NCBI GenBank assembly: GCA_900318535.1
Contig: ONKU01000028.1
Span: 1-39,899 of the forward strand
Reading direction: 5' to 3'
DNA length: 39,899 nt
Origin: an uncultured Prevotellaceae bacterium
Lineage (GTDB): Bacteria > Bacteroidota > Bacteroidia > Bacteroidales > Muribaculaceae
Shown here: positions 1 through 39,899 of the stretch, piece after piece
Layout: every line of letters begins with the position of its first letter
Numbering within the stretch: the first letter of the stretch is position 1
Position numbers and translations under genes: made by a program
Notes under the pieces: generated by a model
Database searches by the model: none
What the model was told of the DNA's origin: nothing
What the model saw: the letters and a program-made list of their open reading frames with translations, nothing else

Positions 1-70
1 GCCCCTCGACTTGCATGTGTTAAGCCTGTCGCTAGCGTTCATCCTGAGCCAGGATCAAACTCTTCGTTGT
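1..70 (-). rRNA. 16S ribosomal RNA, 5' end only
   Basis: The complement of bases 53-63 reads AGAGTTTGATC, the universal start of 16S rRNA, followed leftwards by CCTGGCTCAGGATGAACGC and the Bacteroidales-like string that ends near CATGCAAGTCGAGGGGC. Placing the mature 5' end seven bases before AGAGTTT, as in E. coli, puts it near base 70. The rest of the operon lies beyond the left edge, so this is a partial gene. The window probably begins at a contig edge caused by the rRNA repeat. Confidence 0.95.
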
Positions 71-317
71 TGTATTATCGTTTTTTCTATCTCTAGAATT
101 AATGAAAACGCAACACTCGACCTGAGTTCCAGTTTCTCTTCCCGGCCTCTTTCATCAGGGTGAATCTCGTATCTTACTGCCTGTTGTACATCGTTTTAAA
201 CGATTTGGAATCGACGGGAACAACTATTACATTGTCCCTTGTTCTCTTGTACTACTCGTTGCTGCAAACATGTCAAAGAGCTATCGTTTGACGCCACATC
301 AGTGGCGAAAAGCGGTG
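71..317 (-). other. 16S rRNA leader region
   Basis: No ORF of gene quality lies here. It would be transcribed from the promoter at 318-348 as the precursor leader of the rRNA operon. A short inverted repeat (ATCGTTT / AAACGAT, 190-204) could help form a processing stem, but its partner and any antitermination boxes were not identified. Confidence 0.6.
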
Positions 318-348
318 CAAAGGTACTGCCATTTTTGAAACTGACAAA
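318..348 (-). promoter_or_regulatory. rRNA operon promoter (-33/-7, Bacteroidetes type)
   Basis: On the minus strand the sequence reads TTTG, 19 bp, TACCTTTG, matching the Bacteroidetes sigma consensus at both boxes and in spacing (-7 box 318-325, -33 box 345-348). It lies about 250 bp upstream of the 16S 5' end. The AT-rich stretch from 349 to 400 with A/T runs could act as an UP-like element. Transcription should start near 311. Confidence 0.8.
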
Positions 349-396
349 TTTTTTCGCAACTTTTTTTCGTCGAAATTATTGACAATTCTGCAAAAA

Positions 397-435
397 TTTA
401 CCCCAACAAACTGATTGACAGTTCATTGGGGTAAA
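397..435 (-). terminator. Rho-independent terminator after the DUF1460 gene
   Basis: A perfect 10-bp inverted repeat (TTTACCCCAA 397-406, TTGGGGTAAA 426-435) with a 19-nt loop lies 43 bp past the stop of the minus-strand gene ending at 478. On the minus strand it is followed by TTTTTG. It would separate that gene from the rRNA promoter just downstream. Confidence 0.75.
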
Positions 436-477
436 TAAAAAATTTTTCGTTTTTACTAAAAATAATAGGTACTATTT

Positions 478-1362
478 TTAGGGCATCATTCTGAAGACGC
501 GGATGCCGATGTTTGTCTTAGAACGCTCCAGGTATTTGAACAGGGGTTTGCCCTCGAGCATCACCTTGCCGCCCGACATCGAAGCGTCGAGCAGATAGGG
601 GTCGCCCTTGTCGTCGACAATGATGATGCCGTTGTGGGATACATCCAGGCCCTCGGTCTTGGTAACCAAGGAGACGAAGTCACCTGAGCGCAACGCGGCC
701 TTCACCGCCTTGTCGTTGAGCCACGAACGCTTCACGTAGGGGAAACGATGGCGGCGCAGCTCGTAGCGGCGGATCTTCTCCACCATGACGCTATCGTTCT
801 TGAGCTGGCGGTAACTGTCGGTGTGGTGGGTCATGTAGTCGATGTTCTTGATCATGTAATCGACATGAGGCAGGTCGGGGGTAACCTCGACGAGGTTGCC
901 GCGGATATGGTTATCGATAATCCATTCGCTGATGTAGTGGATCCTGCTAGAATAGTCCCCCATCTCGCCGCCACGGTAACGGACGTTCTCGATGTTTGCG
1001 GCAAAGTCGCGCCAGGAATAACGCCGGTTGAGGGTGGCACGCGTGAGCGAATAGAGCGTCTCGATAAAGGTGAGGCAATCCAGCTCGTGGATGTTGATGG
1101 TGAGCATTTCCTTGTCGCCCTCGAGGGTGTGGGCGACGTAGGGCGTGCCCAGCAGCTGGCGGGCATAGAATTCGATGAGGGCATTGGCATCACTGAGGCC
1201 GCTCTCGTAGCCCTTCATCAACAACTGGTTGATGAGGACCGTATCACCATCGCAATGGAAGCGCATCTGTGCCATGGTGGCGGCATGAGCCACCTGCTGT
1301 GAGGATTGCTTGGGAGCACAGGCCACCAAAAGGGTAAGCATCAAAAAAATAAGTTTCTTCAT
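478..1362 (-). CDS. DUF1460 (amidase-like, NlpC/P60-fold) lipoprotein
   Basis: A 294-aa exported protein of the DUF1460 family (PF07313), a papain-like cysteine hydrolase fold whose members have been linked to cell-wall or muropeptide amide cleavage. The start at MKKLIFLML is preferred over the upstream frame opening because it gives a signal peptide with a lipobox (LLVAC, Cys15), so the product should be a lipoprotein. The candidate nucleophile is the Cys of ELDCLTF and the candidate general base is the His of VSHNGIII, followed by a DDKGDPYLLDAS stretch. It is a single-gene unit with its own -7 box and terminator. The family call is firm; the actual substrate is not known. Confidence 0.85.
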   Translation of the reverse strand: MKKLIFLMLTLLVACAPKQSSQQVAHAATMAQMRFHCDGDTVLINQLLMKGYESGLSDANALIEFYARQLLGTPYVAHTLEGDKEMLTINIHELDCLTFIETLYSLTRATLNRRYSWRDFAANIENVRYRGGEMGDYSSRIHYISEWIIDNHIRGNLVEVTPDLPHVDYMIKNIDYMTHHTDSYRQLKNDSVMVEKIRRYELRRHRFPYVKRSWLNDKAVKAALRSGDFVSLVTKTEGLDVSHNGIIIVDDKGDPYLLDASMSGGKVMLEGKPLFKYLERSKTNIGIRVFRMMP

Positions 1363-1390
1363 CATTTGCTCTTTTTGTTGTTTTAGGGCA

Positions 1391-1398
1391 CAAAAATA
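1391..1398 (-). promoter_or_regulatory. -7 box of the DUF1460 gene
   Basis: The minus strand reads TATTTTTG, matching TAnnTTTG, 28 bp upstream of the chosen ATG. No TTTG-like -33 box is seen at 19-20 bp spacing. Confidence 0.5.
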
Positions 1399-1483
1399 CA
1401 AAAAATCTCAATCTATCGGACATCGGGAGGCAATTTTCAGCCACATCCTGCACATTATAATAAAATAAAGTAATCTGTTGACG

Positions 1484-1516
1484 AAAAAAGGCAGGCCGCC
1501 CAAAACGGGTGGCCTG
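1484..1516 (-). terminator. Terminator of the amylase gene
   Basis: Minus-strand stem CAGGCCACCC / GGGCGGCCTG (one mismatch) with a TTTT-centred loop, followed by CTTTTTTC. It lies about 30 bp after the amylase stop codon, a classic intrinsic terminator. Confidence 0.85.
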
Positions 1517-1547
1517 TCTTGATATCAGGGTCTGACAAAGGGCAGAC

Positions 1548-4500
1548 TCAGTTCGCACTCAGCAAGATGTCAATCAATGCGGTGACGTCGGCAATGTTGA
1601 TTATGCTAGAGCAGTCAACGTCGGCATTCAATTCATTGAACGGCTGAGGATTAGCGCCAAGCAAGTAGTCAATCAGGCAAGTGACGTCAGCAATGTTGAC
1701 AAAGCCGTCATCATTTACATCACCCAGGCGAACCGGTGTCGACGTCTCGGTCACGTTGATCAGGTAGAGCTCCCTCCTGTCGCTTACCGGTGAATGCTCA
1801 GCGTCATCAGGCGTCAGGCCCATGCCGAACTGTTGACGGAGCTCAAATGCCCTGACGATACCCGTCAACTCGTAGCCATAATTCACCCGTATTGAACTAC
1901 CGGGATTGTAGGAGCCCATGTCCTCCCAATAGCCTTTCTTGACCGTTGCCAAGAAAGCGCCAGACAGGTTCTCGGGGTTGACATCATTTTCACTCTTGGG
2001 AATCACCATCACAAAGGTGGTGTCGTTGAGCTGCTCTCGGCAGACTGCGTTGCAGACGTCCACAAACTCCTGCGCCTTGGGCTCTATCAAGAAATAATCG
2101 GTCTGATAAACGAAGTTAGCGGGCGTGTAAGTGTTGGGCGTGTAGGATTCTCCTGTCGTTGCGATGGGATTGACACGCAGCTCGATGGTGGGATTCAGGC
2201 GGTCGATGAGCGTACCGACCACGGTCTGTCCCAGCAACAGGTCTCGCAGACCCGGCTCCGTATCATCGACGGGTACAGCCTCCTTGAGGATGAGTTGGGC
2301 CCAATTGCTTTGGTCAACATCTTCGCTAGCGGGAGTATATTCGGGCACAGGCAATGACTGCGTATTGTAGCTGGGATTAATGGCATCGCCATTATCATCC
2401 TTTGCCCACAGCCACTTGCCCTGGTCGTTGAGCCAAACACCAGTCAAGTCGTTGGCAATCACATACTCCTTGCCCACTTCGCCATTCCTGACGATGTCGG
2501 CAAGCGTCATCACGTTGTTGTTGACTACGCCCACCAGTCCACTGGTGTTGTAATATCCGCCGTTGACAAAGGCGAAGTCCGTTGTCTGCGTCCACTGATT
2601 GCCGTTATCACTGAAGATCACCTTGTTCGGTGCATCAGTGAGGTCGCCATTGTAAACCCATCGGTAAATGAGGTTGCCGTTAGGCGCAACGCCGACGGGG
2701 GTTGCAAGCACTTCGCCGGGCCAGCTGCTGCCGGTATAGATCGACGTCTGGTTGGTCACCCATGCACAGGGTTCGGCATAGTGGGCATCGTTCTCGAAAT
2801 AGCAGTAGAACACATCATCACCCATACCTGTAGCACATGAGGGCAAAACCGCCGGCTCCTCAACGGGAACGCTACTGTAGCCCGTATTGCCGTCATAGTT
2901 GAAGTAGTGGTCGCCCGGAGTAAGACCCGTGATGTTCTCGGTCTGAGCGCCGTTTCCGTTATGGAAGATGACGTTGAGCGACGCGGCCTCCTGTGAGTAA
3001 CAGTACCAGCCCTGCTCGTTCTTTTCGGTCAACAGCGTGCCAGGCCAGGCCACGGGTGCGACATCCTGGCCGTCGATCACCTCCCAAGCGTAGATGTAGG
3101 GATCATTGTCGGCCTTGACGTAGATGTTCACCTTATTGTCACTGCCACCGCCAGTGCCGCTGACGAAATAGGTGCGGGCCACCTGATTGATGACGGTGCC
3201 GTTATGGAGCACACCGGCCCTGAGCACATGGCTGCCTTCGGTATCAAACGCCACTGAGCCCTCATAGGTAATCTGAGTGCCGTTGGTCGCCGAGGGTTCG
3301 CTGCCGTCGGTGGTATAGACAATCACCGCATTGCTGTTGCTGGCCGTGAGGCGCGGCGCGATCGAGTGGTCATATTCGCCACTGGCCAGATCGATGGAAA
3401 CGATGGGATTGTGCAGCGCACGGGTATAGGTTGCCGTCACGTCATGGGCCACACCGTCGGTGATACTGAAGAACACGTCACTGGTGACACCCATGATGTC
3501 GGCCGTCTTGGACGCATCATTGCCATAGCTCAAAACCAGATTGATTCGGCTGGCGTCGATCATGGCATGCAGCCAGGTGACACCGCCGATGATGACACGG
3601 TTATCGTAGCTGTACTGCCAGCCGGGGAAGCTGCCCGTCAGACTATTGTTGCTGTCATCAAAGGCATAAATCCACGGCAGGTTGCCGCCGTCATACTTCA
3701 CATAAACCATGATGTGGTCACTGCTGGCGCTGCCGTCCATCACATACTCACGGGTCACGATGCTGTTGTCGCGCACCTCTCCATTGGCCAGCACGCCCAC
3801 CTTGAGCGTTGTCGTGTGGTCAAACGACAGATTGATGCCCGCGGTATCGGTAATCTGTTTGCTGTAGACGTTGGGTTGACGCCCGTCAGTCGTATAGACC
3901 AGCACAGTGCCCTCGGTCGAAGGCTTCACGTTCACGGTGACAGGCGCATTATAGTTGCCGCTGGTCTTGTCGATGACAGGATAGCCATAGACCAGGTTCT
4001 GCTTGACGTTGCTGTCCACCTTGCCCGCCAATGAAGCGGTGATGCTCAGGCGGCAAGTGCCCTGGGTGTTACACCACACCTCGGCAAAGCCGTCGGGGAT
4101 GCCGGCGCCAACGGCCTCATCGCCCAGCTGCAGGTACAGTTCGCCCTTCTCGCCGGTAACGCGCCACGAGATACCGTAATCGCCTGTCATGATGGGATCC
4201 CAGGCGGTGCTCTGGTTGGTGATGCCGGCAGTGCGGCGGGCCTTGACAAAGCGCACAATCAGGTCATGCCACTCGGGGTGCATGAAGTGGGGATAGAACA
4301 GGCACGGCGTGCCCGGCATGGCCAGAATGAAGCAGTTGGCCTCGACAATCTGGTTGTTGACGCGATGCATGTAGTTGCTGTTGCTGGCATCGGTGGGCAG
4401 GTCCTTGAACGTGTCGTGGTTGTCGATGAAGGTCACGGCATAGCGCTTGAAGCGGTAGTCCCAGATGAGACCGTCGTTCTTCAGTGCACGGAAGCTATGT

Positions 4501-5594
4501 CCGCTCAGGTCACTGAACGCCTGCCTGATTTGCTCCTGCAAGGGGAAGTCAAACGCTGCGCTCTGGAAGCCGCCCTCGTCATAGACACCCTTGATCCACT
4601 CCTTGATGTCGCCCGATGTGCCCCAGAACTCGCCCACCGAGAAAGTGGGCCTTACCATGGCGTTGTAGTAAGCGAAATGCTTGGGCTCGAAACCACGGGC
4701 GTAGTCATAGCGGAAGCCGATGTAACCCAGTTCATCCTTGAGGTAGCGCAGATAAGTGAGCTCTTTCTGCTGTGTGACGGGGCTGTGGTGGTCAATGTCA
4801 CGAGCCCAGGGGCCCTTGCCGGCATCGCCGCCGCAGTCTGAGTTTCCGCTGCCCATGCCACACTCATCATCCCAGCAGATGTCCCTGCACTTGCCGTCCC
4901 AGTCCCAGTCCCACTGGATACTGTAGGTCTTGCCCGTTGTGGGTCCGACAACGTCAACCTCATCCACGAAGTCGTAGGCGTATTTTACATTATCGTCCCA
5001 TGTGCTCAAGCCACCCTTGTGGTTGGCCACCACATCCTCCATGGCACCTGTTCCGGCGGCCTTGTAGGCACTGATGAGGTTAATCAGCTCGGATTCGGTA
5101 CCGAAATAGCTTTTAGGATTCCATGTCCTGCCATTGACCTCATAGGTCTGGCCACGGCCGTGGTCCAGGTAGAACACGGGCACAAATCCCATGCAGTCGG
5201 GGTTGTTGATAATGTCACCGTAATGGGTGCATACCCACGAGCCGTTGTGGCCGGCACGCCAGGCCTCTCCCTCGGTAACAAACACGCTCTGGTCGGAACA
5301 TACCGTAGCACCGCTCTGCGGGAGCCACAGCAAGTCGATGTAGGGGGCAATGTTGTCCTTCTGGTTCAACAATTCGGCCCAGGTGGTCACGGGGAGATAC
5401 CACTCATCGTTTTCACCCCATCCGGCGCCATACATCGTGGCCATCGTCTGGTTAGGCTGATCGCCAGCAGGTCGGAAACTGTCCCAGAAGAAGCCCTGCA
5501 GCACAACGCCTCCATAGTTTGACGGCCATCCTTGAGCCATCATGCCCAGCGGCGCCATCAGCGCCACCATGAAAACAAGTAAAAACTTTTTCAT
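1548..5594 (-). CDS. Secreted modular alpha-amylase (GH13) with starch-binding modules and dockerin-type tail
   Basis: A 1348-aa extracellular alpha-amylase. A signal peptide (about 1-21, ending AQG) precedes a GH13 barrel at about 22-480. Its conserved regions are visible: DVVANH (region I), FRYDYARG with the nucleophile Asp near 297, VGEFWG with the acid/base Glu near 321, and FIDNHDT with the third Asp near 393. Two chitobiase/hexosaminidase C-terminal-like modules (YTTDGRQP near 570, YTTDGSEP near 760) alternate with modules resembling starch-binding CBM26 (near 625-720, 815-900 and 920-1015). Residues about 1020-1275 are unassigned. The C-terminus (about 1290-1348) has two dockerin-like halves, DVNDDGFVNIADVT and DVDCSSIINIADVT. 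No SusC/D genes are adjacent, so it is not in an obvious starch locus. The role of dockerin-like tails in Bacteroidales is unclear, since cellulosomes are not known there. Confidence 0.93.
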   Translation of the reverse strand: MKKFLLVFMVALMAPLGMMAQGWPSNYGGVVLQGFFWDSFRPAGDQPNQTMATMYGAGWGENDEWYLPVTTWAELLNQKDNIAPYIDLLWLPQSGATVCSDQSVFVTEGEAWRAGHNGSWVCTHYGDIINNPDCMGFVPVFYLDHGRGQTYEVNGRTWNPKSYFGTESELINLISAYKAAGTGAMEDVVANHKGGLSTWDDNVKYAYDFVDEVDVVGPTTGKTYSIQWDWDWDGKCRDICWDDECGMGSGNSDCGGDAGKGPWARDIDHHSPVTQQKELTYLRYLKDELGYIGFRYDYARGFEPKHFAYYNAMVRPTFSVGEFWGTSGDIKEWIKGVYDEGGFQSAAFDFPLQEQIRQAFSDLSGHSFRALKNDGLIWDYRFKRYAVTFIDNHDTFKDLPTDASNSNYMHRVNNQIVEANCFILAMPGTPCLFYPHFMHPEWHDLIVRFVKARRTAGITNQSTAWDPIMTGDYGISWRVTGEKGELYLQLGDEAVGAGIPDGFAEVWCNTQGTCRLSITASLAGKVDSNVKQNLVYGYPVIDKTSGNYNAPVTVNVKPSTEGTVLVYTTDGRQPNVYSKQITDTAGINLSFDHTTTLKVGVLANGEVRDNSIVTREYVMDGSASSDHIMVYVKYDGGNLPWIYAFDDSNNSLTGSFPGWQYSYDNRVIIGGVTWLHAMIDASRINLVLSYGNDASKTADIMGVTSDVFFSITDGVAHDVTATYTRALHNPIVSIDLASGEYDHSIAPRLTASNSNAVIVYTTDGSEPSATNGTQITYEGSVAFDTEGSHVLRAGVLHNGTVINQVARTYFVSGTGGGSDNKVNIYVKADNDPYIYAWEVIDGQDVAPVAWPGTLLTEKNEQGWYCYSQEAASLNVIFHNGNGAQTENITGLTPGDHYFNYDGNTGYSSVPVEEPAVLPSCATGMGDDVFYCYFENDAHYAEPCAWVTNQTSIYTGSSWPGEVLATPVGVAPNGNLIYRWVYNGDLTDAPNKVIFSDNGNQWTQTTDFAFVNGGYYNTSGLVGVVNNNVMTLADIVRNGEVGKEYVIANDLTGVWLNDQGKWLWAKDDNGDAINPSYNTQSLPVPEYTPASEDVDQSNWAQLILKEAVPVDDTEPGLRDLLLGQTVVGTLIDRLNPTIELRVNPIATTGESYTPNTYTPANFVYQTDYFLIEPKAQEFVDVCNAVCREQLNDTTFVMVIPKSENDVNPENLSGAFLATVKKGYWEDMGSYNPGSSIRVNYGYELTGIVRAFELRQQFGMGLTPDDAEHSPVSDRRELYLINVTETSTPVRLGDVNDDGFVNIADVTCLIDYLLGANPQPFNELNADVDCSSIINIADVTALIDILLSAN

Positions 5595-5639
5595 AAGCCT
5601 TGAATTCTTAAGTTAATTCATCATTTTGTTTTACAACGG

Positions 5640-5647
5640 CAAAGATA
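5640..5647 (-). promoter_or_regulatory. -7 box of the amylase gene
   Basis: The minus strand reads TATCTTTG, matching TAnnTTTG, about 45 bp upstream of the amylase ATG in an AT-rich divergent intergenic region (5595-5772). No clear -33 box. Confidence 0.6.
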
Positions 5648-5772
5648 AAAGAATTATCTGACTATTTATCATATTCTGAAGGTGATTTTCGAAAATCTAT
5701 CAACAATAACCAAATTAAACCAATCTTTTTACGGCATGTCTAAAAAAATGTGTAATTTAGCACGTTGAAAAG

Positions 5773-6399
5773 ATGAACAAGAAACGCTTTTTCATAGCTG
5801 TGGCCGCGGCGTTGCTGACGGCATGCAGCCTGTGGGCCAAGGATGACGAGATCATCGTCACCCGCCAGTTGACCATGTCGCAGCGCAACAGTCTGCCCGA
5901 AAAGACCATCACAGTGGAGGTGAAGCACCTGGCCTTCAACAAGAAAGCCGATGCAGGCCTCATCGATGCCATCACCCAAGTGATGGACACCATCGCCAGC
6001 GAGGACTACCTGAACCGCACCTTCGTGATGATGCTGGAACCCAAGAGCGACGGCACGATAGCCATTGCCGCCCGCAACGACGACATCGTGACGCGCGGCA
6101 GCAAGGACCCGGCCATCTACTACGGCAAGCTGGAGCACAGCCGCTACCACTTCGTCGTGCTCACGGGCAAGGACAACCTGGGGCTGCTGGAACAGACGTT
6201 CAAGCGGCAGGGCAAGGTGAAATTTGTGCAGGAGTTCGAGTTTGTGGACTTCCCCACCCCTCGCTATCCCACCAACGTCATCGGGGAGTGGTCGCCCGGC
6301 AACGGGTTCAAGTGGATGACGGTCATCATCAACGAGGACCCCAATGCCGACCGAGACTCGTTTGACCTCCCCGCGAGAGTCCAAGATTTCAACCAATAA
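5773..6399 (+). CDS. Exported protein of unknown function
   Basis: A 208-aa protein I do not recognise. The N-terminus is a signal peptide. LLTAC at about 14-18 resembles a lipobox, but a signal peptidase I site after LWA is also possible, so lipoprotein status is uncertain. The mature part is a mixed alpha/beta sequence without repeats or membrane segments. It is the first gene of a plus-strand run: the kinase-like gene follows after 11 bp. A weak -7-like TAATTTAG (5753-5760) lies 12 bp before the ATG, implying a very short leader if real. Confidence 0.75.
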   Translation: MNKKRFFIAVAAALLTACSLWAKDDEIIVTRQLTMSQRNSLPEKTITVEVKHLAFNKKADAGLIDAITQVMDTIASEDYLNRTFVMMLEPKSDGTIAIAARNDDIVTRGSKDPAIYYGKLEHSRYHFVVLTGKDNLGLLEQTFKRQGKVKFVQEFEFVDFPTPRYPTNVIGEWSPGNGFKWMTVIINEDPNADRDSFDLPARVQDFNQ

Positions 6400-6410
6400 A
6401 CTATATAACG

Positions 6411-7052
6411 ATGAACCAAGACCTTAAAAACAACCGGAATTATGTGATTGCCATCGGACGCCAGTTTGGCAGCGGTGGCCGCGAGGTGGGTCAGCGTGTG
6501 GCCCAACTGCTTGATATCGACTACTTTGACAAACAACTGCTGCTCGAGGCATCCAAGGCCAGTGGCATCAATGCCGAGATGTTTGAGGCCGCCGACGAGC
6601 GCACGCCCAAGTTCTTCCCCAGCCTGTGGCCGCTGAACCTGGCCATGGCGGGCTCGACCTTCATGGGCGACGTGACGATGACCGACGACAGCATCTACAA
6701 AGCACAGTGCCAAGTGATGAAAGACCTGGTGGACCGCAAGTCGTGCGTCATCGTGGGCCGAACGGCCGACTATGTGCTGCGCGACCACTGCCCCGTCATC
6801 AGCGTGTTCCTGCACGCCCCCATCGACGACCGCGTCAGGCGCATCATGGAGCGCGGCGACTGTGACACCCGCGAGGCCGCCGAGAAACGTGCCGACAAGG
6901 CCAACAAACTGCGCGCCGAGTACTACAACTTCTACACCGACAAGCTGTGGGGCCACGCCGAGAGCTACGACCTGTGCCTGGACTCCAGCCTGCTGGGCGT
7001 CGAGGGAACCGCACAACTCATCGTCGACTACGTCAAGCGCCGCCTGGAATAA
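6411..7052 (+). CDS. Cytidylate kinase-like family protein
   Basis: A 213-aa cytosolic P-loop protein of the Cytidylate_kin2 type (PF13189). The nucleotide-binding loop is GRQFGSGGREV near residues 17-27, followed by the family's YFDKQLL segment. A second conserved stretch is VIVGRTADYVL near 105. The lid/Arg-rich part RVRRIMERGD is near 138. The family is related to CMP kinase, but its members lie outside the canonical Cmk group and their true substrate is generally unproven. It sits between a small exported protein and a TPR protein, probably in one transcript. Confidence 0.88.
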   Translation: MNQDLKNNRNYVIAIGRQFGSGGREVGQRVAQLLDIDYFDKQLLLEASKASGINAEMFEAADERTPKFFPSLWPLNLAMAGSTFMGDVTMTDDSIYKAQCQVMKDLVDRKSCVIVGRTADYVLRDHCPVISVFLHAPIDDRVRRIMERGDCDTREAAEKRADKANKLRAEYYNFYTDKLWGHAESYDLCLDSSLLGVEGTAQLIVDYVKRRLE

Positions 7053-7096
7053 AACGACAATGCTCTTTTCATAATAGGAAAACAATAAATCTTAAT

Positions 7097-8215
7097 ATGA
7101 AAAAGACATTCTTAGTTTTTTTAGTCGCTGCCATGGCTTTATTCTCGGCCCATGCACAGACAAGAGCAGACTTGAGCGAAGCAGCTATTAACGGCCTGGA
7201 CGAGGCTTACATGCTGTCCAATACAGGAAAGACCGAGGCCGCAATGAAAATCCTGAACAAGCTGGACAAGGAGAGCCCCAACAATTACAGCGTGCTTTGG
7301 GGAATAGGCTTTGCCTACCAAATGTCTGGGGAATACAACAAGGCCCTTGAAATATGCAAACGGATGGAAAACCATCCGGCTGCCTCCTATCACGCCTATC
7401 AACTCGAGGGAAACACCATGCAAAGAATGGGAAAGGAGGAAGAAGCCATCAAAGCTTATAACCGTGGCCTTGAGCGTTTCCCCAATAGTGCCGTGCTCTA
7501 TATTGAACAAGGAAAGATAGCAGATGGGAAACAGGACTACGACAAAGCTTGCGAGCTGTATGAAAAAGCCATCGAAGCTGAGCCGAGTGAGCCGTGGTCC
7601 TACTGGTTCCTGGCAGTTCTTTATGCCGATACAACCGAGCCCGCCTGGTCCATTATGTATGGCGAGGCGGGTCGCCTACTGACCATGAACAAAGATGAAT
7701 ACACTGAAGACACTAAACAACTGAGTGAATTATTGAATTATGTCTATCATGACAACATCGGCATCCCTGTCGAGGAGCCTTATCCCGTATGGATCCCCAG
7801 CTATTGGGACCAAACCGACGACTCTACCGGCACAACGCAAGAGCGCTTGCCGTTTCCTGTGGCATTCAATCAGGAAATGGCAAAAGCGTTGATACCCGAA
7901 ACCGAGGTAACGCTTCAATCAATCATTGATGTGCGTGGACGCTTCATCGATTCGTTTTTTGAACGTTTCACCGATAACTATGACGTGCCCATTTTTGACT
8001 ACCAACGCCTGGTGCGGCAAAGCGGTCATTGGCAGGCCTATAATATGATGTTGTTCGGGTTGGCAGACCAAGATGGCCAAAACCACTGGTATGAGACCGA
8101 TCCAACCGCCCGAGAGCAGATGGAAGCGTTTACCCAATGGTATGAAGAGCATCCATTCACCTCGACAGCCGAGAGACCTACCCTGGCCTCCAAAGTGTAC
8201 CGCCAACAACCTTAG
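7097..8215 (+). CDS. Exported tetratricopeptide-repeat protein
   Basis: A 373-aa protein. The start at 7097 is chosen because MKKTFLVFLVAAMALF...AHAQ is a clear signal peptide; the frame is open further upstream but that part is out-of-frame translation of the previous gene. Residues about 25-200 hold four or five TPR-like helices pairs (for example YSVLWGIGFAYQMSGEYNKAL and AVLYIEQGKIADGKQDYDKA regions). The C-terminal half (about 210-373) is an unassigned, aromatic-rich region. It probably acts in the periplasm in a protein-binding role. It lies 44 bp after the kinase-like gene, likely co-transcribed. Codon use is a little less GC-biased than in its neighbours. Confidence 0.85.
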   Translation: MKKTFLVFLVAAMALFSAHAQTRADLSEAAINGLDEAYMLSNTGKTEAAMKILNKLDKESPNNYSVLWGIGFAYQMSGEYNKALEICKRMENHPAASYHAYQLEGNTMQRMGKEEEAIKAYNRGLERFPNSAVLYIEQGKIADGKQDYDKACELYEKAIEAEPSEPWSYWFLAVLYADTTEPAWSIMYGEAGRLLTMNKDEYTEDTKQLSELLNYVYHDNIGIPVEEPYPVWIPSYWDQTDDSTGTTQERLPFPVAFNQEMAKALIPETEVTLQSIIDVRGRFIDSFFERFTDNYDVPIFDYQRLVRQSGHWQAYNMMLFGLADQDGQNHWYETDPTAREQMEAFTQWYEEHPFTSTAERPTLASKVYRQQP

Positions 8216-8277
8216 CATCCCTACAAATCAAGAGAATTGTTTATGGGCGAGTTTTCACATCTTTTAGGATGAAAAGG

Positions 8278-8308
8278 TTGTGGGGGTGGAAGATTGTGTG
8301 TATCTTTG
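8278..8308 (+). promoter_or_regulatory. Promoter of the kinase-CYTH gene
   Basis: TTG at 8278-8280, a 20-bp spacer, then TATCTTTG at 8301-8308, matching the Bacteroidetes -33/-7 pattern with the spacer one base long. It lies 34 bp before the chosen ATG at 8343 and excludes the longer frame that opens at 8280. Confidence 0.65.
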
Positions 8309-8342
8309 GCTTTCTTTTTGTGAAGTAAATCCGAACGAGAGA

Positions 8343-9440
8343 ATGACTGATAAAATCACCAATAAAATCACTAAGATTGTGTTGACCGGTGGCCCTTGCG
8401 CGGGCAAGACGACGGCGATGGCACAGATCATCGAGCACTTCAGCAGCCTGGGTTTCCAGGTGTTTGCGATTCCCGAGGTGCCCACGATGTTCAGCAGCGC
8501 CGGCATCAACTACCTGACACAGAACAAGGCCCTGTTCTTTGAGGCCGAGAAATCGACGCTTAATATCCAGCTGGCACTCGAGGACCACTTCGCCAAGATG
8601 GCGGCCCAGTGCAGCAAACCCGTGCTCATCGTGTGCGACCGCGGCACGATGGACATCAGCGCCTATGTATCGCCCGAGATATGGGAAGCGTTGACCGAGG
8701 AGATGGGCACCAACACCGTGAAGCTGCGCGATGCCCGCTACGAGGCCATCCTGCACATGGTGACCGCCGCTGCCGGTGCCGAGCAGTTCTACACCAACGA
8801 GAACAACAAGTTCCGCAGCGAGGACGTGGAGATGGCGCGTGAGCTCGACCGCAAGGTGCTGAGCGCATGGACGGGCCACCCCCACCTGAGGGTCATCGGC
8901 AACCACATGGACTTTGAGGACAAGCTGCGACAGGTGCTCAACGAGATTTCGACCGTGCTGGGCGTTCCCAGTCCCATCGAGAAGGAACACAAATACATCG
9001 TCGAGGTCACGGGCGACATTCCCGACTATACCGAGAGCGAAATCACCCAGACCTACCTGCTAAGCGAGCCGGGCACCGAGATGCGCGTGCGCAAACGCGG
9101 CTGGCAGGGCAGCTACGTCTATTTCCAGACCATCAAGAAGACCGTGAGCAGCGACAAGCAGATCGAGACCGAGCGCCGCATCACCGCACAGCAGTATGTG
9201 GACCTGTTGCAGCTTGCCGATCCTGCCCGCAAGCCCATCAGCAAGATGCGCAAGTGCTTCGTGTGGAAGAACCGCTACTTCGAGCTGGACACTTACATTG
9301 AGCCCAAGCTGGGCATGCAGATTCTGGAACTCGAGGGCGTCAAGGAAGGCGACGAGGTGGAATTCCCGCCCTTCATCAAGGTCATTGAGGACATCACCGG
9401 CAACGAGAAGTACTACAACTACCAGCTCTCGCTGCGGTAA
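8343..9440 (+). CDS. P-loop kinase-like AAA domain fused to a CYTH (triphosphate tunnel) domain
   Basis: A 365-aa cytosolic protein. Residues about 10-200 form an AAA_28-type P-loop ATPase with Walker A GGPCAGKTT (16-24) and a candidate Walker B/lid region VLIVCDRGTMD near 98-108. Residues about 210-365 form a CYTH domain: the diagnostic ExExK signature is present as E213-K-E215-H-K217, with the basic strands MRVRKRG and ETERRI further on. CYTH enzymes hydrolyse or bind triphosphates or nucleotides in a metal-dependent tunnel. The same two-domain layout occurs in the insect protein TTD14, which binds GTP and phosphoinositide. The bacterial function is not established. It is monocistronic, ending at a strong bidirectional terminator. 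Confidence 0.88.
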   Translation: MTDKITNKITKIVLTGGPCAGKTTAMAQIIEHFSSLGFQVFAIPEVPTMFSSAGINYLTQNKALFFEAEKSTLNIQLALEDHFAKMAAQCSKPVLIVCDRGTMDISAYVSPEIWEALTEEMGTNTVKLRDARYEAILHMVTAAAGAEQFYTNENNKFRSEDVEMARELDRKVLSAWTGHPHLRVIGNHMDFEDKLRQVLNEISTVLGVPSPIEKEHKYIVEVTGDIPDYTESEITQTYLLSEPGTEMRVRKRGWQGSYVYFQTIKKTVSSDKQIETERRITAQQYVDLLQLADPARKPISKMRKCFVWKNRYFELDTYIEPKLGMQILELEGVKEGDEVEFPPFIKVIEDITGNEKYYNYQLSLR

Positions 9441-9483
9441 ACAACAGACTGCCGCGGCCGAGCCACGGCACACGTAACCGACG

Positions 9484-9518
9484 AAAAATCCCCTGGGCGA
9501 TGCCCAAGGGATTTTTTT
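9484..9518. terminator. Bidirectional terminator between convergent genes
   Basis: AAATCCC-c-TGGGC, loop GAT, GCCCA-a-GGGATTT with an A-run on the left and seven T on the right. The A/T tracts on both sides let it serve the plus-strand kinase-CYTH gene and the minus-strand FKBP gene. Confidence 0.88.
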
Positions 9519-9540
9519 CGTTAACCGGTGTGGCCACTCG

Positions 9541-10083
9541 TCAGTTGGCCTTGTACTTGTAGATGTCCACCAGCTTCATGTCAAAAATCAGGTTGCTGTA
9601 AGGCAGCAGCTCATCGCTCTTTTTGGTGGAGCCGTAACCCTGCTTGTAAGGGATGATCACGGTGCAGCTGTCGCCCACGTGCATGTTGGTCAATGCAATC
9701 ATCCATCCCTCGACATTGTTGCTGACCAGCGAACGGTAGATGCTGTCGGTCCTAGTGACCGATGCCGACGTGTAAGACGAATCGACGCGGGTGCCGTCAT
9801 ACAGGCGCAGGAGATACTTCACATCCACGGTCGAGGTTACCAGGGGGACCAGGTTGTCGCGCGTAAGTTCCCGATTGTTGTGCCAGCGAATCAGCACCTG
9901 TGCCGACGGATCCCAAGGAGCCGTCAACTGGGTATATTGCCCCGATGCAGCCTGCAACTGGTACCACTCGTCATTGTTCTGGCGCCAGCCCTTGTACTCG
10001 TCCTCGACACTCTTGCCCAGACACGAGTCCAGCATCGTGATGGCCACGACGGCCATGATGACGGTATATAAAACCTTCTTCAT
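9541..10083 (-). CDS. FKBP-type peptidyl-prolyl isomerase lipoprotein
   Basis: A 180-aa lipoprotein with signal peptide and lipobox (MLDSC, Cys21). The C-terminal half (about 85-178) is an FKBP domain: GTRVDSSY near the start, then the family's VEGW.IAL..M.VGD...VIIPY..GYG block, and FDMKLVDI at the end. It would assist folding of envelope proteins in the periplasm. It begins 18 bp after the glyS stop codon, so it is probably co-transcribed with glyS and ends at the terminator at 9484-9518. A few of the usual active-site aromatics cannot be assigned by eye, so catalytic activity is inferred. Confidence 0.88.
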   Translation of the reverse strand: MKKVLYTVIMAVVAITMLDSCLGKSVEDEYKGWRQNNDEWYQLQAASGQYTQLTAPWDPSAQVLIRWHNNRELTRDNLVPLVTSTVDVKYLLRLYDGTRVDSSYTSASVTRTDSIYRSLVSNNVEGWMIALTNMHVGDSCTVIIPYKQGYGSTKKSDELLPYSNLIFDMKLVDIYKYKAN

Positions 10084-10101
10084 TTTATTAGGCTTATAAA
10101 A

Positions 10102-11646
10102 TTACATCAATTTACGCAAAACGTTGTTCAGGCTGCACTCGCGGGCGAGGATGGCGGGCAGGTCGGCGATGGCCACGCGCTCCTGCTGCATGGTGTCGCG
10201 GTCGCGCAGGGTGACGGTGTTGTCTTCCAGCGTCTGGCCGTCCACGGTGACGCAATAGGGAGTGCCGATGGCATCCTGGCGGCGATAGCGCTTGCCCACG
10301 GTGTCCTTGTCCTCGTAGTGGCAGGCGAAGTCAAACTTCAACATGTTCATGATCTCGTGAGCCTTTTCGGGCATGCCGTCCTTGCGGACGAGCGGCAGGA
10401 TGGCGCACTTGATGGGGGCCAGGGCCTTGGGCAGGTGCAGCACCACGCGGGTATCGCCACCCTCAAGCTGCTGCTCCTCGTAGCTGGAGCACATCACCGA
10501 CAGGAACATGCGGTCCACGCCAATCGAGGTCTCGATGACGTAGGGGGTGTAGCTCTCGTTCATCTCGGCATCGAAGTACTGGATCTTCTTGCCCGAGAAC
10601 TTGGCGTGCTGGCTCAGGTCGAAGTCGGTGCGGCTGTGGATACCCTCCACCTCCTTGAAGCCGAACGGCATCTTGAACTCGATGTCGGTGGCAGCGTTGG
10701 CATAGTGGGCCAGCTTCTCGTGGTCGTGGAAGCGGTACTTCTCGTCGCCCAGGCCGAGGGCCTTGTGCCAGCGCAGACGGGTCTCGCGCCAGAAGTCGAA
10801 CCACTTCAGTTCCTCGCCAGGACGTACAAAGAATTGCATCTCCATCTGCTCAAACTCGCGCATGCGGAAGATGAACTGACGGGCCACAATCTCGTTGCGG
10901 AAGGCCTTGCCGATCTGTGCGATGCCAAAGGGGATGCGCATGCGGCCGGTCTTCTGCACATTCAGGAAGTTCACGAAAATGCCCTGTGCGGTCTCGGGAC
11001 GCAGATACACGTCCATCGTCGAGTCGGCGCTGCTGCCCATCTGGGTCTTGAACATGAGGTTGAACTGACGCACGTCGGTCCAGTTCTTGGTACCGCTCAC
11101 GGGGTCCACGATCTCGTAATCGACGATGATCTGCTTCAGCTCGGCCAGGTCGTTGTCGTTCATGGCCTTCTCGTAGCGGGCATGCAGTTCGTCACGCTTC
11201 TTCTGGTTCTCGAGCACGCGGGGATTGGTCTGGCGGAACATCGCTTCGTCAAACTTGTCGCCGAAGCGCTTGGCGGCCTTCTCGCATTCCTTGTTCATCT
11301 TCTCCTCGATCTTGGCAATCTCGTCCTCGATGAGCACGTCGGCGCGGTAGCGCTTCTTGCTGTCGCGGTTGTCAATCAAGGGGTCGTTGAATGCGTCCAC
11401 GTGGCCTGAAGCCTTCCAGATGGTCGGGTGCATGAAGATGGCGCTGTCGATGCCCACGATGTTCTCGTGCAGCAGCGTCATGGCCTCCCACCAGTAGCGC
11501 TTGATATTGTTTTTCAGCTCTACGCCGTTCTGTGCATAGTCATACACAGCGCCCAAGCCGTCATAGATTTCACTCGAAGGGAACACAAAGCCATATTCCT
11601 TGGCGTGCGACACGATTTTCTTGAAAACGTCTTCCTGTTTTGCCAT
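10102..11646 (-). CDS. glyS: Glycyl-tRNA synthetase (single-chain, dimeric class II type)
   Basis: A 514-aa glycyl-tRNA synthetase of the eukaryote/archaea-like alpha2 type that Bacteroidetes use. Visible family features are the N-terminal GFVFPSSEIYDGLGAVYDY, class II motif 2 region FRNEIVARQFIFRMREFEQ, and motif 3 region SIGVDRMFLSVM, followed by the anticodon-binding domain (about 400-505, starting LAPIKCAILPL). The start at MAKQEDVFKK is chosen over the upstream in-frame ATG because the promoter boxes at 11695-11725 lie between them and the extra residues are not family-like. It leads a two-gene unit with the FKBP lipoprotein. Confidence 0.96.
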   Translation of the reverse strand: MAKQEDVFKKIVSHAKEYGFVFPSSEIYDGLGAVYDYAQNGVELKNNIKRYWWEAMTLLHENIVGIDSAIFMHPTIWKASGHVDAFNDPLIDNRDSKKRYRADVLIEDEIAKIEEKMNKECEKAAKRFGDKFDEAMFRQTNPRVLENQKKRDELHARYEKAMNDNDLAELKQIIVDYEIVDPVSGTKNWTDVRQFNLMFKTQMGSSADSTMDVYLRPETAQGIFVNFLNVQKTGRMRIPFGIAQIGKAFRNEIVARQFIFRMREFEQMEMQFFVRPGEELKWFDFWRETRLRWHKALGLGDEKYRFHDHEKLAHYANAATDIEFKMPFGFKEVEGIHSRTDFDLSQHAKFSGKKIQYFDAEMNESYTPYVIETSIGVDRMFLSVMCSSYEEQQLEGGDTRVVLHLPKALAPIKCAILPLVRKDGMPEKAHEIMNMLKFDFACHYEDKDTVGKRYRRQDAIGTPYCVTVDGQTLEDNTVTLRDRDTMQQERVAIADLPAILARECSLNNVLRKLM

Positions 11647-11694
11647 TGTTCTGTTTGTATAGTTGTTTTTGATAATATTCTTGTAACCAAGCCG

Positions 11695-11725
11695 CAAAGG
11701 TAGTGAAAGTTGAGCGCAGAACAAA
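11695..11725 (-). promoter_or_regulatory. glyS promoter (-33/-7)
   Basis: Minus strand: TTTG (11722-11725), 19-bp spacer, TACCTTTG (11695-11702), an exact Bacteroidetes promoter match about 50 bp before the ATG. A second copy of the -7 neighbourhood (the plus-strand word GCAAAGGTAGTGAAA) occurs at about 11780-11794, again giving TACCTTTG at 11781-11788 beside the inverted repeat GCCAC/GTGGC (11766-11781), but without a -33 match. Confidence 0.75.
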
Positions 11726-11888
11726 CAAGTTTACTCGTTTTTATGCCGAAACGCATCCTACCTTCGCCACAATTAAGTGGCAAAGGTAGTGAAAATCCAC
11801 CAATGGCACAACACCTTGCTGGATATTAGGGTTATTTAACGGGGCTGAGACCATTATCACCAGCCACGTCATTGCCTCAGGACAAGTA

Positions 11889-11964
11889 GAGACGCAAAAT
11901 CTTGCGTCTCAAGGCAGGCATGTTTGTGACACCTCGCGATTGGAGACGCAAAATTTTGCGTCTC
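11889..11964. repeat. Pair of GAGACGCAAAA palindromes
   Basis: Two 22-bp palindromes lie 32 bp apart: 11889-11910 (arms GAGACGCAA/TTGCGTCTC, imperfect centre) and 11943-11964 (perfect GAGACGCAAAA/TTTTGCGTCTC). They sit in the 352-bp gap between glyS (reading away) and the 3' end of the MBOAT gene. They resemble dispersed REP/MITE-like palindromes. The rest of the gap (11726-11888) holds the second TACCTTTG copy and nothing else recognised. Confidence 0.8.
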
Positions 11965-11998
11965 TACAGATTCAATCCTCTGATTGTCAGACATCTCC

Positions 11999-13474
11999 TT
12001 AGAATTGGGAATAGAGGAAGGGCTGGACGGTGGCGCTGGCGAACTGGAGCACCAGTTGGATGAGGATGATGAAAATGACCAGCTTGAGCCACCAGGGCGC
12101 TGCGATGAAGCGGTCGCGCAGCTTGTCCCACACGCGGCGGGGCACAAAGTGCAGGGCATAGATGATAGCCAGCATGATGCACCAGGTTGAGCGACGCTCC
12201 AGGAACACACGCAGATAGGCCCATTCAAAGTCGGTGAAGATTCCGCTGATGACCTGTCCGGCCGCATGGAACGAGTTGGCACGGAAGAAGATCCACAAGA
12301 ATGCCACTAAGGTGAACGTCATCAGCCACGAGATGCTGCGGGTGAGGCGTGTGCTGGCAATCTTGTCAAGCCAGGGTTTGCACAGCTTGTGTACACACAA
12401 CGCGATGCCATGTCCCGCACCCCACACGACAAAGGTCCATGCCGCACCGTGCCACAGGCCGCCCAGCAACATGGTCACCATCAGGTTGAAGTACTGGCGC
12501 GCCTTGCCCTTGCGGTTACCGCCCAGGGGGATATAGACATAATCGCGCAGCCACGTGGACAGCGTGATGTGCCAGCGGCGCCAGAACTCGGTGACGTTCA
12601 GCGAGCGGTAAGGATAATCGAAGTTGATGCCCAGGTTGAAGCCCATGATGCTGCCCAGACCGATAGCCATGTCGCTGTAACCCGAGAAATCACAATAGAT
12701 CTGCATCGTGAAGCCCAGCACCGCCATGAGCAGTTCAAATCCGGTGTAACCCGACGGATTGCCGAAGGCAATGTTGTTGTACTGGGCAATATAGTCGGCA
12801 AAGATAGCCTTCTTCATGATACCCAGCATCACCAGGAACAGGCCGCCGTAAATCATCTCGCGCGTGGCAGGCTTGTTATCCTGCAGCTGCGGCATGAAGT
12901 CCCGTGCCCGCACAATGGGTCCCGCCACCAGGCAGGGGAAGAAGGACAGGAAAAAGAGGTAATCGATATAGTCATCGACAGGCTGGATCTTGCCCTTATA
13001 GACATCTACCACATAGCTGATGGTGCGGAAGGTGTAGAACGACACGCCCACAGGCAAAATCAGGTCCAGGGGCTGGAAATTGCCGCCGATGAGCGTCTCC
13101 AGGTTGAACATCACGAAGTTGCTGTACTTGAAGAACAGCAACACGCTCAGCGACAGCACCATCGACACCGTGAGCGCGGTGCGCCGCTCGGTGCGGTTCT
13201 TGCTCGAGTCGATGAACTGGGCGACCCACCAGTCGATGAACGAGGTGGCCACCAGCAGCAGGAAGTACCATCCGCTGGACTTGTAGAAGAAAAACAGGCT
13301 GAATGCGATGACAAACAGCATCATCTGCTTGCGACGCGACTTCAACAGGGCATACACGGGCATGAACACAAGGAACAGCGCCCAGAAGAGCCCGCTGGTG
13401 AACAGCATGGGCTCCTCTCGGTTAAACGAGAGCAGCGACAGCAGATGGGTCAGATCGATAGCGTTCAACATCAT
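11999..13474 (-). CDS. MBOAT-family O-acyltransferase (AlgI-like)
   Basis: A 491-aa polytopic membrane protein of the MBOAT family, related to AlgI, PatA and DltB. It shows the diagnostic NVTEFWRRWHITLSTWLRDY block with YIPLGGNRKG, and the active-site His of LLGGLWHG near residue 342. These proteins pass acyl groups across the membrane for O-acylation of extracytoplasmic glycans. The gene starts 4 bp after the stop of the SGNH-hydrolase gene, so the two are almost certainly co-translated and partner proteins. An internal Met (MLFTSG) is a possible alternative start. No glycan-synthesis genes are adjacent, so the acceptor is unknown; alginate-like polymer or peptidoglycan are both possible. 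Confidence 0.92.
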   Translation of the reverse strand: MMLNAIDLTHLLSLLSFNREEPMLFTSGLFWALFLVFMPVYALLKSRRKQMMLFVIAFSLFFFYKSSGWYFLLLVATSFIDWWVAQFIDSSKNRTERRTALTVSMVLSLSVLLFFKYSNFVMFNLETLIGGNFQPLDLILPVGVSFYTFRTISYVVDVYKGKIQPVDDYIDYLFFLSFFPCLVAGPIVRARDFMPQLQDNKPATREMIYGGLFLVMLGIMKKAIFADYIAQYNNIAFGNPSGYTGFELLMAVLGFTMQIYCDFSGYSDMAIGLGSIMGFNLGINFDYPYRSLNVTEFWRRWHITLSTWLRDYVYIPLGGNRKGKARQYFNLMVTMLLGGLWHGAAWTFVVWGAGHGIALCVHKLCKPWLDKIASTRLTRSISWLMTFTLVAFLWIFFRANSFHAAGQVISGIFTDFEWAYLRVFLERRSTWCIMLAIIYALHFVPRRVWDKLRDRFIAAPWWLKLVIFIILIQLVLQFASATVQPFLYSQF

Positions 13475-13478
13475 GGCA

Positions 13479-14255
13479 TTAGACTGGGGGTTGATAGATT
13501 ACAATGCGCGAGGCACGGCTGATGCCCTCGTCAGGAGCGTTAAGGCGGATGGGATGCGCTCCATTGGCGTCAATCCACTTGACGACGCGGTCCATCCACA
13601 GGTGGGCCGATTCGCGTGTGGGATGCGCCCCGTCACGGCTGCGCTCGAAGTGGTCGTTGGCGCTCAGGTAAAAGCAGCCCTTGCGCACTTCCTGCGCCAG
13701 CAGGTCGTTGATGCCGGTGTCCTCGTCCCAGTTGGGAGGGCCGATCCACACATATGGGATATCGCCGATTTCGGCCAAAATCTTCTTCAGGTGGGGCCGG
13801 CGGGCGTTCTTGATGTCGGGGACATACAACTCGTTGGCTCCCAGACACACAAAGATATAGTTGGGCTGGAATTTGTTGATGAGTTCGGTAAGACGGCCCG
13901 TCTCGCCCCAGCACAGGGTGGAACTGCTGTACCAGATCACCTCGACCAGCTTGTGGCCGTTTTTGTCGCAGTATTTTGCCAAACGCGGTGCCAGGCCCTC
14001 GAGCATCGAGTCGCCGATGAAGAGGATGTTCTTGGCCGTCGTGTCCATCGGCGCGCGCCAGGCCTCGGGCTGCGAGGCGGTGTCGCTGGCCGCGGAATCG
14101 TTAATCGCCAGCATGTTTTTCATGTCACGGGCAAAGGAGCCTGTCTTGATCTCCAGGCCTCCCACACTGATGCCGCCTTGCCAAAAAGACAAGACAGCAA
14201 AAAAGACCAGCGCCACAAGCAGCAGGGTCCAGAGTCCCCAGTATGGTTTGTTCAT
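13479..14255 (-). CDS. SGNH/GDSL hydrolase-like membrane-anchored protein, MBOAT partner
   Basis: A 258-aa protein with an N-terminal membrane anchor (about 7-28) and an extracytoplasmic SGNH domain. Block I is FIGDSMLEG with Ser83, the Asn of CLGANEL is at 141, and the catalytic pair is in RDGAHPT (Asp208, His211). In AlgJ/AlgX, PatB and related systems such a protein completes acetyl transfer to the polymer after an MBOAT protein moves the acyl group outward. The four-base spacing to the MBOAT gene supports that partnership. Its start is 87 bp from the end of the dipeptide epimerase gene on the same strand. Confidence 0.85.
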   Translation of the reverse strand: MNKPYWGLWTLLLVALVFFAVLSFWQGGISVGGLEIKTGSFARDMKNMLAINDSAASDTASQPEAWRAPMDTTAKNILFIGDSMLEGLAPRLAKYCDKNGHKLVEVIWYSSSTLCWGETGRLTELINKFQPNYIFVCLGANELYVPDIKNARRPHLKKILAEIGDIPYVWIGPPNWDEDTGINDLLAQEVRKGCFYLSANDHFERSRDGAHPTRESAHLWMDRVVKWIDANGAHPIRLNAPDEGISRASRIVIYQPPV

Positions 14256-14294
14256 TTAAGGTGTTTTGAAAGTAGTCGTCAATAGCAACGGCTG

Positions 14295-14323
14295 CACGCG
14301 CCAGCAGCCCACGCCGGCGCGTG
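14295..14323. repeat. Hairpin between epimerase and SGNH genes
   Basis: A perfect 8-bp inverted repeat, CACGCGCC and GGCGCGTG, with a 13-nt loop. No T-tract follows on the minus strand, so it may be a processing or pausing element rather than a terminator. Confidence 0.45.
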
Positions 14324-14342
14324 TAACCGGTTAATTCAGTGA

Positions 14343-15509
14343 TTATTTGAGCAGTTTGATGCCCAGGCCGGGACGGTCGTGCAGGGTGATCTTGCCGTTC
14401 TCGACAGTCATGCCCGTGAAGCGGTCGTTGGCGATGAGCAGGTTGCCGTCCAGGTCGGCATAGTCCACGACAGGCGACAGGTTGGCGGCAGCAGTCACGG
14501 CGCACGAGGTCTCGGTCATGCAGCCGATCATCACCTTCATGTCCAGGGCACGGGCCAGGGTCACCATCTTGTGGGCCTCATACAGGCCGGTACTCTTCAT
14601 CAGCTTGATGTTGATGCCGTCATACACGCCCTTGAACCTGACGATGTCGGGCAGGCGCTGGAAGGCCTCGTCGGCGATGATGGGCAGCGGCGAGCGCTCG
14701 CGCAGCCAGGCCGTCTCGTCGATCCACGTCTTGTCGAACGGCTGCTCGACGAAGATGCAGTTGTGCTCCTTGAGCCAGTGGCACATCTCCAGAGCGTACT
14801 CCTTGTTGTTCCAGCCCTGGTTGCAATCGACGCAGATGGGCACGTCGGGCATCATCTCGTTGATGATGTTGATGGTTGCCTGGTCCTGATCGAGACCCAT
14901 CTTTGCCTTGATGAGCTTGTAGGGACGGGCCTCCTCAACCTTCTGGCGCACCACCTCGGGGGTGTCGATACCGATGGTGAAACTGGTCACGGGCGTGTTG
15001 GCGGGGTTATAGCCCCAGATCTTGTACCACGGCTGTCCCATGATCTTGCCCAGCAGGTCATGCAGGGCGATATCGATACTGGCCTTGGCGGCACGGTTGT
15101 TCTCGTCAACACTGTCGACATAGGTCAGGATATCCTCGATGCAGAAGGGGTCCTTGAACTGTTCCAGGTCGAGTTTGTTCAGGAAAGTGGTCACGCTCTC
15201 CACGCTCTCGCCCAGGTAGGGAGGCATCGACGCCTCGCCATAGCCCTTGATGCCTTCATATTCCAGCGTCACCTGCACGTCGGGCGTGGTGGTGCGGCTG
15301 TAGCGCGCCAGGTTAAAGGCATGGCGCAGCTTGAGTTCGTAGGGGAAAAACGACAATTTCAGTTTGCCGGTCTTTGCCACTTGGTTGACACGGGGCACAG
15401 CTTTTTTGCGACCCTTTTTAGCTACACGCTCCACAGCGTCGATCGATACGGGCGATGCGGCGGCAAGCGCCGTCAGACCCATTCCTGCAATAAATTTTCT
15501 TCTATCCAT
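14343..15509 (-). CDS. Dipeptide (L-Ala-D/L-Glu type) epimerase, enolase superfamily
   Basis: A 388-aa enzyme of the muconate-lactonizing subgroup. The acid/base lysines are in KAK (Lys201, Lys203) and Lys302 (INIKLMKS); metal ligands are Asp228 (VDCNQGW), Glu255 (FVEQPF) and Asp280 (IIADEAF). This set is typical of dipeptide epimerases that interconvert L-Ala-D-Glu and L-Ala-L-Glu during murein peptide recycling. It carries an N-terminal twin-arginine-like leader (MDRRKFIAG..., two basic residues then a hydrophobic stretch), so it may be exported; this is less usual for the cytosolic YkfB/YcjG enzymes. It lies downstream of an NlpC/P60 peptidase and a transglutaminase-like gene, which fits a murein role. 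Confidence 0.9.
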   Translation of the reverse strand: MDRRKFIAGMGLTALAAASPVSIDAVERVAKKGRKKAVPRVNQVAKTGKLKLSFFPYELKLRHAFNLARYSRTTTPDVQVTLEYEGIKGYGEASMPPYLGESVESVTTFLNKLDLEQFKDPFCIEDILTYVDSVDENNRAAKASIDIALHDLLGKIMGQPWYKIWGYNPANTPVTSFTIGIDTPEVVRQKVEEARPYKLIKAKMGLDQDQATINIINEMMPDVPICVDCNQGWNNKEYALEMCHWLKEHNCIFVEQPFDKTWIDETAWLRERSPLPIIADEAFQRLPDIVRFKGVYDGINIKLMKSTGLYEAHKMVTLARALDMKVMIGCMTETSCAVTAAANLSPVVDYADLDGNLLIANDRFTGMTVENGKITLHDRPGLGIKLLK

Positions 15510-15563
15510 AATATTGAATTTTAAGTTACTCGTCTATTGGATAAACTGGATGAGTTGGATGGA

Positions 15564-15611
15564 TTCTCACTCCTAACTCCTAACTCCTCACTTCTCACTC
15601 CTAATTCCTCA
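15564..15611. repeat. 7-nt-period stop array at the NlpC/P60 3' end
   Basis: On the minus strand the units run TGAGGAA, TTAGGAG, TGAGAAG, TGAGGAG, TTAGGAG, TTAGGAG, TGAGAAT. The first triplet of the first unit is the stop codon of the NlpC/P60 gene. The remaining 50 bp to the epimerase ATG (15510-15563) shows no further feature I can name. Confidence 0.85.
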
Positions 15612-16763
15612 AAAGTACCACGGGTGCTTGCGCAGGGCGATGATGCCCTTGGTGCCCACCATGCCCTTGATGCGGCTGGCACTCAGGGGCGAGTACAGAT
15701 AAGGATACTGGCTGGACTTGGGGTCCAGGCTGTTGATTTTGACCTGTCCCGAGCAGTGGATGTAGTTGCCGTCGCGCAGGTAGATGCCCACGTGCGTCAC
15801 GCGTCCCGTCTTCTCGTTGCCAAAGAACAGCAGGTCGCCCGTCTCATACTGGCGCCAGTCGGTCCCCTTCTTCATGATTTTGCCGGTCAATGCCTGCTGC
15901 GACGCGTCGCGCTGCAGGATGATGCCGTTGCTCAGGTAGCTCACCTTGCTCAGGCCCGAGCAGTCGGTCACCTTGGTCGACGTGCCGCCCCACAGGTAGC
16001 TCGAGCCCATCATGCGGCGCGCGGTCTTCTCGATCTGTGCGGCGCTGAAGCCCTGCTGGCTCCACTGCGACAGTTCGGCGCAATCGGCCGCATCGACCCA
16101 TCCCACTCGGCCGTCGGGGGTGGCCAGTTTCAGCCAGCCGCCCTGTGCCGTCTTGAATTCCAGGATGTTGCCCATCACCAGGTCGCTCACGGTCATGTCG
16201 CCGTGGGGCTCGGTCACCAGGCGCGAGTCATAGGCCGTGACGATGTAGCGTTTGGCCTTGCGCCACGCCTTCATCTGTGCCTCGGTCTTGAACGAGAGCG
16301 AGCTCTCGGGGACGTAGGCGATGTAGTCGTCGGCCATCTGCACACGGTACCAGTCTTCGGCCTTTTGCAGCACCTTCACCGGCGCGCCCATGATGCCCTG
16401 CGTGGCGATTTCGGCGCTGTGCTTGGGCTCGGTGCGCAGTGTGGCGATGCTCAGCTTCACCTGGGCCCACTTGCGCGAGGCGGGAATGCCGTCCTCCAGG
16501 ACGGTGATCTTGTCGCTGTAGCCGCTATAGCCGTTCTTGAACATGGCGGCCTGGATGGCCTTTTTCTGGGCCTGTGTGCCCACACAGCCCGTCAGCACCC
16601 ACTTGCTGCCCTGCTGGGTCGCCTTCACGTCCCAGATGGCAGTGCGCTTGTCGGGGGCGATGCGCTGCTTGAGGTCGGTCAGCACCTCGACGGGGGTCAC
16701 CGCCAGGGCGGCGACACTTGTCAACGCCACCATCAATGCTAGAATGAACGATTTCAGTCTCAT
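15609..16763 (-). CDS. SH3-domain NlpC/P60 peptidase (gamma-D-glutamyl-diamino acid type)
   Basis: A 384-aa exported peptidase. The start at MRLKSFILAL gives a signal peptide (about 1-21) and overlaps the previous stop by 4 bp (ATGA), implying translational coupling; the longer frame adds non-signal residues. A short N-terminal region is followed by two SH3-like domains (about 98-155 and 172-226) and the NlpC/P60 domain (about 240-384) with catalytic Cys268 (TDCSG), His324 (RVTHVGI) and His336 (YIHCSG). The layout matches YkfC-type enzymes that cut between D-Glu and the diamino acid in murein peptides, producing the L-Ala-D-Glu dipeptide used by the neighbouring epimerase. The stop codon lies in a 7-nt repeat array. 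Confidence 0.92.
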   Translation of the reverse strand: MRLKSFILALMVALTSVAALAVTPVEVLTDLKQRIAPDKRTAIWDVKATQQGSKWVLTGCVGTQAQKKAIQAAMFKNGYSGYSDKITVLEDGIPASRKWAQVKLSIATLRTEPKHSAEIATQGIMGAPVKVLQKAEDWYRVQMADDYIAYVPESSLSFKTEAQMKAWRKAKRYIVTAYDSRLVTEPHGDMTVSDLVMGNILEFKTAQGGWLKLATPDGRVGWVDAADCAELSQWSQQGFSAAQIEKTARRMMGSSYLWGGTSTKVTDCSGLSKVSYLSNGIILQRDASQQALTGKIMKKGTDWRQYETGDLLFFGNEKTGRVTHVGIYLRDGNYIHCSGQVKINSLDPKSSQYPYLYSPLSASRIKGMVGTKGIIALRKHPWYF

Positions 16764-18184
16764 TTCTTTATCGGAGTTATTGAATTGACTTTCAGATGGC
16801 TGTTCCACTTGTCATAGAACAGGTTACCCTTGCGCCACTCGACCTCACCCGGCTGGAAATCGACGGTCTCGCTGCGGATGTAGGTCTTGGCGGGGCTCAG
16901 CTTGTCGCCCACGCCCTCGTTGCTCGCCATGCGGTACACGTCGATGCCGGTGGCATAGTAGTCGTTAAGCGGGGTGCCCACGGCACTGCGGCCAAAGGAC
17001 GGGTCGGTGGGAATCCAGCCGATGCCCTCAAAATAGGTCTCGCACCAGTCGTGCCAGTTGATCTCGTCGGGGTGCAGCATCCAGCCGCTCTCCCAGCGGG
17101 CGGGAATGCCCAGCGAGCGCGCCAGCGTGATGTACAGCAGGCCCACCTGGCCGCAGTCGCCGTGATTGTTCTCGATCACATACTGCGGGATGTTGGCCAG
17201 CGTGCTGTATTCGCGGGCGCCGGCCCACGGCAGGTTGTAGCCTATCCACTCATAGATCTTGGCGGCCTGCAGCACGGGATTGGTCTCGTTGCCCACGATC
17301 TTGCGGGCCAGGGCGCGCATCTCGTCGGTGATGATGACGTGGCGCGGCTCGTCGCCCGTGTAGCGCTTGTACTCGGCACTGTTGGTGTTATAGGGTTCCA
17401 GCATGGCAATCAGGTCCTGCTGGCTGTAGTGGCGCTCGCCCACGTCATAGGAGAAGGTGTACTCAAAGTGCGTCGGCTTGCCTTTCTCGGCCACGGCCTC
17501 CATATAGACCGTGTGGTGCTTGCTGCCCTCACTGTAGGTCACCGGGCGGTTGCTGCTCTCCAGGCGGATGTTCTTTTGACGCAGGTTCTCGTAGGGGAAC
17601 GGCATCCACACGCGCAGCGTCTCACCGGCGGGCACGGCGTCGGCATTGACGTCGAGGGTGAACGTGATGTTCATGCGGCGCCAGTCACGCACGTTGTTCG
17701 CGTCGGCGGGCGTGCGCATGGCTTCCAGGTAGTATTTGCGGCGTGTCAGGAAGCTCTCGTGGTTGTCGGCGGCATTCTGGGCGGCAAATTCCTTGCCCAG
17801 CAGCCACAGGTTGCCCACGCTCTTGCGGAACCACATCTCCTTGCCGTCGATGTTCATCACCTCCAAGGCACGGGTGCGCTTCCAGTTCTCGATCTGCGCA
17901 TCGGTGGCCTCGGGCATCTTCTCGCGAATCATTTTCACACCTTCCTCAGGGGTGATGCGGAAATCGGTGCGGATGCGCTGCATGATGGTGCGCAACGAGT
18001 CGATGCGCACGGCATCGGCCACGCGCACCTTTTTGGGCAGGGATTTCATCACTTTCTCGGCACGGGCGAACTCGCCCTGGGCGATCAACTGGTCCACTTG
18101 CTCTTGCCAGTCGGGGGGCATCGCCAATCCCGTCAATGCTAATGCGCTGGCAGCCAATGCCAACAAACATTTTCTTGCTTTCAT
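16760..18184 (-). CDS. Exported transglutaminase-like protein
   Basis: A 474-aa protein with a signal peptide (about 1-22). The C-terminal half contains a transglutaminase-core domain: Cys344 in HGDCGQVGLLY, the His of NWHDWCETYF near 377 and the Asp of PTDPSFG near 393 form the expected papain-like triad. About 200 residues between the signal and the core form an unassigned N-terminal region (helical 25-130, then a beta-rich part). In bacteria such domains are often hydrolases or peptidases rather than cross-linkers. It is the first gene of the murein-processing unit and overlaps the NlpC/P60 start by four bases. A promoter lies at 18210-18239. Confidence 0.88.
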   Translation of the reverse strand: MKARKCLLALAASALALTGLAMPPDWQEQVDQLIAQGEFARAEKVMKSLPKKVRVADAVRIDSLRTIMQRIRTDFRITPEEGVKMIREKMPEATDAQIENWKRTRALEVMNIDGKEMWFRKSVGNLWLLGKEFAAQNAADNHESFLTRRKYYLEAMRTPADANNVRDWRRMNITFTLDVNADAVPAGETLRVWMPFPYENLRQKNIRLESSNRPVTYSEGSKHHTVYMEAVAEKGKPTHFEYTFSYDVGERHYSQQDLIAMLEPYNTNSAEYKRYTGDEPRHVIITDEMRALARKIVGNETNPVLQAAKIYEWIGYNLPWAGAREYSTLANIPQYVIENNHGDCGQVGLLYITLARSLGIPARWESGWMLHPDEINWHDWCETYFEGIGWIPTDPSFGRSAVGTPLNDYYATGIDVYRMASNEGVGDKLSPAKTYIRSETVDFQPGEVEWRKGNLFYDKWNSHLKVNSITPIKK

Positions 18185-18209
18185 ATTACCTGAACTTTAT
18201 ATTAACAGG

Positions 18210-18239
18210 CAAAGATAGGATAATTATTTGAATCTCCAA
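18210..18239 (-). promoter_or_regulatory. Promoter of the transglutaminase-NlpC-epimerase unit
   Basis: Minus strand TTG (18237-18239), 19-bp spacer, TATCTTTG (18210-18217), an exact match to the Bacteroidetes pattern 26 bp before the ATG at 18184. Confidence 0.75.
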
Positions 18240-18282
18240 GCCTGCGGTGCGTAATAGTTATCAACACCCGCCCGCAGTGCCG

Positions 18283-19689
18283 TCATTTCTTCTCCAGCAG
18301 GGCGACGTTCTCGACGTGGTGGGTGTGGGGGAACATGTCCACCGGCTGGATCTCCACGACGCGGTATTTGGCGTCGAGCAGGGCGATGTCGCGCGCCTGG
18401 GTCGCCGGATTGCAGCTCACGTACACCAGCCTGTCGGGCTCGGCATTGAGGATGACGTTCACCACGTCCTCGTGCATGCCCGCACGCGGCGGGTCGATGA
18501 TCATCACCTCGGGGCGGCCGTGCTCGGCGATAAAGCCGTCGGTGAGCACGTCCTTCATGTCGCCGGCATAGAACAGGGTGTTCTCGATGCCGTTGACGCG
18601 GGAATTGAGCTTGGCGTCCTCGATGGCCTCGGGCACATACTCGATGCCGATGACCTGACGTGCCTGGCGGGCCACAAAGTTGGCGATTGTGCCCGTGCCG
18701 GTGTACAGGTCATAGACCAGCTCATCGCCCGTCAGGGCAGCCATGCGGCGCGCCACCTTGTACAGCTCATAGGCCTGGCGCGAGTTGGTCTGGTAGAATG
18801 ACTTGGGGCCCACGCGGAACCGCAGCCCTTCCATCTCCTCTTCGATGTAGTCGCGCCCGCTGTAGGTGATAAACTCCTGGTCGGCCAGCGAGTCGTTGAC
18901 CTTGAGGTTGACGACGTAGAGCAGCGACGTGATCTGCGGGAAACGGTCGCGCACGGCGCCCATCACGTCGTCGATGGCGGCCTGGTCGTCCTGCCCGAAC
19001 ACGACGACCTCCATCACCTCGCCCGTGCTGGCGGTGCGCGTCATCGTCATGCGGATAAAACCTTGCTGGCCGCGGATGTCGTAGAACGGATAACCCCGCT
19101 CGACACACAGCTGGCGGATGAACAGGCGCAGCTCGTTGCTCAACTCGTCCTGCAGCCAGCAGCGCTTGATGTCCAGCACCTTGTCAAAGGCCCCGGGGAT
19201 GTGGAAACCCGCCGCATTGCGGTCGGGGAACTCCACGCCGCTGTCGAGCTGCTCGCGCGTGAGCCAGCACTTGTTCGAGAACGTGAATTCCAGCTTGTTG
19301 CGGTAGTGGGTTGTCGCTGCCGAGCCCAGAATCGGGTTGATGGCGGGGATGGGCACCTTGGCGATGCGCTCCATCGCGTCCACCACCTGCTGCTGCTTGC
19401 ACTGCAACTGGTACTCATAGGGCAGATGCTGCCACTTGCAGCCGCCGCACAGCCCGAAGTGCTCGCACATGGGCTCCACACGCAGCTCACTGGGCTTCAC
19501 CAGCCGCTCGATATGCCCCTCGGCATAGCTGTGCTTCTTGCGGTCGATTTTCAGGTCAATCACGTCGCCAGGAGCACCATAGGGGACAAACACCACCAGG
19601 TCGTTCCAGCGGCCCAGGCTCTTGCCCTCGGCCGCCACGCCCGTTATCTCAAAATTCTCAATTACCGGAATATCTTTCTTCTTTCTCAT
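18283..19689 (-). CDS. rlmD: 23S rRNA (uracil-5-)-methyltransferase RlmD/RumA family
   Basis: A 468-aa class B TrmA/RumA-family RNA m5U methyltransferase. Residues about 7-65 are a TRAM RNA-binding domain (ITGVAAEGKSLGR). Cys75, Cys81 and Cys84 in MCEHFGLCGGCKW, with a later Cys (KRCWLQ, about 170), form the [4Fe-4S] ligand set. The SAM site is VYDLYTGTGTIANF near 320, and the catalytic Cys is C426 in VYVSCNPATQARD. Assignment to U1939 rather than another uridine rests on family resemblance, since Bacteroidetes carry several paralogues. A -7 box lies just upstream. Confidence 0.92.
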   Translation of the reverse strand: MRKKKDIPVIENFEITGVAAEGKSLGRWNDLVVFVPYGAPGDVIDLKIDRKKHSYAEGHIERLVKPSELRVEPMCEHFGLCGGCKWQHLPYEYQLQCKQQQVVDAMERIAKVPIPAINPILGSAATTHYRNKLEFTFSNKCWLTREQLDSGVEFPDRNAAGFHIPGAFDKVLDIKRCWLQDELSNELRLFIRQLCVERGYPFYDIRGQQGFIRMTMTRTASTGEVMEVVVFGQDDQAAIDDVMGAVRDRFPQITSLLYVVNLKVNDSLADQEFITYSGRDYIEEEMEGLRFRVGPKSFYQTNSRQAYELYKVARRMAALTGDELVYDLYTGTGTIANFVARQARQVIGIEYVPEAIEDAKLNSRVNGIENTLFYAGDMKDVLTDGFIAEHGRPEVMIIDPPRAGMHEDVVNVILNAEPDRLVYVSCNPATQARDIALLDAKYRVVEIQPVDMFPHTHHVENVALLEKK

Positions 19690-19700
19690 AATCGCAGGTG

Positions 19701-19708
19701 CAAATGTA
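19701..19708 (-). promoter_or_regulatory. -7 box of rlmD
   Basis: The minus strand reads TACATTTG, matching TAnnTTTG, 11 bp before the ATG, implying a very short or leaderless transcript if used. No -33 box is evident. Confidence 0.45.
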
Positions 19709-19786
19709 CTAAAAACTTTTCACTCTGCCCCCTTATAAGGAAAAAGAAATACACACGACCCCACCCCACACTAAAACGCTAAGCCC

Positions 19787-20016
19787 CCAAAAAGGAAAAC
19801 AACAAATACAATGGCATCCGCGCCCCCATTGCCCCACGCTAAGACGCGAAGCCGCGAAGTTTTTAGGTCTACGAATTTAACGAATTGAACGAAGGCATCC
19901 GCACCCCAATTTGAGCGCGGATGCCCCTCTAAACTCTAAACCCTAAACTCTAAACTGCGAGCAACGCGAGCATTACTGCGGATGCCAATTCCTAACTTCT
20001 AGCTCCTAACTCCTAA
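19787..20016. repeat. Composite intergenic repeat, copy 1
   Basis: Modules in order: CCAAAAAGGAAAAC plus one AACAAATAC unit; GCATCCGCGCCCC; CCACGCTAAGACGCGAAG with CCGCGAAG; an ACGAA-rich stretch; a hairpin with 9-bp arms GGCATCCGC/GCGGATGCC (19894-19925); four 7-mers CTAAACT/C (19929-19956); GCGAGCAACGCGAGCAT (19957-19973); and a TCCTAAC array (19989-20016) that reaches the stop of the next gene. The part 19787-19925 is nearly the same as 21001-21158. No gene is present from 19709 to 20016. Confidence 0.85.
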
Positions 20017-20893
20017 TTACCAAGAGCCGGAGAGCAGGTAGTCGATCAGGGCGGTCACGTCGCTGATGTTGACGCTGCTGTCCTGGTTGCAGTCGGCGGC
20101 TGTCACATTAACGCCTGATGGATTTGATGTTCACGCTGCCGTCGCCGTTCACGTCGCCACGCAGGCCGGCATTCTTCGCGGTGAAGTAGCCCGGGTTGCT
20201 GGGGCCGCCGTCGATGTGGGCATAGGTCTTGTCCGAGTGGCTGTAATCGTAGGTTGTGCCCTGGCCACCCACCAGGCTGGTGCAGTCATAGAACATATAA
20301 GTTGAGTTGGTCACGGCAGCAGTGCTCCAACCATTGCCCACATAGACGGTTATCAAATGGGTGCAGCCACCGAACATGTTACTCATGTTTGTCACTTTGG
20401 ACGTATTGAAACTGCTCAAGTCAAGGCTCGTCAAACCAGAACAGTTTCTGAACATGCATCGCATGTCGGTCACCTTGGCCGTATTGAAATGACTCACATC
20501 AAGGATATTCAAGCTAAAGCAGCCATTGAACATGTGACCCATATTGGTTACCTCGCTGGTGTTCAGATATTCAATGCCCGTGATGGATTGAAGATTCCCC
20601 ATTAAGTAAAACCAATCGCAGGTAGTCGTCGGGCGGGCACTGGCAAACGAGGGGTCAAAGACCACCCGGGTCACATTGTATTTGGTGCCGTCAGTGTCCC
20701 AACCGGAATCGTTTTCGCCCGTGTTCAGGTCGTAGGTCGTGCCCGGGCGGCTGCTGCGGTAGTTGTCGTAGTAGAACGTCAGCGTCGTGTTCGACGGCGT
20801 GTAGTTGGCATAGGCCTCGGCAGCAGCAGCGCCGAGGGCACACATCATGGCCGTCATCAGGACGGCAAAACGAAGAAGTGCTATTTTTTTCAT
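20017..20893 (-). pseudogene. BspA-like surface protein with frameshifted dockerin tail
   Basis: The open frame runs 20893-20108 (261 aa). A signal peptide (about 1-25) is followed by BspA-type (DUF285) repeats such as FNTSKVTNMSNMF and FNTAKVTDMRCMF (about 90-200). A dockerin-like half starts GDVNGDGSVNI but then reads KSIRR and stops. In the next frame the sequence continues as a good dockerin end: NPSGVNVTAADCN, then QDSSVNISDVTALIDYLL, ending SGSW at a stop at 20017. The missing piece between VNI and NPSG fits a deletion of about 38 bp, the coding length of SDVTALIDYLLSG minus one base. The exported repeat part may still be made. A base-calling error in a near-repeat cannot be excluded. 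Confidence 0.75.
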
Positions 20894-20932
20894 AATCGAT
20901 GGGTTTTATATGGTTAATCGTGTTATTTGCTG

Positions 20933-20940
20933 CAAATTTA
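20933..20940 (-). promoter_or_regulatory. -7 box of the BspA-like gene
   Basis: The minus strand reads TAAATTTG (TAnnTTTG), 39 bp upstream of the ATG at 20893, in a very AT-rich stretch (20890-20985). No -33 match. Confidence 0.45.
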
Positions 20941-21000
20941 GTAAAAATTTGATTAAAATAAAAGAAAAAGACAAAAAAAGTGTCGCATCCGCGCCCCTCA

Positions 21001-21194
21001 CCAAAAAGGAAAACAACAAATACAACAAATACAACAAATACAATGGCATCCGCACCCCAATTGCCCCACGCGAAGACGCTAAGCCGCGAAGATTTTAAAG
21101 TCTACGAATGAAACGAATGAAACGAAAGCATCCGCACCCCGGTTTGAGCGCGGATGCCAATTCCTAACTCCTAACTCCTCATTCCTCATTCCTC
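21001..21194. repeat. Composite intergenic repeat, copy 2
   Basis: This repeats copy 1 in the same orientation and module order: CCAAAAAGGAAAAC, three AACAAATAC units (one in copy 1), GCATCCGCACCCC, CCACGCGAAGACGCTAAG, an ACGAATGAA stretch, a GCATCCGC/GCGGATGC hairpin (21128-21157), then a TCCTAAC/TCCTCAT array (21161-21194) that overlaps the 3' end of the TPR gene. It lacks the CTAAACC and GCGAGCA modules of copy 1. No gene lies between 20941 and 21185. Confidence 0.85.
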
Positions 21195-22118
21195 GTTGAG
21201 GGCCTGGTTGATGTAGTCGCGGCTCAAGCCCAGGGAGACGGCTTTGTCGATGTCGCGGGCCATGTCGTCGCGCTCGAAGCGCAGCTTGTTCAATTTGGCG
21301 CGCAGCAGGTACAGATAGGGGTCGTCAGGCGCCATTTCCAGGGCCGTGCGGATGTCGTCGGCCGCATCGCTCAGGCGTTTCATCGCCAGGTAGCAGTCGG
21401 CGCGGTGTCCCAGCAGCTGGGCGCTGGGCTGCACCTTGATGACCTGGGTGAACAGTTCGGCGGCACGCGCGTGGTTGCCGTTGTGCTTGTGCAGCAGGCC
21501 CATGCCCTCGTGGTAAAGGCCCGAATTGGGGTTGATGCGCTTGATCTCGTTAAACAGGTCCTCGGCCCGCTTGGTGTCGCCGCGCTCCATGGCCAGCACA
21601 CCCAGGGAGTAACGCGCCTCGGTGTCATACGGGTCCAGCTCGCACACGCGCTCATAGTCGTCGATTGCGCGCTGCACGCTGTCCATCTCCACGTAGAGGG
21701 CGGCACGGTTCAGCAACAGCGTCACGGCATGGGGCGTCATGTCCAGGGCCAGGGAGTAGTTCTTCACGGCATCAGCCAGATGGCCCTGATAGCGCTGCAG
21801 GGTGGCGATATTGCTCAGCAGCAACGAGTTGTTGGGGTTGTCGGGGTCGGCCTTGAGGGCCTTGAGCAGCCATTGCTCGGCCAGGGGCCAGTCGTGGGCA
21901 TAAATATAGGTCTGGGCCGAGTCCACGCACTGGAAATAGGGTGTCTCGGTGTCCAGGTCGGCAATATAGGGGCTCTCAGCCTTCTTGGGCTGCGGCTTCA
22001 GGCCCTGCTCCACCTTCATGTTCTCCTCGCCGATGGAGTTCACCACCTGTGCTCCACCCTGCTGCCAGGCCAGCGCCACCACCGCTAAAACCATGGATAA
22101 CTTTACTCTTCTATTCAT
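21186..22118 (-). CDS. Exported tetratricopeptide-repeat protein
   Basis: A 310-aa protein with a signal peptide (about 1-23, ending GGAQ) and a TPR array covering about 60-300. Successive units are recognisable, for example PNNSLLLSNIATLQRYQGH, AVTLLLNRAALYVEMDSVQ and TEARYSLGVLAMERGDTKR. It is probably a periplasmic scaffold; partners are unknown. The last codons (GAG GAA) and the TGA stop look like units of the adjoining 7-nt array, so the native C-terminus may have been replaced. It follows the MscS gene by about 100 bp on the same strand; no clear promoter was seen in 22119-22195. Confidence 0.85.
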   Translation of the reverse strand: MNRRVKLSMVLAVVALAWQQGGAQVVNSIGEENMKVEQGLKPQPKKAESPYIADLDTETPYFQCVDSAQTYIYAHDWPLAEQWLLKALKADPDNPNNSLLLSNIATLQRYQGHLADAVKNYSLALDMTPHAVTLLLNRAALYVEMDSVQRAIDDYERVCELDPYDTEARYSLGVLAMERGDTKRAEDLFNEIKRINPNSGLYHEGMGLLHKHNGNHARAAELFTQVIKVQPSAQLLGHRADCYLAMKRLSDAADDIRTALEMAPDDPYLYLLRAKLNKLRFERDDMARDIDKAVSLGLSRDYINQALNEE

Positions 22119-22195
22119 TTTAAACTACGAATTACACGAACTCAACTAATTTATAATGACCTTTTTGCAATTAGCGAAATACGTAGTTCCCAAAA

Positions 22196-22224
22196 CTCCT
22201 AACTCCTAACTTCTAACTCCTAAC
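22196..22224. repeat. 7-nt-period stop array at the MscS 3' end
   Basis: On the minus strand: TTAGGAG, TTAGAAG, TTAGGAG, TTAGGAG. The MscS stop codon TAG lies in the first unit (codons AGT TAG). Confidence 0.85.
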
Positions 22225-23377
22225 TGTTCACGTGGACGTCCATTTGCGGGAAGGGGAAGCGGATGCCGTGCTGCGGCAACTGCTTGTAGATCTGCTCGTT
22301 GACGTCGTAGAGCACGTTCCAGTAGTTGGCAATCTCGGTCCAGGCGCGCACGATGAGCGTCACCTGGCTGTCGTCGAGGCTCTCGACGGCGACCATGGGC
22401 GCATAGTTGGGCTTGGGCAGCAGGGCCGCGAGCTTGGCCTCGTGGGTCTCGCGCAGCTCCTCGGCATGGCGGCGCTGCCAGTGGAACAGGCGTTTCCACC
22501 AGGGCATGGACTGCTGTTCGGTCTCCTCGGCCACCTCCTGCTGGGGCTGCTCGTCCTCCTTGACGTCGGCATCGGTGTGGACGATGCGCTCATCGGCGCC
22601 CAGGATGTCGAGCACGACCTTGCGGGCGGTGTCCACGTTGTCGCCGTAGCTGATGCCCACGCGCCACTCGACGCGGTGGTAGGGCTCGGCGCTGAAGTTC
22701 TTCAACGAACTGGTGGCCAAGCCGCCGTTGGGGATGACGATGCGGTCGTTGTTATAGGTGTTGATGATGGTATTGAAGATCTGGATCTCGCGCACCGTGC
22801 CCTTCAACTCGCCAAACTCGATGTAGTCACCCACCTTGTAGGGCTTCAACAGCAGGATGAGCACGCCGCCGGCAAAGTTCTGCAGCGTGCCGCTCAGCGC
22901 CATGCCGATGGCCACACCGGCACTGGCAAAGATGGCGATGAACGAGCTGGTCTCGATGCCCAGCACGCCGATGACGGTGATGATGAGCAGGAACAGCAGC
23001 GTGATCTTGATGAAACTCAGCAGGAACGAAATGAGCGAGCGGTCAAAGTCCTTACGCACCATGATGGCGCGCGCCACGCTGTAGATCTTGTTGATGATGA
23101 ACTTGCCTATATAGAAGATCACGATCGCCGCCAGGATGCGCAGTCCCAGCGAGATGATCTGACTCGAGAGCGAGGTGACCAAGCTGCCCACGTCCAGATA
23201 CTTGAACTTGTCCACAATCTTGGCGGGCGTCATCGCCGCGATGGAATCGGGGTGGAGCTGGGTGGCCAGCGAATCGACATGAGCCGTCACCACATTGGTC
23301 GCCTCCTTGATTTTGTTGGCCGCCACGGTGTCGGGGGCGGCGACCGGTATCTGCATCAATATCTTGTCCAGTAACAT
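22220..23377 (-). CDS. MscS-family mechanosensitive channel
   Basis: A 385-aa inner-membrane channel. The start is placed at ATG 23377 (MLLDKILMQIP), because the longer frame would need a TTG inside the -7 box. About 70 N-terminal residues, possibly periplasmic, precede three membrane segments (about 75-100, 115-140 and 145-175). The pore helix region carries the family's SAGVAIGMALSGTLQNFAGG pattern, and the beta domain begins VGDYIEFGELKGTV with IPNGGLATSSLKNFS. The C-terminal part has an acidic and Gln-rich insertion (near 285-305, EDEQPQQEVAEETEQQ), then a helical linker. It protects against hypo-osmotic shock. Divergent from the PAP2 gene. Confidence 0.93.
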   Translation of the reverse strand: MLLDKILMQIPVAAPDTVAANKIKEATNVVTAHVDSLATQLHPDSIAAMTPAKIVDKFKYLDVGSLVTSLSSQIISLGLRILAAIVIFYIGKFIINKIYSVARAIMVRKDFDRSLISFLLSFIKITLLFLLIITVIGVLGIETSSFIAIFASAGVAIGMALSGTLQNFAGGVLILLLKPYKVGDYIEFGELKGTVREIQIFNTIINTYNNDRIVIPNGGLATSSLKNFSAEPYHRVEWRVGISYGDNVDTARKVVLDILGADERIVHTDADVKEDEQPQQEVAEETEQQSMPWWKRLFHWQRRHAEELRETHEAKLAALLPKPNYAPMVAVESLDDSQVTLIVRAWTEIANYWNVLYDVNEQIYKQLPQHGIRFPFPQMDVHVNS

Positions 23378-23398
23378 AATCTTTATTGAATTTGACTG

Positions 23399-23406
23399 CA
23401 AAAGTA
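23399..23406 (-). promoter_or_regulatory. -7 box of the MscS gene
   Basis: The minus strand reads TACTTTTG (TAnnTTTG), 21 bp before the ATG at 23377. No -33 match. Confidence 0.5.
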
Positions 23407-23544
23407 ATACTCTATACCCAAAAATAATCTTAATTCCCCGCTAAATAACGTGAACGTTGACGATAAATGCCCGATATCCGGCCCTGTTCGGGCGACTTTT
23501 TGGGAAAAACGCACTTGGAAGCCACGCAAAATGGATTTTTGGAC

Positions 23545-23552
23545 TACCTTTG
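23545..23552 (+). promoter_or_regulatory. -7 box of the PAP2 gene
   Basis: TACCTTTG, an exact -7 box, 44 bp before the preferred ATG at 23597. It lies in the divergent region shared with the MscS gene and rules out the longer upstream frame starting at 23450. Confidence 0.6.
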
Positions 23553-23596
23553 CAGCCGAAAAGAGTATTCTCACTAATAAAAATATGTCATTTTTC

Positions 23597-24382
23597 ATGA
23601 AGAAGAGTTTTGTAATTGTTCTGGCCGCCATCATGGCCGCCATGACGATGAATGCACAGAACGAAGTGCAACCCTATCTCACTGTGGATCAACTGCCTGA
23701 CCTCATCAAGTGTCTGCCGGCACCTCCCGCATTCGACAGTCCCGAGTTTGCCAACGACATGATGCGTTTCTCGTGGGGCAAGCAGCAGCGTCTGGACCCC
23801 GAGCGCGCCGAGATCGCCAAACGCGACGCCGTGTGGTCCTACGAGGCCCTGCTGGCCGAATTTGATGTGCCCTTTGGCCTGCACATGAGCCCCAATGACA
23901 CACCCGAAATCTGGAAACTGATGGTCACCAGCCTCACCACCACCGACGCCATGCGCGTCGCCCCCAAGGCCTACTATCACCGCCAGCGCCCCTTTGAGCG
24001 CTTCCAGGACAAGATGCTCACCGACGAGGAGGCTGAACTGTCCGGCGAGGGTTCCTACCCCTCGGGCCACACCATGCGCGGCTGGACGGCTGCCCTGCTG
24101 CTGGCTGAGGTGAATCCCGCCGCTGCCGACACCATCTTTGCCCGCGGCTGGATGTACGGCGAGAGCCGCGTCATCGTGGGCGCCCACTGGCAGAGCGACG
24201 TGGATGCCAGCCGTGTGGCTGCCAGCATCGGCGTATGCGCCCTGCACGGCAGTGCCGCATTCCGCGAGCAGATGGCCAAGGCCCAGTACGAGTACCTCGT
24301 GAAGACCGGCCAACTGCCTAAAAACGAGAAGAAAGGTAAGAAAACAAAAAATAAAAAAGCCAAGAAACAGACCGGCAATTAA
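23597..24382 (+). CDS. Exported PAP2-family (class A acid) phosphatase
   Basis: A 261-aa periplasmic phosphatase. All three PAP2 signatures are intact: K124-x6-R131-P132 (KAYYHRQRP), PSGH at 155-158, and S190-R191-x5-H197-x3-D201 (SRVIVGAHWQSD), with His197 the expected nucleophile and His158 the acid. A signal peptide ends near NAQ (residue 21). The Met four codons upstream (23585) is an alternative start but gives a poorer signal. The C-terminus is a short lysine-rich tail (KKGKKTKNKK), which may bind nucleic acid or envelope polymers. Its closest family resemblance is to PhoC/PhoN-like enzymes rather than to lipid phosphatases. Confidence 0.93.
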   Translation: MKKSFVIVLAAIMAAMTMNAQNEVQPYLTVDQLPDLIKCLPAPPAFDSPEFANDMMRFSWGKQQRLDPERAEIAKRDAVWSYEALLAEFDVPFGLHMSPNDTPEIWKLMVTSLTTTDAMRVAPKAYYHRQRPFERFQDKMLTDEEAELSGEGSYPSGHTMRGWTAALLLAEVNPAAADTIFARGWMYGESRVIVGAHWQSDVDASRVAASIGVCALHGSAAFREQMAKAQYEYLVKTGQLPKNEKKGKKTKNKKAKKQTGN

Positions 24383-24405
24383 ACAATCACCACACCTCAT
24401 CAACA

Positions 24406-24461
24406 GGTGGTTGGAGCATCCATTTCAGGTCAAAAAAAATGGACACTCCAGCCACCATTTT
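24406..24461 (+). terminator. Terminator of the PAP2 gene
   Basis: A long imperfect hairpin: GGTGG/CCACC at the base, GGAG/CTCC, then ATCCATTT/AAATGGA, followed by ATTTTATT. It ends the PAP2 transcript before the ileS promoter. Confidence 0.7.
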
Positions 24462-24471
24462 ATTAACAATC

Positions 24472-24502
24472 TTTTCCAATCCAATTTATTTGATTACCTT
24501 TG
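24472..24502 (+). promoter_or_regulatory. ileS promoter
   Basis: TTTT (24472-24475), 19-bp spacer, TACCTTTG (24495-24502), 34 bp before the ATG. It would drive ileS and probably the genes that follow. Confidence 0.6.
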
Positions 24503-24536
24503 CGGCCATATTTGAATAATTACATTATCAAAAAAG

Positions 24537-27500
24537 ATGAAAAAATTCAACGAGTATAACGGGTTCAACCTGTCAGATATCAACAAGGAAGTCCTGCAGC
24601 AGTGGGACAAGGAAGATGTGTTCGGCCGCAGTATCAGCGAGCGCGAGGGCTCGCCGGCCTATGTGTTCTATGAGGGTCCTCCCAGTGCCAACGGCATGCC
24701 GGGTATCCACCACGTGATGGCCCGCTCGATCAAGGACATCTTCTGCCGCTACAAGACGATGCAGGGCTACCAGGTGCCCCGCAAGGCCGGTTGGGACACC
24801 CACGGCCTGCCCGTGGAACTGGGCGTGGAGAAGGCCCTGGGCATCACCAAGGAGGATATCGGCAAGAAAATCTCGGTCGATGAGTACAATGCCACCTGCC
24901 GCAAGGAGGTGATGAAATACACCCGCGAGTGGGAAGACCTGACCCACCGCATGGGCTACTGGGTGGACATGAAGAACCCCTACATCACCTACAAGAACAG
25001 CTACATCGAGAGCCTGTGGTGGCTGCTCAAGCAGCTCTACAACAAGGGTCTGCTCTACAAGGGCTACACCATCCAGCCCTACTCGCCCGCTGCCGGTACC
25101 GGACTGAGCTCGCACGAGCTGAACCTGCCGGGCTGCTACCGCGACGTGAAGGACCAGACGGTGACGGCACAGTTCACCGTGCTGAGCGGCGACGAGCACC
25201 CCGTCATCAAGAAGATCCATGAGGCTGCTGATGCCGGCTTCAACGAGACCTACGTGCTGGCCTGGACCACCACCCCGTGGACCCTGCCCAGCAACACCGC
25301 CCTGTGTGTGGGCAACAAGATCGACTATGTGGCCGTGGAGAGCTTCAACCCCTACACGGGCAAGCCCGCCATCTACCTGCTGGCCGAGGCCCGCGTCGAT
25401 GCCTACTTCAAGGCCGACGGCAAGGACCAGCCGCTGGAGTACAACGCCGGCGACAAGGTGGTGCCCTGGAAGGTCATCGCATCGTTCAAGGGTGCTGACC
25501 TGCTCGAGATGCGCTACGCACAGCTGTTCCCCTGGGTAAAACCCGTTGACAAGGTGGACGGCAAGGTCGTGGGCAACGACAACGGTTTCCGCGTCATCCC
25601 CGGTGACTATGTGACCACCGAGGACGGTACCGGTATCGTGCACATCGCGCCCACCTTTGGTGCCGACGATGCCCGCGTGGCCAAGGCCGCCGGCATCCCC
25701 GCCCTGTACATGATCAACAAGAAGATGGAGACCCGTCCCATGGTGGACCTCACCGGCAAGTACTATGTCATCGAGGACCTGGACGAGGAATTCGTCAAGG
25801 ACTTCGTCAACGTGGAACTCTACAACGAGTACGCCGGCCGCTGGGTGAAGAACGCCTACGACCCGCAATACACCGTGGGCGGCAAGTTTGACGAGGACGC
25901 TGCCAATAAGGCCGAGGACCTGAACATCTACATCTGCATCCGCATGAAGCAGGACGGCACCGCCTTCAAGATGGAGAAGCACACCCACAACTATCCCCAC
26001 TGCTGGCGCACCGACAAGCCCGTGCTCTACTACCCGCTGGACAGCTGGTTCATCCGCGACACGGCCTGCCGCGAGCGCATGGTGGAACTCAACCACACCA
26101 TCAACTGGAAACCCGAGCACACGGGCACCGGCCGCTTTGGCAAGTGGCTCGAGAACCTCAACGACTGGAACCTGAGCCGCAGCCGCTACTGGGGCACCCC
26201 GCTGCCCATCTGGCGCAACGACGACGGTGACGAGAAGTGCATCGGCAGCATCGAGGAACTCTATAACGAGATCGAGAAGGCCGTGGCCGCTGGCGTGATG
26301 AAGAGCAACCCCTACAAGGACAAGGGCTTCGTCCCCGGCGACTACAGCGAGGAGAACTACAATAAGATCGACATCCACCGCCCCTATGTCGACGACATCA
26401 TCCTGGTGAGCGACAGCGGCAAGCCCATGAAGCGCGAGCTCGACCTCATCGACGTGTGGTTCGACAGCGGTGCGATGCCTTACGCCCAACTGCACTACCC
26501 GTTCGAGAACAAGGACGCCGTTGACAAGAACGGCTTCTTCCCCGCCGACTTCATCGCCGAGGGCGTGGACCAGACGCGCGGTTGGTTCTTCACCCTGCAT
26601 GCCATCGGCACGATGGTATTTGACAGCGTGGCCTACAAGAACGTCATCAGCAATGGTCTGGTGCTCGACAAGAACGGCAACAAGATGAGCAAGCGACTGG
26701 GCAACGCCGTTGACCCCTTCGGTGCCATCGAGAAATACGGCAGCGACCCCCTGCGCTGGTACATGATCAGCAACTCGTCGCCCTGGGACAACCTCAAGTT
26801 TGACGAGGCCGGCGTGGTAGAGGTAGCCCGCAAGTTCTTCGGCACCTTGTACAACACCTACTCGTTCTTCGCCCTGTATGCCAACGTGGACGGCTTCGAC
26901 CCCGAGATGCCTCAGGTGCCCATCGCCGAGCGTCCCGAGATCGACCGCTGGATCATCTCGCTGCTCAACTCGCTCATCGCCACCGTGCAGGCCGACCTCG
27001 AGGACTACGAGCCCACCAAGGCCGCCCGCGCCATCAGCACCTTTGTGAACGACCACCTGAGCAACTGGTACGTGCGCTTGAACCGCAAGCGTTTCTGGGG
27101 CGGTGAGCTGTCCCAGGACAAGTTGGCAGCCTACCAGACCCTGCACCAGTGCCTCACCACCGTGGCCCTGTTGATGGCTCCCGTGGCACCCTTCTACAGC
27201 GACCGCCTGTACCGCGACCTCACCCACAGCGAGAACTCGGTACACCTCGCCCGCTTCCCCAAGAGCGACGAGAGCGTCATCGACAAGCAGCTCGAGCAGC
27301 GCATGCAGGCCGCACAGGACGTCACCTCGATGGTGCTGTCGCTGCGCCGCAAGCAGAACTTGAAGGTGCGCCAGCCGCTGCAGGCCATCATGGTTCCCGT
27401 GCTCGACGAGCGCCAGCGCGCCGATGTCGAGGCCGTTGCCGACCTTATCCGCAACGAGGTCAACGTCAAGGAGATCAAGCTCGTGGGCAATGACGCCGGC

Positions 27501-28031
27501 ATCCTTGTCAAGCGCGTGAAACCCGACTTCAAGAAGCTGGGCCCGAAGTACGGCAAGGTAATGAAGGCCTTGGCTGCCCGCATCACCGGCATGTCGCAGC
27601 AGGAAATCGCCCAGTTCGAGAAAGACGGGCAGTTCACCGTTGACCTGGACGGCCAGCAGGCCGTTGTCGAGCTCCCCGACGTGGAAATCATCAGCGAGGA
27701 CATCCCCGGCTGGCTCGTTGCCAACGAGGGTAACCTGACCGTGGCGCTCGACATCACCGTGACCGACGAGCTGCGCCTCGAGGGCATCGCCCGTGAACTG
27801 GTGAACCGCATCCAGAACGTGCGCAAGAGCAAAGACTTCGACATCACCGACAGAATCAACGTCACCATCGCTCCCGACGAGCGCACCGACGAGGCCGTCA
27901 AGGCCTACGGCGACTACATCGCCCATCAGGTGCTCGCCAACAGCATCCAGGTCGCTCCCGTCGTTCCTGCCACCGCTGTCGAGCTGGACATGGACGGCTG
28001 GACGCTGCCCGTGAATGTCGAGAAAGTGTAA
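24537..28031 (+). CDS. ileS: Isoleucyl-tRNA synthetase
   Basis: A 1164-aa class I aminoacyl-tRNA synthetase, of the long form usual in Bacteroidetes. The N-terminal GPPSANGMPGIHHVMAR contains the HIGH-equivalent (near 57-61), WTTTPWTLPSN marks the editing domain, DVWFDSGAMPYAQ and EGVDQTRGWF are conserved core stretches, and KMSKR (GNKMSKRLGN) lies near 717. The anticodon-binding domain and a C-terminal extension (about 900-1164) follow. It begins the plus-strand run ileS, DksA-like, lspA. The reverse strand also shows a long open frame, which is a codon-bias artefact. Confidence 0.98.
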   Translation: MKKFNEYNGFNLSDINKEVLQQWDKEDVFGRSISEREGSPAYVFYEGPPSANGMPGIHHVMARSIKDIFCRYKTMQGYQVPRKAGWDTHGLPVELGVEKALGITKEDIGKKISVDEYNATCRKEVMKYTREWEDLTHRMGYWVDMKNPYITYKNSYIESLWWLLKQLYNKGLLYKGYTIQPYSPAAGTGLSSHELNLPGCYRDVKDQTVTAQFTVLSGDEHPVIKKIHEAADAGFNETYVLAWTTTPWTLPSNTALCVGNKIDYVAVESFNPYTGKPAIYLLAEARVDAYFKADGKDQPLEYNAGDKVVPWKVIASFKGADLLEMRYAQLFPWVKPVDKVDGKVVGNDNGFRVIPGDYVTTEDGTGIVHIAPTFGADDARVAKAAGIPALYMINKKMETRPMVDLTGKYYVIEDLDEEFVKDFVNVELYNEYAGRWVKNAYDPQYTVGGKFDEDAANKAEDLNIYICIRMKQDGTAFKMEKHTHNYPHCWRTDKPVLYYPLDSWFIRDTACRERMVELNHTINWKPEHTGTGRFGKWLENLNDWNLSRSRYWGTPLPIWRNDDGDEKCIGSIEELYNEIEKAVAAGVMKSNPYKDKGFVPGDYSEENYNKIDIHRPYVDDIILVSDSGKPMKRELDLIDVWFDSGAMPYAQLHYPFENKDAVDKNGFFPADFIAEGVDQTRGWFFTLHAIGTMVFDSVAYKNVISNGLVLDKNGNKMSKRLGNAVDPFGAIEKYGSDPLRWYMISNSSPWDNLKFDEAGVVEVARKFFGTLYNTYSFFALYANVDGFDPEMPQVPIAERPEIDRWIISLLNSLIATVQADLEDYEPTKAARAISTFVNDHLSNWYVRLNRKRFWGGELSQDKLAAYQTLHQCLTTVALLMAPVAPFYSDRLYRDLTHSENSVHLARFPKSDESVIDKQLEQRMQAAQDVTSMVLSLRRKQNLKVRQPLQAIMVPVLDERQRADVEAVADLIRNEVNVKEIKLVGNDAGILVKRVKPDFKKLGPKYGKVMKALAARITGMSQQEIAQFEKDGQFTVDLDGQQAVVELPDVEIISEDIPGWLVANEGNLTVALDITVTDELRLEGIARELVNRIQNVRKSKDFDITDRINVTIAPDERTDEAVKAYGDYIAHQVLANSIQVAPVVPATAVELDMDGWTLPVNVEKV

Positions 28032-28069
28032 ATTGACCGATTTTCCAACAATCAACAGATAACCGAAAT

Positions 28070-28456
28070 ATGGCAACCAAGCAAGAAAAGACCAGATACA
28101 GCGACGAGGAACTGCAGGAGTTCAAGGAACTCATCATCGCCAAAATCGAGCAAGCCGAGGAGAATTACAAGCGCCTGACCGACACTATCATGGTGGACGA
28201 GTCAGACCCCACCTTCAAGATGATGGAGGAAGGTGCCTCGACACTGCAGAAGGAGGTCTCCAGCCAGCAGGCCCAGCGCCAGTTGGGCTTCATCCGCAAG
28301 CTGCAGGCCGCCCTCGTGCGCATCGAGAACAAGACCTACGGCGTGTGCCGCATCACGGGCAAGCTCATCCCCAAGGAGCGCCTGCTCGCCGTTCCCCACG
28401 CCACCCTGTCGATTGAGGGCAAGGAAATTGAGGCCAGGAACAAGAAGAAATCTTGA
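28070..28456 (+). CDS. TraR/DksA-family protein with degenerate zinc site
   Basis: A 128-aa protein with an N-terminal helical coiled coil (about 12-85) and a C-terminal globular domain of the DksA/TraR fold (YGVCRITGKLIPKERLLAVPHATL). In E. coli DksA four Cys with spacing 3-18-3 bind zinc; here the same spacing holds Cys93, Thr96, Ser114 and Gly117, so only one ligand remains and zinc binding is unlikely. It probably binds the RNA polymerase secondary channel, but ppGpp-dependent activity is inferred only. It lies 38 bp after ileS and its stop codon sits 11 bp before the lspA ATG. Confidence 0.88.
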   Translation: MATKQEKTRYSDEELQEFKELIIAKIEQAEENYKRLTDTIMVDESDPTFKMMEEGASTLQKEVSSQQAQRQLGFIRKLQAALVRIENKTYGVCRITGKLIPKERLLAVPHATLSIEGKEIEARNKKKS

Positions 28457-28467
28457 GAAGCCTGCAC

Positions 28468-29151
28468 ATGAAGCTCTCTAACGGCAAACTGGCAGCGCTA
28501 ATCATCGCGCTGGTTATCGTCATCGACCAAGCGCTCAAGATTTGGGTAAAAACCCATTTCTATTACGGCGAGGAGGTGGAAATCACCTCCTGGTTCAAGC
28601 TGTTGTTCATCGAGAATAACGGCATGGCCTTCGGCATGGAACTGGGCAGCAAACTGCTGCTCACCCTGTTCCGCATCATCGCCTCGGGAGCGTTTATCTA
28701 TTACCTGTGGCGACTGCGCAACAGCGACGATGTGCCCAAGGGCTATATCGCCTGCATCGCACTGATCACCGCCGGAGCACTGGGCAATGTCATTGACTGC
28801 ATTGCCTACGGCCTGATTTTCAACAATCCCATGCCGCCCCAAGTGGCACAGCTGTTTCCCCCTGACGGCGGCTATGCCACCCTGTTCAACGGCAGGGTCG
28901 TGGACATGCTCTACTTCCCGCTGTGCGAGTGGAACTGGCCCCAATGGATGCCCATGATCGGCGGTAATCACTTCGTGTTCTTCCAGCCCATCTTCAACAT
29001 TGCCGATGCCTCGCTCAGCGTGAGTGTCATCGTGCTCATCCTGTTCTATGCCCGCTACCTGGCCACCATCAGCCCCAAGGACAAGGACAACGAGGCCGAT
29101 GAGGAGTCGGTGCCGGCTCAGGACGAGGACATCACTACCGGCAACCAATAG
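28468..29151 (+). CDS. lspA: Lipoprotein signal peptidase II
   Basis: A 227-aa inner-membrane aspartyl protease that removes signal peptides from prolipoproteins. The ATG at 28468 is used; the frame is open to a TTG at 28453 that overlaps the previous stop. Membrane helices start at about residues 8, 63, 93 and 175. Conserved parts are IDQALKIW, ENNGMAFG, GALGNVID, then the catalytic aspartates in NGRVVDMLY (Asp146) and FNIADASLS (Asp180). Between the third and fourth helices there is a longer loop, as usual in Bacteroidetes LspA. An acidic C-terminal tail (about 207-227) is cytosolic. The window contains several lipobox proteins that would be its substrates. Confidence 0.96.
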   Translation: MKLSNGKLAALIIALVIVIDQALKIWVKTHFYYGEEVEITSWFKLLFIENNGMAFGMELGSKLLLTLFRIIASGAFIYYLWRLRNSDDVPKGYIACIALITAGALGNVIDCIAYGLIFNNPMPPQVAQLFPPDGGYATLFNGRVVDMLYFPLCEWNWPQWMPMIGGNHFVFFQPIFNIADASLSVSVIVLILFYARYLATISPKDKDNEADEESVPAQDEDITTGNQ

Positions 29152-29166
29152 ACCTCTCTCCCCGCC

Positions 29167-30066
29167 ATGACACGAATCACGTCCCGCATACTCCTGCTGC
29201 CGCTGCTGGCCCTGGTGCTGCTGTCCTGCGGCAGGACCCCTCGAGGCGTGATGAGCCAGAACGAGATGGCCGACCTGATTGTCGACCTGCAGATCGCCGA
29301 AGCCTATATCGAGAACCACAGCCAAGATTTCGTGGACGACTCGAGCAAACTGGCCTTGAAGCAGGGCATCTTCAAGAAACATGGCATCACCCAGCAGGAC
29401 TACGACACGTCGCTGGTGTGGTATGCCCACAACATGGAAGATTACATCAAGGCCTACGACAAGGCCGTGGGCAAACTCCAGGCACGGCAAGACAAGTTGG
29501 TTAAAAACAAGGTCAACGACAACAGCCGTCCCGCCGACATGACGGGCGGCGGACCCATCACCAAGGAGAATATCCCCGGCGGACCCAGTGCTGTGCGCCA
29601 CCATGGCCAGAACTTGGCCAAGCGTAAACTCGGCACCGACGCCAAGAGCGATTCCGCCGATCTGTGGAAAGGTCAACGCTACTACATGCTCACCCAGGGT
29701 GCCAAGCGCGGCTTCATCACCTTTGACATCCCGCCCGATGCCAACAAGCGGCCTGGCGACCGTTACCAGCTGGCCTATAAGCTCTATCGGGGCGGCAATG
29801 ATTTCAAGGTGAGCGTGAATGTGGACTACACCGACGGCAGCACGTCACAGATCACCCGCAGCACCAACAGCGACGGATGGGTCAATGTGGACGTGCAGAG
29901 CGACTCCACCCGCCAGGTGAGACGCATCTACGGCTATGTGAGCTACGACATGAAACGCGGGCACACCGCCTTTGTGGACAGCCTGATGCTCATGCGCACT
30001 CACCTGAGCAAGAGCAACTACGGCTTTATCCACGCCCAGCGGCTGCTGGAGCGCGGCAGCAAATGA
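29167..30066 (+). CDS. DUF4296 lipoprotein
   Basis: A 299-aa lipoprotein (signal peptide and lipobox LLSC, Cys21). Residues about 30-115 match the DUF4296 family (MADLIVDLQIAEAYI and the HGITQQDYDTSLVWY segment). The family commonly follows lspA in Bacteroidetes and its function is unknown. Residues 115-170 form a charged, Gly/Pro-containing linker, and the C-terminal 130 residues (about 170-299) are beta-rich and unassigned. It starts 15 bp after lspA and is probably co-transcribed with it. Confidence 0.85.
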   Translation: MTRITSRILLLPLLALVLLSCGRTPRGVMSQNEMADLIVDLQIAEAYIENHSQDFVDDSSKLALKQGIFKKHGITQQDYDTSLVWYAHNMEDYIKAYDKAVGKLQARQDKLVKNKVNDNSRPADMTGGGPITKENIPGGPSAVRHHGQNLAKRKLGTDAKSDSADLWKGQRYYMLTQGAKRGFITFDIPPDANKRPGDRYQLAYKLYRGGNDFKVSVNVDYTDGSTSQITRSTNSDGWVNVDVQSDSTRQVRRIYGYVSYDMKRGHTAFVDSLMLMRTHLSKSNYGFIHAQRLLERGSK

Positions 30067-30093
30067 TTTACCCTCTTTTCCTCCTCCCGCCCC

Positions 30094-30678
30094 ATGAACA
30101 ACCTGTACTTGCAACTGTTCCTGACATTCTGCAAAATCGGCGCTTTCACCTTTGGCGGCGGTTGGGCAATGATCAGCATCATCCAGCGCGAGATTGTCGA
30201 GAAACACAAGTGGATAGCCCTCGACGACTTCCTTGACCTGCTGGCCGTGGCACAGTCCATGCCCGGCATCCTCGCCGTGAACATCAGCGTCGTGGTGGGC
30301 GACCGCCTCAAGGGCGTGAAAGGCAGCGTGTGTGCCGCCATCGGCACCATCCTGCCGTCGTTCCTGATGATTCTTGCCATCGCCATCTTTCTCACCCCCG
30401 ACACCATCAAGAACAATGCCGTCGTGAGCCGCATCTTCAAGGGCATCCGCCCCGCGGTGGTCGCGCTCATCGTCGCTCCGGTGCTCACCACAGCCCGTGC
30501 GGCAGGCATCAACTGGAAAACGGTCATCATCCCCGTGGCGGTAGCCCTGCTCATCTACAGCAAGATTCCCTACATCTCCAATCCCATCATCTACATCGTG
30601 CTGGGCGCCATTGGAGGGTACATTTACTATATGCACAGCCTGTTGAAGGGCGCGGGAAAGGAGGCCGGCGATGATTGA
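30094..30678 (+). CDS. Chromate transporter family (CHR), half-size subunit 1
   Basis: A 194-aa inner-membrane protein corresponding to one half of ChrA. The FCKIGAFTFGGGWAM motif and SIIQREIV are near the N-terminus, followed by VAQSMPGILAVN. Predicted membrane segments are at about 8-28, 73-98, 112-132 and 145-175. Short-chain CHR proteins work as pairs of opposite topology; the second gene overlaps this one by 8 bp. Substrate in anaerobic gut bacteria may be an oxyanion other than chromate. It follows DUF4296 by 27 bp. Confidence 0.9.
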   Translation: MNNLYLQLFLTFCKIGAFTFGGGWAMISIIQREIVEKHKWIALDDFLDLLAVAQSMPGILAVNISVVVGDRLKGVKGSVCAAIGTILPSFLMILAIAIFLTPDTIKNNAVVSRIFKGIRPAVVALIVAPVLTTARAAGINWKTVIIPVAVALLIYSKIPYISNPIIYIVLGAIGGYIYYMHSLLKGAGKEAGDD

Positions 30679-31213
30679 GAATTACCTGAAACTCGTCTGG
30701 GCCTACCTGAAAATCGGCCTGTTCGGCTTTGGCGGCGGTTATGCGATGCTATCGCTCATCCAGCGCGAAGTCGTGGACTCGGGATGGATCACCAGCCAGA
30801 TGTTCACCGACATCGTCGCCATCTCGCAGATGACGCCAGGCCCCATCGGCATCAACAGCGCCACCTACATCGGCTATGTGGTCACGGGCAGCGTGCTGGG
30901 TTCGCTGGTGACGACACTCACCGTGGTGCTGCCGCCGTTCATCCTCACGCTCATCGCCGCCCACTACATCGAGCGGCACAAGCAGAGCCCCTTCATCAAG
31001 GGCGCCTTCATGGGTCTGAGACCCGTTGTGGTCGGCCTGATCGCTTCGGCAGCCTTGCTGCTGATGAACAGCGAGAACTTCGGCTACGAGGTGAGTGAGC
31101 GCATAATCACCATTGCCATTTGCGTCGCCTCGTTCTGCATCGTCTATTTCACGCGCGTTCATCCCATCCTTGTCATTATTCTTGCCGGCATCACCGGCCT
31201 GCTCGTCTTTTAA
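30671..31213 (+). CDS. Chromate transporter family (CHR), half-size subunit 2
   Basis: A 180-aa partner of the preceding gene: YLKIGLFGFGGGYAMLSLIQ, then the canonical ISQMTPGPIGIN, with four or five membrane segments. The 8-bp overlap with the first half implies coupled translation and a heteromeric transporter. The GH9 fusion gene starts one base after this stop. Confidence 0.92.
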   Translation: MIENYLKLVWAYLKIGLFGFGGGYAMLSLIQREVVDSGWITSQMFTDIVAISQMTPGPIGINSATYIGYVVTGSVLGSLVTTLTVVLPPFILTLIAAHYIERHKQSPFIKGAFMGLRPVVVGLIASAALLLMNSENFGYEVSERIITIAICVASFCIVYFTRVHPILVIILAGITGLLVF

Positions 31214-31214
31214 T

Positions 31215-33737
31215 ATGAATCAACGACTGCTTACATTCATTTCATTCGTGGCCATGGCCATCCTGACGGTCCATGCCGCCGGATGGATCCGCATCAACCA
31301 ACTGGGCTACCTGCCCCACGCGACCAAGGTGGCTGTGCTCATCAGCCAGGAAAAAGTCGAGGTCACACAGTTTGAACTCGTCGATGCCTATACCGGCAAG
31401 ACGGCCTACCGCTCGACGGCCACGCGCAATATGGGACCGAATGGCCAGATGGCAGCGACCTGCCGTTTGGACTTCAGCGCTTTTGAGGACGAAGGGGCCT
31501 ACCGCATCGTGGCCGCGGGCATCGAGTCACCGATATTTCCCATCAACAACCGGGTGTGGGACGGTACAGCCGACTTTGTGCTCAACTACATGCGCCAGCA
31601 ACGATGCGGCTTCAACCCGTTCCAGCGCGACAGCTGCCACGTCAAGGACGCCTACGTGCGCTACCACCCCGAAAAGGAGGGCCAGCGCATCGACGTGCGC
31701 GGCGGCTGGCACGACGCGGCCGACTTGCTGCAGTACACCACCACGAGCGCCAACGCCATCTACCAGATGATGCTCGCCTGGCAACAGTGCCCGGGAGCCT
31801 TCGGTGACCAGTATCAGGCCAACGGTCTGGAAGGCGCCAACGGCATCCCCGACATCATCGACGAGATTTATTGGGGCCTGACGTGGCTCGACAAGATGAA
31901 TCCCGCCCCGGGCGAACTCTATAACCAGATCGCCGACGACCGCGACCACATCGGCATGAAACTGCCCAAGGACGACCCTGCCGACTACGGCTGGGGACCC
32001 AACAACGGGCGGCCCGTCTATTACATCGACGGCAAGCCGCAACAGCGCGGCAAATTCATGAACGCCACGATGGGAGCGGCCAGCACGGCGGGTAAATTTG
32101 CCAGCGACTTCGCCCTCGGCGCACAGGTGCTGGCACCCTACTATCCCGAGTTTGCCGCCAAAATCGCCGCCAAGGCCGCCGATGCCTATCAGGTGGGCAT
32201 CGACAAGCCCGGCAATGCCCAAACGGTGAGCGTGGTGTCGCCCTACATCTACGAGGAAGACAACTGGGTCGATGACATGGAACTGGGCGCCATCGAGCTC
32301 TACCACGCCACAGGCGACGCGAAATACCTGACCCAGGCAGTGGAATATGGCCGTCGCGAACCCATCACGCCCTGGATGGGCGCCGACAGTGCCCGCCACT
32401 ACCAGTGGTACCCCTTCATGAACATGGGGCACGTGCGCCTGGCTCAAGAGGCCAACGGCACCAACGACCGCTTGCAGGACGAATTCATCCGCAACATCAA
32501 GGCGGGCATCGAGCGCGTCTATGTGCGCGCCGAGCAGACGGGCAGCCCCTTCCTGTGGGGCATACCCGGCATCTGGTGCAGCAATAACCTCACCACGGCG
32601 ATGCTCACCCAATGCATCCTCTACCGCCAGTTGACGGGCAACTGCGAGTTCATCGAGATGGAGGCGGCCCTGCGCGACTGGCTGCTGGGCTGCAACCCGT
32701 GGGGCACGAGCATGATTGTGGAGCTGCCCCGTGGCGGCACCTATCCGCATGCCACCCACAGCAACTTCGTCATGGAAGGCGTCGGCATGCCCACGGGCGG
32801 ACTGGTGGACGGCCCTGTATATGCAACCATCTTCAACAGCCTCAAGGGCGTGAACCTGGCCGATGACATGATCAACATCAACGGCAACACCTATGACCTG
32901 TTCCAGCCCCATGACGTGGTCTATCACGACAACACCCACGACTACAGCACCAACGAGCCCACCATGGACGGCACCGCCTCGCTGACCTTCCCCTTCTCGT
33001 ACTATGAGACCGAGGGCAAGAGCGCCAGCGGCAACTTCCTGTGGGACGAGGGAGCCATCGTGCGCGGCGATGCGGACAAGAAGCAAATTTGCCTCGTGTT
33101 CACCGCCGATGACCGTGCCGACGGCGCCGAGCGCATCATCAGCACCCTCAAGAAACAGGGCATCAAGGGAGCCTTCTTCTTTACAGGCCGCTTTTTTGAC
33201 CTGTATCCTGACGTGGTCAAGCGCCTGATTGCCGACGGCCACTACGTGGGCAGCCACAGCTACGGACACCTGGTCTATTGCTCGTGGGAGAACCGCGACT
33301 CGCTGCTAGTGACGCGCGACGAATTCCGCGACGACATCATCAAGAGTTTCAACAAGTTGGCCGAGTTCGGCATCACGCCGCAGCAGGCACCGTGGATGAT
33401 TCCGCCCTATGAGTGGCACAACGCTACCATCGCGGCCTGGGCACGCGAGATGGGCCTGCAACTCATCAATTTCTCGCCCGGCACCCTCAGCAGCATGGAC
33501 TACACCTATCCCGGCATCACCGGCAGCAACCCCTACCGCGACAACCGCTGGCTGTGGGACCGCATCATGCGCTGCGAGCGGGAAAAGACCCTTAACGGCC
33601 AACTGCTCATGATCCACTTCGGGACCGACGAGCGCCGCACCGAGAAATTCTACGACCGCCTGCCCGCCCTCATCAAGAACCTCAAGAAAAAGGGGTACTC
33701 CTTCGTCTCCCTCAACGAAATGCTGGAAAACCGATGA
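31215..33737 (+). CDS. Exported GH9 glycoside hydrolase fused to a NodB-like (CE4) polysaccharide deacetylase
   Basis: An 840-aa protein. The ATG at 31215 gives a signal peptide (about 1-22); the longer frame reads into the transporter gene. Residues about 24-110 are the Ig-like N-terminal domain of GH9 enzymes (INQLGYLPHATKVAV). The GH9 domain (about 115-605) has the GGWHDAAD motif (Asp167 and Asp170) and the C-terminal NEPTMDG motif with proton-donor Glu581. Residues about 625-840 are a NodB domain: Asp632-Asp633 (TADD), His681 and His685 (GSHSYGH) for metal binding, and His801 (MIHFG). The third motif reads IPPYEW, lacking the usual Arg of RPPY. The product is secreted and should hydrolyse and deacetylate a beta-glucan or xylan-like chain, but the acceptor is unknown. 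It overlaps the acyltransferase gene by 4 bp. Confidence 0.92.
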   Translation: MNQRLLTFISFVAMAILTVHAAGWIRINQLGYLPHATKVAVLISQEKVEVTQFELVDAYTGKTAYRSTATRNMGPNGQMAATCRLDFSAFEDEGAYRIVAAGIESPIFPINNRVWDGTADFVLNYMRQQRCGFNPFQRDSCHVKDAYVRYHPEKEGQRIDVRGGWHDAADLLQYTTTSANAIYQMMLAWQQCPGAFGDQYQANGLEGANGIPDIIDEIYWGLTWLDKMNPAPGELYNQIADDRDHIGMKLPKDDPADYGWGPNNGRPVYYIDGKPQQRGKFMNATMGAASTAGKFASDFALGAQVLAPYYPEFAAKIAAKAADAYQVGIDKPGNAQTVSVVSPYIYEEDNWVDDMELGAIELYHATGDAKYLTQAVEYGRREPITPWMGADSARHYQWYPFMNMGHVRLAQEANGTNDRLQDEFIRNIKAGIERVYVRAEQTGSPFLWGIPGIWCSNNLTTAMLTQCILYRQLTGNCEFIEMEAALRDWLLGCNPWGTSMIVELPRGGTYPHATHSNFVMEGVGMPTGGLVDGPVYATIFNSLKGVNLADDMININGNTYDLFQPHDVVYHDNTHDYSTNEPTMDGTASLTFPFSYYETEGKSASGNFLWDEGAIVRGDADKKQICLVFTADDRADGAERIISTLKKQGIKGAFFFTGRFFDLYPDVVKRLIADGHYVGSHSYGHLVYCSWENRDSLLVTRDEFRDDIIKSFNKLAEFGITPQQAPWMIPPYEWHNATIAAWAREMGLQLINFSPGTLSSMDYTYPGITGSNPYRDNRWLWDRIMRCEREKTLNGQLLMIHFGTDERRTEKFYDRLPALIKNLKKKGYSFVSLNEMLENR

Positions 33738-34843
33738 ATCCGCCACTCGCAAAGCGCCGAAATACCACGTTGTCGATTTGCAAGGCCATAGCCATCATCC
33801 TGATGTGCGCCGGCCATGCCGAGGGACCCACACTGCTGGTGACCTTCATCTACCTGTTCCACATGCCGGTGTTTTTCATCGCGGCGGGCTATTTCTTTGA
33901 CAAAAATTACCTGAGTGACCCGTGGACCTTCTGCAAAAAGCGTGTCAAGGGCCTGTATGTGCCCTTTGTCAAGTGGAGCCTGTTTTTCCTCGTCTTCCAC
34001 AACCTGTTTTTCAAGATCGGGCTGATGAACGAGCACTACGGCAACTGGGCGGGCGGTGTCACCCACCCCTACGACTGGTATCAGTTCTGTCAACGTCTGG
34101 TGCACATCATTTTCTCGATGGGCGGCTACGACGAGTTCCTGGCAGGCGCGTTCTGGTTCTTCAGGGCACTGCTGTTGGCCAGCATCGTGTTCCTGGTGCT
34201 GTACCTGCTGCTTTACAACCGCCACAAGTGGCTCAGCCATGACACCGTGCCCGTGGTGATCGCTCTGCTGGCCATGGGCTTCTCATGGTTCAAGGTAGCC
34301 AACCACCTGACCATCGTCACCGTGGTGCAGGGCGGCATTCGCGAGTGCTGGGGCGTGCTGTTTTTTGCCCTTGGCGTGATATACCGCCGCCACGAGCACC
34401 GCATCCCCGAGCACTGGGCGTTGACGCTCGCCTTTGCCGCAGTACTGCTCGTCGGGGCATACCAGGGCTGGCAAGGCATGGCATTAAAGACCGAACTGCG
34501 CACGGTAGCCACCCTACCCTTCACGGGCGCCATCGGCTTCCTGATGGTACACCACATCGCTGCATGGCTCGACCGCCACGAGGGCATCGTCAAGCGCTTC
34601 ATGGTCTATTGCGGCAACAACACGCTGTACATCTACGTGTTCCACATCATATCGTTCAAGATTGTCTCAGCCTTGAAGATCTGGTATTACGGCCTTGACT
34701 GGGGCCAGATAGGCTGCCACATGGTCATCCACGAGAACAGCACGACCGACCTCTTCTGGGTGCTGTACACCATCGTCGGCACCGCCGTTCCCCTGCTGGG
34801 CATCACCCTCTACCGCCGCCTCACCGCCCCACGATCCTCTTGA
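33734..34843 (+). CDS. Acyltransferase-3 family membrane protein
   Basis: A 369-aa polytopic inner-membrane protein of the acyltransferase-3/OafA type, with about ten hydrophobic segments. The N-terminal RNTTLSICKAIAIILMCAGH has the expected pattern with a conserved His (about 28), followed by LFHMPVFFIAAGYFF. Such proteins O-acetylate surface glycans or carbohydrate monomers. The ATGA overlap with the GH9-deacetylase gene suggests that an acetylating and a deacetylating enzyme are made together. The substrate is unknown. Its stop is followed directly by a CACGCAAAG repeat. Confidence 0.9.
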   Translation: MNPPLAKRRNTTLSICKAIAIILMCAGHAEGPTLLVTFIYLFHMPVFFIAAGYFFDKNYLSDPWTFCKKRVKGLYVPFVKWSLFFLVFHNLFFKIGLMNEHYGNWAGGVTHPYDWYQFCQRLVHIIFSMGGYDEFLAGAFWFFRALLLASIVFLVLYLLLYNRHKWLSHDTVPVVIALLAMGFSWFKVANHLTIVTVVQGGIRECWGVLFFALGVIYRRHEHRIPEHWALTLAFAAVLLVGAYQGWQGMALKTELRTVATLPFTGAIGFLMVHHIAAWLDRHEGIVKRFMVYCGNNTLYIYVFHIISFKIVSALKIWYYGLDWGQIGCHMVIHENSTTDLFWVLYTIVGTAVPLLGITLYRRLTAPRSS

Positions 34844-34846
34844 GCC

Positions 34847-34938
34847 CCACGCAAAGACGCGAAGCCGCTAAGAGTTTTATTAGGATCGCTCGCAAGGGCT
34901 CGCAAAAAATAACTTCGCGCCTTTGCGCCTTTGCGTGA
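34847..34938. repeat. Inverted CACGCAAAG modules between convergent genes
   Basis: CACGCAAAGACGCGAAG (34848-34864) is repeated in inverted form at 34913-34938 (complement CCTCACGCAAAGGCGCAAAGGCGCGAAG, with one extra inner repeat). The loop contains two CTCGCAAGGG/CTCGCAA copies. It sits between the acyltransferase and DUF3667 genes, which converge here, and could act as a large hairpin or a terminator. The same modules occur at 19834, 21066 and 39785. Confidence 0.75.
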
Positions 34939-34963
34939 GGCCCCAACGGATGCGGATTCCAAA

Positions 34964-34980
34964 CTAGGGACTAGGGACTA
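34964..34980. repeat. 7-nt-period array at the DUF3667 3' end
   Basis: On the minus strand: TAGTCCC, TAGTCCC, TAG. The first TAG is the stop codon of the DUF3667 gene. This is a shorter, different-sequence version of the array at 15564 with the same 7-nt period. Confidence 0.75.
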
Positions 34981-35961
34981 GAAACTTGTTGCGTGTTTCC
35001 TCTTCCTGGGCTTGCTGATGATGTAGCTGATAAAGAGGATGAACACGAGGAAAGCGAGGGCGATGGGAGCATTGAGGAAATATCCCCTGGCGACATCGGT
35101 ATGCTGCATTCGCAACAGATGGACGCCATAGCTGGTGTTTAACATGATAGACCATAAGGTAGTGGCACACACAAAAGCCATGAGCACACGCCACAGGGTG
35201 CCCCACACCCCGTAAGCGAAAAGCTGCCTGTAGGTCAGGAAAACAAGCACCATGCCCAAAAGGAACACAAGCCATCCCAAGCCAGTGATGTCATAGAGCA
35301 TGTTCAGGATCAAAAACACGACTGTACTGAACACTTGCACGAAGAAGCCCTGCGGAATAGTGTGACGCGGATTGCGAGGAGCAAAGCGGAAAATGAAATA
35401 GTTGGGAATAATCAGGAAGGAGAGCATGATCAAGGAGAGCATGTCGGGGTGCTTGTTCAGCTCATCGAGAACTTCGCTCAGATAATCGCTCGGCGGCGGG
35501 AATGCGCCATTGATATGGACGTTCAGCCAGGCAAACACATTCGTGATGTAGGCCATCTTTTCTCCCGAGCTGGTTTGAAACATGCCGTTGATGGCGCCCG
35601 TCAAGAAATCGACAGCCACACCCAGAACGCCGATGATCACGAGCATCTTGATGGGCGGGAAACTCACCTGCCGTTTGCCGTTGATATAGTCGCTGATCAC
35701 ATAGCCTGGACGCATAAACAGCTGCAGCAGTGTGAAGGGCAACGAGCGCGAGTGCATGCCCCACACCTCGGCAAAGCTGTGCCACACGCTGCGCCAGGTG
35801 ATGCGTCCCAGACCTGACTTCTGCGAGCAATAGGGGCAGAAATTACCGACAAAATCATGCCCGCAGTTGCAGCAATGGTTAGAATCCTGGGAAACGAACT
35901 CGTTGTCAAACGGGTCCAGCTGCCATTGCCTGAATCGTCTGTATGCTGTTTTGAAATCCAC
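34978..35961 (-). CDS. DUF3667 membrane protein (paralogue 1)
   Basis: A 327-aa membrane protein of family DUF3667 (PF12412). The N-terminus is cytosolic and has a small zinc ribbon, Cys30-x2-Cys33 and Cys42-x2-Cys45 (HCCNCGHDF, NFCPYCSQ). The family core GLGRITWRSV and PGYVISDYINGKRQVSFPPIKML follows, then about five membrane segments. Function is unknown; family members are frequent in Bacteroidetes and often near regulators or PepSY-like genes. It is transcribed leftwards after the PepSY-A gene (92-bp gap) and has a close paralogue on the other strand at 37658. The stop codon lies in a 7-nt array. Confidence 0.9.
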   Translation of the reverse strand: MDFKTAYRRFRQWQLDPFDNEFVSQDSNHCCNCGHDFVGNFCPYCSQKSGLGRITWRSVWHSFAEVWGMHSRSLPFTLLQLFMRPGYVISDYINGKRQVSFPPIKMLVIIGVLGVAVDFLTGAINGMFQTSSGEKMAYITNVFAWLNVHINGAFPPPSDYLSEVLDELNKHPDMLSLIMLSFLIIPNYFIFRFAPRNPRHTIPQGFFVQVFSTVVFLILNMLYDITGLGWLVFLLGMVLVFLTYRQLFAYGVWGTLWRVLMAFVCATTLWSIMLNTSYGVHLLRMQHTDVARGYFLNAPIALAFLVFILFISYIISKPRKRKHATSF

Positions 35962-35980
35962 TGCCGTTGTTTAGTTCAAT

Positions 35981-36026
35981 AAAAAAAGGGAGGAAACGCC
36001 ACTGCCGTCAGGTCATGCCATCTCCC
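35981..36026 (-). terminator. Probable terminator after the PepSY-A gene
   Basis: On the minus strand GGGAG is followed about 30 nt later by CTCCC and TTTTTTT (35981-35987), a plausible intrinsic terminator with a long loop containing a small GCC/GGC stem. It is 28 bp past the stop at 36054. Whether DUF3667 (35961) has its own promoter after this is not visible. Confidence 0.5.
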
Positions 36027-36053
36027 CCCTGTGTATTAGATACGGTGACGACA

Positions 36054-36494
36054 TTAATCGTCGTAGTCCATGTCGATGACCTGGAAATTGCGGTTGAACT
36101 CAATCTCCATGCCGTTGTTGAGCTTCACCTCATAAACGCTACGGTGGCGTTCCAGCTTGATAACTGACTTGCCGGGGTAGTTCTGGTTGAGGTAGCTGCT
36201 GATCTGCTCAGGAACGACGCCAGCGGGGATCTTGCTGTTATAGCACTCGATGTCCTTCCAGTTGCCCGAACGGTCAAACTCAATCTTCTCACCGCTCTCG
36301 TAACGGATGGTGAAGTCATCCCAGTCGGCGGTCACCAACAGGGGCACCTTAGTGGCAAAATTGGCCTTGAGGAAGGTCTGTGCGGCCTGGGGCAGCTGAT
36401 CGTAGGTGATCACGCGGTCATCGTCATCGGCGCTCATAGTCAGGCTCATGGTCATGACCATAGCCATCAACAGGAAAAACTTGATATTCTTCAT
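36054..36494 (-). CDS. PepSY-like exported protein A
   Basis: A 146-aa periplasmic protein with a signal peptide (about 1-22) and two PepSY-like half-repeats (PF11396-type), about 28-82 and 88-146. Each half has a helix, then Tyr-rich beta strands: the first WDDFTIRYESGEKIEFD, the second YEVKLNNGMEIEF. Paralogue of the plus-strand protein at 38617, with which it shares the DW-DD-TIRYESGEK block. PepSY-like proteins are thought to inhibit or regulate proteases or respond to metals; no function is proven here. Upstream of the ATG is a 7-nt-period array. Confidence 0.88.
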   Translation of the reverse strand: MKNIKFFLLMAMVMTMSLTMSADDDDRVITYDQLPQAAQTFLKANFATKVPLLVTADWDDFTIRYESGEKIEFDRSGNWKDIECYNSKIPAGVVPEQISSYLNQNYPGKSVIKLERHRSVYEVKLNNGMEIEFNRNFQVIDMDYDD

Positions 36495-36500
36495 AAATTT

Positions 36501-36640
36501 TAGTTGTTATATAGTTTTTAGTCCTTAGTTGTTAGTTTTTAGTTTTTAGTTGCAAGGAAGCGGATGCCCTCTAAACCCTAAACTCTAAACTCTAAACTGC
36601 GAGCAAAGCGAGCATCCAGGGCTGCGAGCAACGCGAGCAT
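36501..36640. repeat. Repeat modules between PepSY-A and PepSY-B
   Basis: From left to right: 7-mers of the TTTTTAG type (about 36508-36549, TAG or its complement in nearly every unit), GCGGATGCC, four CTAAACC/T 7-mers (36571-36598), GCGAGCAAAGCGAGCAT (36599-36615) and GCGAGCAACGCGAGCAT (36624-36640). The last base overlaps the stop codon of PepSY-B. The CTAAACT-GCGAGCA junction is the same as at 19956-19957. Confidence 0.8.
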
Positions 36641-37074
36641 CAGTCGTCCATCTCGACAATGGCACCCTGCTTGTTGAACTTCAGTTCAAGTCCGTTGGCC
36701 AGGTCCACTTCAAAGCCATTACGCTCCTTGTCAATCTTGGTGATCATCGCATCAGGATAGTTTGCCTGGATGGTTGCCGCAACGGGGGGCGGAATCAGGG
36801 CCGTGGGGACGGGGTTCGTCAACGGGCACTCGATCTTGTCCCACATGTCATCGGTATCAAAATCGATGTGCGTACCATCGGCCAGGAAAATCTCATACTT
36901 CCAACCGGTCAACTCGAGGTCCTTTTGAGCAAAGGTAACCGTCTGGCCAGGGAAATACTGCTGGACGAAAGTCTGGATGGACGCAGGAAGCTGTGCAGGC
37001 AAAACAGGCCTGTCACTGCAGCCCGTCATCAGTAAAACTAAGGCAAAAATGCCTGATACAATAAAATTCTTCAT
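36640..37074 (-). CDS. PepSY-like lipoprotein B
   Basis: A 144-aa lipoprotein (lipobox LMTGC, Cys19) with two PepSY-like half-repeats: ASIQTFVQQYFPG... and VAATIQANYPDAM..., each with an LANG or LADGT beta-strand block. It resembles the plus-strand protein at 39126 (paralogue B), and more distantly protein A. It starts the minus-strand set B, A, DUF3667. A -7 box lies upstream at 37100. The stop codon (TGA at 36640) is immediately followed on the coding strand by the GCTCGC repeat module. Confidence 0.88.
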   Translation of the reverse strand: MKNFIVSGIFALVLLMTGCSDRPVLPAQLPASIQTFVQQYFPGQTVTFAQKDLELTGWKYEIFLADGTHIDFDTDDMWDKIECPLTNPVPTALIPPPVAATIQANYPDAMITKIDKERNGFEVDLANGLELKFNKQGAIVEMDD

Positions 37075-37099
37075 ATTCCCAACATATTATAAACTGCTG

Positions 37100-37107
37100 C
37101 AAATATA
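37100..37107 (-). promoter_or_regulatory. -7 box of PepSY-B
   Basis: The minus strand reads TATATTTG (TAnnTTTG), 25 bp before the ATG at 37074. A TTG lies at 16-bp spacing, shorter than usual. Confidence 0.55.
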
Positions 37108-37149
37108 CATGTATTTCTTCTAACAATAGCAAGAATCTCATGAAAATCG

Positions 37150-37488
37150 GGGCAACCGCACCAAAATGTGTTGTTAAACACCCGTAGGGTGACCTCTGAG
37201 TAACCCCTGGTAAGGCAATTCGCTGAGCGATAGCGAAGTGGATTGCGTCACCAGGGGACAATCATGCAACAATCCATGTCGTTGGAGGCGACCCCAATGT
37301 CGATTACAGGTAAGGGGTCGCTTCCAGCGACCCGAGGAGAGGATCTCTATGCCCCCAGTGAATCAGGTGCCCTCGCTCACGCTTGGTCGCCTGATTTACT
37401 GGGGGTTATTCAATGGGCCGCCCTTTGGGCGGGCGCCTTGACACATAGCATGACTTGTCGCACACACTCGATTTTGGTGCGGTTGCCC
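37150..37488. mobile_element. MITE-like element with 18-bp terminal inverted repeats
   Basis: Perfect 18-bp terminal inverted repeats, GGGCAACCGCACCAAAAT (37150-37167) and its exact complement at 37471-37488, enclose about 300 bp with no credible gene. Inside are at least five hairpins: CACCC/GGGTG (37179-37191), CCCCTGGT/ACCAGGGG (37204-37257), GGAGGCGACCCC/GGGGTCGCTTCC (37284-37325), CCCCCAGT/ACTGGGGG with inner ATCAGG/CCTGAT (37352-37405) and CCGCCC/GGGCGG (37418-37432). No clean target-site duplication borders it: CATGAA occurs on both sides but at different distances. It lies between divergent PepSY-B and the second DUF3667 gene. The remaining flanks (37108-37149, 37489-37600) show nothing I recognise. 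Confidence 0.7.
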
Positions 37489-37600
37489 TACATGAATATA
37501 GTATTCCCATATTGAGGCCTCGAGAACGCCTATCATGTGACTGTAAAGCTTTCTTGTTACCGTTATGGCTGAATAATTGTCGATTTTTGAGGGTTGGATG

Positions 37601-37630
37601 TTGTTTTATTGAGGTTTTTGCGTAATTTTG
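37601..37630 (+). promoter_or_regulatory. Promoter of the second DUF3667 gene
   Basis: TTG (37601-37603), 19-bp spacer, TAATTTTG (37623-37630), a full -33/-7 match 27 bp before the ATG. Confidence 0.75.
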
Positions 37631-37657
37631 CGCTGACCATAATTTTAGTGCCCATAT

Positions 37658-38512
37658 ATGATGAATCTGCAATCACTGAAAAGAAAAATTGAGCACTTCA
37701 AGCGCTGGCAACGGCAGTCGCCCTCCTTCCATCCCTCCAGTGAAGAGGAACATCACTGCCTGTGCTGCGGACACCGCTTTCACGGGAACTATTGTCCACA
37801 CTGTTCCCAACAGGCGGGGCTTGGGCGCATCACTTGGCGCAGTGTCCGCAATGGTGTGATGGACGTCTGGGGTATGGGCTCGCGATCGATGACCCTGTCC
37901 ATTTGGCAACTGTTGTATCGCACGGGTTATTTCATCAGTGACTATATCAATGGTAAGCGGCAGTTGAGTTTTCCGCCGGTCAAGATGCTGTTTATCATCA
38001 CTATGATTTATGCCAATATCATCTATTGGTTTTTCCCCGATGTGTTGAAACTGTCGTTGGAGGAGCAGGGAGCGATAGGATACAAGATGTGGATCAGGGA
38101 ACACTATAGTTGGGCCATGCTGGTCATGTCGCTTTTAGCCATCATCCCCACATGGGTCATCTTCAGGAAATCGCCACGCAACTCTCACCACACGATTCCT
38201 CAGGGCTTCTTCATCCAGGTGTTGTTCCAAACGCTCACCATCGTGCTGTCAATATTGACGATACCGCTTGATTTTATCCAATCTCCTTTCAGCACATTAG
38301 CTTACGACATGTTGATTATGGCCTATTTCTTCGTCGGTTACAAGCAGTTGTTCGGTTATGGAATATGGGGAACCCTGTGGCGGCAAGTTTTGGTCTATAT
38401 CTGTGTCGCTTTTTCCTTCATGTTATTGGTCTGGTTATTCTTCCCCTCGATGATAGACACCATTCTGGAAGCAGTGGACGTCGCCGATTATTTTATCGAA
38501 TATGTCCTTTAG
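37658..38512 (+). CDS. DUF3667 membrane protein (paralogue 2)
   Basis: A 284-aa paralogue of the protein at 34978. The N-terminal zinc ribbon is Cys34-x2-Cys37 (HCLCCGHRF) and Cys46-x2-Cys49 (NYCPHCSQ), followed by the same GLGRITWRSV and TGYFISDYINGKRQLSFPPVKML core and about five membrane helices. It is about 40 residues shorter than paralogue 1, mostly within the central loops. Codon use is more AT-rich than in the surrounding operons, as seen in several third positions. Function unknown. It leads the plus-strand set followed by two PepSY-like genes. Confidence 0.9.
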   Translation: MMNLQSLKRKIEHFKRWQRQSPSFHPSSEEEHHCLCCGHRFHGNYCPHCSQQAGLGRITWRSVRNGVMDVWGMGSRSMTLSIWQLLYRTGYFISDYINGKRQLSFPPVKMLFIITMIYANIIYWFFPDVLKLSLEEQGAIGYKMWIREHYSWAMLVMSLLAIIPTWVIFRKSPRNSHHTIPQGFFIQVLFQTLTIVLSILTIPLDFIQSPFSTLAYDMLIMAYFFVGYKQLFGYGIWGTLWRQVLVYICVAFSFMLLVWLFFPSMIDTILEAVDVADYFIEYVL

Positions 38513-38567
38513 GCAAGCGCTCTTGGTTGGATATTGATAAAAAACTCCGATATCTCAAGAATTGTTG

Positions 38568-38575
38568 TACCTTTG
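38568..38575 (+). promoter_or_regulatory. -7 box of PepSY-A'
   Basis: TACCTTTG, an exact -7 box 41 bp before the ATG at 38617. No -33 match. Confidence 0.55.
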
Positions 38576-38616
38576 CCGCGATAAAAACAATTGTATTGAC
38601 CAAATAACGTATCGAA

Positions 38617-39048
38617 ATGAAGAGTATTAAAGCAATCCTTTTGTTGGTAGCCGTACTGGCAACAAGCTTCAATGCCAAGGCCGACCATGACCAAGTCATC
38701 AATTTCAGTGAGATGCCTGAGGCTGCCCAAGCGCTGCTCAAACAGTGTTTTGCCGACAAGGTGCCCCTGGTGGTGACTGTCGATTGGGATGACTACACTA
38801 TCCGCTACGAGAGCGGTGAGAAGGTGGAGTTTGACAAGCAGGGCAACTGGAAAGAGATCAACTGCCGCTCAACGTGTGTGCCTGCAGAACTGATTCCCGA
38901 GCAAATCAAGTCGCACATCCAGGCCACTTTCCCTGGCTCGGCAATCATCAAGCTCGACCGCAACCGTCGCGGCTACGAGGTGAAGCTCAACAACGGTCTT
39001 GAAGTGGAGTATGACCCCACTTTCCAGATCATTGACATTGACGACTGA
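38617..39048 (+). CDS. PepSY-like exported protein A'
   Basis: A 143-aa periplasmic protein with a signal peptide (about 1-22, ending NAKA) and two PepSY-like half-repeats (about 27-80 and 87-143). It is the close paralogue of the minus-strand protein A: both share WDDYTIRYESGEK-type and YEVKLNNG-type blocks. Its own -7 box suggests separate expression from the DUF3667 gene upstream. It ends with an acidic DIDD tail. Function unknown. Confidence 0.88.
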   Translation: MKSIKAILLLVAVLATSFNAKADHDQVINFSEMPEAAQALLKQCFADKVPLVVTVDWDDYTIRYESGEKVEFDKQGNWKEINCRSTCVPAELIPEQIKSHIQATFPGSAIIKLDRNRRGYEVKLNNGLEVEYDPTFQIIDIDD

Positions 39049-39125
39049 TCAAGATCATCAGCCATTGACAAGAGGTCAATTTCATTAACTCGTTAATCTA
39101 TTTTCTTAAAAAAATAACCAAACAG

Positions 39126-39680
39126 ATGAACAAAATGTATTTCAAAGTATTGTCTATCGGCGTAATCATGTTTGCGCTTTGGTCGTGCGGCGGCAACAAT
39201 AATGATGCTTACCAGCAGCAGCAAGTACCCGTGCCCACTGCCCAACAGCAACCTGCGCAAGCCGCTCCAGCAGATTCTGCTATGGCCCAGGATCCCGCCC
39301 AAGCTCAAGCCGCTCCCGCTACTGCAGTGCAAGGGCTGCCCGACGCCATCACCACCTTTATCAAGCAGCATTTCCCCAATGCCCAGGTAGTGGGTGTTGA
39401 GCCCGATCGCGATCACGGCGGCGTGGAATATGACGTATATCTGAACGACGGCACCCAGATCGACTTTGATGCCAACAACCAGTGGGATCAAGTGGAATCG
39501 ATGAAGGGCGTTCCCGCCTTCTTCATCCCCAAGGGCGTTGCCAACTACGTGAAGAGCAACTATCAGAACGCTGTCATCACCAAGATCAACAAGGAGTATC
39601 ACGGCTATGAGATAGAGCTCGCCAACGGTATGGAACTGAGCTTTGACCGTTCAGGCAACTTCATGGGCATGGACGACTAA
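39126..39680 (+). CDS. PepSY-like lipoprotein B' with Q/P/A-rich linker
   Basis: A 184-aa lipoprotein (lipobox ALWSC, Cys21). Residues about 27-75 are a flexible Gln/Pro/Ala linker (for example QQQQVPVPTAQQQPAQ), absent from paralogue B. Two PepSY-like half-repeats follow (about 75-130 and 135-184), with DAITTFIKQHFPNAQ and YEIELANGMELSFD blocks. It is probably tethered to the outer or inner membrane, with the domain held away by the linker. It is transcribed 77 bp after A' and ends at a strong terminator. Confidence 0.88.
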   Translation: MNKMYFKVLSIGVIMFALWSCGGNNNDAYQQQQVPVPTAQQQPAQAAPADSAMAQDPAQAQAAPATAVQGLPDAITTFIKQHFPNAQVVGVEPDRDHGGVEYDVYLNDGTQIDFDANNQWDQVESMKGVPAFFIPKGVANYVKSNYQNAVITKINKEYHGYEIELANGMELSFDRSGNFMGMDD

Positions 39681-39708
39681 TCGCCAGAACATATTCCAAC
39701 AATAAACC

Positions 39709-39748
39709 GGGCGCCGGGGCAAGTTCAGCCTCGACGCCCTTTTTTTTC
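39709..39748 (+). terminator. Intrinsic terminator after PepSY-B'
   Basis: GGGCG (39709-39713) pairs with CGCCC (39735-39739), with a GGGGC/GCCTC inner stem, followed by nine T. A clear rho-independent terminator. Confidence 0.9.
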
Positions 39749-39784
39749 GTTTTTTCGTTTTTTCTTTGTGTGCACGTGGCCTCA

Positions 39785-39816
39785 CGCTAAGTCGCTAAGC
39801 CGCTAAGCCGCTAAGC
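39785..39816. repeat. Four tandem 8-bp CGCTAAG units
   Basis: CGCTAAGT followed by three CGCTAAGC. The unit is the core of the CACGCTAAGACGCGAAG module at 19834 and elsewhere. The remaining end of the window (39817-39899) has a short GTGTGTG-like palindrome around ACACGTGT and no gene. Confidence 0.75.
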
Positions 39817-39899
39817 TTTGATGTTATTGCTCGCAAAAAATTGAACAAAATGATTATTTGCCACGCAGTGGATATCGCCACACACACGTGTGCGTAGAA

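Follow-up and report, generated by a model that had tools for sequence, protein, structure and literature searches.

Why do genes in an uncultured Prevotellaceae bacterium end in short tandem arrays of heptamers? We addressed this question in a 39,899-nucleotide contig (hereafter the window) and in related genomes. The original prediction was that the arrays carry and extend the stop codons of neighboring genes, because each heptamer holds a stop triplet. Of the five minus-strand gene ends on which the prediction rested, four proved to have their stop codons inside an array. The minus-strand array at 15566..15611 (TTAGGAG/TGAGGAG) contains in its first unit the TGA (15609-15611) of an NlpC/P60 gene with SH3 domains (15609..16808, minus strand; PF00877, PF18348; C-terminus HPWYF*), and that at 22191..22225 (TTAGGAG/TTAGAAG, minus strand) contains the TAG (22220-22222) of an MscS-type channel gene (22220..23401, minus strand; PF00924), whose VNS* end is common in relatives with and without an array. 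Likewise, the array at 34961..34981 (TAGTCCC, minus strand), located in a convergent gap, contains the TAG (34978-34980) of a DUF3667 gene (34978..35961, minus strand; PF12412), and that at 21160..21194 (TGAGGAA/TTAGGAG, minus strand) contains the TGA (21186-21188) of a TPR gene (21186..22118, minus strand). The TPR protein ends NEE*, one residue beyond the NE* of most orthologues; of its last two codons, GAG GAA, which had been taken for a mutated unit, GAA is indeed extra but GAG is common to most orthologues. In the fifth case, the array of TTAGGAG units at 19984..20019 (minus strand) does lie directly after a TAA (20017-20019) in a BspA-like region, but this TAA is not the end of the listed BspA-like ORF (20108..20893, minus strand; DUF285, with LRR_5 below its cut-off), whose frame stops at 20108 while the open stretch continues in another frame to 20017.

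Three window arrays lie away from called stops. One, CTCTAAA/CCCTAAA at 19927..19956, has its nearest called stop at a distance of 151 nt and its nearest called start at 237 nt; it adjoins a GGCATCCGC...GCGGATGCC inverted repeat. The other two form a head-to-head pair: ACTAAAA/ACTAAGG (sense) at about 36510..36551, upstream of the start of a PepSY-like gene (36054-36494), and GTTTAGA/GTTTAGG (sense) at about 36567..36598, downstream of the stop of a second PepSY-like gene (36640-37074). No Rfam family matched at the arrays at gathering score, the sole match in the window being an rRNA end at 1-70.

We next consider what class of sequence these arrays belong to. In 839,899 of the 2,924,856 bases of the source genome, 41 period-7 arrays with a score of at least 14 were found against 0 in the shuffled sequence, and at a score of at least 12, 57 lay between genes and 2 within them (0.0 expected) in the same 840 kb. 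In their 7-nt period beyond chance and their mainly non-coding location, the arrays agree with heptanucleotide simple sequence repeats (LSSR/SSR). Of 395 genomes in the phylum, whose name, Bacteroidota, was deduced from what the relatives are called, 168 contain four successive copies of AACTNNN; the same 4-mer at period 8 occurs in 51 (partly as period-4 AACT runs) and ACAT at period 7 in 62. Arrays shun divergent gaps in the window's genus. Across five sets, 3/68, 0/56, 1/34, 10/78, and 3/21 arrays fell in such gaps, which make up 26%, 34%, 16%, 30%, and 26% of the spacer DNA, respectively; the count was 10/60 in genomes with ACAT units. Genes were called with a simple purpose-made caller, and start positions are approximate.

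The arrays do lie nearer to stop codons than random placement within the same gaps would put them, as had been predicted. Those within 5 nt of a stop numbered 27 against 17.9 expected in the source genome, 30 against 10.9 at 39 close-relative loci, and 8 against 2.9 at 41 further loci, and those overlapping a stop in four sets numbered 18, 20, 7, and 8 against 11.8, 6.7, 3.4, and 6.4. This enrichment of 1.3 to 3 times would suit an array favored at gene ends for giving a stop in each frame (7 mod 3 being 1), as would the source-genome majority units, which in 62 of 68 arrays carry a stop on each strand (about 0.20 expected). The presence of a stop in every heptamer, as originally proposed, held for the source genome, where 66 of the 68 majority units have one in sense; in nine class-level genomes, only 19 of 36 stop-side arrays gave stops in all frames and 17 lacked one in some frame. 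Moreover, arrays flipped in silico would supply about as many stops: all-frame stops occurred in 36 stop-side arrays as found and 37 flipped of 47, 40 and 38 of 42, 17 and 15 of 23, and 19 and 26 of 36 in four sets. Stop supply therefore does not determine orientation, and arrays also finish just before start codons.

Comparison of orthologue C-termini was also unfavorable to stop extension. NlpC orthologues ended in HPWYF* at 9/9 loci with an array and 9/12 without, the other three ending in HPWFF* or HPWY* (6 of 27 loci without the motif were left unscored), and MscS, counted by eye, ended at the common residue in 13/18 genomes with an array and 14/20 without. End residues are thus the same with and without arrays in two genes across species, an outcome that the original prediction had itself named as refuting it. 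Extension of stop codons is not confirmed as a rule; the window's TPR protein does have one added residue. Because of the orthologue ends and the flipped-array counts, we reject stop supply as the cause of array position or orientation; that reading is largely refuted here and very improbable, and the arrays appear not to be built for stop supply. They touch stop codons because they extend right to gene edges.

The gap between the MscS and TPR genes shows that, at one locus, arrays appear, vanish, and switch unit across species with gene order and protein ends mostly constant. The TPR gene lies directly downstream of MscS in 38 of 39 genomes (the window counted), the contig ending in the 39th. 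An array (score at least 10) occupies the gap in 18 of the 39, with at least six different units, and is missing from 20, in some of which the gap is 9-13 nt long. In one relative (L051) the stop is separated by the array from a flank that three others (L049, L063, and L089) have with no array. Rearrangement junctions are not supported at this locus, given the conserved gene order. Arrays of different species here share their unit in 41 of 170 comparisons (0.24), whereas between other arrays in the group the value is about 0.10, a difference expected under local descent or seeding. The case for sharing of units through copying within a genome is weak, the within- and between-genome values being 0.106 and 0.096 in Muribaculaceae and 0.126 and 0.069 over all sets, in which one genome (G226) stands at 0.81.

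The general rule of the arrays is polarity, not stop content: the GT-rich strand tends to run 5' to 3' out of the adjoining gene. On the sense strand, units upstream of starts are AACT and those downstream of stops AGTT, and outward from the nearest gene they read mostly AGTTNNN-like. Since the ACT/AGT rule was discovered on the source-genome set (42/57, where polarity is weaker) and the relative set (24/29 without the MscS gap, p = 0.0039), p values for these two are after the fact. The counts that came after the rule was found were 26/30 in three held-out genomes (p = 1.3e-4), 61/66 in nine distant class-level genomes (p = 7e-13), and 29/35 for ATGT/ACAT units; pooled over the five sets, polarity held in 178/217 arrays (p = 1.8e-21). 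Outside these counts stand undecided arrays (11 own, 11 relatives, 2 further loci, 4 held-out, 12 class) and arrays without a gap (0, 2, 1, 0, and 4 in the same order). Part of the regions were picked by pattern matches, a choice that does not predetermine direction relative to genes, and few arrays enter the sub-tables for convergent and for divergent gaps. Among 37 decided neighboring pairs, 32 were AGT-then-ACT, 5 ran in the same direction, and 0 were reversed; on this ground we reject replication-strand asymmetry, because both directions meet within one gap. In the ACAT genomes, 4/25 neighboring pairs were in reverse order by keto/amino content. Polarity was not found after stops in array-free gaps of the Muribaculaceae sets, and none was seen, in small numbers, at periods 8 and 9.

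The statement in the original prediction that no such element had been described was wrong. Heterocystous cyanobacteria carry tandem heptamers known as STRR, to which the arrays can be likened by description. TAACTGA repeats, stated to give a stop in each of the three frames and to overlap ORF ends, have been reported from Beggiatoaceae, Thiocystis, Cyanobacteria, and five Bacteroidetes (MacGregor, 2015; PMC4679880). They too are mainly intergenic heptamer direct repeats, and within the AACTNNN class found here TAACTGA corresponds to AACTGAT. Of 170 TAACTGA sets, 147 face a start codon (PMC4679880, Table 1), and the AACT strand here likewise points toward start codons. A single unit prevails there, and related units are said to be rarely repeated; many units occur per genome here, those of the window being TTAGGAG, TAGTCCC, CTCTAAA, and others rather than TAACTGA. 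Furthermore, the Muribaculaceae sets have more arrays on the stop side than on the start side (47:21, 42:14, and 23:11), and 13 of the 14 Beggiatoaceae sets overlapping an upstream ORF end are forward, with TAACTGA in sense (PMC4679880), whereas stop-side arrays here mostly have AGT in sense.

MacGregor's proposal for TAACTGA raises the possibility that the arrays act as sites bound by a translation factor or an RNA-binding factor. Two relatives (L113 and L093) indeed carry TAACTGA units, and in 10/21, 9/14, 5/11, and 21/42 start-side arrays of four sets, no more than 10 nt separate the array end from the called start. No array overlapped a called start against 24.3 expected, partly because the gene caller cannot extend a gene across in-frame stops. 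However, units at the same gene vary between species, and one reader of a single strand would miss one side, since the sense strand changes from AACT at starts to AGTT at stops. Passages on RbpB that name a 41-nt motif in sRNAs contain no UUAG and lend no support to a role of RbpB or to the speculative idea of landing pads for RRM proteins. We regard a binding factor as improbable.

A close match in placement is provided by GGGAATC of Xanthomonas and GGGGA(C/T)T of Nostoc, whose coding-strand copies closely follow stops and overlap the stop codon and whose non-coding-strand copies precede starts (Rehm, 2015; PMC4692102). The same report describes scarcity between divergent ORFs and lengths that differ among species, and mentions inverted pairs as well as Calothrix heptanucleotides. 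The coding-strand-after-stops and non-coding-strand-before-starts arrangement was tested here and found. These published repeats are G-rich, quadruplex-forming, and of one unit; those studied here are AT-rich and of many units, and only 1 of 296 has four G runs of at least 3. Unit length, polarity, stop overlap, and scarcity in divergent gaps are shared with GGGAATC and would fit G-quadruplex elements as discussed for that repeat, but polarity persists in arrays without GG or CC (93/111, p = 4e-12). With the defining G runs missing, we reject a quadruplex identity, which has hardly any probability left. More broadly, Mrazek (2007), as cited in PMC4679880, found period 7 to be the commonest class of long simple sequence repeats in most repeat-rich genomes and proposed slippage; the period agrees with the arrays here, and in that citation the repeats figure as a statistical class without polarity or a gene-edge rule. 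Taken together, the arrays are an AT-rich, multi-unit variant of published heptamer repeats.

Head-to-head arrays could also pair into stem-loops that terminate transcription or protect mRNA ends. Gaps of 60-350 nt between tandem genes with a GT-then-AC pair had median structure z scores of -3.1, -4.0, -6.4, -4.6, and -7.8 in five sets of 4 to 13 gaps each, compared with only -1.0 to -2.8 for array-free gaps; one locus (L198) has a perfect stem with a GC-rich tip, and 17 of 68 source-genome arrays lie within 40 nt of a GCATCCGC/GCGGATGC motif against 2.7 expected. Transcript starts and stops were reported to be commoner at quadruplex-forming than at control repeats (Rehm, 2015; PMC4692102). 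On the other hand, three sets had less structure in single-array gaps than in array-free ones. The two kinds of gap were about equal in the source genome (-1.5 vs -1.0; 9/23 vs 16/40 below -2), and the ACAT set alone showed more structure with a single array (-4.6 vs -1.5). Complementarity within gaps was 14.3 compared with 11.0 in cross-gap controls (p = 0.065; 29 of 38 pairs had enough controls), certain pairs match only in runs of 4-7 bases, and pairs are found in divergent gaps too. The complementarity and the structure of single-array gaps do not support hairpins as a general rule; the explanation, unlikely overall, remains a rival for paired gaps.

We favor, with a probability of roughly two in three, the reading that the arrays belong to a known kind of heptanucleotide tandem repeat, which expands in gene spacers and whose retention or loss depends on position and direction. 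The most likely mechanism is slippage combined with retention that varies with position. A seed at a gene edge would be duplicated in steps of 7 by polymerase slippage or template switching, and fold-back copying or an opposite seed may give rise to the second, head-to-head array of some gaps. Selection would purge copies in coding sequence, near promoters, and with units that hinder the next start. Growth up to the last codon would be harmless, which could explain the overlap with stop codons. Slippage alone leaves the polarity and the phylum-wide recurrence of AACT/AGTT units unexplained. In four sets, the number of start triplets per array on the start side was 0.33, 0.36, 0.09, and 0.67 in the arrays as found and 0.43, 0.93, 1.36, and 1.43, respectively, after flipping; avoidance of spurious starts fits the start side only in part.

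A bolder reading, which we consider unlikely, is a general law across distant bacteria, under which the GT-rich strand runs 5' to 3' outward from genes regardless of unit, G content, or transcription direction, with opposite arrays head to head. The head-to-head geometry (32 AGT/ACT pairs vs 0) is what would result if 3' ends on the two sides of a spacer, telomere-like or primed by fold-back, grew outward, and the arrays may thus record strand-directed synthesis within spacers, by 3'-end extension or by snap-back copying, and not a function in RNA. Our results argue against stop supply and quadruplexes as general causes of placement, and the MscS-TPR gap, where arrays come and go and units change beside constant neighbors, offers a ready test locus. 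They suggest one measurable rule for three separate literatures, those on TAACTGA, on G-rich heptamers, and on heptamer microsatellites.

The window is one contig of a 2.92 Mb assembly, whose closest named relatives by MscS are Bacteroidales, Prevotellaceae or Muribaculaceae metagenome assemblies, several of them from ruminant guts. A 16S rRNA fragment lies on the minus strand at the contig end (1-70). All five arrays of 7-nt units (heptamers) named in the original prediction were present, four at the stops of the NlpC/P60, TPR, MscS and DUF3667 genes and the fifth immediately behind a TAA (20017-20019) of the BspA-like region. In the last case the position of the array was correct, but the listed BspA-like ORF ends at 20108 and the TAA is reached only in another frame, in which an open stretch, presumably dockerin-like, continues to 20017. 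This break (20017-20110) results from either a change of frame or an error in the assembly. We sampled 29% of the genome (839,899 bases), made up of the window and 40 further 20-kb stretches. This sample contained 41 period-7 arrays with an array-finder score of at least 14 versus 0 in a second-order shuffle; the same count gave 3 for period 8 and 4 for period 9. At a score of at least 12, spacers contained 57 period-7 arrays and genes 2; a third-order model of spacer DNA predicts 0.0.

The arrays had been proposed to carry, extend and supply the stop codons of neighboring genes. When each array was randomly placed within its own gap (the spacer between neighboring genes), extending into a gene by no more than 9 nt, 17.9, 10.9 and 2.9 arrays were expected within 5 nt of a stop in the own genome, 39 close-relative loci and 41 further loci, and 27, 30 and 8 were observed. 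Overlap with the stop codon (observed/expected) was 18/11.8 in the own genome, 20/6.7 in the relatives, 7/3.4 in three held-out genomes of the same genus and 8/6.4 in nine class-level genomes; thus, the claimed nearness was above random placement in all sets, weakly so in the last. However, stop supply or extension failed as its cause, because proteins mostly end alike with and without an array and flipping the arrays leaves stop supply similar. MscS, counted by eye, ended at the common residue in 13/18 cases with an array and 14/20 without, and ran past it in five with arrays (by one to five residues) and six without. The NlpC C-terminus HPWYF* was found in 9/9 orthologues with an array and 9/12 without (27 loci, of which 6 without the motif were left unscored). 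Small C-terminal extensions do occur, since the window TPR protein exceeds most orthologues by one residue and the five array-bearing MscS proteins also run longer. Arrays supplying a stop in every sense frame, as found and after flipping, numbered 36 and 37 of 47, 40 and 38 of 42, 17 and 15 of 23, and 19 and 26 of 36 in four sets. Arrays probably overlap stop codons because they fill spacers up to the gene edge.

TPR lies directly downstream of MscS in 38 of 39 genomes, the window counted, and the gap carries an array (score of at least 10) in 18 and none in 20; three gaps without a scored array measure just 9-13 nt. Some species have the unit TTAGGAG at the MscS stop, and others have GTTAATA, ATTAGGC, GAGATAA, GTTTTCA or GTTTTTA; arrays of different species at this gap had a unit in common in 41/170 comparisons. 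In one relative (L051) an array stands between the MscS stop and a flank that three others (L049, L063, L089) carry without it.

The own and relative sets revealed a polarity in which, on the gene-sense strand, arrays next to starts are ACT-type and those next to stops AGT-type; equivalently, arrays are AGTT-like when read outward from the nearest gene. Over all gaps, 42/57 own (p = 0.0005), 40/45 relative (p = 0.00025) and 16/19 further (p = 0.0055) arrays followed this rule. The held-out and class-level stretches, several of the latter nine genomes being in one long contig, had no part in forming it. ACT-type arrays were nearer the right/left edge in 14/2 cases and AGT-type in 2/12 in the held-out genomes (p = 1.3e-4), and in 29/2 and 3/32 in the class-level genomes (p = 7e-13). 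Four genomes with ATGT/ACAT units (the ACAT set) also obeyed it (ATGT left 16, right 2; ACAT right 13, left 4), with 40/58 following by a looser keto/amino count. The pooled own, relative, held-out, class and ACAT sets gave 71/16 and 23/107 (p = 1.8e-21), and pooled arrays without GG or CC were still polar (32/7 and 11/61, p = 4e-12). Among neighbor pairs in one gap, those with an undecided member left out, AGT-then-ACT numbered 5, 2, 1, 6 and 18 and same-direction 1, 2, 1, 1 and 0 in the own, relative, further, held-out and class sets, none of which held an ACT-then-AGT pair; the 25 ACAT-set pairs (keto/amino count) were 15 GT-then-AC, 6 same-direction and 4 reversed. In array-free gaps, the Muribaculaceae sets lacked an AGT excess downstream of stops (ACT 126 vs AGT 103 in the own set), the class set had a mild one (ACT 51 vs AGT 75), and all sets had an ACT excess before starts. 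Period-8 and period-9 arrays do not obey the rule. Divergent gaps held 3/68, 0/56, 1/34, 10/78 and 3/21 arrays in five sets and 10/60 in the ACAT set.

AACTNNN x4 was present in 168/395 genomes of the phylum, AACT at period 8 in 51 (some being period-4 runs) and ACAT at period 7 in 62. The reversed pattern, a built-in control, was also present, at times in numbers, and therefore other heptamers exist. TTAGGAG x2 occurred in 17/37 same-genus genomes (own included) and 0/24 genomes from other families of the order. One heptamer-rich genome (G350) has very numerous ACATNNN arrays (124 and 109 matches).

Tandem-gene gaps with a GT-then-AC pair folded much more stably than their shuffles, with median z of -3.1, -4.0, -6.4, -4.6 and -7.8 (five sets; 9, 4, 5, 13 and 6 gaps). 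Compared with array-free gaps, single-array gaps gave no better folding in three sets, similar folding in the own set and better folding in the ACAT set. Some of the pairs mirror each other, such as those of L198, with a GC-rich tip, and L213, with a long inner palindrome, and others have few pairable bases in common and a loop of 2-20 nt. Hairpins are thus common without being the rule. Genome G352 (L211, L212, L213, L215-L218) has mirror-image composite heptamer arms of GATGACA and GGATGTT types in many gaps, and at L213 3960-4330 such arms flank the inner palindrome. A dispersed inverted repeat, GGCATCCGC...GCGGATGCC, which resembles a REP element or terminator core, occurs at 19895-19926, at 21118-21160 and in the own genome, and many arrays have it or one of its halves (e.g., 36552-36570) next to them; 17/68 own-genome arrays lie within 40 nt of a half, with 2.7 expected. 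The stretches 21000-21160 and 19796-19925 are mosaic spacers that contain runs of 8-mers and 9-mers (CGCTAAGC-like, ACAACAAAT, ACGAATGAA) and have relatives elsewhere in the genome among 45 matches, some of which are heptamer arrays.

The original prediction knew of no described element with this behavior, but heptamer repeats overlapping stops have been published (PMC4679880, PMC4692102). In the former, TAACTGA repeats run forward toward starts, overlap stops and give stops in all frames; of its 14 sets that overlap the end of an upstream ORF, 13 are forward, from which the stop-side arrays here differ. In the latter, Xanthomonas and Nostoc heptamers lie on the coding strand after stops, overlapping the stop, and on the non-coding strand before starts, and are under-represented between divergent ORFs; quadruplexes are discussed, no role is found and a slippage idea is cited. 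The element class and its polarity are thus already published for G-rich units. Our search of mostly open-access literature listed no paper on this polarity for AT-rich units or within Bacteroidota. The arrays likely arise in seven-base steps, by slippage or template switching, and would then be lost wherever genes or promoters would suffer. Slippage alone does not account for the outward direction of the GT-rich strand, which is shared by very dissimilar genomes.
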